64,000 nt of DNA, taken from positions 4,440,438 through 4,504,437 of the forward strand of contig JARUPZ010000021.1 of assembly GCA_031213475.1 (NCBI GenBank), given 5' to 3'. This DNA is from Nereocystis luetkeana (Eukaryota > Sar > Phaeophyceae > Laminariales > Laminariaceae). How positions within the stretch are numbered: position 1 is the first letter of the stretch; each line of letters begins with the position of its first letter. This document shows positions 1 to 64,000 of the stretch, piece by piece. The notes beneath the pieces are model-generated. The model was not told the origin of the DNA, ran no database searches, and saw nothing but the letters and a program-made list of their open reading frames with translations. The translations under genes and the position numbers were made by a program.

Positions 1-593
1 ATTCGTTTTCGTGTGATGTCTTCCACCAGCGCTCTGACGACAGTTGCACTCACCCATTCAGAACGAGTGGATCCCTAGCGAGAGCTACCCTGTCGCAACA
101 GTTCTGCGGGCAAGCGGCTTAAAAACTTTCCTCCAACGCGCCGGACAGATAGAAAATCGATCCCCACTTCACGGATCCAGATGCTTCGGGGCGTATAGAT
201 CGCTGATCTGTACTTGTATGATCTAGTAATAGCTCATGTTTCCGGGTGGGAGAAGTAAAATCTGACTTGATGTAGGACATGCTGCCTGGGTTCGATCTGT
301 ACGGTACAGATCCTGCACAACAGATATTAACCGCAGAATAGTATCTAGATGATCTAGATCGTGATATGTGCTACTTAATATTCAGATCCTGCAATATATT
401 ATAGCGGCAGGTTATGTAGCATCTAGATGATCTACAGCAGATAGATAGATCGTCGTTTGTCCGACCTATTAAATGAGAACCCTGCTGTCAGTCATCAATC
501 GTAGCTAATTTTCACTGCGGCAGCGGATGCTCACGTTGTTGTGCTCTGTGAGCACATTCACCGGCGGAGATCGGGAGCGGCGTGGTACCATAC
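1..593. other. No gene seen; left-edge region of the fumarase intron
   Basis: I looked on the minus strand for the next fumarase exon (the family's substrate-binding 'TGSGTQ.NMN' block) and did not find it, so this is probably intron sequence of that gene. It carries A/T-rich, GATCTAGAT-like repeats at about 200-450 that recur at about 41390-41560, 56720-56850 and 58980-59060. Confidence 0.5.
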
Positions 594-3486
594 CTCGTCG
601 GCGGCCTGAATGATGGCTTCTCCGATAGACTTCTCCATTTTCCCCTTGGACACGTTGTACATCGCCGCGCACTTTTTCAGGATGCCAAACCCTGTGTGCG
701 CAATACATCAATCAATGCATGAGTGTTCACGCACTGATGCATTCATGTGTGCAACGTATTGTATGACATGCATACGGGCGATGGTGATTATGATCGCGGT
801 GGCATACCGGTATCAGTATCAGGGAAAGACAAGAGCGCGGGGCGTTTTATGTTTCATGCTGTGAGCGGAAATAAATAAAAAACAGACCGGGTACGGAAGG
901 GAGCGGGGGGGGAGGGTTGCAAACCTCGAAATGTACCTTGTACTCGTGATACCAAGGTATTGATAAGTTTTTTAGGTCGCTGAGTAGCATAGTGAAGATA
1001 AAATGAACATTAATTTTATCAAATCAGTCACTATTAATACACTGTGCTGAACCGCGGAACGATCCCGGGCAAGGATGTCATACGTACCCCGTCGGAGGTG
1101 TTTAAAGCACACATAAAACAAACAGCACACACGCACCACATACAGCACATGCCGCACATGCAGCACATGCAGCACATGCAGCACATGCAGCACACACAGC
1201 ACACACAGCAAATACAGAACAAACAGCACATACGTCAGCAGCAGGATAGAGTCAGCGCGGAAGCACGCGGCGGTCTCCAACATCGCCCTCACGCAAGTCT
1301 ACCAACACCTGCCAGTATCATGACCGCAGGACTGCTGCTCTAGACTACATAGTTGTACGTACGTACGAATACTCTCTCGTACCACAATATTATCACTGCA
1401 AAAACGTAAAGTCAGCCGCCGGTGTAGAGCCAGCTGTCATAGAACTGGATTAATTTCAGCATCTCGCCCGCCATAAAAACACCCCACTCAAAGCAAGGGC
1501 AAGTGAATTTCGCTCGGTTCAGCACGCACACACGCGACGACAAAATCGACCAATCACCACCGCGCTACTATTTGATAACCGCATACCCCCCGGCGGCATG
1601 TATTGGCCCACATACTTGAGTAGTTCGTTTTTTTCTGCCTCACACCAGTATGTGGCCACATAGTAATTTGTACCCTTCTGTCCAATAATCCAAGGAATGT
1701 TTGTATGTTAATATTGAATAAAAACACGCCTTTTACTTCGGGGCAGAGTGGTATAAATCTAGACTAGGGTGAACGATCAGAAGACGGACACTGGGTGTAC
1801 TGATGTCGCCAGGTAGAAATAACGGTTAAATGTGAAAACAACAAGCTCAGATAGGAGTGGTCACCGGTGGTACATAGGAGTCGTCTCCGGTGGCCACCGG
1901 CTACATAACCCAAAGGAGGACGCGACGCGTGCCGTGCGATATTGAGTTCACCGCCGCTTGTGCCCTTGATGGAGCCCGGACCGTCCCAGGCGGGCTTTGT
2001 CCGGGCGACTTCTGCGAAGCTGACAGGGTGCCGGTCAAATACGCTACTCAAGAAGCCGAGGTTTGATCTCTTCAATGGCCACCCCCTACACTGCAACTAC
2101 ACTACAGTACTATAGTACAGTACGTGTATATATATATGTATATGAAGGCCAAGAAAATAAGCTGATGACGCGCCCGAAAAGACCGGCCTCCTATACTAAC
2201 ACAGCATGTTTGATGCCGGGCGTCCAGTGACGAGCGCATTGGTGAGCCCGGGCGGCACCATATCCCCTTGTACGATGATATCCTTGCTGTCTATTGGATC
2301 TTCGTATTCGATCTTCGTCAAAAAAAAAATGGAGCAAAGTCGTGAATCGTGAAGAAACACGGATGGCGTTTCGCGTTGTTAATACCCTGGTATTGTCTCC
2401 GGCAGGCCGAGAGATGGGCGAAGAACATCTATTAATAGAAGGGAGAACTGTTGCTGAAGGAGTTGTCGCGGGGGTAAGCCCTTCCCTAGAGGCCTGGTGC
2501 TTGGCTATGCCTCTCAAGTGCATGCACAGGAAGACCGCGAAAAGAGGTTGCATGATCCTGTACAAACGCGATAGCTACGCTGGCTCTATCTGATACCAGT
2601 ACTTCTCTGCTCTGTAGGTACAACGGTAGATAGGGAGTGCCTATTAACCTACTGGCACAGCAGTGCCTGGCACGTACGTACTCGTATAGCTATAGCAAGT
2701 CTGCATGTATGTCGAGCGCAAAACATCCAGAAGGCTACCCGCTCCATCACATACTACGGCCGCTCCCCATCATAGGTCTCGGGCTTGGTTTGCTACTTGG
2801 GTTGCGTGCGTATGTCTACAGTTAGCTGATGTACAATTCTACGAGTATCAGTGTACCAGGTATCATATACCAGGTAGTACTCTGTAGATTGTCTTGTGTA
2901 CGAGGACTGCTCAACAGTCAGTGAAATAGCCAGCAGCCAGCAGATCGCTGGGAATTGGAAGCATAACATGATAAATGGTACCAGGTACCTGGTACCAGGT
3001 ACTATTTTAGGTACATACAAACTTTTTTTTTTTTTTTTTTTTTTATCCTCCGACGGATTGGTAAAAATAAAGCTTAAGCTCACCACACTTCCACGTTCGC
3101 AACTATTACTGCTGCTGCTGTATGCTGCTGCTTTGGAGAACAAATCACCAACCTTTGACAATCTCGATCGGCATGCGAGATTCTCTGCCGCCTATCGGGA
3201 AGTTTTTCAGGCTGCGCTGCGTCTGCGCGCCCCAGTACTTGGAGCTGTCCACGTGGACATCTCCAAAGGTGTCGGACTCGGTCCTCAAGCTCTCGGTACT
3301 CATCTTTGCCGTCGTCGTGTATCGCACAGCAGCAGATGAAGTCGGAGATGTGCTGAGTGTCACTAGACTAGGATTGGGGTTGTGCAGCACGAAGGCCCTG
3401 CTTACGGCAAAGCTGCTGCCGCTGCTGCAGAGACCTTGGAGTGCAAAAGATGCGGATGCGAAGGGGCGGAAGATCTTCGTCTGCAT
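594..3486 (-). CDS. Fumarate hydratase, class II, mitochondrial (5' two exons, partial)
   Basis: Class II fumarase interconverts fumarate and malate in the TCA cycle. Exon 1 runs from the ATG at 3486 down to 3153. It begins with a Ser/Arg/Phe-rich stretch starting [13 protein letters not shown], which looks like a mitochondrial presequence. It then enters the family's N-terminal block with [14 protein letters not shown] and RMPIEIVK. Exon 2 is 691-594 and reads [14 protein letters not shown]...IQAADE, the expected next segment. The split glycine codon (G|GG) and GT/AG borders at 3152 and 692 join the two exactly, giving an intron of about 2.46 kb. Catalytic regions lie beyond the window. An upstream in-frame TTG extension exists but has no ATG, so 3486 is preferred. 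Family identity is secure; the mitochondrial location is inferred from the leader. Confidence 0.9.
1140..1216. repeat. Minisatellite of a 9-mer CAGCACATG inside the fumarase intron
   Basis: About five near-perfect copies of CAGCACATG, running into CAGCACACA units. It explains the Cys/His-rich open frames on both strands here, which are not genes. Confidence 0.9.
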
Positions 3487-3732
3487 TCGGGTGGTAATGC
3501 CTTGAAATGGGTCAAAAACGGAAGGGATTGAGGTTGTGAGGATGCGTGCTGCGCGCAAGCTGCGCGAGTGTGCGTCGTGTGGGCGCTGGCGCAAGTCGCC
3601 CTGCCCCGGGTACGAAACGCTACCGTATAGTTATGAAACCCCTTATCTCCTTTCGAACCTAATTCGAACCTACAGCAGCGAAGCCAGCGCAACCGAGGCA
3701 ACACCGTCCTGCCTTTGGGGAAAACGCACGCA
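3487..3732. promoter_or_regulatory. Divergent intergenic region / probable bidirectional promoter
   Basis: The 246 bp between the fumarase ATG (minus, 3486) and the ATG of the thioredoxin-fold gene (plus, 3733) must hold both 5' leaders and promoters. No TATA box is evident. The sequence is GC-rich next to fumarase and A/T-richer around 3620-3680. The promoter role is inferred from geometry only. Confidence 0.5.
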
Positions 3733-6700
3733 ATGACGTTGGCGCGTATATTCGACCCCTATGCGATGGCCCTGAGCTTCCTCGTAGGCGGCGTGGGGTT
3801 CGGCATGACATTCTTCTTCAACACCAACGTCCAGGGCTGGGGAATGCACGAGATCGGCTATCCTGCTATGGCGATGGTGAGTTGACGTAAAGCTAACGCC
3901 AACCCGCCGGAAGAGAGAAGGGGTCATGCACGAGGAGAGGGTACCTTCAACTCTCATCGCGATCACGTTCTTGGCTGACATAAGAAGCACTCACAACTAA
4001 TAAGCTGCCAGGTACCAGGTGTTGGTAGAAGCAAACATAAGCGGCGTCTCCTTCCTCTCTCTTTGAGAGCACGTACATACACATTCAGCAAAATCAGCGG
4101 TGGATCCCGAGAGAACAGTATTTATGTACCCGTGTACCTGGTACCTGGTACAAGGTGCCCCTTCGACGCGGCATGACTCAAGGCTGATGGTAGTCAACTA
4201 CCTGGTACCTGGTACGTTCGTAATAATATGATTGTATACGAGGCGGAAGGAGCGTTGAATAGTGCATGGAGATATGTTGATATAGACTGCTGTGTACGTA
4301 CTCGTACGAAGATGCTTCGAGTTTATCGGAAATTGTATAGCCGAACCAGAGGACGTGATGTTGATGTTAATGTTGAAAGTTGTAAAAGCTTACGGCAGCA
4401 GCGACATCGATGTACAGCAGTACTATTCATACCATGGTACGTATTAATAAAGTACTATTGACACGTATTTATAGTACCCAGCGTACCCGTGCATTCGGCT
4501 GCGATATTGTCTGGAGGCAATCCTTCAGGCTGTGGTATGCTCGTGGGGCGTTTCCGAGGGGGTGTGTGTGAGCTCGTTCCCGAAACCGTAGAATGTGCAT
4601 GATATGCTGTCGAGGGTGTCGTGCAATGTGCTCAACGATTTCCTGTCGGACTTGTCCGTGCAGCTCTGGGTTTCCCAAAACACGCCGTGGTATTGTTCTC
4701 AAGAGAACAGGCCCCGTCTCCAACTTCCGTCGATGTTGTTCCGGCCGTCGTCAGGGTTACAGTATGCGCCGGCGGTGGTGTGATCCTGCCCGGAGAGAAA
4801 AACTGCGTGTCTTGCATGCGCGGCATCCCCGCTAACACGCCCCGCTAACACAGTTAGTGTGTCTTTCACTGAACAGCGAGCCGAACGGTGAAAGACACGC
4901 GGTTCAATGCAAGACACGCTGTGTTAGCGCGGCTGCCGCACGCGCAAAACACGCAGTTTTTTTTTTTTCCGGGCAGGATCACACCACCACGGCTGCCGCG
5001 GATGCCGGATGAGCAGCTTCCAAACGTTTACAGGCGACCAGTTCGCTTGTTCACTTTCGTGACTTGGTCCGGGCTCGACTCGAAGCGGTTGCAGATTTTG
5101 CTCCTGTCAAAGTTTCCCCCTATCCTCCTTCCTTTGGGTCCTGGCGGTCGCCAGACCAGCCGTTTCGAAAGCGTTGAGCTGAGTCAGGGGTTCCGCCAGC
5201 ACTTGATTCGCTCACAGGTAGACCCGCCTTCCGTTTGCCTGCAGGCGTTGTTGCCACGGGCTGCGAGGTTTCCGAGCCGGCGGAGGCCGCGTTCGCGAGC
5301 ACAGCAAATCCACCAGCAATCGCAGAGGCGTCTTTCTGGACAGAAATATCAGCAATAGCGATTGCCGTACGAGTAGAGCTTCTTGAAGGGAACACTATCT
5401 CAACCCCCCCCCCGGAAATTAAATCAACTCATTGAAGCTGTCGTCCATATGCAAGTCCGCCTCACAAGCGGTTCTTAGTAGGATGCAGCTCACCCTTCAT
5501 GCGACTCGCCGGACACCTCACGGCGCTTCGCGCTTGGTGCAAGCAATGTCTGCCTGGTCGGTGAAAACCCGACATGCTCCGTCCCGGCATTGTAGGGATG
5601 CGAGGGTCTATGGTCATACGACTACGGCCATGCATGAGATCGAGTACATCTCTCCTATCGAGTACACCCCCCCCCTCCCCCCCACCCCTCCCTGCATTCG
5701 CCTCCGCTCCGGGAACTCCCAGATATATGTCTACGCTCGAAACGCGCGGTTTCTCGAGACCGACGATAAGTTGAACGAAGAGCTTCTTGAAGGAAACACT
5801 GCCACGACCGCCACCGCCGATGGTGCTGACGGAAAGGATCAGAAGCTGCCGGCTCCTCCTACTAACGCTCCCGGGCTGGTTCTCGTCGCTGGGGGGCCAC
5901 TGAAGGCGCCAGCCGAGGGGTCGCTGTCGGTGGTCTTCTTTTTCGCGACGTGGTGCGCCAACAGCAAGAAGTGCTTGCCGTCTATCTTGTCGATGGCGGC
6001 GAGGTATCAGGATGAAGGTGGGACGGGTATGGGGGGAGGGGAGAGGGGCGAGGGGGGCGGCAGAGCAGAGGGAGGGGATGAAGGGGTGGTAGGGGGGGGT
6101 TGCTGAGAGGGAGGTGGGGGGGGGGGGGGGGGGTAGGTGGTGGATGTGAGGGACGCGGGAGCTTCTTTTCATTTTGCGCGCCGTAGGATGTGCAGCCGAC
6201 CGCACTCTCGTTGAGAAAGAAGGGCGGACAAATTGCAAACAGAACGGAAAGGTGTCGTTGTTCTGTTCATAACACGAGGTTCCCTCTTCGATAAGCGCTG
6301 TGTAGCGCTGGAGGGGAGGGAGGGGTATTTAAGAGAGTGCGCCCAGGGTGACCAACCTCGGAGAGACGCCCTGCGGCAATCGCTGACGGCGACTGTCCAA
6401 CGACTACGTTCAGCTAGGGGCGTGTCAGATATTACGTTTTGTGTCAGGTTATCTACGTGTGTCGGACCTCATCGGTGCAGACCGCACCGCATTTGGATCA
6501 GGTTGCACCGCATACTTTGTGTATCATATCGATTCAGATATTTACGAGTACCAGTATACAGTAGTTCTTGATTGGTATCAACGTCAGTTATTTGTGCGTG
6601 TTTTGAAACTGGGACGTGCTGCGTCTGCGTGCTTTCCTTGCGTGCAACTGCTACGGAGCTCTACCGTGGCGGCTCTGTTGCATTGACAGAGGACGAACGT

Positions 6701-9700
6701 CGCCGCCAGTACCATCGAGATCATTTTCATGTGATGTGAAGTGAAGCGAAACAAACAGGACGCCGTGCTTTTGGCGAGCGTCAGGCCTCACTCCTGTTGT
6801 CAAGCAGATTGTGGTACCACCCACACATAGACGCAGACGCCTGTGCCACTGCGGCACTTGAACGCGCCCTTGCTGGCCGCTACAGTACACACGAGGTGCC
6901 GTACAGGTCCAACGGTGTACCTACATTCCGATGCCAAGACCGGCGTATTTTTTACGCACCGCGAGTACTACAAGGTTGACAACAACCGCTGGACGCAGTC
7001 GCGAGTGTTGCCCAGCCAGGCGTCATCCTTCTGGAGGCTCTCTGCGAGCTCCCACGTCGGCCCAACAACCGCCTCTGGGAAATTAGGAGAGTCGTCGTCA
7101 GCCTTCAGGGCTTAGCCTTTATTTTGTTGTGTCGTGACTGTGGTCCCTTCCGCCCGCAGATCGTCCGCCGTCATTGTAGAACGCAATCGTGGGGCTGGCC
7201 CTAATGGCTGACTCTGACTCTCCTGGTTTCCCAGAGGTGGCTGGTGGGGCGACGAGAGAGGTCGCTGAGCTTTTTCCAGCAAGATGACACCTGGCTGGAA
7301 ACAATTCGTGGTTACACTCAGTGGCTGTTTCGAACCATGCGGTAATCGCGATTCTTTGGGAATGCCTCGGAATATCGGCACGGTCGGGATCTGTTTGATA
7401 CCCGTGTGTAGCTTCCAGCAAGGGCGCATCAAAGTGCCGCAGTAGAACAGACGTGTGCGTGTGTGTGCGTCCTCCCTGAAATTGCGACGTGAATTGTCTA
7501 CCCTTGCTTGGTCATGACGTCTAGCTCTGCCGCTTCGGCTCTATAGCTTCGACCGGGAACCAGCGTCGCGTCCGGTATCATCTAGTACCATTTAGTGTGA
7601 ACTGAAAGTAAGTGAAGCGAAGATGTCGTTATGTTACGATCATCAGGTTTTACTTATGTTGACCTGCAGCCGTGATGTCTCGCACACATAAGCAGACACC
7701 TGCTTCGGTGGGGCACTTCGATCTGTCTTAGCTGGCAGCTGCACACAGGCACCGTGGAGAACATTGTACCGATTTTCCGAGGTCAAGACCGGAGCGTTTC
7801 TGACGTACCCCGATCACCGCATGGTTAGAAATGAGCCCTGCGTGTACTTTTTCATGTGTTCCCAGCCACGCGTCAGCCTGCTGGGAAATCTCGGCGAGCT
7901 CCCCCATCGGACCCCCAAACGCCTCTGGGAAACCAGGAGAGTAAACGTCAGCCGCTAGGGCTAGCCCGATTTGTTTTTTCACCGTGACGGCTGTCTCTCC
8001 CGCGGGCGGCAAAACGGAAAAGGGTCCCCTTTTTGGTTTCGCCGCCTGCCGGAGAGACCACCGTCACGGTAAAGTTAGTGAGGGCCGCGCGTAGTTCCAG
8101 TGTAAATTCTGAGAGCCAAAGTTCGCAAGCTGGTCACAACTATACTAAGACACTATGACCCTAACCCCGACCCCTCCCGTACCCGCATGAACTTTGCCTC
8201 GAAAAAATCGGGTGTTTTTTTTGTTTTGTTGGAAAATTGATCGACGACATTGAAACATCATATAAAAATGTTTTCCGATTTCCACACTTGATCCTAGATA
8301 TAGTCCAGTGATACGGTGAAGCAACCAATTGCCATTGGGGTATGCATCATGCACGAGCTTTATTGTTGATGTTGTTTCGGACATCATGAGTCCTGTCTGC
8401 GGCGCGGGCTTGTTCTGTGGACGCTGGCGACAAAAATAATCCGGCGTTTAATTTTTAACGCAAGGAAGGTTCCTCGCGCGGGAGGGAGCGCTGTTGCTGG
8501 AGCCGGAAGACAGGCCTGTGCTTCTTTCTTTCTCGGCCGTGTCGTCTGCTTGTGGCTGGTGCTGTTGGAGGTGTTGTTGTTGGTGGCAGTTTTTGCTGTT
8601 GTTGTGGTTGTTGCTATTGTAGTCGTCGTTGCTGTTGTCGCTATAATTGTCATTGTTGTTGTAGTTGTAGTCGTTGTATTTTCCCCTCAAAACCTGGTTT
8701 GCAGTTGCAAACAGACGAGCGCTGCCCTTGCTTCCTTGTCTTTTGTAATAGATTTCCATCGTTGTCGTCGCCAGTCGACCGCCGCGGGCGAAAAAGAAAG
8801 AGGCGACCTTTACTGCCGTGACTCAGAAGCGGAAAAACGACCTGTCGAATTTCCCCTCACGTATTGGAGGCTTACAACTTACCATTCACCTTAGAGTAGG
8901 ATAATTTGGGGGTCAGTGCAAATATTATTTATAATAATAATTACAGTGCAAATATTCTTTACCTTTATTTTCAAAGAAACTGTCCCCCAGAGCATGGGTT
9001 GCAGCTGCACCGAGATTGATTCGCAGTGGAAATATGATTTACTCTTGTTTCAAACAAGCTGTCTCCCAGAACATGGGTTGCAGCTGTACCGAGATGGACG
9101 CTGTTCTCCTTGTATACTGTCGTTGTGCCTGGTGTTTGTTTCCCCCATCGCAACCGGACGTGAGTCAACGAGAGAAGGAAGTGATTAGCACCTCTCGCGA
9201 TGAAGAATAAGGCGGGTACCATACCGTAGAGGGGAGGGGCGAGGAGAGAGCCTGCTGTGGAACCCCGGGGGTCTTGAGTTCACGACTATTCCGGGGGGCC
9301 CTAGTTAACAGGACCTATGGTGTACATAAAAACCTATATATTCAACCATTATTACTAACAATATTTGGTCCTGTTAACTATGGCCCCCCGTAATAGCAAG
9401 AAGAGAGAAGATATATATATATATATATATAAGGACGACGATAATAACCCGGATCGAAAAAAACAAAATTAAACAATAAAGCACCGTCGTCGTTGTTGCT
9501 GTCGCCTCCCGACCGCCGCGTGCAAAAAAACGAAAACAGGGGTGAGCTTTGCCGGCGTGACCCAGGAATCAGAAGACGACCTCCGATACTTCGTCGAGAC
9601 GTGCCAGCGCCCCCTTCGATCGGTCACTCTGCTCGCCGACGAAGAGGGTGCGCTCACGGAAGGCTACCAGGGGGCCCACCGAACCAAGACCATCCCCCAC

Positions 9701-9901
9701 TGCTACATCGTCCGAGGGGGAACAGGGGACGGGTCTGGAGTTGTTGAGTGGCATGGGCACCCGACACGGTTGGAGCAAGCCCTGATTTATATTTTGGACT
9801 GTGCAGCGGAGGAGGCGGAGGAGGCGGGGGCGAGTGGGGAAGGGGGGGGCGGGGGTGCGACGACTCAAGCCAAGGTTCCTGAGGCGGTACCGGTGGATTA
9901 G
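3733..9901 (+). CDS. Membrane-anchored thioredoxin-fold protein with CxxS site (four-exon model)
   Basis: Proposed exons are 3733-3876, 5155-5217, 5723-6017 and 9540-9901, about 287 residues with every splice phase compatible. Exon 1 starts MTLARIFDPYAMALSFLVGG and is a hydrophobic, glycine-rich anchor. Exons 3-4 hold the thioredoxin fold: strand plus active site SVVFFFATWCANSKKCLP (about residues 150-167), then GVSFAGVTQE, and the cis-proline strand TIPHCYIV followed by VEWHGHP. The active site resembles TlpA-type WCxxC but the second cysteine is serine (C-A-N-S). The tail is Gly/Glu/Ala-rich and ends at a TAA. The join of exons 3 and 4 is strongly supported, since both sides complete one fold. 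Joining exons 1-2 rests on phase and position only; they could be a separate small gene. Function beyond the fold is unknown. Confidence 0.7.
4774..4988. repeat. Foldback (large inverted-repeat) element
   Basis: The outer arms GGTGGTGTGATCCTGCCCGG (4774-4793) and its exact reverse complement (4969-4988) bound an imperfect palindrome. The arms continue inward with matching CTGCGTGT..., GCTAACAC... and end in GTGTCTTTCAC/GTGAAAGACAC around an 18-nt loop. It sits in intron 1 of the thioredoxin-fold gene. No target-site duplication is obvious. Confidence 0.85.
5429..5692 (+). mobile_element. Repeat family A copy, ending in a C-run just before an exon
   Basis: Matches the copies at 13610-13800, 17345-17745, 31672-31890, 52890-53140, 61656-62175 and 62228-62770. 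Shared landmarks are GGATGCAGCTCACCC, GGCGCTTCGCGCTTGGTGCA, TGCTCCGTCCCGGCATTG and CTACGGCCATGCATGA, then GAGTACA plus a C-run. It ends about 30 nt before the acceptor at 5722. The long open frame that includes it is a read-through and not coding. Confidence 0.85.
6890..7190 (+). repeat. Intronic repeat family M, copy 1
   Basis: In the 3.5-kb intron 6018-9539. Shares a pattern (CCGATGCCAAGACCGG..., CGCCTCTGGGAAA..AGGAGAGT, then GTGACTGTGGTC) with the inverted copy at about 7140-7430 and the direct copy at 7740-8010. No intact gene is seen in it. Confidence 0.7.
7140..7430 (-). repeat. Intronic repeat family M, copy 2 (inverted)
   Basis: On the minus strand it carries ATATTCCGAGG..., GCATGGTTCGAAAC, CCACCTCTGGGAAACCAGGAGAGT, matching copies 1 and 3. 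It overlaps the end of copy 1, so together they form an inverted pair. Confidence 0.7.
7740..8071 (+). repeat. Intronic repeat family M, copy 3, ending in a hairpin
   Basis: Direct copy of the 6890-7190 unit (CGCCTCTGGGAAACCAGGAG). It runs into a strong inverted repeat at 7979-8071: CACCGTGACGG...TCTCTCC and GGAGAGACCACCGTCACGG face each other around GGCGGC-rich inner arms. Confidence 0.75.
8565..8690. repeat. Degenerate GTT/GTC trinucleotide tract
   Basis: An interrupted GTT/GTC/GTA run gives long artificial Val or Asn/Asp frames on both strands. It is intronic in the thioredoxin-fold gene. Confidence 0.8.
8938..9095. repeat. Two-copy tandem repeat, about 73 bp
   Basis: The units share CAGTGnAAATAT, TTTACTnTTnTTTC, CTGTCnCCCAGAnCATGGG and TTGCAGCTG. 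They are intronic. Confidence 0.75.
9288..9394. mobile_element. 107-bp MITE (family B), copy 1
   Basis: Terminal inverted repeats CGGGGGGCCCTAGTTAACAG and CTGTTAACTATGGCCCCCCG. An identical layout and the same length are found at 55731-55837 and 61264-61370. It has no coding capacity. Confidence 0.9.
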
Positions 9902-10786
9902 TTGAGCTGAGCTTAGCCGAAGGAGCGATTGGGTAGAGGCGTGTGGAGCTCTCAAGGGGTGTGTGTGTGTTTTTGCCGTGGCTTTGCTGTACGAGTGCTG
10001 CGCTTCCCTATCTTTGTTTTTTGTTTTTGTTTGTGTTTCTATTAAAAAAAAAATGTTGGAGGGAAAACGTCAGGTGTGAAGAGTTCTCCGGACCGGATTT
10101 GTTTCGCTGAAGGAAACAGAACATCAGCCGTCGAGGTGAAGGTCAACGTGTCCGAGGGGTTTCATTTTGTTCCGTTGTTTTGGGCCGGCATCCCAGGACC
10201 GCTCGATGCGCGAAAAACTGTTTTGGCCTGCCTTCAATGAGTTTACACATCCCTCTGTTAGGGTGTGAGTAGGGTGTGAGATTATGGCAGCCCCTGCTAA
10301 CAATCTTCTGGGTGACCACGTCTTGCGAAGCTATCGTAACTATTTCGGGCATGGAATCCCACGCTTACCTCTACTGCCGAGCCAGTGAATGGCGATGGCC
10401 TGACTTTCCCTACGTGGTGGGTGTTCTATTTTCGATATTGGGGTGGTCGTATGTTTCGAGCACACGCTGTTACTGATGTTGCGGCCAGCAGTATACTGGC
10501 AGAGTCTACGGTAGCAGGGTTATACTTCATAGGCCGTGCGGCGGTGCGCTGGAGCCCATTTTTCGCGAGAATTTCGCTTCGCGCAGCATGTGCTGGAGTC
10601 GATACGTGGCTTGCCGCACCTCCGTCTTTTGGTGCCGCCCTTTGTTTGGCCGCCACGTTGAACGTGCGTGTTTTTCGCGTTTTATCAGTCCTTGCAACAT
10701 TTTGACGTGGGCTATCTCGCGACACCTCGGGGTCAACAGCGCGGTATCACCCCAGAGAACAAGTAAGCTCACACACCAGGTATCTA
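9902..10786. other. Convergent intergenic region, no gene seen
   Basis: Lies between the TAA of the plus-strand thioredoxin-fold gene and the TGA of the minus-strand LSm11-like gene. It must contain both 3' untranslated regions. Short frames here show no recognisable domain. A T-rich stretch (10015-10050) could belong to the first gene's 3' end. Confidence 0.5.
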
Positions 10787-11861
10787 TCACGATTGGGGCG
10801 CTTCCCACACCATCACCACGTTGTCCCCTCGAATGAGCAGCTGCTTCAAATACCTCTCCCGCCTCACCGACTTGAACTCCCCCCGCCAAGGCCCTCTAGC
10901 CCGAGACCTTCGCCCCCCCGGCCTTTTCTCTTGTCCGACCGCCCCCGCTTCCCCCGTTTCGTGCACGTCTTCCCCTTCTTGAGGTGCTCCTACCGGAACG
11001 CTAGTATTAGGGTTCCCACTGCTTTTCACGTCCTCGCCGGCTGCTTGCTCGCCGGTAGCTGTACCGGTGTCATCGACCTTGCTGCCACTATCGTCAGTAG
11101 CACTGCTTTCGGGCTCTTTTTCGCCTGAATCAGGAGCTGCGATGATTTTGTCCCCGGTAGTGACGGTTCCAAAGCAAACCTCACCACTTTTCTTAGCAAC
11201 GTCGCCGCTGCTGCTGCTGATGCTCCCCTCATCTACGGAAGGCATGTTTTCCCCCCCAGGGTCTGACTCATCTCTTCCCGCTCTCCCTCCCTCTACCGAT
11301 ACCTTGCGGGCAACCTTTTCTTGGCTCTCCTCCTCTCTCTCTACCCCTCCCCTGGTATTTCGGACAACGTTTTCGTGACCCGTCTCTTTTCCTCCCGAAG
11401 TTGTTTGGGCCTCGTCAACTACCTCACCCTCCTCTATTTCCTCTCGGGCGCTTCCACTATCGCTAGACAGGTCCATGCAAGACCCCCCCCCCCCCTCTCC
11501 CTCCCCCTCCCTGGACCCCAAGCTAACAGTCCTAACATCTGCTCGGGGTTGGTTGCCGAAGCCGTCGCCGGTCGCCCCGATCTCTACGAGGGTCCAGGTC
11601 GAAGCTGCAGCCCCTACCCCCCCCCCGTCCATGCCATCCAACCTTGCGTTGGTGGCAGCACCCCCGGCACCCCCAGTTTCGGAAATTCCAGCAGTTTTTC
11701 CGTCAGGCGTGATTTTAGCGCCAGCCCCCTGAACGCTCTCCGATAGTGGCTTCGGCTCGCGGGCGGGAACCAGGACGGTGTACTCTTCTCTTACGTCCGC
11801 GAGTAGCAGGTTCATGTGCTTGTCGAAGGCTCGGATCAAGCCTGTGCAGGTACCGCGAACG
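10787..11861 (-). CDS. LSm11-like exon 4: end of Sm1, insert, Sm2, stop
   Basis: Begins after the acceptor GATAG at 11862, completing a Ser codon (AG|C). Residues 1-32 finish Sm1. About 300 residues of acidic Glu/Gly/Ser/Thr-rich, apparently disordered sequence follow. A basic RRSRARGPWRGEFK stretch and the Sm2 helix-strand come last. The stop is TGA at 10789-10787. Sequence of this frame upstream of 11861 is intron (a CACCCACC microsatellite) and is not coding. Confidence 0.88.
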
Positions 11862-14800
11862 CTATCAATACGTGGTGAGGTGAGAGGATGCGTGGGTAGG
11901 TGGGTGCGTGGGTAGGTGGGTGAGTGGTGGGTGGGTGGGTGGGTGGGGTACGTAGACCTAGCGCGAAGAGTGTAAGCATCGCAGCAAAAATATGGCAGAA
12001 ACATAAGATAATAGGCGGCTTAGCTCCTGTATGGGAGTGCGTTTTGTTGGAACAGAGGTTGGTTGCAGACTGGGGGCGGTGGGAGGGGGGCTGGGGGGGG
12101 TTGGAGAGGAGGGGGGGGGGGTGGAGGCCATCCACCCCTAACTATGACGGTGCTGCTGAAGGAGCTCCCCGATGAAACCGCGAAGCGTCCCACGTGAACA
12201 GCCAACGAACAATGCGTATTTTTTCACACTCAATACATCACCTTTCTTGGTGATTCGCTCTCGTTCGACTGGTAGTCCCGTTTCATAGTAGCTATCCCAC
12301 TTGACACTGGCCAACCACGGCTCTCGTTAGTATCGTTCCCTCGCGTACTGGTACTACCGCGGTGCACCTATTGTTTTCTGCTTTGTTTGTTTTCTTCCGT
12401 CGAGACTCATTTTGTCAAGTTTTGTAAGTCTATTTTGCGACAACGGGCGAGATTTTCAGGAAATGTGCTAATGTGTGAACATCATCGTCATCAAACATTG
12501 TCGTCATCATCATCACACAACAAAGGACAGCACGCGAATACACTTCGTGCGGGTGCAACTTCTCCACACACTCGACACCTCGCCTTTGTTAGGGGACATA
12601 AAACATATTAAGTACAACAAAGTTTTTACTGCACTGCGGCGACTCTCTACGACAGCACGGCACTACTGACTTCAAAGAAGAAAGGAAGGCGGCACAGCTA
12701 CCGTTATCAGCGCCTCACGGTGGGAAACCCGGCGCATCAACCACACCCTGCCTGCCGCGTACGAGAGGGGGTAAACAAAAAAAACGAAAACATGTGTTCA
12801 AAACGCAGACCAAACCACAACTATAATGTCAGCAAGCATGACGTCTAAAGAGGAAGGGTGAGGTTGGTATTTAGCTACTTCATGTGTACTCTGGATATAC
12901 CCGGAAATCTACCCGGGCTTGACCAACTAAACGAGGCCTGGTACCCGGGTACCCTAAATTGTAACGTATATCCTGCTAAAAGCAAAACACTTGGAACGTA
13001 TAGCGAGAGGTGGTTGGAGATGCCAGTTGCCCCTCCTGCGAGTCGGCGTACATATGCTGTCTGGAATCTAAAATCCCGCCGAATCTATGTCTATACTCTC
13101 CTTCGTACCTACAAAATCTTCACGCCTTTCGAACTGCATTCTCTTGTGTTTGGCAACAAAAAAAAATGGAACAAGAATAGTTTTCAAAGAAGCAACAGGG
13201 TTGAACCGTTCAGAACTGTACGAGCTCGCCTTTTGGGGACAAGCTATGCCTTGTAATGAGATTATATATATTTTTGCGAAAGTGAAAACGCTACGTCTGT
13301 AGTAGGCTCTAAGCGCTCTCCTCCAAACCTCTCAAAGATATCTCAAAGGAAATATCAGAAGCCTCGAACAAACGTCGTCAAAGATCTTTAAACTATCCTG
13401 CAAAAAAACAATTCCATTATCTCAAATGGTCTCAAAGAGGTCTTGGAAACATCTCACCTGTTTACCCGCCGGATCATGACGCTCGCCCTCCTCTTCTCTT
13501 CGTGCAGGCGGTAGAGTAAGCTGTACGGTCCGGGGCCAGCATACTCGCGCATTATTCGCTGCACGGGCGTGCCCCCCTGCTCCTTCGACCGGCCTGGAGT
13601 ATCGTCCAATTGGGAGGGGGAGGGGGTACTCGATATCATGCATGACCGTAGTTGTACGACCATAGACCCTCGCCTCCCTACAATACCGGGAAGGAGCACA
13701 TCGGTTTTCACCGACCAGGCAGACATTGCTTGCAAGGGGCGGGTAATCATATTGCGCATGGCCGTAGTCGTGTGTCTATAGACCCTCGCATCCCCGGGCC
13801 AGGGCTCGGCTTACGTGTGCCTCAATATTTTTGTCATGGGAGGTGAATGCCGTATTCCTCTAGAAAGATTCACTGAGGATCAGCACGCTGACGCAAATAA
13901 TCGGCGATGCACTACAGCAAGCAGGGTGCCTCTTCCGACTCTTCGCGTCATAAGCTCTTGATCTCGTCTTACCACCGTCCTACCTTATAGACAAGGGGCC
14001 TCGTGACGCAGCACGTATTGATGGGGGGGGGGAGAGGAAGGAGGAAGAGGTCTACCGACGGTACCGATAGATAAAGCGTAAAAGAACAACAACAGCATTC
14101 ACGTCCCGTCGGTGGGCGTGTTGGGGCAAGGGGAGAGAGGAACGCCACTGCTGACGGTGAGGGTCCGATAGGCCGCAACAGCGGCAGCAGCATCAGCAGG
14201 AGTCACCCCGCAACACGCCTTCCTCCGCTACTTCAAGAACAAAAAAGCGTGACAAAACGAAAGCACACCTTTACCATACGTCTTCGCCGGCATGCTGGCC
14301 AACTCAGCTCCTCGCCGCGACACAGCCTTCGCTTTCTCCTCTACCTGCAGCTCGATCGCAGAGCTCACGGGTCCGTAGTGCCCCACAACGGAACCCCCAG
14401 CCCCTGCCTTCGGCATGCCCGGAGAAACGTCGGGCTGAGTTTCAACAGCACTGCTCTGATGCATAGTTTCACCTCCGCTGCTAGCCTTTCCAGTGCGGGC
14501 CACGTCGCAGAAGGGGTTATTGACGCCGCCGCCGCCGGGGGCCGGCTCGGCCGCTTTAGCGCCGCCGGCCTCGAGACCACCAGCAGCGTTATCGCTACCG
14601 CTACCGCTAACGCCACCGCTACCCGCGGTGGACATGGCGATGCGTCCCACCGTAGCCACGACCCCGACGGCTTGTCCCGATGAAGACAAGCTAGCGGCGG
14701 TGCTTCCAACCTCTGGTGTCACACTTTCTGCCGGCCGTGCTTCTGTCGCTCCAGGCTCAGACACAGGCGCAGAAGACGCGGGTTCAGCCGCGGGTTCAGT

Positions 14801-17219
14801 CGCAGCCGTAGGCGAAGGTGCAGGCGCAGGCGGAGGAACAAGCAAGGGCATGAGGGCACGAAACTTGAACAGATTGTCTAGGGCGGGCTCTCTTGGGAAG
14901 GGCGGCCGTAGCCTTCTGTGCCGTAACGCCTGCGTGGAAGGGGAGGACAGGAGGACAGGAGCGAGGAGGGGGCGTGGGGGAAGAGGCAGACAGGGGGAGG
15001 AGGCGGAGGGGGGGGGGGGGGGCGGTCGATGGAGGGTCTCCCCGAAGCGCGTGTACCCTAACGCAACTCGCCAGCCCGATGTTGGCAGCAAACCCTCGCC
15101 ACGGCCCATCCACGCTCCGCCTCCCACTCTTGCAGCACACCCCCATAACCCCTATCACCAGCATCATAAGAGCTACGTACGTACAACCGACGCCCAACCA
15201 CCCCGCCTTCTTCCCGAAAACACTTGTCTCCGGGGTCGCTCTTCCACCGCGGCTCTCACGACAGTCCCACACAGGAGCCAAACTTTTGAAACTCGCCCGA
15301 TTGGACTGAAGCAGCAAAACAACGAGCCGTGGCGCGGTAAGATACATGTAGAGGAGCGGGGGGGATCCTCGAGCCCCCAAAACAAACTACAATCACGAGG
15401 CTACTCGATCGAGGAACTGAAAAAAAAAACTGCGGTCGTCCCTTTTTTTTCCTTTTTTTCTTGCCAAGAACTTGTGTTGGTTGTATTTCGGGCCTGTGGG
15501 CTTGGTCATCGGGGTTAAACGGGTGAAAGGAAGGATCGCTAGGTATTCATAATAATGCATGTACCATCCTTCTATTTCCGAACAGAGTGGTAGCACCGTT
15601 TTACCCTATTTTTTTTCTGACTGACCGGAACCCCTTAACCCAACACGGTCCGAAATTGCACTTTTTCAATAATGGTTCACGATATAATTCGTGGCATAGG
15701 TTTCGCTTCTGGGATTGATTTTCCATCCGGTGGTGCACTATTTATAATTTCTTCCTAAATTATGTTTTTGGAGGTAAGGATAGAGCTCCTATACTGTATT
15801 TAATCAAGCCAGAAGAGCGTCAGAAAACCTCGTAGGTGCTACATTGTTAGCACCCCTGCCGTCTCACAACGTCGATGGCGTGTCCGAATAATCACGAGCG
15901 AAAGCTCTGGGTTCTAATTTTGGCGGCAACAAGAAAAAAACAAATATGGATGGACCTCTTTCGAGATTTTCCCGGAAAAGCGTCCCCGCCGTATTAACGC
16001 TCCGGAAAAAAAAACAAGGGATACGAAAAAAGACAGGAATAGTTTTGGGTAAAGGTTTGGTTCATACCGGTATACCTTCTACCGACGCACACAAGTTACA
16101 GACGCACACAACTTGACGGCCGTTTACACATACCCTGTTAATGCATGCGCCGAGTTCCCGTTGACAGCTATCTTATCTTGGTTAAATCACTCGTCGCGGT
16201 GAGAAATAGAGAGCTCGTCACGACAGGGACCTCCTCCGAAAATAAACAAGCTGTCCCCTCTTGCCATGGCACGGCTCACACGATAGAGGCCTAAACCCCC
16301 GCTCGCTTGCCCCCCCTAAGACCCACGCCGAGGTGGGGTAGGCGTACCGTCCGGCATTTCCTGGGGCTCTTTCCTCGCGAGAGCCGCTCTACACTATCAG
16401 TAAGCCACCCAAACAGCTGGCATTTAACCCTTTTAGTGCAAACCGCAGTCCCGTTTTGGGGACAAAACTACTTAGAATTTGAGCGGTTTATCCCCAAAAC
16501 GGGACTGCGAAAGGATCACTAATCCGACGAACAATCGCTCCAATCCCCATGGCCTGGTGGGTCTTGGAACGAATAATATGGGGGAAGAAAAAAAAAACAA
16601 ACACAAATCGATGTTGGGCACGTACAGTGTAAATATACCAGGTACATGTATTAGGTCTTCAGTCGAACAGCCCCTCATGCGCCATAAATGCAGTAGTTTT
16701 GGCCAAGTGCGTGCTACTCGTATTCTCTACTGTTCTAGAACGCGCCCTTAAGCCCCCCCTCAGGGTTGCACCCCCTTCGTGGGAACAAAACACTTGGAAT
16801 TTTGACTCAGGTTTAGGTTTTCTGCATGGAACTTGGTAGCGCACTACTACTACTAATAGTGAAAGGGATGAACTACGTATCCTCCGCACCTACCTCCAGC
16901 GGCTCGAAAAATTTGGACCGGAAATCCAGAGCGTCGGCGTGTAGGGGTGGTCTGCTTCTATAATCCCTCCACGACGTTTCCCGCCGCGCCCTGCTGTCAC
17001 TCCCGGGTGGCGTGGTTCTAGAAGACCCCCACGTCTCCCGCCGAGCCCGGCTGTCACTCCCGTGGCCGGCTGCTGCCGCCGAAGAATAAGACCCGCCTGC
17101 CGCGTCGCCGGTGCTTCTTCCATATCCCTTCCCCCCTCCTCCTCCTCCCCCGCCTGCTCCTCCTTCTCCTCCTTCTCCTTCTCCTCCTGTTCTTGCGCTG
17201 GCAGCTTCTCTGGCACCTG
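10787..17219 (-). CDS. LSm11-like Sm protein (U7 snRNP type) with split Sm fold
   Basis: Exon model on the minus strand: about 17219-16894, 14929-14269, 13593-13458, 11861-10787. The phases (0, 1, 2) all match. Exon 1 ends LDFRSKFFEPLE and exon 2 opens ALRHRRLRPPFP...LDNLFKF; together they match the conserved N-terminal 'FDPL.AL......P.....N' block of LSm11. Exon 3 gives SLLYRLHEEKRRASV. It is completed by exon 4 start VRGTCTGLIRAFDKHMN..LADV, a clear Sm1 motif. About 300 residues later comes LKQLLIRGDNVVMV, a clear Sm2 motif, 7 residues before the stop. Sm1 and Sm2 separated by a long insert is the hallmark of LSm11 among Sm proteins; SmD2 shares the AFDKH/RGDNV style but lacks the N-terminal block and has a short loop. 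LSm11 forms part of the U7 Sm ring for histone mRNA 3' processing. The initiator ATG was not located. Confidence 0.85.
11862..13457 (-). other. LSm11-like intron 3
   Basis: Begins with donor GTGAGA at 13457 and ends GATAG at 11862. It holds a (TGGG/GTGGGTAGG)n run at 11880-11945, a G-rich tract at 12085-12121 and otherwise unremarkable sequence. No nested gene was recognised. Confidence 0.75.
13458..13593 (-). CDS. LSm11-like exon 3: first part of Sm1
   Basis: Acceptor CTCCAG at 13594, donor GTGAGA at 13457. It encodes GRSKEQGG...RIMREYAGPGPYSLLYRL...VMIRRVN, the N-terminal helix and first strands of the Sm fold. It is preceded directly by a C-rich tract and a truncated family A repeat. Confidence 0.88.
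13610..13800 (-). mobile_element. Repeat family A copy (truncated), sense to the LSm11-like gene
   Basis: On the minus strand it carries CTACGGCCATGCGCA..., the CCTGGTCGGTGAAAACCGA segment, CCGGTATTGTAGGGA and ends GAGTACCCCCTCCCCCTCCC. That C-run lies about 15 nt before the acceptor at 13594. A second CATGGCCGTAGTCGTG end-segment at about 13757-13800 suggests two nested or partial copies. Confidence 0.75.
14269..14929 (-). CDS. LSm11-like exon 2: N-terminal block and disordered region
   Basis: Acceptor ACGCAG at 14930, donor GTGTGC at 14268. Opens with the conserved ALRHRRLRPPFP / LDNLFKFRALMP segment. A Pro/Ala/Ser/Gly-rich linker follows, ending PAKTYGK. The minus frame continues upstream to a frame-internal ATG at 15127, but that part crosses a C-run and the acceptor, so I exclude it. 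Confidence 0.82.
14930..16893 (-). other. LSm11-like intron 1
   Basis: Donor GTAGGT at 16893-16888, acceptor at 14930. It contains a G-run at 15008-15022, a dispersed repeat at about 15770-15835 (family H: AGAGCTCC...GAGCGTCAGAAAA) and a pair of GTCCCGTTTTGGGGAC-like motifs at 16450-16505, which recur at about 61480-61540. No nested gene. Confidence 0.6.
16894..17219 (-). CDS. LSm11-like exon 1 (N-terminal region; 5' border uncertain)
   Basis: The frame that ends LDFRSKFFEPLE before the donor at 16893 is open back to about 17219. There, acceptors GGCAG/CAGCAG follow a C-run. It is Gly/Ser/Arg-rich and contains an internal duplication (GSDSRARRET twice). Longer ATG frames overlap it in the other two phases but read into a repeat element, so they are rejected. 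The true start codon may lie in this exon or in an upstream one. Confidence 0.65.
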
Positions 17220-17344
17220 CTGCCAGCCGTGCGTGCGGTTGGTGCGTGGGGGGTGGGGGGGGGGGGGGGGGGCGTGCAGCTTGACACCGTGCGTGGGTTT
17301 CGCGGTCGAAAAGTTAAAAAAAAACGGTAACGACATCGTTGCGG

Positions 17345-17745
17345 GGGAGGGGGGGGGGGGGGGGTTGTACTCATTATCATGCATGGCTGTAGTTAATTGA
17401 CCATAGACCCTTGCATCCCTACGATGCCGGGACGGAGCACGCCTGGTTTTCCCAGACCAGGCAGGCATTGCTTGCACCAAGCGCGAAGCGCCGTGAGGTG
17501 TTGAGCGAGTCGCATGACGGGTGAACTTCATCCTGCTAAACACCGCTTGCGAGGCGGACTTTCTTGCAATATGGATGACAGCGGCGAAATACCGCATTTT
17601 TTTTCTGGTGTGGTCACTTCCAGAGACGGCAAGGGGGTTACTACGTAATTGCCTCGTGGGTGCCTCATCTTGGACACTCCGTACGTGATACAACAGTTCC
17701 CCTTGTGCGGAGCAAAGGTTCTCTACCCGCACAGATGATCTAATT
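17345..17745 (-). mobile_element. Repeat family A copy, sense to the LSm11-like gene
   Basis: Longer copy including the upstream part (TCCGCACAAGG, GAGGCACCCACGAGGCA, GGTGTGGTCACTTCC on the opposite strand) also seen at 61860-62170 and 62380-62760. It ends in a C-run at about 17347-17363, roughly 125 nt before LSm11-like exon 1. Confidence 0.85.
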
Positions 17746-17767
17746 CGACCACCAGCCGCGGCGACCG

Positions 17768-17850
17768 GGGGGGGGTACTCATTGGCTACTTGCCTTAGTC
17801 CTCTGACCATCCACCACGCATCCCTTTCGAGACGGAGGGGGGTGGGGGGA
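17768..17850. repeat. Short G-run-bracketed element (copy 1 of 3)
   Basis: GTACTCATT...GCCTTAGTC...GACC.T..ACCACGCATCCC followed by TTTCGAGACGG, with G-runs at both ends. The same unit occurs at 28217-28327 and 50624-50722. It resembles the terminal 70 nt of family A. Confidence 0.8.
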
Positions 17851-18934
17851 ATGCAATGGTACCGTAGTGCAAACCGACACATAGCTTCACAACGACGTTG
17901 TTAGAGGCGGGGGGGGGAGCAGGGGGTGGGGGTCGCGCTGTGCAGAACGATTTGAAGCAGCCCGGGCTGCCGGGCAGGGTGTGTGTCTGAGGCGCAACCC
18001 GCGCAAGGAGATGCACGTACCACAAGCGAGCAGCATGGTGCTACAGTCCGCGAATATACCGCTGTTGTACATCGCGGCACGGTACCGGCAAACACAAGAG
18101 GCGGGTGGTGATGCATTCAATCGGGACGAGCGGCCGATAACCCGTCAGTGGGTTGACCTCATATGGGGCATTTTTTTCTGTGTATACCAAGGAACCGAGG
18201 GGACGCCACGAAGTTTCGAAAAACATAAAACTACATGGTGCACGACTATGAACCTTGTATAACCCCGTCGAGGTTTCACTTGGTTATGGCACAAAGGGGA
18301 AAAAAACTTAAACCAAAACATAGAGAAGAAGAAAAAAGTGACTGTCACCCAATAGAACCATGGGCCACGCGAGCCAGTAGCCCCGGGCTGCTGGGGTAGG
18401 GTGTAGGAGATGTTGCCCGAGGCGCAACCAAGGTAAGAAGACGTACGCACGAAACACGCGCAACATGTTGATACAGCAGTACTCGTACCTATATATACAC
18501 TGCTGCTGAACGTTCTTCCTAGTAATATGTATATTAATATTTACGTAGCGGGGGGGCTGGTGTTGTAATCAGAACCCACGACGGGCCCAAACAATATTGC
18601 ATCCCCCTCTGTTTACACACTGAATTTGTTTCCGATCACTCAGTTGCCATGTTACGCGGGGGACATACTGTAGTAATCGGAACGCACGATGGACTCAAAG
18701 ACCAGGTACCACCGTATGACACTCGCTTTGGCTCTGACTACGACGCCTGATCCGTTGTAATCGTCGCTTGATGCGTTTGCACTCGCTTGTCGGCCATTGG
18801 GCACTTAACTCTAATAAAGCCACAAAGGGGATGTGCATAACAAAAATCCCTGAAAAAATACCATCCACTGGTAGAACGTAAAAAATCCCACACGTATACA
18901 GGTACCCTATTTATACACATAAATATATACCTGG

Positions 18935-18965
<31 letters not shown>

Positions 18966-18984
18966 CCGTACGACGCTACTTTGT
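17851..18984. other. Intergenic region with dispersed repeats, no gene seen
   Basis: Two copies of a repeat with CCCGGGCTGC and CCGAGGCGCAAC (about 17955-18070 and 18370-18490; third copy about 47380-47480). Also fragments of the 'ATCAGAACnCACGATGG' repeat at 18560-18700 and an (AT)n run at 18935-18965. I expected the LSm11-like promoter here but see no clear motif. Confidence 0.55.
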
Positions 18985-19209
18985 CTATAATCGGTGCTTG
19001 CACATACCCGCTGATTCCCTTGATGCCCCGCTCCCGCTGCCGCTCCCGCTCTCGGCACTGCCCTCATCCTCCATGCCGAACCTGGCCAACACTTGCCGCA
19101 ATTCTTCCGCAGGCACCGACTGCGGCAGCGGCCGTCCGTACTTTTTCAACAGACGCGCCGACAGCTCCTTTTCTTTCGATCCGTACTTGGCGACGATCTC
19201 CGCCATCAC
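18985..19209 (-). CDS. C-terminal exon of an unidentified protein
   Basis: After a TGGGCAG acceptor at 19210 the frame reads VMAEIVAKYGSKEKELSARL and LLKKYGRPLPQ, then an Asp/Glu/Ser/Gly-rich tail ending at a stop at 18985 (75 codons including stop). The helical 'KYG..E.EL...L..KYG' pattern resembles short C-terminal helical segments I associate with many large algal/stramenopile proteins. I cannot name the family. Upstream exons on the minus strand between 19.3 and 24 kb were not found. The frame continues upstream of the acceptor to an ATG, but that part has no coding character. Confidence 0.5.
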   Translation of the reverse strand: MMAEIVAKYGSKEKELSARLLKKYGRPLPQSVPAEELRQVLARFGMEDEGSAESGSGSGSGASRESAGMCKHRL

Positions 19210-20997
19210 CTGCCCACCCCGATCCCGCCGGGGGAGAGGAAGCGCGCGGGATAAATACGATCGAAATAAGGTGATTGTCCTTGCTGCACCAGTCCCTTCA
19301 AGCTGAACGCCCCAATGTGTATCAACCACGAACGCTTGGGTTGTGAATCGGAGAGAAAGTTCGATCGAATATAAATCGGTTTCGGCGCCATCGGAATTCC
19401 ACATTCGGAGTCGTACCTATAGCGGAATTCTGCGAGTTGATTTTAGCTGAGGTCAGGTTTCGGGTGAGGTATGGAACCCCTCAAGTGAAGAGCCTCAGAA
19501 AATTTAGGGTGGACTTCTATCGCAGAACGCCTCCACAGAACCGGAAAATGTCATAACCGTTTCTTAATTTTTTTTTTACTTCTACCGAACGAAACCCAGT
19601 TCTACGAGTACTCCTAGGCAGAACGTGCCTGTCTACAGCAACGTTCGGGCCGTGCCCCTAATGCTGCAGGTAGTATTGCCAGGCCTACCCTCCTACTGAC
19701 GAGGGGACGGAGAAGCTCTGCTGCAGATGTCGTACAGCAGTAGCAGTGGTGTCAGCCTCTACGAGCTCTGTTGGCACATGCCAGGTGCAGATTTTTCGAC
19801 ATCAAATTATGCCGAACTTCGAGTTGGGGCACTATTATATTAATAGAAAACATACAACGACATCGAGTGCGTTTACAAAGGGTTCAATCAAGGCTGCGCG
19901 GATAGGCCGAGCGTGCAGCGACGTTGACCCTGGCCTCGTGTGCCCTGCTGCTGCTTTTCTTCTGCTGCTGTTGCTACCGCCGCCGCGTCTGCTGCTGCTG
20001 CTGCTGCTGACGTTTTGTTCTTCTGGCATAAAGAAAAAACCCATCCGTCATGGATACGTAGGCGCCCGTTCGTGTTGGTTCCACACAATCCGCATTCGCC
20101 CAGCATGACGCATCGCTGATTTGACTACCGCAGGTACTGACGTAGCGCTTCATTACCACCAGTCACTACTACTGTATCGCCAACCAACCATGTCGTCGAA
20201 CCTGAGCCTAATGGAGGAGAAACAATCGTACTGGTTGATGTGGAAATAGTAATATAAACCGGTACCTGGTACCTGGTAGGTCGTGACAGGTGGGGGAAAA
20301 AAAAAGAAACAAGCAGTACCACGGCTTCCCACGTGGTCCCCCACCGTAGCACCAGGCTGGCCCGACTCCGCTTGACTCCGCAGAGAGGACGGGATGTGGT
20401 ACGATCGACGATTGCAGTGACAGTGGCGCCCATCTATGACTACCGCTGGAGAAATATGTTCAGCAGTACCCGTGCGCATCTGCTGCTCAGAACTTCAGCA
20501 GTTCGCTGCTGCTGCTGCTGAACACTCCGAACACTACAGCATATGTACCAGTATTTGGTACACCTGGCATTTGAGTACCAGGTACTATATTGCTGTAACA
20601 TTGCGTCGTCGTTTAATTCGTGTATGGTCTGGGATCAATGAGGCCTCCTGCTGCGGCCAGCCGGAGACTCTCACCCAGGGTTACCTACTCCCGCGTTAAT
20701 TGTCCGGCAGTCAACGCGGCACCTCGTCGCGGAGAGTAGGTACCCCGGTAAAAGAAACACTAACAAAACGGATGCTGTCGACGGTACACCTCGCTACCAA
20801 CGATGGGCGGGCGGGATGGTCTGTTTTTCCCTAGCCTCTTTCTACTTTGTCGTGCTGCTCTAGAGCTGCGACATCGCTCACGGAGTGATGCTTAATCACT
20901 GCCCCCCAGTACAACAATGAGGCTTTCTCGAGGAAGGGATCCTCCCTGCGGGCGTCCCCTCTTTTCTGTCTCAGATTACTGTTGTAACATTACATCG
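19210..20997. other. No gene resolved; repeats only
   Basis: Probable intron or upstream DNA of the minus-strand gene ending at 18985. Holds a family H repeat (19450-19520), CTG runs at 19945-20010 and 20500-20520, and CCTGGTACC-type palindromes at 20258-20280 and 20572-20588. Confidence 0.5.
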
Positions 20998-21000
20998 TAG

Positions 21001-21659
21001 GTTAAGGGTCGATCTTAAGGAGGACTGTTTTTCAGTTTTTGTCAGTATGTTACCAAAATTTCGGTGTTTTCCCGATTTTTTTTCGGGAAAAGCCGGAAAA
21101 CTCCGACCCCGAAAAATGACGTCTTGAAGTTTTTAGGGTTTTTCAGGAAATTTAGGTACACGGCTCTAGAGGATCGGGCAGCCCCACCACTCGAGCTGTG
21201 CCACCACTCGCGAGCGCACAGGGCTGACGGGGGTCGTTCCTAAGGTCATTCGCAAGTCATGGCCGAACGCAGAAGGCGCAACATTTTACTGGGCTCTCGT
21301 GGCCGAGTTCACAAGGTGACCGCATCGAGGTGGCCGACCGACTGAGCTCGGCGAGGGCAATAGCTGAGACATTGTCGCGTTGGGCAAGCGTTGAGCGTTG
21401 TTGCATGACGAGTTGGTGATGGATCTCACTCTGCAAGGCATCGACACCTGCCTACGAGTCAGGCCGATGACGGTGGGACCACCGCACGCATGGGTTCCGC
21501 GAGCGCAGCTGCTGTAGGGACGGTTCGCGCCGGGTGGACGATTTTTTCCCGAGCAAGCTGAGGCACTTACTCAACAGGATTCAACCCTCGCTGAATCTGG
21601 TGAAATGTTGAAACTTCAGGAAAAAACGAAACTTAATATGCCGTTGAGATCGACCCTAA
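21001..21659. mobile_element. Non-autonomous element with GGGTCGATCT inverted ends
   Basis: Left end GGGTCGATCTTAA at about 21005, right end AGATCGACCC ending at about 21656. Flanking sequence is TAA on both sides. The interior has weak, broken frames. A related piece with the same CGATCTTAAGGAGGACTGTTT end, in reverse order, lies at 30060-30200. Confidence 0.6.
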
Positions 21660-24352
21660 TTCGTCTATAGTTTGGGATCAATGAGGCCTCCTTCTGCTGC
21701 GGCATGAGATCACACCCAAATGTTTTTTACCCTTCTCCTATCTCAATGTCATCGCTCGTTTCATTCGTACCCTTTCTGCGGGTTCCTTGTCTTCCTTCTT
21801 GTGCCCCAACACAAAAGCCTACTTGATTAGAGGTTCTGCTACCGTTGGTTGCCCTCGTGGGAACGTCGTGTGCGATTTTCCATACCCCTCCGACGGTGAC
21901 GCGGCGCTGAGGTATGCGATTGCGGTGTGAGGCACCCGGAACGCGTTTGCCTGGTAGTCGGCACGCAACAATTTCGCGGCGTGCCTCCGCGCGGTTCTTC
22001 CGGCACTAACATACGCTCATGTCGTGCTTGAGGGGCGTCAAAGGCGGAGCTTTTAAGTGGGTGGTCTCCCACACTACGTTTTCCCAGATACCGCTGCCCG
22101 CCACCCACCATTCTTTCGACACGCTTTCGGCTAACGACTCACGCACGCATAACGTCTGCCACAGCAGTAGTCGGCATGTTCTCAGCGTTTCGCTTGGTCC
22201 TCGCCCCCCCCCATCCCATTTGTTCGTCGACCAGGTATTGTACTGCTCTACCAGGCGTTTTATTTTTAAATATTATCGCTGCGGGTTCCAGGTTCTCAAC
22301 CAGACCGTCGCATGGGTATTGTCCCGCGGAGGTCCCACCATTCGCCGAGGTCGTGGATATCCGTATCTTATTGTACGACTGTGGTCACCCACATTCCTGG
22401 ACTATTTGTTGTCGTCAGCAGTGACGTTGTCCCGTGACAAGTAGTCACTGCCGCTTGGAATGCCAGGCCCGCGCCTCGCACAAACACTCTTCCTCTCCAT
22501 CATCGTTGATGGTCGTTTCGTGGGATCGTCCGTACCGATCCTATCATATACCAAAACCTGGCGTGTCCTACACGCTACCCCCTTAAGAAAGGGAGGTGCC
22601 ATAGATGTCGAGTCGAACCTGGGGGTCCTCCCTACAATGCAACTTTTATTATTACTGCAGTTACAAACAACAACGAAAATACGCCAGCCGTGAGTTCATC
22701 CAAATTGGTTGATCCTCAGGATTGCAAGCTGCGCGATACCTCATTCGCGCCTGTTCCCACAGCAGTACACGCCCCGTGAAGGATATCTGCTCTATCGGTA
22801 GGTCGTGGGTTCCCCTGTGCTCGGCCATGGGTCAACAGGGCAACATTGTGAGGATGGCGGTATGATACTCTGGAGGTCCATGAACATTGCTTCGATGGCT
22901 CCATGAGTCCATGAGTACGAGCAGTGCAACAGGAGGTACAGACAGCAGTACGTGATGTTCTGCTGTATCGTACTGCTGCTGCTGCTGCCGCCGCCGCATT
23001 TCGTGGCCTGAAGCACTTGGACGGTGCACCTGCTTCCATGCTGCGGTCACTTCGTTTTTTCGTCGGCTCGTATTCCCCAAGCAATGCGGGCCCAACGTAA
23101 AGCACCTCCCAGGTATCAGGTACGCGAGAGTCAGCGTTTCCCTCCATGTACTGCTCTATGTCTACTTTTGATCCTGTGATGGTGTGTCCTCATTGACGAC
23201 ACGGTGTGATGAGACTTTGATGGATCGTAGAATCGTGGGAGAAAAAAAAAAGTTGCATGTTTTCATCGCTTGCTCACCTCCGGCTTAAGCTGATCGGCTT
23301 TGCATACGGAGTAGAACATCACCAGCCTGGACCACAGCGAGGTCCGTGGCCTCTCCATGGCGCTCGGTATAGAGCACAGCAGTCGCTCCACGGCACAGCA
23401 GCAGTGCAGGCAAAACCTAGAGCAAGATCGTATGGAGACGCAATTTCAGAGAAAGGGAGTTGCATTGGTTCTGCTTGCCTTGTTTTTCCATGGAACCAAA
23501 AACAAAACAGAACCGACGGTTACATTTATAGTTCTAGTCGTGTACGGAAAAAACGCCTCCTGAAACCCCATGATCCACCCACAGACGGGAGGAGCACAGC
23601 GCCCTCGTGCCCGAGAGCGCCGAGGATCCTGCCGAGAAGCTGTGCCCTTCTTCGCAGGCAGCTTTGCGTGCCTGATAGAGTCCGAATCGCGCTCTTTACA
23701 GTCTAATCCCAAGGTGAAATTGAGGTGTTTTTTTTTCCAGCAGGATTGTTCGGACGAGAGACTTCCGATGTACGTGTCGATATGCTCTGAGTTTGTATGC
23801 AATGATATCATGCTTCTCGTGCCGTCTCTCGCCATGACGTCGAGATGCCAAGCAACTAGGAAGGTAGAGGGAGCGAGAAGGTAGCCGATTTATGGTGTAT
23901 CGATATGTTAGCGAAAAAAGAACGATCGTTGGGCGGCTTCCATCAAGAATTACGTCGTTCTGTCGGCGTCGTTGATTCGAACTGAAATTTCAACATTTTT
24001 TAACCCACGCGTATCTTTCTCGTCCCAATCGACCCCCACAACTTCCACTCCCATGCTGCCAGATTTAAGCGGCCAAGGCGACGGTCGCAGCCCGCGCTTT
24101 CAGTGTTTCCGAGAGTAGCGCCCATAAGTATGGGCGCTCGCCACCCCGACGACACCGAGGTCTCTGGGCCGTAGCCTTGCTACAGCCTTTGAGCCCACGT
24201 CGCTGTTTCGTGCGGCAGGATTACCGTACGGCTCATCCTCTCGAGACAACAAAGATACCTGTACCTACCAGGTACACCATATTTTCGTGTAAATAAAAAC
24301 CTTGTGCTTCGCTCTCGCTGCAATTTTCAGAGCGCACTTTATTTAGAGAAGC
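21660..24352. other. No gene resolved
   Basis: Several ORFs of 60-150 codons overlap on both strands without recognisable motifs or clean splice borders. A CTG/CGC triplet run lies at 22975-22998. Confidence 0.45.
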
Positions 24353-24617
24353 ATGAGCGTCGCAGATCATGGCAGCTGTAGCGGCATCGTCAGCGAAGGG
24401 CAGCAGCAGAGCAACAACAGAAGAGCGTCGAGCGGAACCATGCAGCTTCTCGACCGCCTTGGGCACGGCTTGGTGCCGGTCGCATTCGCGTCCGATGCCG
24501 GGGAAGGGACAGCGGAAACACGAAAAAGGCGCAGCAACAAAAGCAACGGTAAAGAGCAACAGGAGGGACGACTTTCCGCAAGGGCTGGCGGTGACAAGGG
24601 TGACGCTTTGAGAACAG
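24353..24617 (+). CDS. Candidate first coding exon of the TOG-array gene
   Basis: ATG at 24353, open to a donor GTGTGT at 24618. It ends in phase 1, which matches the phase-1 acceptor GCGAAG at 25889 of the next exon. The sequence is polar, Ser/Gln/Lys-rich (MSVADHGSCSGIVSE at its start, KRRSNKSNGKEQQ later), suitable for a disordered N-terminus. There is no domain evidence, and a shorter frame from 24369 overlaps it. The gene could start elsewhere. Confidence 0.3.
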
Positions 24618-25612
24618 GTGTGTGGTGGTGTGTACCTACAGCGCGCGACAGCAGTCAAGAGTTTCTTATTTTGGCCAAGGGCCGCGGCTTACTGTGCTGT
24701 CAGCTTTGAGCATAGGATCTTGCACGCTACCAGTAGAAAGTACGCCAGCTAAGAATTTCAGGCAGGCATTTTGTTTCATTTAGTAATTTGCAGCTACAGG
24801 TAACGCATGTGTGTCCTACCAAGAACACCATCACCCTAAATCCTACCAGGTAGCAGGTACTGGTATATAATAGCCTTCCAGAGCCTGCGCTCAACGTCGA
24901 CACCACAATAAGCCGCGAGCCTTGAGCCTCAACAGGAGATTGCTGCCTGCTGTGGCGTGTGTGACCGTTCTTTCTACCCGACGACATCAGTACACCCAGT
25001 GTCCGTCCTGATTCCTTATTCCAGAGATATACCTGGTACTCCTTCTGTGGTACTGTTTTGTATGAACACATATTTTCAGCCTGAAATTCTTGACGCCTAT
25101 ACTCTGAAGTCTGAACACGAGCCGCGTACTAACTGTGGTGGTAGAAACGTCGACGCGTGCTGCAATGAGAGTTCTACAGTACTGCTGTCGCGCCTCTTGG
25201 AAAAATATGTATGACTGACTGGGCTTCACAGCCGAGGAAATAATACAGTACAGTAGTACCTTCCAAGATCGTTGGGACCTCGTGTATGATGGCATACAAT
25301 CACTGCTGTCTCTCGTTGAACACCTTCGACTAAAACTGTACTATTCATACAACAGTACTACCTGTAGGCCGTAGGGGGAGCGTTTGCCGATTTTCTTGAG
25401 GTCAGGTTTCGGTGAGATGCAGAGCTACTGTTCGTAGCTCCTTGAGTGTGAGGAAGGAGCCGCAGAAAGATAAGGAACACCCCTTTGTACCGTAGCATTT
25501 GCATCTTCGATCAATTGCCATGTATGTGGTGGACGGTGGGCGGCTGATGTGTCCACATTTCTTTGATAGCGTATTAAGAACATCGTCAGCCGCCGGCGTA
25601 AAACAACTACTG

Positions 25613-25690
25613 TAGTACTGTACTGTACTGTACTGTACTGCAGTAGTACTGTACTGTATGTACTACTGTACTGTACTGTAGTGTACTGTA
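25613..25690. repeat. (TACTG)n microsatellite
   Basis: Interrupted TACTG/CAGTA units, upstream of the first TOG exon. It is self-complementary in parts (CAGTAGTACTG). Confidence 0.85.
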
Positions 25691-25889
25691 CCTGGTAAGT
25701 ATATACGTATACCGATATAGCTCAAGGACTTTCAGCCGCTCGCCCGCAACGCCGTTACGACCGCGAATATAGCTACTGGTTAATCATTCACATTACTATA
25801 CTGTACCAAACACGATCCGTATACTTACGGGCGCACTCGGCTGGACCGGACCGGACCGGATTGTCACCAACGCTTTTGCTGGAGCGAAG

Positions 25890-26164
25890 TCGATCGTCCC
25901 TTCCCATCTCATGGAACGACGTCTCCCACCGCCGCAGCAAACCTGGCCTCCCTAAGCCGCATTCGCAGCCTAGTCACCAGTGCTGGAGGTGGCGGCAGGG
26001 TCGGAGGGGGAGGAGGAGGAAGGGGAAAGGGGGGGGGCATCTCACCAGCTTCTTTGTCCACCAGCGGCAGGCGGGGGTCGTCGCAGCCCGACGCGGCCGC
26101 GGTCTTCAGGGGCGTCCGCACCTTGCTCGAACAGAACTTGGGCGATCAGCCGGGTTCCGAGGAG
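25890..26164 (+). CDS. TOG-gene exon: start of TOG1
   Basis: Reads AAANLASLSRIRSLVTS, then a Gly-rich run, then QPDAAAVFRGVRTLLEQNLG...EE, a helix typical of a HEAT repeat, with donor GTGTGT at 26165 (phase 0). The 5' border at 25890 is chosen because it matches the candidate first exon. The frame is open further upstream, to about 25850. Confidence 0.65.
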
Positions 26165-29100
26165 GTGTGTCCGTGCAGAGCGTCACGCGCGAGGCGTCGG
26201 TTTTTAACTAAACTGTCTGTGGTTTGGATTTTTTTTTCCTTCACGTTTTGCAACGAGGGAGTTTAGGTGTCTGCATCGTGCGGCGTCATAATTTTTGCCA
26301 CACATTTCGCACGACGTACTCAGTTTTCTGCGGGGCCGCCTTGAAGAATACTGCTCTTTTTTTGGAAATGTGAGGACTGTTTATACATTCATGTGAAGAC
26401 TGATCGGTCCGCGTAGTCACGCTCAGAGTGGTAGGGGAGAGGGCATGCCCCTACGTTTGAGCTGGGTGGGAGCCGGAGCTCTGAAGCCCGAGGTCTGAAG
26501 CCATTAAAAACTCCGGAAACAAGGTGTAACTTCTGCCGCCGTGCACAACTGACGAGAACAAGGACTGCCTTATGTACAAAATTTCCACCGCCAGCAGCGC
26601 GAGTTGTTCCTACATAGCGAGAGCTACCCCATATCTAAGAAGATATCAAGAGATACGCGGCGGACGCCTGCTGTAAATAGGACAAGGGGCAACACTTCTT
26701 GGACAAAACATGCACAATACTGACGAGGCCCCTCGACTGAGGAACTGCTTCCCAATGTCACTGGGATACCGTTCGTATTGTGTTTTATGAAGGGTTGCTT
26801 ACCACTTATTCGAGTACATGGTTGACCCACACTATGTACGAGATGAACATAACTTACCCCAACCCTGACCCCGACCCCAAGCCAATCAGAGCAATCCTAA
26901 CCCTAACCCTACGCGAATCAGAGCAACCCCAACCCTAGCCCTAAGTCTAACCCCAAGCCAGTCAGAGCAACCCTGACCCTGGCCCTAAGCCAATCAGAGC
27001 AAATCTCGAACAAGTGGTAAGCTCCGGTGGTTTTATTTCACCTAGGCCGTGGGATTCCCCGTCGGGTACATAGATACAGTAGCAGCACTTTCACTCTCTT
27101 TTCTCAAGGTCAGATGTTTTTTTGGGGGGGGTGAGGTACAGAGCTCCCTAATGCCAGGAGCCTCGGGAGAATTAGGCTCACCCTTGTCGGTCTACGCTAG
27201 GGGGCTAGTCTCGTTGTCTCAAGGCGCTGATAGGGGGATGTTTTGGGCCGTGAGTTTGTTTGCACGGCAGCCGATACACGTTGCGTCGCGCTCGAAAAAA
27301 CAACCCAAGGGAGACTGCGGTCGAGGCTCGGGGTGCCCGACACGGGTAGAGCAGCCCAACGGCGAGAGAGCGCGCGGTGGCTGTTTGTTGTACGGCGACG
27401 CGCTTGCACGCTGGTAAACCGTGAAACGTTTCGCGCAAAATCTGCTCAATGCACGCGGTACACAAACAGGCCGGCTGCAATTCTAGCGTAGTACCGCCAA
27501 AGTCTATAGAGCTGTTGTTTGTTTTGTCAGAACAGAGACGGGCTGTTACAATGTCATGGCCTGCTCTACCGGGTATGCGGTATAGGAAACCCCTTCTAAT
27601 CAGCCGGATACTTCGTACATACTTTGCAAGGTTGACCTGATCTCGGTCTTTAATCTCCGGGGCTAACCCCTCCTCGCTATGCGGTAAAAAATAACTAGTT
27701 CACCCTTTTTTTCCCAACAGAAAAATGAAATCACGATCTCTTGAGAGGCTAGGCTTTATATACAGTAGGCCACCCGTTCCAACCAACATACCTCCGCGCG
27801 GTCTACCGACCTTTCACCGTGCCTCGAACCGTGTGTCTCGCATCTGTGCAGGTGGCGTTGGAGTGCCTGTCGGTTCTCAAGGAAGCGGCGTCCTGGCTGT
27901 CTCGCACGCTTGCCGAGGGGCAGATAAGCTCCGGCAGAGCCAACACGAAACCCACGCAAGCGCAGCTTCGGGGGCCCGGTCACCGCTCGAACGCCGCCAG
28001 GGCTTGCATCGCGTCCACCGTACCGTCCGTCGTGGACTGCTTCTCGAAAGAGTGTCTACGAGGGCCCGCGAGGGGGGTCCTTGTCGAGTGCGCTGCGGGA
28101 CAGGTGCGTGTCTTCCCTGCGGCAACGACAGACCAAAGCAAAATAATAACTCGCCCAGGGGGTCCACGAAAAACAAATCCCGACACCCCACGATACGTTT
28201 TCAAGATTCAGACAGGGGGGGGGGGGGGGGGGGGGCGTACTCATTTGTTGCTTGCCTTAGTCATTTGACCATTGACCACGCATCCCTTTCGAGACGGAGC
28301 ACCGTCAGACAGGGGGGGGGGGGGGTGTATACCGAAACCACGCAAACTATATATCTGAAAGCAAAACTCGCTTTGCGTAATTTCGTCCAGAAATCCCAAC
28401 GCACTGGTTTGTTTTTCATTTTGACACTGGGAAGGAGTGTGGGTTTTTTTCTTTTTTGTCGAGCAAGCACCCTTGACTCCCGCAGTTGTTTTTGTTACTC
28501 AGCTGCGGAAGGAGCCGAACCTATCTAATACGGCTTGGAGTGCACCTGTCGCTACGATAGGAACTCGCGCAGAAGGATACTTACAACTATTCCTTTGGTG
28601 GAAGGAAGGTTCCCAGAAATTGACGACATCTTTTTTTTATCGTAGAGTTCGGCGGTCGAAAACGTCCCTGTAAAATCAAGTCAGATATGGCTTCAACCGG
28701 CTCGAAAGTAAGGCATGCCCTATTTGTTTTACCCCCGTGCTATAAGAGCTTAATGGAGGGCATCTCCTGTCTTGGCCGACATCGTTTTAGCGCTGCATCT
28801 GAATGCACCCACGTGTTTGCTGTGCACACTGGTACAGTAGTGTCGACCTTTTTTGCAAATGTGACTATTGAACAGGGGAAACCCCCCAAATGAAAGGTAC
28901 CACAACATTTATGGTTTTGTTAATGCATGCCGAGGTATCATTCAGCCCCCCCCCCCCCCCCCCCCCCCCCCCGCTCTCGTCTGGAGTCGTTTGCGTGGTC
29001 GATTGATTTAGTACTAAAAACATGCTCAGCGATTGATGAGAAAATGCAAAAAAACTCTCTGATGTTTCGCATCATACATGTCGCGGCAGGGCGATAATAA

Positions 29101-32100
29101 CAGCTTACAGCGGTACACTGCCGTCGCTGGGTATTCTTGGAATACTCGAGTCAAGATAGGGGTTGCAATTAGGGGTTGCAATTAGGGCTTGCATTTCGGG
29201 ATTGAAATTCGGGGTTGCAGTCAAGGGCTGAAATTAGGGGTTGAAATTAGGGGCTGAAATTAGGGATTGCAAATAGGGGTAGCAATCAGGGGTTGCACTG
29301 TGGGTTTGTAGTTAGGGGTTTCACTTAGGGGTTGCGAATAGGGGCTGCAACTAAGGGTTGCAACTAGGGGTTGCAGTTCGAGGTTGCAACTAGATTAGGC
29401 AAGTAGGGTTTGCAAATAGGGGTTGCAATAATTGGCTAGCACGTTTTTGGCCAAACTGTTCACGATTGACGGTGGGCGGTTCCTCAGCCGGGGAAAAAAT
29501 AATCCCATAAGGCGTGTGCCTTACTGTCGCTGTACATATGGTTTGGATTTTAAAGTACAGCAGGTTTCGAGAGATAAGGGCCTAAATACATGGATGGCAT
29601 TGTTCGCCGGGTTTGCACTTTCGGTTTTCTCCTCGAGGTTAGGTTTTGGCCTACCGCGGGTATTGAGGTATATACCTCCTCAATCAAGGAGTAGGCGCAC
29701 TTCTATCGTACCATGCGTCACGCACATTTGTACAACAGAAAACACGCGCAGAACATGCATATGTTATACCAGGTAGTCCACAATCTGGCCCTATTTTGTT
29801 ACTCTGTTTCCTTTTTTTGGCGACCGTCTCTACCCGAGAGCAGGTACCAGACGTGGCAGCTATTCTGATCGACCAATTGGTCCACCACGGGATGGAGCAC
29901 GATGACGAAACAGTCAGACTCTGGAGCACGCTCGTCTCTTCTCACCTCTTGGTGAGTTCCTGGTGTGTCAGAGCGTTGAGCCGTGCTCCGTTATGGATAA
30001 GGTTTGCGCTTGGTTGAAAGCGCAAAATTTCCTTCGCCAACGGGGCTCCTTAAACCATATTAAGTGTTTATTTAACGAGGAGTGTTTCTTAGTTTTTTTC
30101 AGTATTTTCTCGAAATTCCGGCAGGAAAATACCGAAAAATACCGAAACTTCGGGAAACTCTTGAAAAAGATGCAAAACAGTCCTCGTTAAGATCGACCGT
30201 AAGAGCTGCAGCCATTTCGTGTTGGGGAGGGGACTTAGCACATGGAATTGATGTGGGACACTGTTTTTCAGTGCCTTAGCGCAAGGACTAACCGAAGAAC
30301 CTACCAAATCCATTTAGATTCGATACATATTTAACTAAAATGTTGCTGAGAAGAAACCTGCGTAGCCCATTGGAGGGATTGTGTGTCGGGCTTGGATCAC
30401 GTTATTTCTCTCAGAGTTTGACTCACTCTTAGTATAGAGATAGAGCTCCCCAAGTGACATTAAAAAAAATAGCAGGCTTTCTCGATTTTCACCGAATTCC
30501 AAAAATGATGTCTTTCGGCATATTTCGGCTAAAAAAAACTGAAGTCGGCTCAAAACAAAAACCGTCAGACACCAAAAACACACTTTTCCAGCATTCTTCG
30601 GTTCCGAAAAAACAGTTTTCCGGCCTTTTCGGCTCGAAAATATCAAAATTGGCTCGAAGACTTGAAAATCGGCTCGCTCACACACATACAGGTTTTTAGT
30701 GTGTCCGAAGCAGGCTCGGTCGCCGTGTATTATCAGCAGAGCACTCCCCACATCGGCTAGCAGGCGTCAGAACTCCGCGCAGAAACTCCGATTTAAATTA
30801 TGCATATACTTCGACGTATTTTTTCGTTGGAAATAACAAAGAAAAGGCGTTTTTGTACAGGGGGCGAGTGAAACTTGGCGATTCAGCAGAGTTCGGCCCC
30901 CGGGACTAAAAACCGACCATCTCCCTCCACAGTCGGCTCAAGGAAAAAAAAAGACGGCTGTTTTAAAAACCCGGGCTTTCTTCCCTCCAAAACGGCCTTA
31001 TGGACCCTTTCGGCAAAAGCCGGCGGAGGCTCAGCCTACCTTCTACATTAGCGCGCTTCCATTTCCCAGAACTGAATCGTGTGTTTATAGTGGGGTTATG
31101 CGGTAGAATTTCTACGTCCAGGCGATGCTTCGAGCTGCGCGTCAAGGGTTCATGATATTAATAGTCAGAGTCTCTTACGTTGGAGCATTGCAGTACCGAA
31201 TCGCCGTGAAAGCGGAGTCGCTCGGGGGAAGCTCGCAAGAGCTTGAATGTTTACGTTTTTTCTAATAGCTGTGTTGCTTGACGTACGAAATCAAGAGATA
31301 ACATTGTTCATCGTCGCCCGCGGGATAGACGCACACAGAAGGGCGTTGCCGGAATCGGCCACCCGTTAACTGTCACCAAAAAACATTTTCTCTCTTCCCG
31401 GCTGCCGCGGTGAACGTAGCCAGCTCGCTTTTTAGCCGCCCCTTGGCGCTTGGGAACAAGCCTCGCGTGCTCGCTCCCTGCAAGGCAAATCGGCTGAACA
31501 CCCCCGCCTCCTGAAAATACAGCACCGATCTAGAGCCTACCAGGTACCTGGTATGCATTTATCGCTGACGAGGCATGCGCCACTACTGCGTCGGTTGTCT
31601 CTTGATACACTCGGACACTCACACGTATTGGTACCATATTATCGTTCATTTACCTCCCCAGATGCTTCTGAGAGCGGGGGTGGGTGGTGCACTCATGATC
31701 ATACATGGCCGTAGTCGTATGACCATAGACCCTCGCATCCCTACAATACCGGGACGGAGCGCATGGGGGTTTTACCTACTACCAGGCAGACATTTGCTTG
31801 CACCAAGCGCGAAGCTTCGAGAGGTAACCCGGCGAGTCGCACGAAGGGTGAGCTGCATCCTACTATTAACCGCTTTTGAGAGAGGGGGCAAGAATAACAA
31901 TAAGTAGTAACGCCTCCGCAACAAAAGAGGGAAAACGGGCATGTCATGACAGCGCCCAATATCGTCGACTCCGAGGTGTATTTTACACTTGGTCTTCCTT
32001 AGAGACCTACTACTCTGGGCGGAAAGGTAAGGGACTTTCGGTGTTCACATGAGAGCCTAAGCGAACCTTATATTTCCGTCCGGTGTGGTACATAGCACAT

Positions 32101-35100
32101 GAAACTTCGTATCGGGCGTAGCCTTCAAAGTTTTAGTCAAAGTCGGCGCTTGGGCGAGAAAAATCAGAGCTGCCCGAGTGAGGAACCACGGCAAAAAAAA
32201 TGGGGTTACCCGTATATTACCACTCTGTCCCTAAAAATATAGGTACCGTTTTTGTACTAAAAATGAAGTAAAACAACTCTTATTTTTTGGGGCAAAGTGA
32301 TATAGGCCGCAGCAGCACGTACCGAAAAAAATATATCGGAGGCCCTGGCCTGCGATTCACATATCACTGAAAGCGCACACACCTGGTGTACGCATTGCTA
32401 GCTCGCTTGCCTCTCCAAAGGGTAGACAAGTTTGAAATTTTTGACGAGACCCTCGGCGCCAACCCAACCCAGCCCAAACCCATTCTTCGACTGAATCCGC
32501 TGCGCATCGACTAAGCTCAAGCTCACTAACCCTACACACGTCAACCTTAAACCCAACCCGTTCTGTGATGTACCGTATGTACCGGCAAGGCCGGAGGACT
32601 CGCGCTGGGCGAGCGAGAGTACGGGTCCCTACTGAAGGGGCTCGTCGGGAGGGTGCGCGACGTGGACGATGGGGTTGTGGACGCCGCGGTGGAGGCGTTG
32701 GGCCGGATGTACCGCGCGGGACCCGAGGCGTGAGTTTTTTCCAGGGATGGAGAGGCGTGCTAGGACAGGGGTAGGACATTATTTTACATATTGTATTTTT
32801 TATGAACGAGGGGGGGGGGGGGGGGGAGTGCTCGACTAAATAGGATGAGGAATTACCCAAACTTTAAGGAGCGGGGGAAATTAATCGATAAATCGAACGA
32901 CTTGGGTTACCTGGTACGAATTATTAATAGTAGTATGAATGGCGGCCACCTCCGACACACACGATAGGCAAACATTCCTATGGTATTCATGATGTTCCTG
33001 TTGATACTAGGCCGATCGTTGGTGATGGGGATGTCGTCCTTACTGTCAGCGACGCCTCGTTTTTTTTCCCTATGAATCAGTGTTTTCAGGAGAGGTATAA
33101 GTGCTCCTCGAGTGAAGAGCGTCAGAAACCAATGAGGCGCAATCCTACCGTGGCATGTGTCGAGATCGTATGCAGTTGCAAATGTCTCCTCCGTGGCGTG
33201 GAAATTAAGCAGGGTTTATCCTGAACCGAAAAACGAACTGCTGTGGCGGTCGGTGCAGTACAGGAATGTTTCGAGGGTAGCTTCACCCGAGTGAAGGAGG
33301 CGAAAGGGGAAGATGAGTTCGAAGGAACGCTACGGATTGATGAGCTGACTTGTTTGGCGTGGGTAAGGCATGCCCTGTTTGGGCCCCACGGCTAGCATCA
33401 GCTGGGTGGCGAAATAAGGCATGCCGTTTTTTTTCTTTTCTATTTTTCCGTTCCATTTGTTGTCTTCACCTCCCCTTTCTATCTCCATCCCAGTAGAAAA
33501 ATAATCCGGGGTCACATGGCAGGCTCTTACCCTACCCCTTCCCCACTACGGTTTTTGCCTTCATTTTGAACACGAGAGGACTGCAGTCCTTTCTTCTGTT
33601 GTCGACTAGTGCCGAATACCTTGCCTGTACTTGACGGCTAGTGATTACTTGGGCGGCGAAACGAGGCACGCCTTACTTAGCTGGACCTCACGGCTAGTTA
33701 TCGCACGGGTGGCGAAGTAAGTCAACCAACTGGCTTAATATGAACGGTAATATAACCTCCGTTTCATATCCATATCAGACTCCAAATGGTTCTTATATTT
33801 TCGGTCAAAGCGGTATAATTTATCAGTGAGAACAACATACACGGATTGGGCCACAAACACGCCAGTCAGATGCAAACCAGAAACGCAAAAGAGCTCCGCA
33901 AAATACCGAACTCAACGACCTGTAGTACTTAGCTAGTAGTAGCCAACTATATAACTAGTTGGCGACTCATAAATCAGCCGGCTCACAGCCATACTGACAA
34001 ATGTTTAACCTTTTAAGGGCTGGATTCTCGTTTCTGGCCCACAAACGACGTGATATTAGAGAGATAATTGTTTTTCTGAACAGTGCGGTACTAAAAGGAT
34101 TAAGACAGCGAGAACCGCTTGTCGTCGTCGGGGATGCACGCAGGTTTCAAGCGGGAGAAAGTTGCCTAGGCTCCGCCTACAGACAACTTTTGGAGCACTA
34201 CGGCGCACGGATCTACCAGCAAGACACCCGGACAGGAGAGGACGACGAGCCGCATGTCGACGACAACAATGGAGCACCGCTGTTCGCCGACGACATTATT
34301 GTGGACAATGACGTACGGGCTGTAGCGATGGGACCGGTGGGGTCGGAAACTAGAACCTCTTATGCTCCGCGAAGATGTTCTTCCTCCCGCGGAGAGGAAT
34401 GGAGCGAACCAGGGCTACTAAGTCCGTCCTTGCCGTCTCCCATTGCCACCATCGCCGCTGCCTTCACCCTACCACGAGGGGAGGCAAGCCGCGCCGACCA
34501 CGGCGGCAGCGGCAGCAGTGTCGACAACATCCGTGGCTCATCACAAGTTTTGTTGCCCCCGCCGTCAAGCTCGGGCGGTGCTGCGACGACTGATCGGCCG
34601 CAGTTTTCCGAACCCCTTATCGAAGGGGCCGTTCTCGATACCGGTGGTGACTACTACGACGAGCCAGCCCGCGCAGTGGGGACATCAGCAGCAGCACCAG
34701 CAGCACCAGCTCTCCTTGCCTTGCCCACCACACCTACCGCGGTAAACAACCCGGTACGAGATAGCACGCGCGCCGCACCGAGCTCTCCTGGACCTACGAC
34801 GCCGCCGAATAACTCCACGAACAACGGCGCTGTCGAACGGAACAACTCGGGCGGCGGCGGCGGCGGCGACGATAGCGAAGGGTTGGGCGATATCGACGAG
34901 AAACGACCACCTCGAAACGGCGATTCCCCGCCGCGGCCAATTCTGTCCGGTCCGGCGGCTACCGAAGTGATAGCCACGGTAGGGGGCGAGCGCGGTGTAG
35001 GTTCCTGCGCTGTTGCCACCCGAGCGAAGCTCGGCGGCGCGGGAACAAAGCGGAGGGGAGAGTCCGGTTTAAGTATAGGGCACAGCCGTCACGATGGTGG

Positions 35101-38100
35101 CGAAGGCGGTGATGGCGGTGGTGGTGGTGGTGGTGGTAGTGGCGTCGACGGAAAGCGTGGACCTCAGAAATGCACCGACGACGGGGCGGCTCCATTGCCT
35201 AGCGTCACATCACCGATTTCTCACGTTCGTACCTCGAATCCCTTGACGATAAAGCAAAAAACGGCCGCTGCGACAACACCAACAACACCACCACCACCAT
35301 CAGCAAAAATAACAACAACAACAACAACACCGACGAAGGCACCTACATCTTCACCAATACCGATATCGAACCCGGCCGCGTTGTCTGTGGCATCGCCACA
35401 ACCCCTCTCCCGACGGGGAGGAGGGGTTGCACAGGCCGAGACGGTGGCCTCGAACACCCAGAAAACATCGTGTATCACCGCTGCCGCCACAAACAAGGAG
35501 CGCAGTTTACCCTCCGTGTCTTCGCTCTCGGACGAATTGCTTCACACTCTTGCCGAAGTCGACAACTTGGGAAAACCCACTAGCAAGGGACGGGAAGACA
35601 GCAAGGTTCCACGGTTCAAGGAGGCTATTCATCACGGGGTATCGGAGACGGCCGGCAGCCGGCGGCAGGAGCGGGTCCGAGCCATGGAGGAGGTGAAATG
35701 GTTGGTGTCGGGTATGGGCTGGGCGGCGGCTTCGTCGTTAACGCCTCGCCTGGGAGAACTCCTCGCGGTGGCATTGCGGCTGACGGAGGACGCCGACTTC
35801 AAAATTGTGAGAGAACTTTCCAAAAATGTTGTTTTATGTCGACACGTGTATATGAGATATCCACACACGGATATAAATGTTACCCTTGAGGGTCGACATA
35901 CTTTATACACCCAAAATTGCCCTTTCTATCAAGAGATAGGCAGCTTCAAACATGGTCCCAAATGCGTCAGTGCACCTTCGATATATTACACTGTTCTAGT
36001 TCTAGCATGAGTGCTGCCGCTAGTTTATTTCGTTGAGGAGAGGTTGCTGTCTTTTAGAACGTCGCACTGGACTCGCAGGTGCGCCCGAGCACCAACGAGT
36101 TGACTGCCACACTCTCCGCAGACCTAATGTAGCTTCAGATTTCACCTGGTGTGTTTTTTATACCTCAAAGCCCACACACCACGGTCATTCGTACTTCGTA
36201 CCAGCAGGCGTAGCATAGGTGAGCACGTGTATTACTATGGACTAGCAACAGTCTATGAATACTGACTGTTAACACTGAATATCCATTAGTGTAGTGAAGA
36301 AGTGTGGAACAAATATCAAAGGTGGTAAATGACGTCCCCCGGTCACTGCGAACACCACGTTGCGTCGGTCACGTCACCATTTTTTGCCGTCGCGTGACCT
36401 CTAGCCGCTATCCCCTCCTATGAAACGACTCAATTTATCACTGGAAACCCCGTGGAGCTACACGCCTCACACCCTATTCGTGGCAAAAATACAAGCCTCA
36501 AACCCTATTCGTTACCAGTAACTGTTGCAATTTGGAGACGATATCCTGTCTTCCAAGCTCACTAGAATGCTGTTCAGTCCGACACTTTTACTTGTCAACT
36601 CCTTTGCGACCGAAGCAACCTCGTCGGGGAAAGCGCGTCAGTAAAGAGTGAGCGACAGCCTTATACTGCTTTTCCTTTCCGAGCCCGAACGCTGGGTTGG
36701 TTGTCTCTCTGCCCCGAGGATATTTTGCATAGTCTTGTCTCCACTCGACTTTTTGCCAAGACGACAGAGCATGATCCTTCGACGCGGTTCAAGTTGGCCC
36801 CATTTGGAGCAACCCCAACCGTGCCACGCACATGTTCCGAGCTCCAACCCGCTATTTTTGGCCTCTTTTGTGGAAATCCCAACCGTGCCACTCGCATGGT
36901 CCGAAGTTCGGCGCGGTTCAACTGCGCCTCATCTGTAGAAATCCCAACCGTGCCACGCGCATGTTCCGAGGTCCGACGCGGTTCAACTACGCCTCATTAG
37001 TGGAAACCCCTACCGTGCTCCGCAGGCTCTGCTGGCTCTCCAAATCCTCCACTTGCTGGTGGTTCGCGTCGGTAAACACCTGAGATCGCACCTCGCCCTT
37101 CTCTTCCGCGTATTAGTCACAAGGCTTGGGGATCACAAGGTAAGACACGGAAGTGACTCGACAAGGCCGTATTGAGCATGTATCGCGGCTGCATATATGC
37201 CGTGCATTCACCATTTGCAGCGATCTAAGGTGCGCCTATTTTGACCTATGTAGTAGTTATTGGACCCAAGTGTTTGGAACCACCCCTGTATGGTACCATT
37301 GCTGGCTCCATTAGATTTGCTCTCGATTTTGTTGTTGTAATTTGACCACCTGACAATATGAATCGGGTAGCTACCGAGGTGTCTTAAGCTATCCCGTCAA
37401 GAACACCACGAGCACTCATGGCCCATCTATTGTGCCTTTCATGCTGAAACCTTGCCGGTGTTGTGAGACTTACGCAATATAGTCGTATCAAGTTTCTACG
37501 TAGCAATGCCAGAACCAAACAGTACGACGGAAAAGTTTTAAACGCACAAGATATGCGACGTTTTTTCGTTTTTTCACGCCCACCAGCAGATAGGTGCGTT
37601 CAAACTGAGGGTTAAACACGCGATGTCTTTGGTTCTGCAATGATTAACCACAACCCTTTTTTTCTGTATCTCAAAAACCAATTTCATAAAAATTATTACA
37701 ACTACTGCGTCAGCTGTGAGTTAGACCGATTGAGTGGTTGACGCTCAGTTTTTCAAGCTGTTAAGCTAATAGAATCGTTGGCACCCAGTTTTTCAAGATG
37801 TGCGGTATTTTTTATTTAAAGTGTGTGCTTATTATCCTCTTGGGTCTTCGCAGGGGGGAAAAGCTTGACGACCAAAAAGTGAACGACTACTACAGCAATG
37901 GCCGTTGCGTGATTTAGGGATCCCTCGAAAAAAAATGCATCAAGGTTACGACAATGCAAGGAGTTGTACGGCATGTGGGCGCAACATGGTCCTGCCGGCA
38001 CTTATGCTGGGCGCTCACTCACGCTGCTCGTAGACGGCTTTGATAACATGAAGCAAAGTATCGTTGTTTTGGTCGCTATCTATATCTCAGTACCCCCTCA

Positions 38101-40466
38101 GCGGGCTCATGGCGAACATTGGTCAATGCCCTTTACATCCAAAACATGAAAGCGGAGGTAGCAGTGCTTGGAGCGGTAAAGGACGTCGGTCTAGACTTGA
38201 TGTGCCATTGCGGGGGGGGCATATTAACAGCGATCACAATCCACGATGGACCCCAAAAAACATGTATATCCCCATGTTCGTACACCATACTTGGTTCTGA
38301 TTACGGGGTGGGCATATGTAGTGAGAATCAGAACGCACGATAGACCCAAAAAACCATGTATCCCCCTACATGCATAGACCATAACTGGTTCTGATTACTG
38401 GGTGGGCATATGTAGTAAGAATCAGAACCCACGATGTACCCAAAATAAATCGTGTTTTTCCCTGTGTTCATATACGCCATATTTAGCTCTGATTACTGCT
38501 TTCCCCGTAATACTGCTGTAGTATTAGTATGGGAGCTCCTAAAATTGTGACTGAAGACCCCTCGACACAGCAGTCTCCTAGTGCATTTGCCCTGTAGTCC
38601 CTTTGGAACCATACCTACGTTTTGTGGGGACAAAGTACTTGGGATTATATATATTTTTCGACATTTGGTGAAAAATTTGAGCACCTTCGTTTCGAGGACA
38701 AACTTACTTGGACTTACAGGTATCACGTTTTTAAGATTGGGGAAAAAACCCAGGAAAGTTAGTACGAAGTACCATAGCTGTGACGGGCACTACTTTTACA
38801 TTTTTGTAGCGATAAGGTTGAAAACAAAAAACCTCCACATCGACATCGAACAGCGATATTCATAGCCACTCTGTGCGGGCGCTACAGGAGGTAGGCTGCT
38901 GTTGCCTACCAGGTGTTTCCCAACGCTACGACCACCACTTAACCCCACGATCAGGTCGCGGCACGACACCACGCCATGGTAGTCCTATCGGCGCTGGTGA
39001 GCGCCGCCGGGCTTGCGGCCTCGCAGCAATACCTCGCGCAGCACGGCCTGCACTCCACCGCCTGGCGCGCGCGGGAGGGCTCGCTTAAGCTGGTGATAGC
39101 CGGCCTACTTTTATCTCCTGCGCGGGAACCTTCGCTATCAGAGCGGGGCAGTCAGGAGCGGGGGGCGGGTACAATCCACCCTAGCAATATGCGCGACCGA
39201 CAGAGAAAGAAACCGAAAGCGGGAATATCACCGGGGGGTGGTGGTGGCGATGCAAACGAGCCGGTGGAGCACGAGGGAAGGAAACGGCGAGTAGTAGAGG
39301 CGGGGGCGGGGGGCGGCGCGGAAGGAAGCAGCAAGGAGCTGCGGCGGGCGCAGCAGCAGCCGAATCCCCAGCAAGGACCGGGTGATAAGGACACTACGAC
39401 GTTGGAGATGGACGAAGTGCGTAAGCTAGTGTGCGACGTGGGGGCGCTGCTGACTGACGAGCGACCGGAAGTGAGTGCTGAGTGTTCACCGATGTTTCAT
39501 CTAACCCCTTTGTGACTGCGAGATATCTTTCTCGACCGAAAGCAAATGATATCTTAGGCAGTTACGGATACGAGCAGTATGATCATGCTGCGCCCGTGTT
39601 GTATGTCTCCTTGCATTGATCATTGTGACTCGGACACCAAATTGTATCATGTCATTCCCCCCAATCAAGCAGTGGCCTTTTAGCTGTACGAACAGGGTTG
39701 AGCCGCGCCACGGATGGGGTTGATTTTTTTAAAACTCGAACGAAACTATTAATATCAAGTGCTGACAAGGAGCTACCCAACAAGCGGTACACTCGCAACC
39801 GATGTTAATATTTCAGGGGCTCTCACGGGTCATGCACGACCCGACCTCAGCGGGTTGGGTCAGGAGATCTTCAAAAAATATCTCGGCCCGGGTCGGGGCA
39901 GGAAGTTGTCGAAATATCACGGCCGTCCAGACCCGCCAGTTTTCACCTCACCCGTGAACAGCCCTGGTACTACTAAGCATTGTATGTTAGATGATTCTAG
40001 CCCACCGGGGATGTGCATCGGGGCTTAGCCTACAGTTTTGGCGAGGTCGGTTGTTCGGTGGTACGGCCTACTACAGGTATTGAGGCAGGTGTAGAGCTCC
40101 TCGAGCGAGAAGTCTCAGAAAAGTCAGGTGCTACGTACCTAGCACACGTGCGCGTGTTCGGCTCAGTTTTTGTTTTCGTTTGGACTTTCTTCTTCTCCCA
40201 AGATGCTGGTGTGGGGGCTCCAATTTTGTATTCGTGCGCAGTTGAAAAGAGCGCTGTTGTTGTCGGTTGTGTCGGTGTTGTCGTTAGTGTTATTATTATT
40301 GTTGGCGTTGGTGTTCTTGTTCTTGTTGTTGGTATTGTTGGTGTTGGTTCTATTATTGTAGGTGGTTGTTATTGGTGCTGCTGTTGCTGTTGGTGCTGCT
40401 GTTGCTGTTGGTGCTGCTGTTCGTGTTATTGTTATTGTTGTTGATGTTGCGTGGTTGTTGTTTTTT

Positions 40467-40508
<42 letters not shown>

Positions 40509-43500
40509 TTCTTGTTGCCGCTGCTCTTGTTGTGGTGGCTGTTGTTGTTGCCGTTATGGTTGTTGTTGATGACGATTTTCCGGGTGCGCACGACCCTGTT
40601 CCCGCGCCAACGCGGGTCACAGCACATACCTTTTCTACTCTGGATCCACTAACTGTGGTTGTTTATGCTGCTTTAGATACATTGTCGGGGTTAGCACTCC
40701 CTGCGCTCTTTAACCTTGTGTCACGCCCTCTTTAGCTCTGCGTTCGGTTGTTCGTGTATGCGTGCGACTCTGTTTGAGCTATGATGGTCGGCGACTGCCG
40801 CCGGAAGCAAGAGGACGTGTTAATCGTAACTTAGATCCGGGGTCAAGTAGCAATCCACTACGGTACGTGCCTCTTGTCATTTCGATCGCGAGAAGGACTC
40901 AGCCCTTTCCTCCCCTCGTCACGTTGCCTTGGTTCTTGTATGATGCGAAATAAACTTCTTAGACCACTGTGGCACCCGCAAACTGCCTCCCACCCCTATC
41001 GCAAACTAGGTTCGGCTTACCGCCATGGAGACCTTGGCTGTGGTGGCCGATACTCGGTGCCTCGAAAAGGACGTCGACGTCTTGACGATCTTACAGCACG
41101 CCAACCTTCTAAGGTTTGAAACATTCGAGGACGCTCCATGTCCTACACAGTGGTGCTGGAAGGAATAGTTGCATTAATAGTTTCGGTTTGTCTTCATTCC
41201 CTCTCGTTTTTTTGCGGACCGTTCTGAAGCGGCTGATACGTCGTTGCAGCCTGTCTCTCGGGAGTGTGGGGAGGGGGGCGTCGGTTGGAATGAGTAGCAC
41301 TACGCACGAATTTTTCCATCCAATGCGGAAGCTTGAACACATGGAACCGATCATCGATTCCCACGCCATGATCTAGACCTTGCAGGGAGGATAGACTACT
41401 GATCTACGCATATGATCTAGCTCGTGTTGCCGGGTGGGAGCCGCGTATTCCGCACGATCTAGTTTGTCTTTCCTACGTTGGATATGTACTACACGGATCC
41501 TGTACGACATGCCATCCCTTAGCGGCAGTTTAGGATCTAGATGGTCGAAGTAGAATGTGATCTGCCCGACGTGTGACCCCTTGTATTCAAGAGATAGCCG
41601 AACGCGACGGTGAATTATGGCAAACGACGCTGCACACAGTTGCTGTCCTGACCGCGCCACCCCGTCATCGTTGCACCCTTCTTGAGTAGAAGGGTCAAGC
41701 CTAAAACACGAAGTGGACGAGGTGCACGAACGAGTGTACCGCTGACGCCTCTGAGGCCCCGAAATAACAACCCATAGACGAGAGCTGTGAGAGCCTAGCG
41801 GTATGGGTGGGATCATTTTGCGCTCGTACCGTCCGACCCCTCGCTTTCATCCATTGTAACTCGGACATCGATTTGCATCGCCCCCCGATCTCGCGAATGG
41901 CCTTTGCCGCAATCGTCGCTTGTTGTCGCCGTTCTCCCCCTCTGAAGTCACTAGAGAATTGACGATTGAAAACAAAGTACGAACATCGACATCGTGAAGG
42001 CAAAACTAATTTTCTTTTTAGCCAACAGAGTTAGTTCCACAAAAGGAAAAAAAGAAGAAAGAAAACTTGCGCCTAACACATGTGTACATCGCCTATAGAG
42101 CGACGCTTGGCTGGTGTCGAGTCGACACTCAGCGCCCGCCACGCCCGAGCACACGACGTGTACGTCATCTATAGAGCGACGCTTGGCTGGTGTCGAGTCG
42201 ATACTCAGCGCCCACCACGCCACCGAGCGCACACCATCCTCTGGCGCATGCCGTGGACGGTACAGGGGCTGACTTAAATAAACCGGAGCCTCGTCACATG
42301 CCCGATAAGATCTCTTACTCACCCAAAAAAAAATACTTTATGGGTTGCCCTAAACGTTTCTGGGGGCCGTCGTCGCATGCATGAGGATTTCTAACTCACC
42401 CGATCAATTGGCTTTACGGCTTCGCCTAGTTTTTATTCTGAGGGTCTCGTCACATGCATGAGTGACTACCTCTAATTCACTCAAAGAAACTGACGTTGAA
42501 AACATATTTCCCGCTCAACCGGGTGAAATATCCTATGCCCTAGGCATACATCGAATGACAGAGCAGAACATCGAATGGGTTTCCAACGTAATTAGGGACC
42601 ACTCGGGACGTAAAAATATAAAGATGTTTTGGTCTTTATATTAATCCGTAAACGTACCTTGTGTTTAGGTCCTAAAAGTAGTAATTTAGGTAGCCCCTCT
42701 GAACGGAGATACAAGGGTCGTTGGGTCTTCATATTAACTCCTGAACGTTCCTTATGTTTAAGTCCTAAAAGTAGCAACATTAGGCAACCACTCTGGACGA
42801 AGATACAAGGATCGCTTGGCCTCCATATTAACACCTAAACGTACCTTAAATTTCCGTCCTAAAAGTGGCTGTTTCTCAGTCGAGGAATCCCCCCCCCCGT
42901 CAGCCAGATTTTGTTTTAACCGTAAGAGGAGGCTATATAACTCATGGCACCCCCTCAGTCTGGAGGCGTTTTTTTTAACCAACTAGGGAGCTATATATAC
43001 ATTATTATCGTAGCAAGCGTCATCGTCTCTCACTCACCCACCCGCTCACCCACCCGTCTTTCAATATTTGTCGTCGCCGCTCATCTCTCGACAGCTCGAG
43101 CGACGCTCGTCGGCGCCTGACGGCCAGACTGCAAGACTCCGTGTCTCCGCTGCCCCACCTCGGGCCAGACGGAATCGTCGACCTTGGTGCTGGTCTGGCG
43201 GTGCGGCGCTCACCCGACCATGCTGAGGCGAGAGCGAAAGGGGCGGCGGTTACAGTGGTGGGACAGGAGGTACGAATAAGACGCGCGAAGCGAATGTAAC
43301 ATGCCCGGGCTCTTCACGAGGCATGACCCCAACCCGCGTGTCGAGTCAGGAAGATTTCCAAATCTCACGGTTCGGGTCGGGTCGGGTCGGGTCGGTGCAG
43401 GAAGTTTTCAAATTCTCACGGATCGGACCCGGTCATTGTTACCCGACTCGACCCGACTTGACCTGACCTGACCTGACCTGACCCGCGAGGCTTGACCAGA

Positions 43501-46500
43501 CTCGTAAACAGCCCTGAAATATACCTGTACATCCGCCGTCGTTAGCGCCCTAAAGTAATTGAGGCAGAGCGAAAGGGGTGACGAACCCAAGCGGTGGGAC
43601 AGGAGATAGGAACATGACGCGCGACGCGACTGTAATATACACCTAAAATATATTTCCGCTGCCGTACGCGTCCTAGGATCTGATTCCAAAATCACACCCC
43701 ACTCCCTATCGGTACCGCCACCTAAAAAACAAACGTTGACAAGAAATGAATCTGTGAGCCCACTCCAATTTTAGCCCTCTATCATATACCCATATATATA
43801 CTTCGTATCTGTCTGCTACTGCAAACAATATACTTCCGAGATGTTGATGTTCACTGAATGGGATCCCTGCATCCCTTTTGCGCATAATTGACGGCTTTAA
43901 GCGAAAAATTTGCCTGCTGCCAAAGCAACCATGGTATTTCTGAGGAGTACGTCTTCGTGGTACCAGTTAATTTGTGCTTCGCGCCATACATCAACCAAGC
44001 GGTGCCGAGCGTTGGACCGCAGGAATGTTAATACACCAGGTTGTGCCTGACGAGTGCCCTCCTAGATCGGTGCATGTTGCTGTCGTACACATTGCGACAC
44101 TTTAGATGAACCAATGAAGGTATTTTCACACTCGATCTTCCGTCTTGACATCCGTTACGCAGTAACCATCTTGCTCCGCGCATCAACGCCTCCTAACAAT
44201 TCACGTTTGGTTGCGTTGCTCACCGCTTCTTCTCTGAAGCTTGCCCCGCTCGCCAGATCCTGCAACATTTTCCGTTCGCTTGCATGAACTACGGCTTCTT
44301 CTGTGCGGCTCGTGCACCAACACATCCTGTATCACTTCACGCCCATTCCGACTACACGCCAATTTCTTCTGCAATGCTTGCCTCGTGCGCCACCAACTCG
44401 AACCTTTCACGTCCACTCCCAATGCCCACGCCCCTTCTCTCTCTAAAGCTCGCCTCGTGCACCAACGCATCCTGCAACATTTAAGGTCGCTCGTATTTTT
44501 CCCACCGTTTCTTCTTCTTCCTTAAAGCTGGGCAGTAATGTCTCAGGTGGGCAACAGTCTGAACACCACCACCAAAAGTCGCTGCCGGCGAGCCCACCAA
44601 GACACACTGGCGGCTTCGTGCCCGACTCCGGTAGCCCCGGTCTGGGAGGCGGCGACAGTCGCCGGAGTGACAACCCACAAGTCTTGACCTCGCCAAAAAA
44701 AAATGCCTCCGGGGGAAAACCAGCGCCAGATGGTCTACCTGTGTGCCAGAGAAGGAGGCAGGAGCAGAAGGCTGCGTTAGCGCCCTTTGCGACTTCGCAT
44801 GGCCAAAGCAGTAGAAACCCTGCGAAAACTCGGCTACTACATCGAGAAGGTAGCACCGACCATGAGGGGTCGTGGACAGCTGAGGCCGATCGTCGGGTCG
44901 ACTTTGGTTCAACACGGCCTAAGAGTCCGCTCGGCGATGGTGGTGGTGAGGGTGGTGGTGGCGGCGGTGGCGTCACAGGTGGCACAGGTGGCAGATGCTC
45001 GAGCGGGAGAGGTGCTTCAGGTGTCGCACGCGGTGCCTCAAGCGGTATTTCCTCCGGAGACGGAGAAGTGTGCAGCAGAGGCGATAGAAGAGAAGACGGT
45101 GGAGGCGTTATGGTTAATGGGGGGCACGCGCTTCGGTGCTGGCAGAACAACGCTGAGGGCGAGCTGGAAGAGGTTGCTCCGTGGGATTGTCGCCGTCAAA
45201 GGGGGGTGCCCGATCCTGAAATTAGCCGGAATCAAGCGAACGGGTACATAGCTGCTGAAGTTGGCATTGGTGGTGGCAGTGGTGGTGGTGGTGGGGGTGG
45301 TGGTAGTAGTGGCGGTGGTGGGGGTGTTGTTGTTGGTGGTGGTGGCAGTCGTAGAGGTGGTGGTGGTGGTGGTGGTGATGGTGGTAGTGGTGGTGGTGAT
45401 TTTGGTCGTGGTAGTGGTGTTGCTGTCGACGGTAGCAGTAGCCAAAGAGCTCAGGAAGGTCGCCGACGAAGACGAACCGAATCGAGGGGGTATCCAACTT
45501 CCCTCGGCACGGCAACATCCGACCCCACCGGTGGCGGTGGCGGCGGCGGTAGGGACGATAGTGACACCGGAGACCCCAGCTATACGCCTTCGTGGACCCA
45601 AAGCAGCCAGGGCGCGAGAGAAAGACTGCATCATGATCATCCCCAAAGTGGGAACGCTGTTCAGCGACCGACGCCGTATAATGAGCAAAAAGAGGAGGAC
45701 GCTATCGTTACCCTTCAGGGAGGAGGTCGCGGCGGCGGCTGCGGCGGCAGCGGCGGCGGCAGCGGCGGTGGTGGAAGGAATGGGGACGAAAAGTGTAGAG
45801 CTCAACAAATCCCAGTTGGAGTTTTGCGGAGATATCGGCGGCAGCGGGATCACCAACCCGTAAGCCAAGAAGTCGCCCCCGAAGAATTTGATAATCATAG
45901 AGTACAAAAAGGACGGAGGGAAAATGACGAAGAACGAGAGCGGAGCCAATGGGACAACCGGCATGATGGTGATTCTCCTGCTTGCGTTAGAGTCGCATAT
46001 GGAGGCGCGTTTGGGGGTGGGAAGGGGAATGGAAGGGACACCAACTCTCCTGTTCCGGACCCTGGCCTCCTTTCCGCGCTGAAGCGTGGGAGTTCCAGGA
46101 ACGCAAGGTAATGTGCAAAGAGCGGACGGGTGCGCGCTACGATTTGGGTAGCATGTTTCGGTCAAAGTATTGGCCCCCCCAGCGGGGCAACTATCGTACC
46201 CAATGTAGTTGGAATTCCATTGGTACGGCACAGCAGAGGCGTTACCCTTTTGAGACCACTCCGTGACTAGCCCAATCACGTCAACATAGCTCGTATGGCC
46301 CGTACGTATGGTCTTATATTCGACTAGTATGCTGAAAAAAGGACTCCGTACAAATTCCACGTAGTTATTTCTCGTTACAAGCTGGTATATCTGGTCTTGT
46401 TTTCAATATGGCCTCAATCCGGGCGATCGTACAAACGGGTACGCACACCACGGCTATTTTTTTCATCAAGACCTACAGATAGGTCATGGCATTGTGTGAT

Positions 46501-49500
46501 AAGATTAAGCACACAAGTTTTTCCAATGTCAGGTTTTGGGTGAGGTGCCGTACCCCACTCTGTCCGGAAATATAAGAACGGTCTAACTATTATTACTATG
46601 ACAGGGGGCCATAGTATTCAGGACCCATCATACACACAAACGCCTACGTACTCCAGTAATCTGGAACAGAAAAGAGGGGACGCCAGCAGGGCGGATCCCT
46701 TTTCGGGAAAGCCTCATTGTTGTATGGGGAGACAGTGATTGAGTATCACTCCGTGAGCGATATCGCAGCTCTACAACAGCACGACGAAGTAGAAAGAGCC
46801 CAGAGACAATTTTCCGAGGAGTCGATGTTCTCCTAAAGCACGGGGGGGGGGGGGGGAGAGGGGGGTACACATGACGAGAATGGAGGCGCGTGGAAACGTC
46901 TGGAAATACTTATCTCCGTGGACTTGTAGCTTGGTGTTTGCACCTTCGACGTCGTCGAGAGAAAAATCAGCGTCGAAATGTGTTTGACGCGGGAGGGTGG
47001 TATCATGCATTCGTGTTGTAGGATACACAGCTCACCAGGTGAACAACCTTAGGATACTTTGTTTCGCCACCATCGAAGCAATCGTCACTTGACGCGTCAA
47101 ACGTGGATGCCACACACAAGCTCTTCGTGGTGTCTGGGTTGTCCAACCTGTCCTTGGCTTCGGCGTCACTGGCGTCGACGACGACGGCAGCAGTTGTCCG
47201 ATGTAGTTCTGTGGTTATAATGTTATAACCCCTTTTTAGACGTGGTCAATAAGGGGAAGGAAATAATGACGGTTACAGCGTCGGCCATACCATTGCGTAC
47301 CTATATATGAGGGCTTCTTTTTATATAAATGTTGACTACAATCGGACATTAGGTTTTGGGACAGAGTGGTTCCGAAACAACCCGGGCTGCTGTGGTAGGG
47401 AGTAGGGGATGTGTCCGAAATTCAACGGAAGGGTGTGCAGGATAGTAGGATACGCGCGAGCAGCGTGATGATCTTCTTGCACTATTGTTGACCGTTCTCC
47501 CCACTAGAAGGTTGGTAAGGCAGCGCATTTGTGGTCTTTCTCCCAATACCTGAAGCAGGCCCAAACTTGTCGCTTTTACAGGCTGTCGCTATACCTGGGT
47601 CCCAAAAACCTCAAGTAGACCGCACTCGCCGCTTCTTAGGTCGCCATATCTGGGTCCCAATACCTGAGGTAGACTGCATATACTGCTCGTGGTCTTGCAG
47701 TTGGTTTACCCTGAAGGTCTCGTGGTCGTCGTGGTCGTGACTGCTTTGGTTGTATGTCTGTATGCCACTCGTGTTATTGCGCGTGCGCCGCTTGCCACGC
47801 CAACTTTGCTACGCCCGTTTGGGAAACCCACCCACCCACCCACCCACTCACCGGATAAAACTTGTCCCGCATCGTCCGATTGACACTGCACCAATGTTTC
47901 AATGGCGCACGGTAGCACAAGTAGGCAGAACAATCCCACTGCCACATCTATGCCCCATGATCGATTACTTTGACGGGGGATTGGAGAACTGTGGTTTATC
48001 TCCTCCACGTTCGCCGCGGAGGCTCAAGCCCTCGACACCCCCAACATACATACGATATTGTCTACACGACGCTCGTTTTACTGCAGTCGTCGTTTGTATG
48101 CCGTTGTTTCCGCTACATTGCGCCGGCTGCGGTAATAAATTGGTGTAGGCACGTTTTAGTGAAAAGTCGGCAGCTCTGCACTGCGCACGCAACGCTCCTT
48201 CTGCCCCGCTTCCGCTTGCGCTGTGGCCGGCATCTCCTTTCGTACCGCCATACATAGTACTCTCCCGACCCTCAAGGGAATTTCGCTCGACCTCCTGTGC
48301 TGTTACGTTTTGGCAGCGTTCGATGCGCGCTATATGTAGGCGGTAGAGAGGTATACCGCACCTCAGTTGTTTTTTAGGCTTCATCCTCGCTTGAGGAGGC
48401 TCTTTGTCTCACCCCAAAGAACGACTTTTTTTAGAGAAAAAATGAAAAAGACAAGATCGATACGCAAACCCGTGGGCGATATAAGCATTCAAGGAATAAT
48501 GTCGTGAATATATACATATATGCCATCTAACCCGACATATAAAGACCCTTTAGGTTTCATAATAATGGCAAAACGGCCCTTATTCATATTTCGCGCCAGA
48601 GTCCACTCTCACCGGGAACACAAGACCCGTTTTATATGAATATATATATATCAGAGTCCGAACGGGGCATATACTCCGGGTCAGAGTGGTACATCGGGTC
48701 AAGGCATAAGTATTGGGGTAGCTCCCGTCAGTAAGAGAGGTATGTGGGTGCAATAGTAACAGTCTAACCCCTACCCGTACAGCAGCACGGCTCTGATGTC
48801 ATTCCACCTTTGCGCTTGCCCCTCCAACGCGATCATCGCAACGGCGCATCAATCAGGGCGAGTCGACGAGCAGTCAGCGCCACCGCCGGCGGGGGCGGCG
48901 GCGGTGTTGCTGCTCTTTCGGGCGCTGGGCGGGCGGATGGGGGCGATCCGATCTCCCTCGTGTACGCTGGAGGGCGATCGAGGGCTGGGGGTGGAGCACC
49001 CGCAGAACCCACCACGCCAGTTCCTGTAGGGAGGTGAGGCGGCTTCTTTTCTTTTCTTTTTTTCAATTCATCACCTTTATTTACTTTGCAGCTCAACCAT
49101 TGAAGTGGGGCGTTCTACCCTCATCGGCCTTCTGGACAAGCGGGTGGTCACAGGTGTCGTCCCCGTTCCCCTCCCAGTACTGCACATAGCGTGTCTTCGT
49201 TGTTCTCGCGCTTTATATTCAGCATTTCCATACCGCTGCTCGTGCGATAGCTTCGTTTTCGTTTTCACGAGGACTATCAGCTCGTTCAACAGGGTTTGAC
49301 ACCGCATGCCTGCACTGGTCGAAGATGTAGCCAAAATCTTGGCCGTAAATGCGACAGTACGGCCGAGAGGTGCACTCAGAAATTTCCCCTGGTTGAATCA
49401 GGTTGAGCAGAGAGATGGTGATCATATTACAAATACGTTACCCTACGCCGAGCTTCAAGTATTAACAGACTGAAAGCGCCACGGAGCCATGTATCCGGAC

Positions 49501-52500
49501 GGATACGATACGACTGACTGTACCGCAGCGCGGTGGATGCGAGGTCGACGTGCTACTCGGTTGTGCCTGTGCCAACCTTCCCTTACGTGGTACTGCCGTT
49601 CGCACTATTTCGTACTTGTTTGATTTCTCCCATCGAGATGCATTTTAGTTAATTAAAGCCTATTTGGTAACCATGGACAGGAATATAGGTGAAATGAGCT
49701 AAAGTGAGAACATCAGCATCACCATTGTATCATCGCAGCTCTGATGTGCTGATCGACATCATACATATCCACGCACTCGTATACTCGTATCATGCGCCAG
49801 TCCGTTCGATTTCCATTTTTCATGACGGTTTCACATGCGGACTAATTTGGGAACTATCGAGGGCGAAAGGGAGCTTGCCGATGCAGACCCTGCCCCAAAA
49901 GCTTTCACGGACCTGAGAAGGAAGGCGCGAGTGACCCTCTGAGTGGATGCCCGCGTGGTCCACTAGGCAGGAGCGTTTGGCGTCTAGTTGTACCGCAGTG
50001 CAACATCGAATGCGGGGCAACGACGACATAAATTAGTTTTTTTTCCCGAGCTCGTAAATTCCACAGGTTGGTGTGAAATGGAGTTGCGGGACATCAAGTG
50101 CCCTACCTAAAGAAAATAATCCCAAGGGTACGCGGACCAAAAGCACGACAGACGGAGTTTTTTTCCGAGCTCGACAATCCTAGTAGTCAAGGAAAATGGA
50201 GCTCTCTGAGAGGCCGACGGATAGTGTACGTATATGTACTCGTACTACGGTGGAGCGTAGAGTATATAGATAATATGCAGTAATCCAAATGTGGCGTGTA
50301 AACATAGGAGGGATACATGGTGTGTCGGTCCATCGTGGGCTCTGATTACGGTCGCCTCCTGTAGTAACGGAAGGAGACAACGCCATAAACAGAGCCCACA
50401 AGGCGTCAAGTCTGCATCTACGTACGAGGACCACCACATCCCGCGATTTGTATTTTTCTGTGAAAGAAGCCTCTCAACCTTGTATCCCTCTGAGAAACGG
50501 CGTCGCCACGGCCAGTGCCGGGCGTTTAATCCCCTGTCAAAGTACTACTCTCAATATAGTGTGCATACCGTAGGGATGGCGTTCTGTTCAACTCGGGTCA
50601 CTCCAATGCGTCATACACTAGTCGGGGGGGGGGGGGGGGGGGGGGGGTACTCATTTGTTGGTTGCCTTAGTCATTTGAACATTGACCGCGCATCCCTTTC
50701 GAGACGGGGGGGGGGGGGGGGGTAGTGTCTGCCAGAGGAGATGGCGACAATGCTCCTTACACATTTAACGACGTCAGGTGGGGAGTTCGGCTGGGGCGCC
50801 ACATCTGTTGTTTCCAAAGTAGTGGGTAGGGATACATTCGCCCTCATCTACAATCGTGGAAGGTACACATGTTAACGTGCTTTTTTCTCGTCTGGTACAC
50901 ACGATGTCCTTACAACACATTCCTTCGCCGCTCCTTTCTGCATTTTCCTCAAGTCGATAACGACATGTTCGAAGCGCAGCTATGACAGGCGCTAACAAAG
51001 ATGTCAGTAAACTGATATTTTTGAAGCGCGTCAAACCTACTTTGCAGGGCTCTTCACGGATGATGACCCGACCCGTGGGTGGGGTCAGGAGCTTTCCGAA
51101 CTATCACGGGTCTGGTCTGGTCGGGTCGGTTCGGGTCGGGTCGGGGCGACTCGGCCCGACCCGACCTAACCCGCGAGGGCTGACTCGACCGGTAAACAGC
51201 GCTGATATTTTTGGCCATGTTGTACTAGTTGCAGTGTAAGGTTCGCTCAGTCAAGGGGTCAAAGCCCGGCTTCCTATGTATAGGGCTGAGAGTCGGGTTA
51301 CCATTGACTTCAAGGGCTATTTGTTAGCTGGGTGCGGCAAATTAGGCCAGCTAACCGACTATGTAAGTGTGTTTAGCATTTAGGAACAACAAAGTACCCA
51401 ATCCGAGCCGCGAACAAACCGCGCTATGTAGTCAGATACGGGAGGGTTCACAACTCCGCAAAAAATAAGCCCACTCAACTACACTGAAATACCTTAGCCA
51501 ACCAATAACTAAGACAGCGGCGTCCAGTATGCCAACTTTACAGCCCTACATTAAAAGCACTTTTTGGTTGCCTAGCACTGTCAGGGTCATCCGTTCCACG
51601 GTATCCGCGTGTGCGCCATCACGGGGTGCGCCCCGGCCCCCGCCCCCCGCAAACCCGGCACGCCGCAGATACGATGATATGGGCAGACGCAGCCACATGG
51701 AAACTACCGTTCAGCAGCCCTTGCCCCTCTCTCTGAAGAGAGGTGGAGACGCCCACGAGCGGCAGGGGTACGGCGGTGAACTTTCTAAGGTGAGGAAGGC
51801 TTTTTGATGGAGCGCCTACTACTACTACTACTACTAGGTGTGAACACGGTACTATTAAATGTAGCAATCAGAACCAAATATGATGTGTAAACAAAGAGGA
51901 ATACTTGGTGTTCGGGGGACCATCATGACTCTATATATGGCTCCCACGTAACGATAGTGTTTGCACGACAGGCCTGCAACTCGTTCGTTGTGTTCGCCTC
52001 CTCTTCTAGACTGGGTTCTTCACACGTTAGCGTGCGCAAGCTTGCGCCAGCTAGACCATACGCCGACACTTCGATCGTACAGTTCTGTTTGAAGAAGCCG
52101 CCTAAGCAACGCGCCACGCTCCCCGCTACAGTGGGTATATGTGTACAGGTGTGTGTCACAAGCCACCGGGGAACAATTGTGCCGGGAGTACGCGAGGAAA
52201 CCCTCTCACCAGACCTTTTCGGCGGTTATCGTTGTCTTCTGAGGAATGACAACATAATTTTTCAGATACTTTCACATAGAGAGGTGAAGAAAGGGTATCG
52301 TACCATTCCAAGGGACGTGTGGTGGTGTGAGAAACCCTCCAGATGGCGTGGGCGTGCTCACGCGAAAAAACAACTTGTGCTCTCCAACCCAGGCCCCTCC
52401 CTTTGTCTAGGTCTGGGGGCGGTGAAATGAGGGGAGAGGAGGTACATACACTGAACCTCCCTGTCCAAGAAAGCTTGGGTGTAACCGACACAACTACACA

Positions 52501-55500
52501 GTCTGCGTGAATTCAGCGGGTATACCGTAAAAAGAGCGTGGAAATTGCACAGGAGTGCAATCGTTTTCTCGGCGCTCTTTTTTGGTTCAACGTTGTGGGT
52601 TTCTAATACCTGGTATCAAACATTGATAGTACTTTCAGAAGGCTCTCGACCTGATCTTTCCGAAAACGCCTCCTTTGTTCGGTGTTGGAAACCTCCCCGT
52701 TCTGGAAAAATCGAGTGCTGAAGACCCCTGTGCGAACTCAACGCACGTTACCTCTTTACGGTATACCCTCCTCCTCTTTCTCCTCCCGCTCTCTTGGGGA
52801 ACTCACTGGCTAGCCGTCTAGACTCTTCAAGGGTTTCCAACCTAAATAACGCCCTAGCTCCCTCCCCCCTACACCGGATGATATTTACTCATTGAAGCTG
52901 TCTACCATATGCAAGTCCGCCTCACTAGCGGTTCTTAGTAGGATGCAGCTCACCCTTCATGCGACTTGCCGGACATCTCACGGCGCTTCGCGCTTTGTGC
53001 AAGCAATGTCTGCCTGGTCGGTGAAAACCTGACATGCTCCGTCCCGGTATTGTAGGGATGCGAGGGTCTATAGTCATACGACTACGGCCATGCATGATAT
53101 CGAGTACATCTCTTTTATCAAGTACACCCCTCCCCTCCCCCCCGCGGCCCCGAATGAGGGCTGCCGCCTTACGATGTTGAGCTGAACCCGACGATGTTGC
53201 CTGGCCCGCACTTTCCCTGAGTTGTCTTCCCGCCGACCGTATTCCGACATGATTGTTCAAGACTTTTTTAACAGAAGCAGGTGTGGAGGACGATGGCGGC
53301 ACGCACGGGATGGGGGAGGAACGACCGCCGATATCACCCTCAAAGCTTAGCCCGATCAGGGGCGTGAATATGGTAAGCAGGGGGGAGGGGAGGCTGCTCG
53401 TACGTGTGGGGGACTGGTTTCCAACATCTACAGGCCGTTGACTCGTTCGTTGGTCGAATCTTCCATTTTCAGGGGAGGCGCTCATACATTGTGGTCGATG
53501 CCAGTTTGTTGGGCGACGGTTTCGAGATGTTCGCAGAGAACACGCAGGGAAGGCTCGAGCGCACCCAGCACTTTACAAAGACTGCCCTTTACTCGTTTTA
53601 TGTATAGGTTAGTTTAGTAGTGTCTATTAATAGTTTAGTTTAGTGCAGTTTAGTTTTTCTTAATTTGTTTTACAGTAGTTTAGTGCAGTTTATTTCAGTT
53701 GACTTTATATTGGTTCAGTTCAGTTTAGTGTATTGAATTTTGTTTCGCTCCGCCACATTTGATACCATTTAGTGCAGTTTAGTTTTTCTGAATTTGTTTT
53801 ACAGTAGTTTAGTGCAGTTTAGTTCAGTTGACTTTATATTGGTTCAGTTCAGTTTAGTGTATTGAATTTTGTTTCGCTCCGCCACATTTGATACCATTTT
53901 TGTTCAACACTTTTTATTTTCCAGCTCAACCCGTGGGAAGGTTTACCCTCCGCCATAAGGCCTTCTGAGCAAACCGAGGTCACAGGTGTCATCCCTTCTC
54001 CCCCCCCGGCATACATCTACGTGCTTTCTTTTGAATCGCGCAGAGGGTTCGGCATTCCCACTGCTCGTCGCTGTTTTCGTCGCGTAGGAAACTCACTCTC
54101 TCGACGCGCCACATGGCGTTTCGTCTCCTGAAAAAATAAACTCTCGCAAACGCAAGCAATGAAAATGGTTAAGTTTAGCCACCAGTACTCTCTCATACGG
54201 TGTGTCCAATACCAGCATGGTCCCCTCTGTAGTGCCTGTATGTATGCGCCAGGCAACAACACCGGCACTGTATCGGCAACCAGCACTATACACTCCCCAC
54301 ACTGCCGCACTGGCTACTCCCATACGTTCTACGCGATTTTCACAGGCCCAAGGTTTAGCGGGTAGCTGGAACTGCTCAACCGGCGCTATAGACAGACGGA
54401 CTCCACTGTGTACATTTGCGGTTGTGGAGGCAGTACATGTTACTTTAGTTCAAGCGTTACCCGTGTCCCAAATGTTTTGTTCTCCCCCTTCCGAATTTCA
54501 GGCGGGGATATCCTCGGCAACCGGACGCCGGCAAGAACGGCGTCAAAAAGTGGAAAGGGCGAGCGAGGTGCGAGCAAAGACGCTGTTTTTTCCAACTTGA
54601 TTGGTTCAGAAAACGAAGCGGGGGAAACGAACGGAGGGGAAGCGCCACCGCGTTGTAACCCTAGGGATTGGTAACAATTCCCTGTTTTACTGTTGAAGGC
54701 GTGGAAAATGATAAAATCATCATCAGAAGGGATAATCTACTGCTACAGTGGTAGCCTAGCCAGCAGATCTTACCATTCTTCGACTATCCCCTCCTACTGC
54801 TGGTCAAATGGTGATGTTTCGTGGCTTTTCATTGGTCTACACCAAAACACGCACTAGCACACAAACACCCACACATATCTGCACCCATCTATCGCTCGGC
54901 ACCCTGATCCCCACACCGACCTGATCCCACCCGGACCTGAGCCCTCAAAACTTAACCTCGGTATATAGTTAACCGCCGGCAGGACCCACCAAGGTACCCT
55001 GATTCCACGCCGACCGAAGTAGAGGGTACGCCACAGTGATTCGAGGGTCGGCCACAGCCAGCGAACGGTTTTGTCGAATTAGTGGGGTCCCCACTTTAAG
55101 ACCATCGATCCGGTTTAAGAATCGGGAAATAAAAACCAAGGTAGATAGGCTTGCGACGAAAAATTATCTACTTGGATTTAGTATGAGATACTGTTTTCCG
55201 ACAATGAAGTAAAAAGACTTAAACGGAGATAAGACCACGTAAATCTCCTTAAGGTCGCGGGGGTGGTCTTCAAGTGGGTACACCACTGTGAGTGGTAAGG
55301 TGCCCTCACCCGGTCAGCGCTGACTGAGTAATACCTGGTACCTGGTATGTTGTTAGTAGGCTGTCCCTTCTAGTCCACACATCGTATATAGCGTGGCAAG
55401 GGAGAGAGGGGCAGTATCGCCGAGCCGAGTTAGTCAAGAAGCAGTGGGTCTGGCGACAATTGGTTGGCTTCTTTTTTCATCACTCGAACCAAGCAGCAGA

Positions 55501-58500
55501 GACAGGGCGCATGGTCAATGGCGACTACAGTGAAAAAACAGCAGGAAGATATAGATAGTTTTACGAAAAAGGCAAAAAACATATGCGCCCTTGTGCCACC
55601 CATCATCCTCCGTGCTTTTATCGACACGCTAGCGTTACGAAGGGCTCCGGAAAGGCACCAATCACCAAATCAGTCATTGAGTCGTCGACAATATGTATAA
55701 ATATATAAACACATACATATATATATTCGTATTACGGGGGACCACAGTAAATAGGACCAAAAATTGCTCGTAAAAATAGGGAAATATATAGGTTTTTGTG
55801 AATGCCTTAGGTCCTATTTACTATGGTCCCTCGTAATAATATTTCTCTTTTGCCGTACGACAATACGCAAGAAGCATATCTTCAACGCTGGTTACTTTGA
55901 AACATTCCCGGAAAAGACTAACAATTGCAAAGGCAATCGTAACCGATATTATAACAGCCTGCGGTCAACTTGTTTGTCAACCCTCCGGCGGATGGGGCAA
56001 ACGAATAACAATTTTCGTCAAGCAGTATTGAGGTCTGATTGATAGCATCTTCCATGTCGGACGTCAGTGGACCCTGGACGCCCTCTTTCGTGTGGATGGC
56101 ATGACTAGAACAAGCGCTTGTACACTGTCAGATGGCAGGAAGGAATTGTAACCACAGTTCCCCCCCCCCAAATGTCGAAGAAAATGGCGTCTTGTCCGCA
56201 ACCCTGGGTGTGCGCACTACACCAAAGGTACCAGGTCACCCACCTCTCCGTCTGCTAACTGCGCGCCTCTCGATGTGCCCGCAAATCGCCCGGACCACCC
56301 TTACGTTTATCACAACCTTTTACCTGGTACCCACCCGCAAAACCAAGAGAGATACCGGCGAACCCTGGACCACCGAGAGCGATAGGGCCAAAACCCGCAG
56401 CAGCATCGGCGGCGAACAACGAAAGGCGGTCTCCGGCGGAGGGGCGGCTAACGGTGGTGGAGGCCGGGATCGCAGTTTCACCGGAGCAGCCACCGCGGGA
56501 GGGGGGGGGCAAGGTGTGCAGGGGGGAAAGTCGCCGCCGCCGCCGGCTTCGGGAGCAAGGAGGACTACCACGGCGGTAGTAGTCCCACCTTCGCCCGGCT
56601 CGTCGTCTGTCAAGCCGGACTCGTTCGACTACCTCACCATCGAGGTGCGAACCGAACACATGGAACAAAAAAAAATGAAGAGAAAAATGAAAAAGTTCGG
56701 AGTAGCATTAATTCACACCTCGGACAGATAAATCATGATCTATCTGACCCATCTGCAGATACATCAAGCAGACGAATCCCACCCGCCGGCGACTTGAGCC
56801 AGATCGTACTAGATCGGGGGATAGAAATATCGAGATCATCAAGCGGGAATCGGTTATCTGTCGGAGGCGTTCCAACCTTTCAACTCTCAAACTACCCAAC
56901 CTCCTTTTTCTCCCGAAAGTGTAGGATATTAAACTAATCGTTGGGGATTTGTGCACCGCATCCATAGAATTTTACCTTTTCCCCCCCCCTCGTTTTTTTG
57001 TAAAGCTCCTTAAGTGTGAAATGAGCCCCAGAAACTTTAGGTTGCTATTAATACCACTGCTGTGGACCGAAAGGTAGGGAACGCCCGGTCTTGATATTTG
57101 CACCTCAGCGCTCCCTACATTCCCGCCGAGAGTACTATTTACGTACCCCTACCGTAGGATGCCTCTGCAACTAAAAACCCCAGATGTGAGCACGACTGTA
57201 GAACATCATTTGTGACGATCATCCTTCAACAACCATATTGAGCATACTGTATAGACCAATACCTCCGACAGGATTCAGTGCAGCCCTCGTCGCCGAGCAT
57301 GACTCCTCTTGAACCCAACTTCCTTGGCCATCCACCCGAAACATGAGCCTTCTTACGGTGTCATTGTAATAGGCGCTTCTGTTTATTCGTGGGCCTACGC
57401 TGTATGGGGGTGCAGTAGCGTTAACCGCGGGGGTAATCTCACGTTCCACCCACCACTCGGCGTGCCCAACGACTCTCCCGACCGCTTTTGCGCCCCGACA
57501 TCCATCCACAAAGAGATAATGGTAATAGTTTTCGGGGTCCAGCCAGCCCGCGGACGGAGCAGGCTTGATCCGTTTGAGGGATTTCCGAACGCCAACTACT
57601 GTATACACACGCAAGACAACACCCCCCCTGGGTCGAGTTTCGGAGATTGTATTCCTCCAAAGCATGCATTAAGAGGGGGTAAACACAACGAAAATGATAT
57701 TGTACAAAATAAAATCGTCGATATCTTTCCGTAGGCGCGTCGCTCGGCGTTCGCACTTTCTTCGTTGTCGAAAAACATCAGCTTCGAAATCCGTCCGAGA
57801 GGGTGTGTACTTCTTGCGTGTTGTACGGCACTCCTGTAGGTTTTGTACCTTTAGAATCTTCTGTGACAAGCACACTGAGATCTGCGTTTTCATGTCAATG
57901 AAGTCGACCCACGACCATATGGCACAGCGTATTGGCTAGCAGCATCCTACGTATTATGCGGTGCAGCTTGAATCGATGAGTTTCAACGCATGCACGTAGA
58001 GAATCTGCTAAAAGCGTAATACCAGACGTCTTGTACTCGTAGCAGGTATGTTGAGCTGCTGAACGTTATCAAGCGTGACTTTATAGCGTCGAGACGGCGA
58101 GATGGAGCGAATACACCCCCCCCCCCCCCAGCCGCCTCAACCGTTTTCCCGAAAAAATCTGACCCCTCAGCGTGTGCCTCCTTTTTCCCCTGCGAGCAGC
58201 GAGGGGGATTGCTGAAAACCCTGCACTCCCCACGGCAGTTGAAGCCCCCTTGACCCTCCCAAACATTCCCACCCCTGCGGTCGGATACTTCTGCGAGAAC
58301 ATCAGCGGGGAAAAAAACACGAAACCGTGTTTCCTACCAAACGAGTTGCATGAGGCTTTTCATACCTCGGACAGATCATCACCTAGATTACTCGTACCTT
58401 CAGTAGTCCCCCACCCGCCTTTGTTGAAAGGGTATGAGTACGCGCCACCTCCGACGTTGTTTTTTCATGTTTCACGATTCGCTGCTGCTAGAGATGAATC

Positions 58501-61500
58501 AGGACGCGCGAATACCTGGCCCAGCGAGCGATCGCCGTCTAGATGCAAGCTGCGGCCCTGTCTGTTCGCGTATTCTACCAGTCTGCCAGCACCGTTCTGT
58601 GCGGTACCCACTTGGTACTCCCACGAGGCGATCGACCCAACATTGCCAGCTGGCGCTGTCGCAGTGAGCTGCGTACTACTTACTGATGCGTACCCTGCCA
58701 AGTAATATAAACTTTAACGCATGATTCTCTCTACGACAACAGACTGCAGATTATTATCATATCGGTTCCCGGTCCCTCCTAATCTTTTCCTTTTTTCCGA
58801 CCACACGAGTCGCATGAAGAGAGGTTCATACCTTGGACAGATCATCACCTAGATTATTCGTACCCACAGTAGCTCCTCAACTGCCGTTGTGAGAGGGTAT
58901 GCAGGATCCGAAGAGTACAGCTCCACCCCAGGAAACCTGTGCTACTGTACATCCTGCAGATTAGTGTACGGCTTCCACCCGACGACATGAGCTAGATCGT
59001 ACAGATCATACAGATCGTACATATCAATGGCATATCTATCTATCTGCCCTGAATGATCTAGATCATCAAAATAACCGATTTTCTAGAGCATGATCTCTCC
59101 GAGGTGCGAAGCCCTTCTGACCCCCTCCCCAAACACTCCCATCCCAACATGGATTTTTGTTTTGAAAACGTACAACGTTTAATACAGGACATCCGACCAT
59201 CGCCCAATCCGACGCAAGAGCTACAGCGGGCGATGCTGTCGTTGCCTCGGGACACCTGGCCGGAAATATTTCACACCCTGAACTCGGTCAGGAGGTTGGC
59301 GGTGCACCATGCGCCTCTACTGGGCTCGCAGTCTCACCTGCATGCCCTCGTCAGGGACGTGCTGGGTCACGCCGAAAACCTCCGATCGCAGGTATTGGGT
59401 TGTTTGCGAAGAATTATGTTGGGTTGAGTTTCTTGCAGTCTGTTTCCTACGAAAATAGCAATCCCAACCCACGAAAAACTAATTTATGTGGGGAAAAGAT
59501 GGAACTACAACAATGGCGTTCTTTAACCCAAGTTTTCTTGGGTTGGGTCACTCTGTTGGTTGTGGTCAGGAAACGGAGCAACTTATTGTTCACCTGCTTA
59601 ACCAATCGACTATTCATTTTTTGTCGCTTTCTAATGTTTTTATTACCCAACCAGATTGGAGTATCGCAAACACCCTATTATACGCTTGTATCCATATATA
59701 TGTATGCTCTCTTTTGAAGTAAAATCCGGCTTGTTTTCTGTTTATGAGCTAAAAGAAAATGTGGCAAATAACGCCCTTCTCGCGCGCTCTTGAAGTGAAG
59801 CTCCCCGCATATTGCATATTTTTCTTCTTACCCAGGTGGCAAATAACGCCCTTCTCTCTAAAAGCGAAGCTCCCCGAACGTTTTTTTCTGGAACAACCAG
59901 GTGGCAAAGAACGCCCTACTCACGCTAGCCGACCTCTGGCGAAGCTTGGGGGGAGCCTTGGACCCTGAGCTCCCGATGGTGTGCCCTGTGCTGATAAAAA
60001 AGTTAGCCGACAAGGTGGAGTTTCTGGCGGAGGCAGCGCGCGAGGTGAGGATTTTTTTCAACCCGCTTTGAGAGCGGCGGTGACAGTTTTTTTGTGGGGA
60101 CGAAAAGGTTGGTATTCGCAGTGCGGGATTACGTTTGCAGCGGTTGATTTTTCATTCTTGTTTTCCATCTTCACTTTTACTTCCCGGATCCACTCGTAGG
60201 AGGTTTTGCCCTTAGCGATCTTCTGGACCAACAGTGGTCACAAGTCTCGTCCCTTCTCCCCCCCGGTAGGTGCCTTCATTTGTATCGCGCACAAGGTTCA
60301 GCATTTCCACTGCTCGACGATTATCGTCGAATGTTGCCAACTTACGCTCTCGCGCTTTCCGCTAGTCGATTTCTATGCAAGAAAAAGTCCCTACGAGTAT
60401 CCACTCGGTGAGACTCGAACCCTCGAAATTGATCTTGGTAGGCACGCGGACCACCTACCACGCCACCGGGGACGCATGTATAAGCCGTAGAGGGGAACAG
60501 TGCCTACGTGTGGGTGGAATACATATGCTTGTGACTTGAGGTGCCTACGTACGACGACAACAATTACTGCGGAAACCAAGCATGATATCCCTACGGAACC
60601 CTTTGAGACATTCACAGAAGATTCCGAAATAGGCGAAACAAGCAGCTTAGACGGCTCTGGGGGTGGGGGGTGTTACCCAAATTACAACGTGAGAAGATAT
60701 GTGTACTATGCGATACTTGGGCGCACAGCCGTAATATCGTACTTGTGCCGCTGCGCTCTTGCTATGTATGACGAGGGAACATCGGTACCCAATCAGATCA
60801 ATTCAGGAGTGGTAGTACCCAATCAGATCAATTTCAGGAGTGGAGGAGCCAAAAACTGAAAAGTGATCTGGGGAGTGATGAACTCCGGATGTTTAGAAAA
60901 AAGCAGCTCGATCACTCACTTCTGAAGCCTGCTTTTTAAGGGTTCCAGCGACAACTGAAAGGGCACAGAAAAACAACAGCTGGGACAGGAGAAGGCCTCA
61001 TCCAATCCAATGCTCTCAATGAACGATCGGCGAGCAGAGTGAAATAACATATACTGCCGGCACATCTACAGTAATCAATCAATTGCGTATTGTAAGCATA
61101 GGGGAGTATACGGTCTTGGGGGCCATCGTGGGTTCTGACTGCTCCAAGCCCCCCTAGGGCAAACACAGGCTGCACTTTCGTTACAGGTCACCAAGCCTCG
61201 TATTAAATAGGACCTACGGCAACACACAAAGCCCTACCTGGTATATATTTCGCTAGTTTTACTAGTACGGGGGACCATACTTAATAGGACCAAATATTGT
61301 TAGTAAAAATGGTTAAATATATAGGATTTTATGTATGCCATAGGTCCTATTAACTAGGGTCCCCCGTAATAACAATATTTGGTCCTACTCACTATGCCCC
61401 CCCGTAATACAACAATACTTGTAGTGTACTTCGTAGAAATACAGTGGTGTGCCCGTTTTGACCCTTTTAGGATCGCAGTCCCGTTTTGGGGGCAAAGTAC

Positions 61501-63869
61501 TTGGAATTTGAGTGGTTTGTTCCCTAAACGGGACTGCATTAAAAGGGGTGAGTGGGGTTGCGAAGGGAGGTGCTGGGTTGGCTAATTCCTCAATTGAAGC
61601 ACGCCTCCAGTCGCAAGTTGCTGGGCCTCAAAACAACCCCCCCCCCTCTCCCCATATAGGTTGGGTTGGCGTCGGTCGGTTCGCGACGACGCTTTAAAAC
61701 GCGCCTCTCACTGCGTGAGCTAGACGGCCAGGGTACCGTTTTTTTTGTTTTGTGTTTTTGGCGGATACCACGGATGGCGCTCGAGTTAGATCTTTTTTGT
61801 GCGGGGAGAACCTTTACTCCGCACAAGGTGGATGATCGTATCACGTAGTGTGTATATGGTGAGGCACCCACGAGGCAGTTACATAGTAAATCCATTGCTG
61901 TCTCTGGCAGTGGCCACACCAGAAAAATGAATCAATTCATTGATGCTGTCATCCATATGCTAGAAAATCCACCTCTGAAGCGGTTTTTAGTAAGATGCAG
62001 CTCACCCTTCATGCGACTCGCCCAACACTGCACGGGGCTTCGCGCTTGGTGCAAGCAATGTCTGTCTGTTCGGTGAAAACCCGACGTGCTCCGTCCCGAC
62101 ATTGTAGGGATGCGAGGGTCTATGGTCATACGACTACGGCCATGCATGATAGTGAGTACACCCCTCCCCACGGTATTGTGGCTCAGCACGCAAAATGCTC
62201 AGCACAACCCGTCTACCCGCCATGTGTATAGGTTGGGTTGGCGTCGGCTAGCGACGACGCTGAAAAACACGTATCTCTGCGTGAACTAGACAACCCGGGT
62301 ACCGTTTCGTTTTGCTTAGTTTTTTTTGTGCTGTCACTCACCGCGGCTGGCGGCCGAGCTTTGGATCATTTGTGCGGGGTGGAGAACCTTAACTCCGCAC
62401 AAGGAGAATGGTCGTATCACGTAGTGTATATGGTGAGGCACCCACGCGGCAGTTACGTAGTACACCCATTCCTGTCTCTGGAGGTAACCACACCAAGAAA
62501 ACGAATCAATTCGTTCGAAGCTGTCATCCATATGCAAGAAAAAGTCACAGGTGGTGGTTTTTGGTAGGATGCAAGTCCATCCTTCACGCGATTCGCCGAA
62601 CACCTCATGGCGCTTCACGCTTGTGCAAAGCGGTCAATGTCGGCCTGGTCGGTGAAAACCCGACGTGCTCCATCCCGGCATTGCAGGGATGCTAGGATGC
62701 GAGGGTCTATGATGATACGACTACGGATATGCACGGTATGAGGTACGACTACACCCCCGCCTTGCCGTCGGATTACTCAGCACGCTAAACACTCAGGACA
62801 CTACCCCCCCCCCCCCTCCCCCCGACGGATTTCGCATTTTCAGTGCGTGGACGAAGTCGTCGCAGCCGCCACCGACTCGCGGGCGCTGTCAGCCTTCCTC
62901 TCGTGTGGGAACCACCGCAACCCGGCGGTCCGCGCTAAATCCGCTCTGGCGACTCTCCTGTGCGTGCGCCGACGGTGTGCTGCCGCCGCCGTGACTGCGA
63001 AGTCGTCGGCGTCAGCTCGTAGGGGTGACGATTGGGGTGGGGGGGGAGGAGGAGACGGTGGTGGTGCGAGGAAAGGGAACAGGGGGGGTGTGGGGGTGGG
63101 TGCTAGGGAAATGGACAGGGTGCTGTCTACGCTGCCGAGGTTCTTGCAGGCAAGTGGTGTGTGCGATTGTTCTATGTACGAAGTGGTGGTGGAGCGTTTA
63201 TTCATTTTTTATTTTCCCAGCAGAGAGGGTCAAGGGCCAATGTCGGTTGACGGTCTAATTGGTAATAGGTGTGACCCGTCAAGGTCTCTTAGTACACTGT
63301 TTCTAGTGTGCGGAGTTCCTTGACGGCTGTCCGTCATCCCAGTCAAAGCCTCTATACATACCAGGTACTAGTTTTAGCGTGAATGTTTCCTTGACGGCTG
63401 TCCGTCAAGTCCGACAAGGGTTGACGGCTGTCTGTCAAGAGAAAACATCGGTGTCAACCTGCGTTTCTTGTCAAGAGGTGTCGTAAAATTAGGAACCACG
63501 ACACCGGTATCGCCAATAGCCGTAACAAACGTATGCTCACACCTGGTATATGTCACTATCTATGTATTTTCAAGTTACACCTACCAAACCTACCCGACGT
63601 GCCCTGCCCCAGCATTGCAGGGGTGTGACGGCCTATGGACATATGAGTACGCCCTCGCCCATTTACCGCCGTAGGACGGCTTTTCAATGTCCTGGCACCT
63701 GTTCGTCGTGGCCAAACGGTTTTTGCCGCGTAACCTGTTTGCCTCGTAGAAGGGGAACCGATTCGTAACCGTTTTCGCCGTGCGCTTTCCTGCTTTCGTT
63801 TTTTTGTAGGACGGGAACCAGGAAACGCGGCAGCACGCTAAGGCTCTCGTGGCCCTGCTCCTTGAATCG
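25890..63869 (+). CDS. TOG-array microtubule protein, TOGARAM/crescerin-like (18 exons placed, 3' end beyond window)
   Basis: Exons: 25890-26164, 27852-28103, 29844-29951, 32590-32729, 34144-35806, 38955-39470, 41010-41113, 43128-43269, 44558-46107, 48857-49033, 51585-51789, 53289-53372, 54502-54567, 56348-56644, 59188-59391, 59901-60044, 62844-63149, 63810-63869. All consecutive phases fit, giving about 2,097 codons. TOG domains are HEAT-repeat arrays that bind tubulin dimers. Order here: TOG1 (exons 1-5 start), Ser/Gly/Pro linker, TOG2 (end of exon 5 to 7), long disordered linker, TOG3 (exons 15-18 and on). TOG3 landmarks W..IF..LNSVRRLAVHH, HAENLRSQ, NALLTLADLW, LDPEL and NPAVRAKSAL match crescerin/TOGARAM better than CLASP. 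TOG1-TOG2-linker-TOG3-(TOG4) is also the TOGARAM layout, where the protein regulates ciliary microtubules. CLASP remains the alternative. Exons 12-13 are the weakest. Confidence 0.75.
26850..27005. repeat. Telomere-like degenerate repeat array
   Basis: About three roughly 50-bp units combining CCCTAACCCTAA-type runs with AAGCCAATCAGAGCAA. The CCCTAA match is to plant/algal-type telomere repeats. The position is intronic, so this is interstitial or a satellite. Confidence 0.8.
27852..28103 (+). CDS. TOG-gene exon: TOG1 HEAT repeats
   Basis: 84 codons in phase 0 at both ends, acceptor TGTGCAG and donor GTGCGT. Contains VALECLSVLKEAASWLSRTL and VPSVVDCFSKECLRGPARG, paired amphipathic helices as in TOG domains. 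Confidence 0.75.
28217..28327. repeat. Short G-run-bracketed element (copy 2 of 3)
   Basis: G-run, then GTACTCATTTGTTGCTTGCC...TTTCGAGACGGAGCACCGTC and a second G-run. It is antisense to the TOG gene, relative to family A orientation. Confidence 0.85.
28947..28972. repeat. Poly-C run of about 25 nt
   Basis: Pure cytosine homopolymer in an intron; a likely assembly or sequencing length uncertainty. Confidence 0.95.
29155..29430. repeat. Degenerate 15-bp satellite (AGGGGTTGCAATT type)
   Basis: About 18 diverged units of 'TAGGGGTTGCAAT', with G/A interchange. It is intronic, ending about 410 bp before the exon at 29844. Confidence 0.9.
29844..29951 (+). CDS. TOG-gene exon: TOG1 HEAT repeat
   Basis: 36 codons, phase 0/0, acceptor GAGCAG and donor GTGAGT. 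Reads VPDVAAILIDQLVHHGM...ETVRLWSTLVSSHLL, a helix-turn-helix HEAT unit. Confidence 0.78.
31672..31890 (-). mobile_element. Repeat family A copy, antisense to its host gene
   Basis: On the minus strand: GGATGCAGCTCACCC..., AGCTTCGCGCTTGGTGCA, CGGTATTGTAGGGATGCGAGG, CTACGGCCATGTATGA. This is the only long copy here in reverse orientation to the surrounding gene. Its end lacks a long C-run. Confidence 0.8.
32590..32729 (+). CDS. TOG-gene exon: TOG1 C-terminal HEAT repeat
   Basis: Acceptor GGCAAG (the only AG after the in-frame stop at 32566) and donor GTGAGT, phase 0/2. Reads EYGSLLKGLVGRV, then VVDAAVEALGRMY, matching the 'L..LLGD....VR..A...L..IY' helix pair near the end of TOG domains. Confidence 0.8.
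33330..33720. repeat. Degenerate repeats with GGCGAAATAAGGCATGCC
   Basis: Three diverged units (about 33357, 33413, 33656) with ACGGCTAG..., GGGTGGCGAA and AAGGCATGCC; a fourth fragment is near 28705. Intronic. Confidence 0.6.
34144..35806 (+). CDS. TOG-gene exon: end of TOG1, disordered linker, start of TOG2
   Basis: The acceptor ACGCAG supplies the third base of an Ala codon from the previous exon (GC|G), giving AFQAGESCLGSAYRQLLEHYG, the final TOG1 helices. About 450 residues of Ser/Gly/Pro/Thr-rich sequence follow, with few predicted helices. The last 90 residues (SDELLHTLAEVDNL, RVRAMEEVKWLVSGMGW, LTEDADFKI) form the first TOG2 HEAT repeats. Donor GTGAGA, phase 0. The ORF continues past the donor into intron to 36010 and begins before the acceptor at 34001; neither part is coding. 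Confidence 0.8.
36776..37020. repeat. Tandem array, four copies of about 65-70 bp
   Basis: Units share CCAACCGTGCCACnCGCATG, TTCCGAG, GACGCGGTTCAA and CGCCTCAT. Intronic. Confidence 0.9.
38216..38495. repeat. Tandem array, three copies of about 88 bp
   Basis: Units share GGTTCTGATTACnGGGTGGGC, ATATGTAGT.AGAATCAGAAC and CACGATGnACCCAAAA. Single diverged copies occur at 18560-18700, 50300-50360 and 61090-61150. Confidence 0.9.
38955..39470 (+). CDS. TOG-gene exon: TOG2 middle, with Gly/Lys-rich insert
   Basis: Phase 0/0; acceptor GATCAG, donor GTGAGT. Directly continues '...ADFKI' as VAARHHAMVVLSALVSAAG, then TAWRAREGSLKLVIAGLLL, the TOG signature 'W..REG.L.L'. A polar insert with KKPKAGIS and QQQPNPQQ follows, then EVRKLVCDVGALLTDERPE. 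Strong evidence for a TOG domain. Confidence 0.85.
39814..39966. mobile_element. GGGTC-rich inverted-repeat element (family F), copy 1
   Basis: Ends CAGGGGCTCTCACGGG and CCCGTGAACAGCCCTG are inverted. The interior is CCCGACC/GGGTCGG-rich. Other copies are at 43304-43516 and 51045-51204. Confidence 0.8.
40250..40560. repeat. GTT/GCT trinucleotide tract
   Basis: About 310 bp of imperfect GTT and CTGTTG/CTG repeats, producing artificial long Leu/Val/Cys or Asn/Ser/Thr frames. Intronic. Confidence 0.9.
41010..41113 (+). CDS. TOG-gene exon: TOG2 C-terminal HEAT repeat
   Basis: The acceptor ACTAG gives VRLTAMETLAVVA, completing '...TDERPE|VRLTAM', the classic HEAT 'D..PEVR..A...L'. Donor AG|GTTTGA, phase 2. 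A shorter start at the internal ATG would lose this fit. Confidence 0.75.
42087..42230. repeat. Two-copy tandem repeat, about 78 bp
   Basis: TATAGAGCGACGCTTGGCTG and GTGTCGAGTCGAnACTCAGCG, repeated almost exactly. Intronic. Confidence 0.9.
42612..42866. repeat. Three-copy tandem repeat, about 84 bp
   Basis: Units share TATTAAnnCnTAAACGTnCCTT, TCCTAAAAGTAG and GATACAAGG. Intronic. Confidence 0.88.
43128..43269 (+). CDS. TOG-gene exon: linker
   Basis: Acceptor GGCCAG in phase 2 completes an Arg codon (AG|A). Reads RLQDSVSPLPHLGPDGIVDL and ends AAVTVVGQE, donor GTACGA, phase 0. The phase fit on both sides is the main support. Confidence 0.6.
43304..43516. mobile_element. GGGTC-rich inverted-repeat element (family F), copy 2
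   Basis: Starts CCGGGCTCTTCACGAGG and ends CTCGTAAACAGCCCTG. Holds (GGGTC)4 and its complement (GACCT)n as inner arms. Begins 35 nt after the donor at 43270. Confidence 0.85.
44558..46107 (+). CDS. TOG-gene exon: long disordered linker
   Basis: 517 codons from acceptor CAACAG (phase 0) to donor GTAATG (phase 2). Begins SEHHHQKSLPASPPRHTGG. It is rich in Gly, Ser, Arg and Glu, with poly-Gly tracts at 45270-45420 and 45730-45780. No fold is expected. The opposite strand holds a 440-codon frame of Thr/Ala runs, the mirror of the GGT repeats. The plus strand is chosen because of the splice fit and charge mix. Confidence 0.7.
48857..49033 (+). CDS. TOG-gene exon: linker
   Basis: Acceptor ATCAG in phase 2 (AG|G, Arg), donor GTGAGG in phase 2. 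Ala/Gly-rich, ending PTTPVPVGR. Preceded by a pyrimidine-rich stretch. An overlapping frame ending RQFL-stop is a shadow. Confidence 0.6.
49066..49300 (+). repeat. Dispersed repeat family C, copy 1
   Basis: CAGCTCAACC..., GGCCTTCTGGACAA, GGTCACAGGTGTCGTCCC, CAGCATTTCC. Other copies at 53913-54075 and 60176-60345, same orientation. Confidence 0.75.
50624..50722. repeat. Short G-run-bracketed element (copy 3 of 3)
   Basis: About 24 G, GTACTCATTTGTTGGTTGCC...TTTCGAGACG, about 17 G. Antisense to the TOG gene relative to family A. Confidence 0.88.
51045..51204. mobile_element. GGGTC-rich inverted-repeat element (family F), copy 3
   Basis: Starts CAGGGCTCTTCACGGATG, ends GGTAAACAGCGCTG, with inner (GGTCGGGTCGG) and (CCCGACCCGACC) arms. 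Confidence 0.85.
51585..51789 (+). CDS. TOG-gene exon: linker
   Basis: Acceptor CTGTCAG in phase 2, donor AAG|GTGAGG in phase 0. Reads VIRSTVSACAPSRG, a Pro-rich piece, then PLPLSLKRGGDAHERQG. The phase agrees with both neighbours. Confidence 0.65.
52890..53140 (+). mobile_element. Repeat family A copy, sense to the TOG gene
   Basis: Nearly identical to 5429-5692, including the truncated left end (ATTGAAGCTGTC) and the CGAGTACATCTC...AAGTACACCCC end. Lies about 150 nt before the exon at 53289. Confidence 0.88.
53289..53372 (+). CDS. TOG-gene exon: linker (acceptor uncertain)
   Basis: Frame DDGGTHGMGEERPPISPSKL...GVNM before donor GTAAGC. The phase-0 acceptor would be GTGGAG at 53288. The stronger-looking GAAGCAG at 53280 is out of phase, so an undetected exon or another border is possible. 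Confidence 0.45.
53607..53905. repeat. TTAGTGCAGTTTAG repeats; two-copy 129-bp tandem
   Basis: Low-complexity TTTAGT-rich region containing two nearly identical units that start AGTGCAGTTTAGTTTTTCT (53642 and 53771) and end CCGCCACATTTGATACCATTT. Confidence 0.9.
53913..54075 (+). repeat. Dispersed repeat family C, copy 2
   Basis: CCAGCTCAACCCGTGG, AAGGCCTTCTGAGCAAACCG, GGTCACAGGTGTCATCCC. Confidence 0.7.
54502..54567 (+). CDS. TOG-gene exon: short linker helix
   Basis: 22 codons, phase 0/0, AGISSATGRRQERRQKVERA, acceptor AATTTCAG with a good pyrimidine tract, donor GTGCGA. Another frame is open too; the phase and helical charge pattern favour this one. Confidence 0.45.
55731..55837. mobile_element. 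107-bp MITE (family B), copy 2
   Basis: ATTACGGGGGACCACAGTAAATAGGACC at the left (given as landmark parts ATTACGGGGGACCA and AATAGGACC) and GGTCCTATTTACTATGGTCCCTCGTAAT landmarks (GGTCCTATTT, CTCGTAAT) at the right. Same length as the other two copies. Confidence 0.9.
56348..56644 (+). CDS. TOG-gene exon: linker leading into TOG3
   Basis: Phase 0/0; donor GTGCGA after ...SFDYLTIE. Disordered Gly/Ser/Thr-rich, with KSPPPPASGARR and VVVPPSPGSSS. The next exon continues DIRPSPNP, a natural entry to a TOG domain. The 5' border (ACCAAG at 56347) is inferred from phase. Confidence 0.65.
57219..57665 (-). other. Antisense open frame of unknown status in a TOG-gene intron
   Basis: 149 codons ending GLYSMLNMVVEG, with WLDPENYYHYLFVDGCRG and AEWWVEREITP. 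It looks more protein-like than most frames here. No family recognised, no neighbouring exon found. It could be a decayed mobile-element gene or chance. Confidence 0.25.
59188..59391 (+). CDS. TOG-gene exon: TOG3 first HEAT repeats
   Basis: 68 codons, phase 0/0, acceptor AATACAG, donor GTATTG. Reads DIRPSPNPTQELQRAM, WPEIFHTLNSVRRLAVHHAP and LGHAENLRSQ. This matches the crescerin/TOGARAM TOG pattern 'W......L..(I/V)R.L...H' plus 'NLRS'. The earlier ATG at 59149 is upstream of the acceptor and not needed. Confidence 0.88.
59759..59900 (+). pseudogene. Two partial duplications of the following exon's start
   Basis: GTGGCAAATAACGCCCTTCT occurs at about 59762 and again at 59836 (with CCCAG before it). 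Both resemble the true exon start GTGGCAAAGAACGCCCTACT at 59901. Each copy decays within about 40 nt into GAAGCTCCCCG. Confidence 0.8.
59901..60044 (+). CDS. TOG-gene exon: TOG3 middle
   Basis: 48 codons, phase 0/0. VAKNALLTLADLWRSLGGAL and LDPELPMVCPVLIKKLADKVEFL. The family counterpart is '..AA...L.DLF..L...(L/M)D.EL...V..LL.K', including the helix that packs before the next exon. Confidence 0.88.
60176..60345 (+). repeat. Dispersed repeat family C, copy 3
   Basis: GCGATCTTCTGGACCAACAG, GGTCACAAGTCTCGTCCC, GTTCAGCATTTCCACTGCTC. Confidence 0.7.
60400..60472 (-). ncRNA. tRNA-like sequence (A and B boxes), probably decayed or SINE-type
   Basis: On the minus strand TGGCGTGGTAGG fits the A box and GGTTCGAGTCT the B box, spaced 44 nt as in a tRNA, in a 73-nt unit. 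The acceptor stem pairs in only about 5 of 7 positions and the anticodon stem does not pair well. I do not call a functional tRNA. Confidence 0.35.
61264..61370. mobile_element. 107-bp MITE (family B), copy 3
   Basis: GTACGGGGGACCATACTTAA at the left, TTAACTAGGGTCCCCCGTAA at the right. Immediately downstream (61381-61409) is another right-end fragment, GGTCCTACTCACTATGCC plus CCCCCCGTAATA. Confidence 0.9.
61656..62770 (+). mobile_element. Two tandem full-length family A elements (572-bp period)
   Basis: Unit starts ATAGGTTGGGTTGGCGTCGG at 61656 and again at 62228. Both contain AACCTT.ACTCCGCACAAGG, GTATCACGTAGTGT, GTGAGGCACCCACG and the usual GGATGCAGCTCACCC-like 3' half. The second copy's C-rich end lies about 85 nt before the exon at 62844. 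Confidence 0.9.
62844..63149 (+). CDS. TOG-gene exon: TOG3 C-terminal half with Gly-rich insert
   Basis: 102 codons, phase 0/0, acceptor CATTTTCAG after a C-run. Reads CVDEVVAAATDSRALSAFLS and GNHRNPAVRAKSALATLL. A Gly/Arg/Ala-rich insert (about residues 45-85) follows, then EMDRVLSTLPRFLQ. Ends at CAG followed by GCAAGT, a GC donor. Reading through would give a non-homologous tail. Confidence 0.85.
63320..63438. repeat. Three copies of the hairpin TTGACGGCTGTCCGTCAA
   Basis: At about 63320-63336 (truncated), 63391-63408 and 63421-63438 (one mismatch). TTGACGG pairs with CCGTCAA around a CTGT loop. Located in the GC-AG intron. Confidence 0.9.
63810..63869 (+). CDS. TOG-gene exon: TOG3 last helix (last exon in window)
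   Basis: 20 codons, acceptor TTTTTGTAG, donor GTGAGA, phase 0/0. DGNQETRQHAKALVALLLES continues '...RFLQ' as the final HEAT helix ('D...EVR..A...L..L'). The gene continues off the right edge. Confidence 0.82.
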
Positions 63870-64000
63870 GTGAGAACTATCAAACTCCTCCAGCCAACAA
63901 ATCGCATCGTCCGCACAAGGGTCCTTCCTGCTGTAGTATATATATATAATATTATACCTGGTACTGGTATATATTAATGAAACAAAAAACACCGCAACTG

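What the first reader, a model, noticed from the sequence alone, without database searches (positions are those of the whole stretch)
5429..62770. Repeat family A sits just upstream of exon acceptors and may supply their pyrimidine tracts
Copies at 5429-5692, 13610-13800, 17345-17745, 52890-53140 and 62228-62770 lie in introns of three genes, all in the sense orientation. They end in a C-run about 15-150 nt before an acceptor (5722, 13594, about 17220, 53288, 62843). Only 31672-31890 is antisense, and it is about 700 nt from an exon. That bias is what an intron-creating ('introner'-like) or acceptor-donating element would leave; biased survival of insertions is an alternative.
Basis: partly seen in the sequence, partly recalled or inferred. 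Interest (0 to 1): 0.8.

Follow-up and report, generated by a model that had tools for sequence, protein, structure and literature searches.

The report
Jumping genes that target C-runs
The repeat is a short hitch-hiking retroelement that, together with a partner carrying reverse transcriptase, tends to insert into runs of C; because introns of this genome carry C-runs before their 3' ends and G-runs after their 5' ends, copies line up with splice sites without having to create the introns.

Summary
Family A is a ~510-nt, variably 5'-truncated, SINE-like retroposon. Its last ~65 nt resemble the 3' end of a LINE with reverse transcriptase (RVT_1 E=2.8e-28); all 12 LINE 3' ends fetched show that tail and a C-rich run. 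A C-run lies just upstream of 37 of 61 truncated A copies (G-run 0 of 61; background 4.5%); one LINE-tail copy in the window is flanked by a perfect C14TGTCTGA duplication. Close neighbours run head to tail (25 same orientation, 2 opposite). Around 39 kinesin exons picked without regard to the element, copies are 5 sense:1 antisense upstream and 0:6 downstream; C/G-runs away from elements share that polarity (11 C:2 G; 3 C:12 G). Target choice explains this; intron creation or acceptor donation is not needed. Duplications with unique letters are weak statistically. No relatives or empty alleles were available.

The parts
5416..5692 (+). Family A copy, 5'-truncated (starts at about position 280 of the 520-nt copy), with C-rich tail; C10 run at 5404 on its 5' side
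   Evidence: blastn; C-runs
13613..13794 (-). Family A, two partial pieces (13622-13734 and 13756-13794) with C-rich tail; sense in the Lsm11-like gene, 28 nt from the exon
17349..17761 (-). Family A copy with C-rich tail; its 5' end stands directly after the C-run of the LINE tail 17775-17837
17767..17837 (-). 3' tail of the partner LINE (5'-truncated copy) with C-rich sequence on both sides
28215..28326 (-). 3' tail of the partner LINE (28237-28304) between two perfect copies of C14TGTCTGA (21 nt): target-site duplication that contains the C-run
31676..31880 (-). Family A copy, 5'-truncated; antisense to a HEAT-like exon 701 nt away; C-rich stretch on both sides
50624..50722 (-). 3' tail of the partner LINE (50647-50707) between two long C-runs
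52887..53143 (+). Family A copy, 5'-truncated, C-rich on both sides; gene context not confirmed
61643..62167 (+).
62227..62750 (+). Near full-length family A copy in tandem with the previous one; weak C tail; a separate C-run (62804) lies before the exon at 62843
63592..63654 (+). Family A fragment, 78% identical over 63 nt
5722..6018 (+). Thioredoxin-like exon downstream of the first copy (weak Pfam match; boundaries by eye)
10830..17230 (-). Exons of the Lsm11-like gene (about 17230-16890, 13594-13478, 11890-10830; boundaries by eye)
   Evidence: LSM domain; frames
59110..63000 (+). Exons at 59110-59391 and 62843-63000 of a gene that I take for TOG-like (recalled; no Pfam hit)

Best explanation
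Family A is a non-autonomous, SINE-like retroposon (about 510 nt when full length) moved by a LINE whose 3' end it imitates. Both are copied by target-primed reverse transcription (inferred from the shared 3' end, frequent 5' truncation and duplications). The preferred target is a run of C: the RNA's 3' end ...GAGTAC(C)n would pair with the G-run primer at a nick (inferred), so the strand of the C-run fixes the orientation of the copy. The C-run is duplicated with a few neighbouring bases, and the tail is itself a target for the next copy, so elements chain head to tail. Introns of this genome have C-runs before 3' splice sites and G-runs after 5' splice sites, so insertions come out sense near acceptors and antisense near donors. 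The splice signals mostly came first; the elements follow them and may lengthen them.
For: Common 3' end, variable 5' end: 97 merged A matches in 39 fetched loci plus the window; of 89 with complete flanks 61 are truncated. Partner LINE: degenerate copy with RT motif ending in the same tail; 150 scored matches of 1314 candidates genome-wide; 12 of 12 chosen copies end in the tail plus a C-rich run, one of them (L097) interrupted; L092 ORF of 921 aa has RVT_1 E 2.8e-28 and matches human LINE-1 ORF2p at E about 1e-18. A tail and LINE tail 75% alike over 84 positions, E 1e-7. C-run >=6 within 60 nt upstream: truncated A 37 of 61, near full-length 21 of 28, truncated LINE tails 18 of 20; G-run 0 of 61, 1 of 28, 0 of 27; control windows 4.5% C, 4.7% G. 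Duplications of C-run plus neighbouring letters: window 28237, L026, L028, L012, L023. Chains: 25 same orientation vs 2 opposite within 100 nt, 17 of 25 spacers at least 60% C; 6 of 12 LINE C-tails are followed within 57 nt by another element in the same orientation. Polarity.
Against: Duplications with unique letters are not a clear statistical signal: score >=8 in 9 of 108 pairs against 4.6 expected from mispaired flanks. 24 of 61 truncated A copies have no C-run >=6 within 60 nt upstream. A carries its own C-rich tail (CCCACCCCTCC motif after 23 of 97 copies), and near full-length copies seem to begin with CCCCC(TATTTT), so only 5' flanks of truncated copies argue for a prior target. One kinesin copy is antisense 71 nt before an exon (L052) and one sense copy lies on a donor side (L019). 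No empty site was found. That A uses this LINE is inferred from the tails. The C-runs called element-free could be tails of decayed copies.
Confidence: 0.82

Rival explanations
1. Introner-like or acceptor-donating element: insertion into exons created the introns, the element supplying pyrimidine tract and acceptor.
For: Sense copies lie just before exons (17 of 29 with a downstream exon within 300 nt); the C tail is a plausible pyrimidine tract.
Against: Distances vary from 28 to 2866 nt; most copies truncated; upstream exons 146-3096 nt away; antisense mirror pattern at donors; only 12 elements in 78 flanks of 39 kinesin exons, so most of these intron ends have none within the 300-400 nt read.
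Confidence: 0.04
2. Insertion without target preference, with selection removing copies that harm splicing (antisense near acceptors, sense near donors).
For: Selection on intronic elements is reported in Ectocarpus (PMC12477816, passages); the observed pattern may be the tolerated one.
Against: Does not explain C-runs on the 5' side of truncated copies (37 of 61 and 18 of 20 against 4.5%), the chains (25:2; 6 of 12 LINE tails) or the C14TGTCTGA duplication.
Confidence: 0.1
3. Reverse cause: elements made the C- and G-runs at intron ends; the element-free runs are remnants of decayed tails.
For: Tails carry C-runs; 121 of 237 runs >=10 in the loci lie within 80 nt of a recognised element, although most of these loci were chosen for holding copies; tandem chains lengthen C-rich stretches.
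Against: In the perfect duplication at 28237 the target already held C14; C/G-runs more than 80 nt from any recognised element keep the polarity (16:8 vs 2:11; 11:2 vs 3:12); the last 100 nt of kinesin introns are C-rich in general (33% C, 21% G). Tails alone would not place themselves at intron ends.
Confidence: 0.15

Closest known systems
RTEX-N1_Ec32 of Ectocarpus (PMC12477816; passages seen)
   Same: About 600-bp non-autonomous element, most abundant family there (over 6000 copies), 3' end shared with autonomous RTE-X LINEs, origin of the 5' part unknown, authors consider it a possible SINE.
   Different: The passages seen report no C-run target, no chains and no splice-site polarity (the term C-rich occurs 0 times in the main text; supplements not seen).
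SINE/LINE pairs with a shared 3' tail (for example eel UnaSINE/UnaL2, ruminant Bov-tA/BovB; recalled)
   Same: Short element ending like an RT-encoding LINE; 5' truncation.
   Different: No Pol III promoter or tRNA origin found here; homopolymer C target.
Non-LTR elements specific to microsatellites or RNA genes (recalled)
   Same: Target sequence fixes the orientation; copies can pile up in one target.
   Different: The target here is a C homopolymer that coincides with intron ends; specificity is a preference, not strict.
Introners (PMC9860276; passages seen)
   Same: Many similar copies in introns, sense near acceptors.
   Different: Introners make up the intron and recruit or carry splice sites with short duplications; here the copies lie inside longer introns at variable distances and in both orientations.

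Membership tests
Introner | Element boundaries coincide with intron boundaries | tested here: not met
   Sense copies end 28-2866 nt before the next detected exon; previous exon 146-3096 nt away. Exon edges approximate.
Introner | Orthologues without the element lack the intron | not testable with these tools
   No related eukaryote genome held.
Introner | Consistent sense orientation in genes | tested here: not met
   31 sense:19 antisense; 6 of 12 elements at kinesin exons sit downstream and antisense.
SINE | Short, without coding capacity | tested here: inconclusive
   Near full-length copies about 510 nt; no domain search was made on A itself, so the non-coding part rests on length.
SINE | Pol III promoter or tRNA/5S/7SL origin | tested here: inconclusive
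   No Rfam match at gathering scores in the window, only chance-level ones over the two long copies, no tRNA by ARAGORN with bacterial settings.
SINE | 3' end shared with a LINE | tested here: met
   75% over 84 positions; 12 of 12 LINE ends carry the tail.
SINE | Target-site duplications | tested here: inconclusive
   Clear single cases (28237, L026, L028, L012, L023), weak overall: 9 of 108 against 4.6 expected.
LINE (partner element) | Reverse transcriptase of the non-LTR type | tested here: met
   RVT_1 E 2.8e-28; PDB matches 8c8j 'RNA-directed DNA polymerase', LINE-1 ORF2p and R2.
RTE-X clade | RT phylogeny within RTE-X | not tested
   No tree with reference RTs was built; suggested only by the Ectocarpus precedent.
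RTE-X clade | APE-type endonuclease | tested here: inconclusive
   L092 ORF shows only RVT_1; the copy may lack its 5' part.
Target-specific non-LTR element | Copies occur in one kind of target, in fixed orientation to it | tested here: met
   C-run vs G-run upstream: 37 vs 0 of 61 truncated A, 21 vs 1 of 28 near full-length; C-run at 18 of 20 truncated LINE tails. A preference, not exclusive: 24 of 61 truncated A lack such a run.

The most novel reading that the evidence does not exclude
A self-reinforcing niche: a LINE/SINE pair that reads the C-rich tract before 3' splice sites, and its G-rich mirror after 5' splice sites, as target. Each insertion leaves the C-run beside the splice site, duplicates it and adds a C tail, so that splice-site tracts and elements amplify each other along introns, and some acceptors by now depend on element-derived tails.
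Probability: 0.35. Interest if true: 0.8.

Novelty: new variant of a known kind. Interest (0 to 1): 0.55.

Why it matters
It shows how a retroelement can keep to introns and near splice sites without any contact with splicing: by using the homopolymer that splicing itself may maintain. It warns that 'sense and next to acceptors' is not evidence for intron creation unless the mirror position at donors is checked. It makes testable how far target preference, rather than selection, shapes element orientation in genes, and how such genomes come to have long introns with C- and G-rich ends.

Tried and rejected
Phage collection: no match. Rfam and ARAGORN: no RNA origin for A. The dominant RT family of the genome (150 scored of 4777 candidates) was considered as partner and rejected: the two copies whose 3' parts I read end in ACA or AC repeats. 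Non-C duplications were scored against mispaired flanks and gave only a weak excess. Empty sites: 117 joined flanks against all fetched sequence gave spans that I take for other chained elements, by their coordinates (3906 hits, those within the source locus not examined); the small contig C367 showed no allele elsewhere by its flanks. Pfam on L012 RT pieces: no RT hit. Pfam gave nothing for many short exons, so about half of the exon set rests on a codon score and on my recognition. Paper searches: brown alga + genome + SINE + polypyrimidine tract 0 papers; Ectocarpus + splice + polypyrimidine 0; non-LTR retrotransposon + target + poly-C + microsatellite 3, listing only; further listings. These cover an open-access library only, so I claim no more than that I did not find the C-run target described.

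Rows left out of counts: 8 of 97 A matches without full flanks; in the gene test 18 of 39 A-loci and 4 window genes were used, the others having low-complexity or unclear exons; I shortened one L028 exon by hand (2435-2700); copies near both or neither exon side were left out of the side counts; of 132 kinesin matches I chose 39 by hand (inside the domain, mostly single frame); a 40th region (L088, 80 bases) was my typing error and was dropped; L056 and L091 overlap by about 180 bases.

Full report
What is there. The window is a stretch of a 465-Mb genome in 1987 contigs (G000:C21:4440438-4504437); a brown alga is my inference from genome size, about 52% G+C, intron-rich genes and many small contigs with identical Cpn60 frames that look like plastid, not a test.

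Anatomy of family A. A search of the genome with one copy listed 43 matches from 40 scored of 109 candidates, and a longer query found 9207 first-look candidates, so the family is abundant; no exact count was possible. In 39 fetched loci and the window 97 merged matches share the 3' end ...CATGCATGATATCGAGTAC followed by C-rich sequence, 38 of them with an added ATCTCTCCTATCGAGTAC-like end, and differ at the 5' end. Near full-length copies are about 510 nt. No tRNA, 5S or other Rfam origin was found.

The partner. The short related tail proved to be the 3' end of a LINE. In L012 a degenerate copy with a reverse-transcriptase motif ends in it. A protein search with an open piece of that copy gave 150 scored matches of 1314 candidates. 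I fetched the 3' ends of 12 of them: 12 of 12 end in the tail and a C-rich run, interrupted in L097. In L092 the tail is the C-terminal end of a 921-aa reading frame with RVT_1 at E 2.8e-28 and PDB matches to LINE-1 ORF2p and R2. A and LINE tails are 75% alike over 84 positions (E 1e-7). This is the usual make-up of a SINE that borrows a LINE's machinery; that A uses this LINE is inferred.

The target. Copies lie in C-runs. Within 60 nt upstream of the 5' end a run of six or more C occurs in 37 of 61 truncated A copies, 21 of 28 near full-length ones and 18 of 20 truncated LINE tails, against 4.5% of 20,000 control windows; G-runs occur in 0 of 61, 1 of 28 and 0 of 27. The clearest insertion, at window 28237, has the same 21 letters (C14TGTCTGA) on both sides, so the C-run stood there before. 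Similar single cases are L026 (CCCAGCAT), L028 (CCCCTCCCCACCTT), L012 (C-run plus CGATAA) and L023. Over all 108 pairs tested the excess of duplications with non-C letters is weak (9 against 4.6 expected at score 8). Neighbours within 100 nt run in the same direction in 25 of 27 cases, 17 of these 25 with a spacer of at least 60% C, against 28:19 at 100-3000 nt; 6 of the 12 LINE tails are followed within 57 nt by another element in the same direction. Tails therefore serve as targets.

Splice sites. I located exons with a codon score trained on window exons and tested 30 ranges with Pfam: Nop52, HMA, Sec7, ABC transporter, threonine dehydratase, Met-tRNA synthetase and Rab3GAP were found above the cut-offs; a DEAD helicase, WD40, UvrD, HEAT and others only below. 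In 18 of the 39 A-loci and 4 window genes there are 31 sense and 19 antisense elements (P=0.12), no different from C-runs away from elements (44:24; Fisher P=0.85). Position tells more. Within 300 nt of one exon side only, sense elements are 16 acceptor-side to 1 donor-side, antisense 0 to 11 (Fisher P=6e-7); runs of at least eight C away from elements are 16:8 when sense and 2:11 when antisense (P=0.005). Counting each intron end once, the better-supported genes give acceptors 7 sense:0 and donors 0:6 antisense (P=0.0006), the others 9:0 and 1:2 (P=0.045). These loci were chosen because they hold copies, the 1.25-kb loci can only show near exons, and the better-supported set still includes three genes below Pfam's cut-off (L028, L044, window thioredoxin).

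Independent sample. Kinesin exons were found without reference to the element (132 matches); 39 flanks were usable. Elements: upstream 5 sense and 1 antisense, downstream 0 sense and 6 antisense (P=0.015). Runs of at least eight away from elements: upstream 11 C and 2 G, downstream 3 C and 12 G (P=0.002). The last 100 nt before exons hold 33% C and 21% G, the first 100 nt after exons 33% G and 21% C. The introns themselves are polar, and the elements follow.

How it works, and what is inferred. Shown: shared tail, truncation, C-runs on both sides, orientation fixed by the C-run, chains, mirror polarity. Since the duplication keeps a C-run next to the acceptor, such insertions should be mild for splicing; whether tails serve as pyrimidine tracts is untested.

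Against known systems. The nearest known element is RTEX-N1_Ec32 of Ectocarpus (PMC12477816, passages): similar size, abundance and LINE-derived 3' end. The passages seen mention no C-run target. Introners (PMC9860276, passages) are introns made by the element, which is not met here. I file it as a SINE-like element of a LINE/SINE pair with a target preference, clade not tested.

Noticed in passing
5379-5400 and 5779-5800: A 22-nt stretch of the thioredoxin-like exon (AGAGCTTCTTGAAGG.AACACT, one mismatch) recurs about 400 nt upstream, on the other side of the A copy; both can be read ELLEGNT. Perhaps a duplicated exon end (seen).
   Followed up: partly
9287-9409, 55730-55838, 61249-61409; L037: Repeat with inverted ends (CGGGGGACCATAGTTAATAGGACC-like), looks like a small DNA transposon; one copy seems inserted inside an A copy in L037.
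   Followed up: no
1783-1826 and 24964-25007; L022/L050, L051: Short copies of what looks like the 3' end of another, very abundant LINE family (open frames of about 1250 aa) whose two copies read end in ACA or AC repeats.
   Followed up: partly
29107-29455: 13-bp minisatellite of about 21 copies; further tandem repeats at 36780-37018 (65 bp), 38233-38445 and 42631-42866 (94 bp), 53639-53899 (129 bp, 98% alike).
   Followed up: no
G000 contigs C53 to C481: 70 listed matches to Cpn60 on small contigs with the same score and frame length: probably redundant organelle contigs in the assembly.
   Followed up: no
G000:C12 and C435; C5 and C572: Pairs of places with identical scores and frame lengths, perhaps haplotype copies that could give empty alleles.
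   Followed up: no
39 kinesin exon flanks, L052-L087 and L089-L091: G-runs after 5' splice sites and C-runs before 3' splice sites appear as a feature of introns in this genome.
   Followed up: yes
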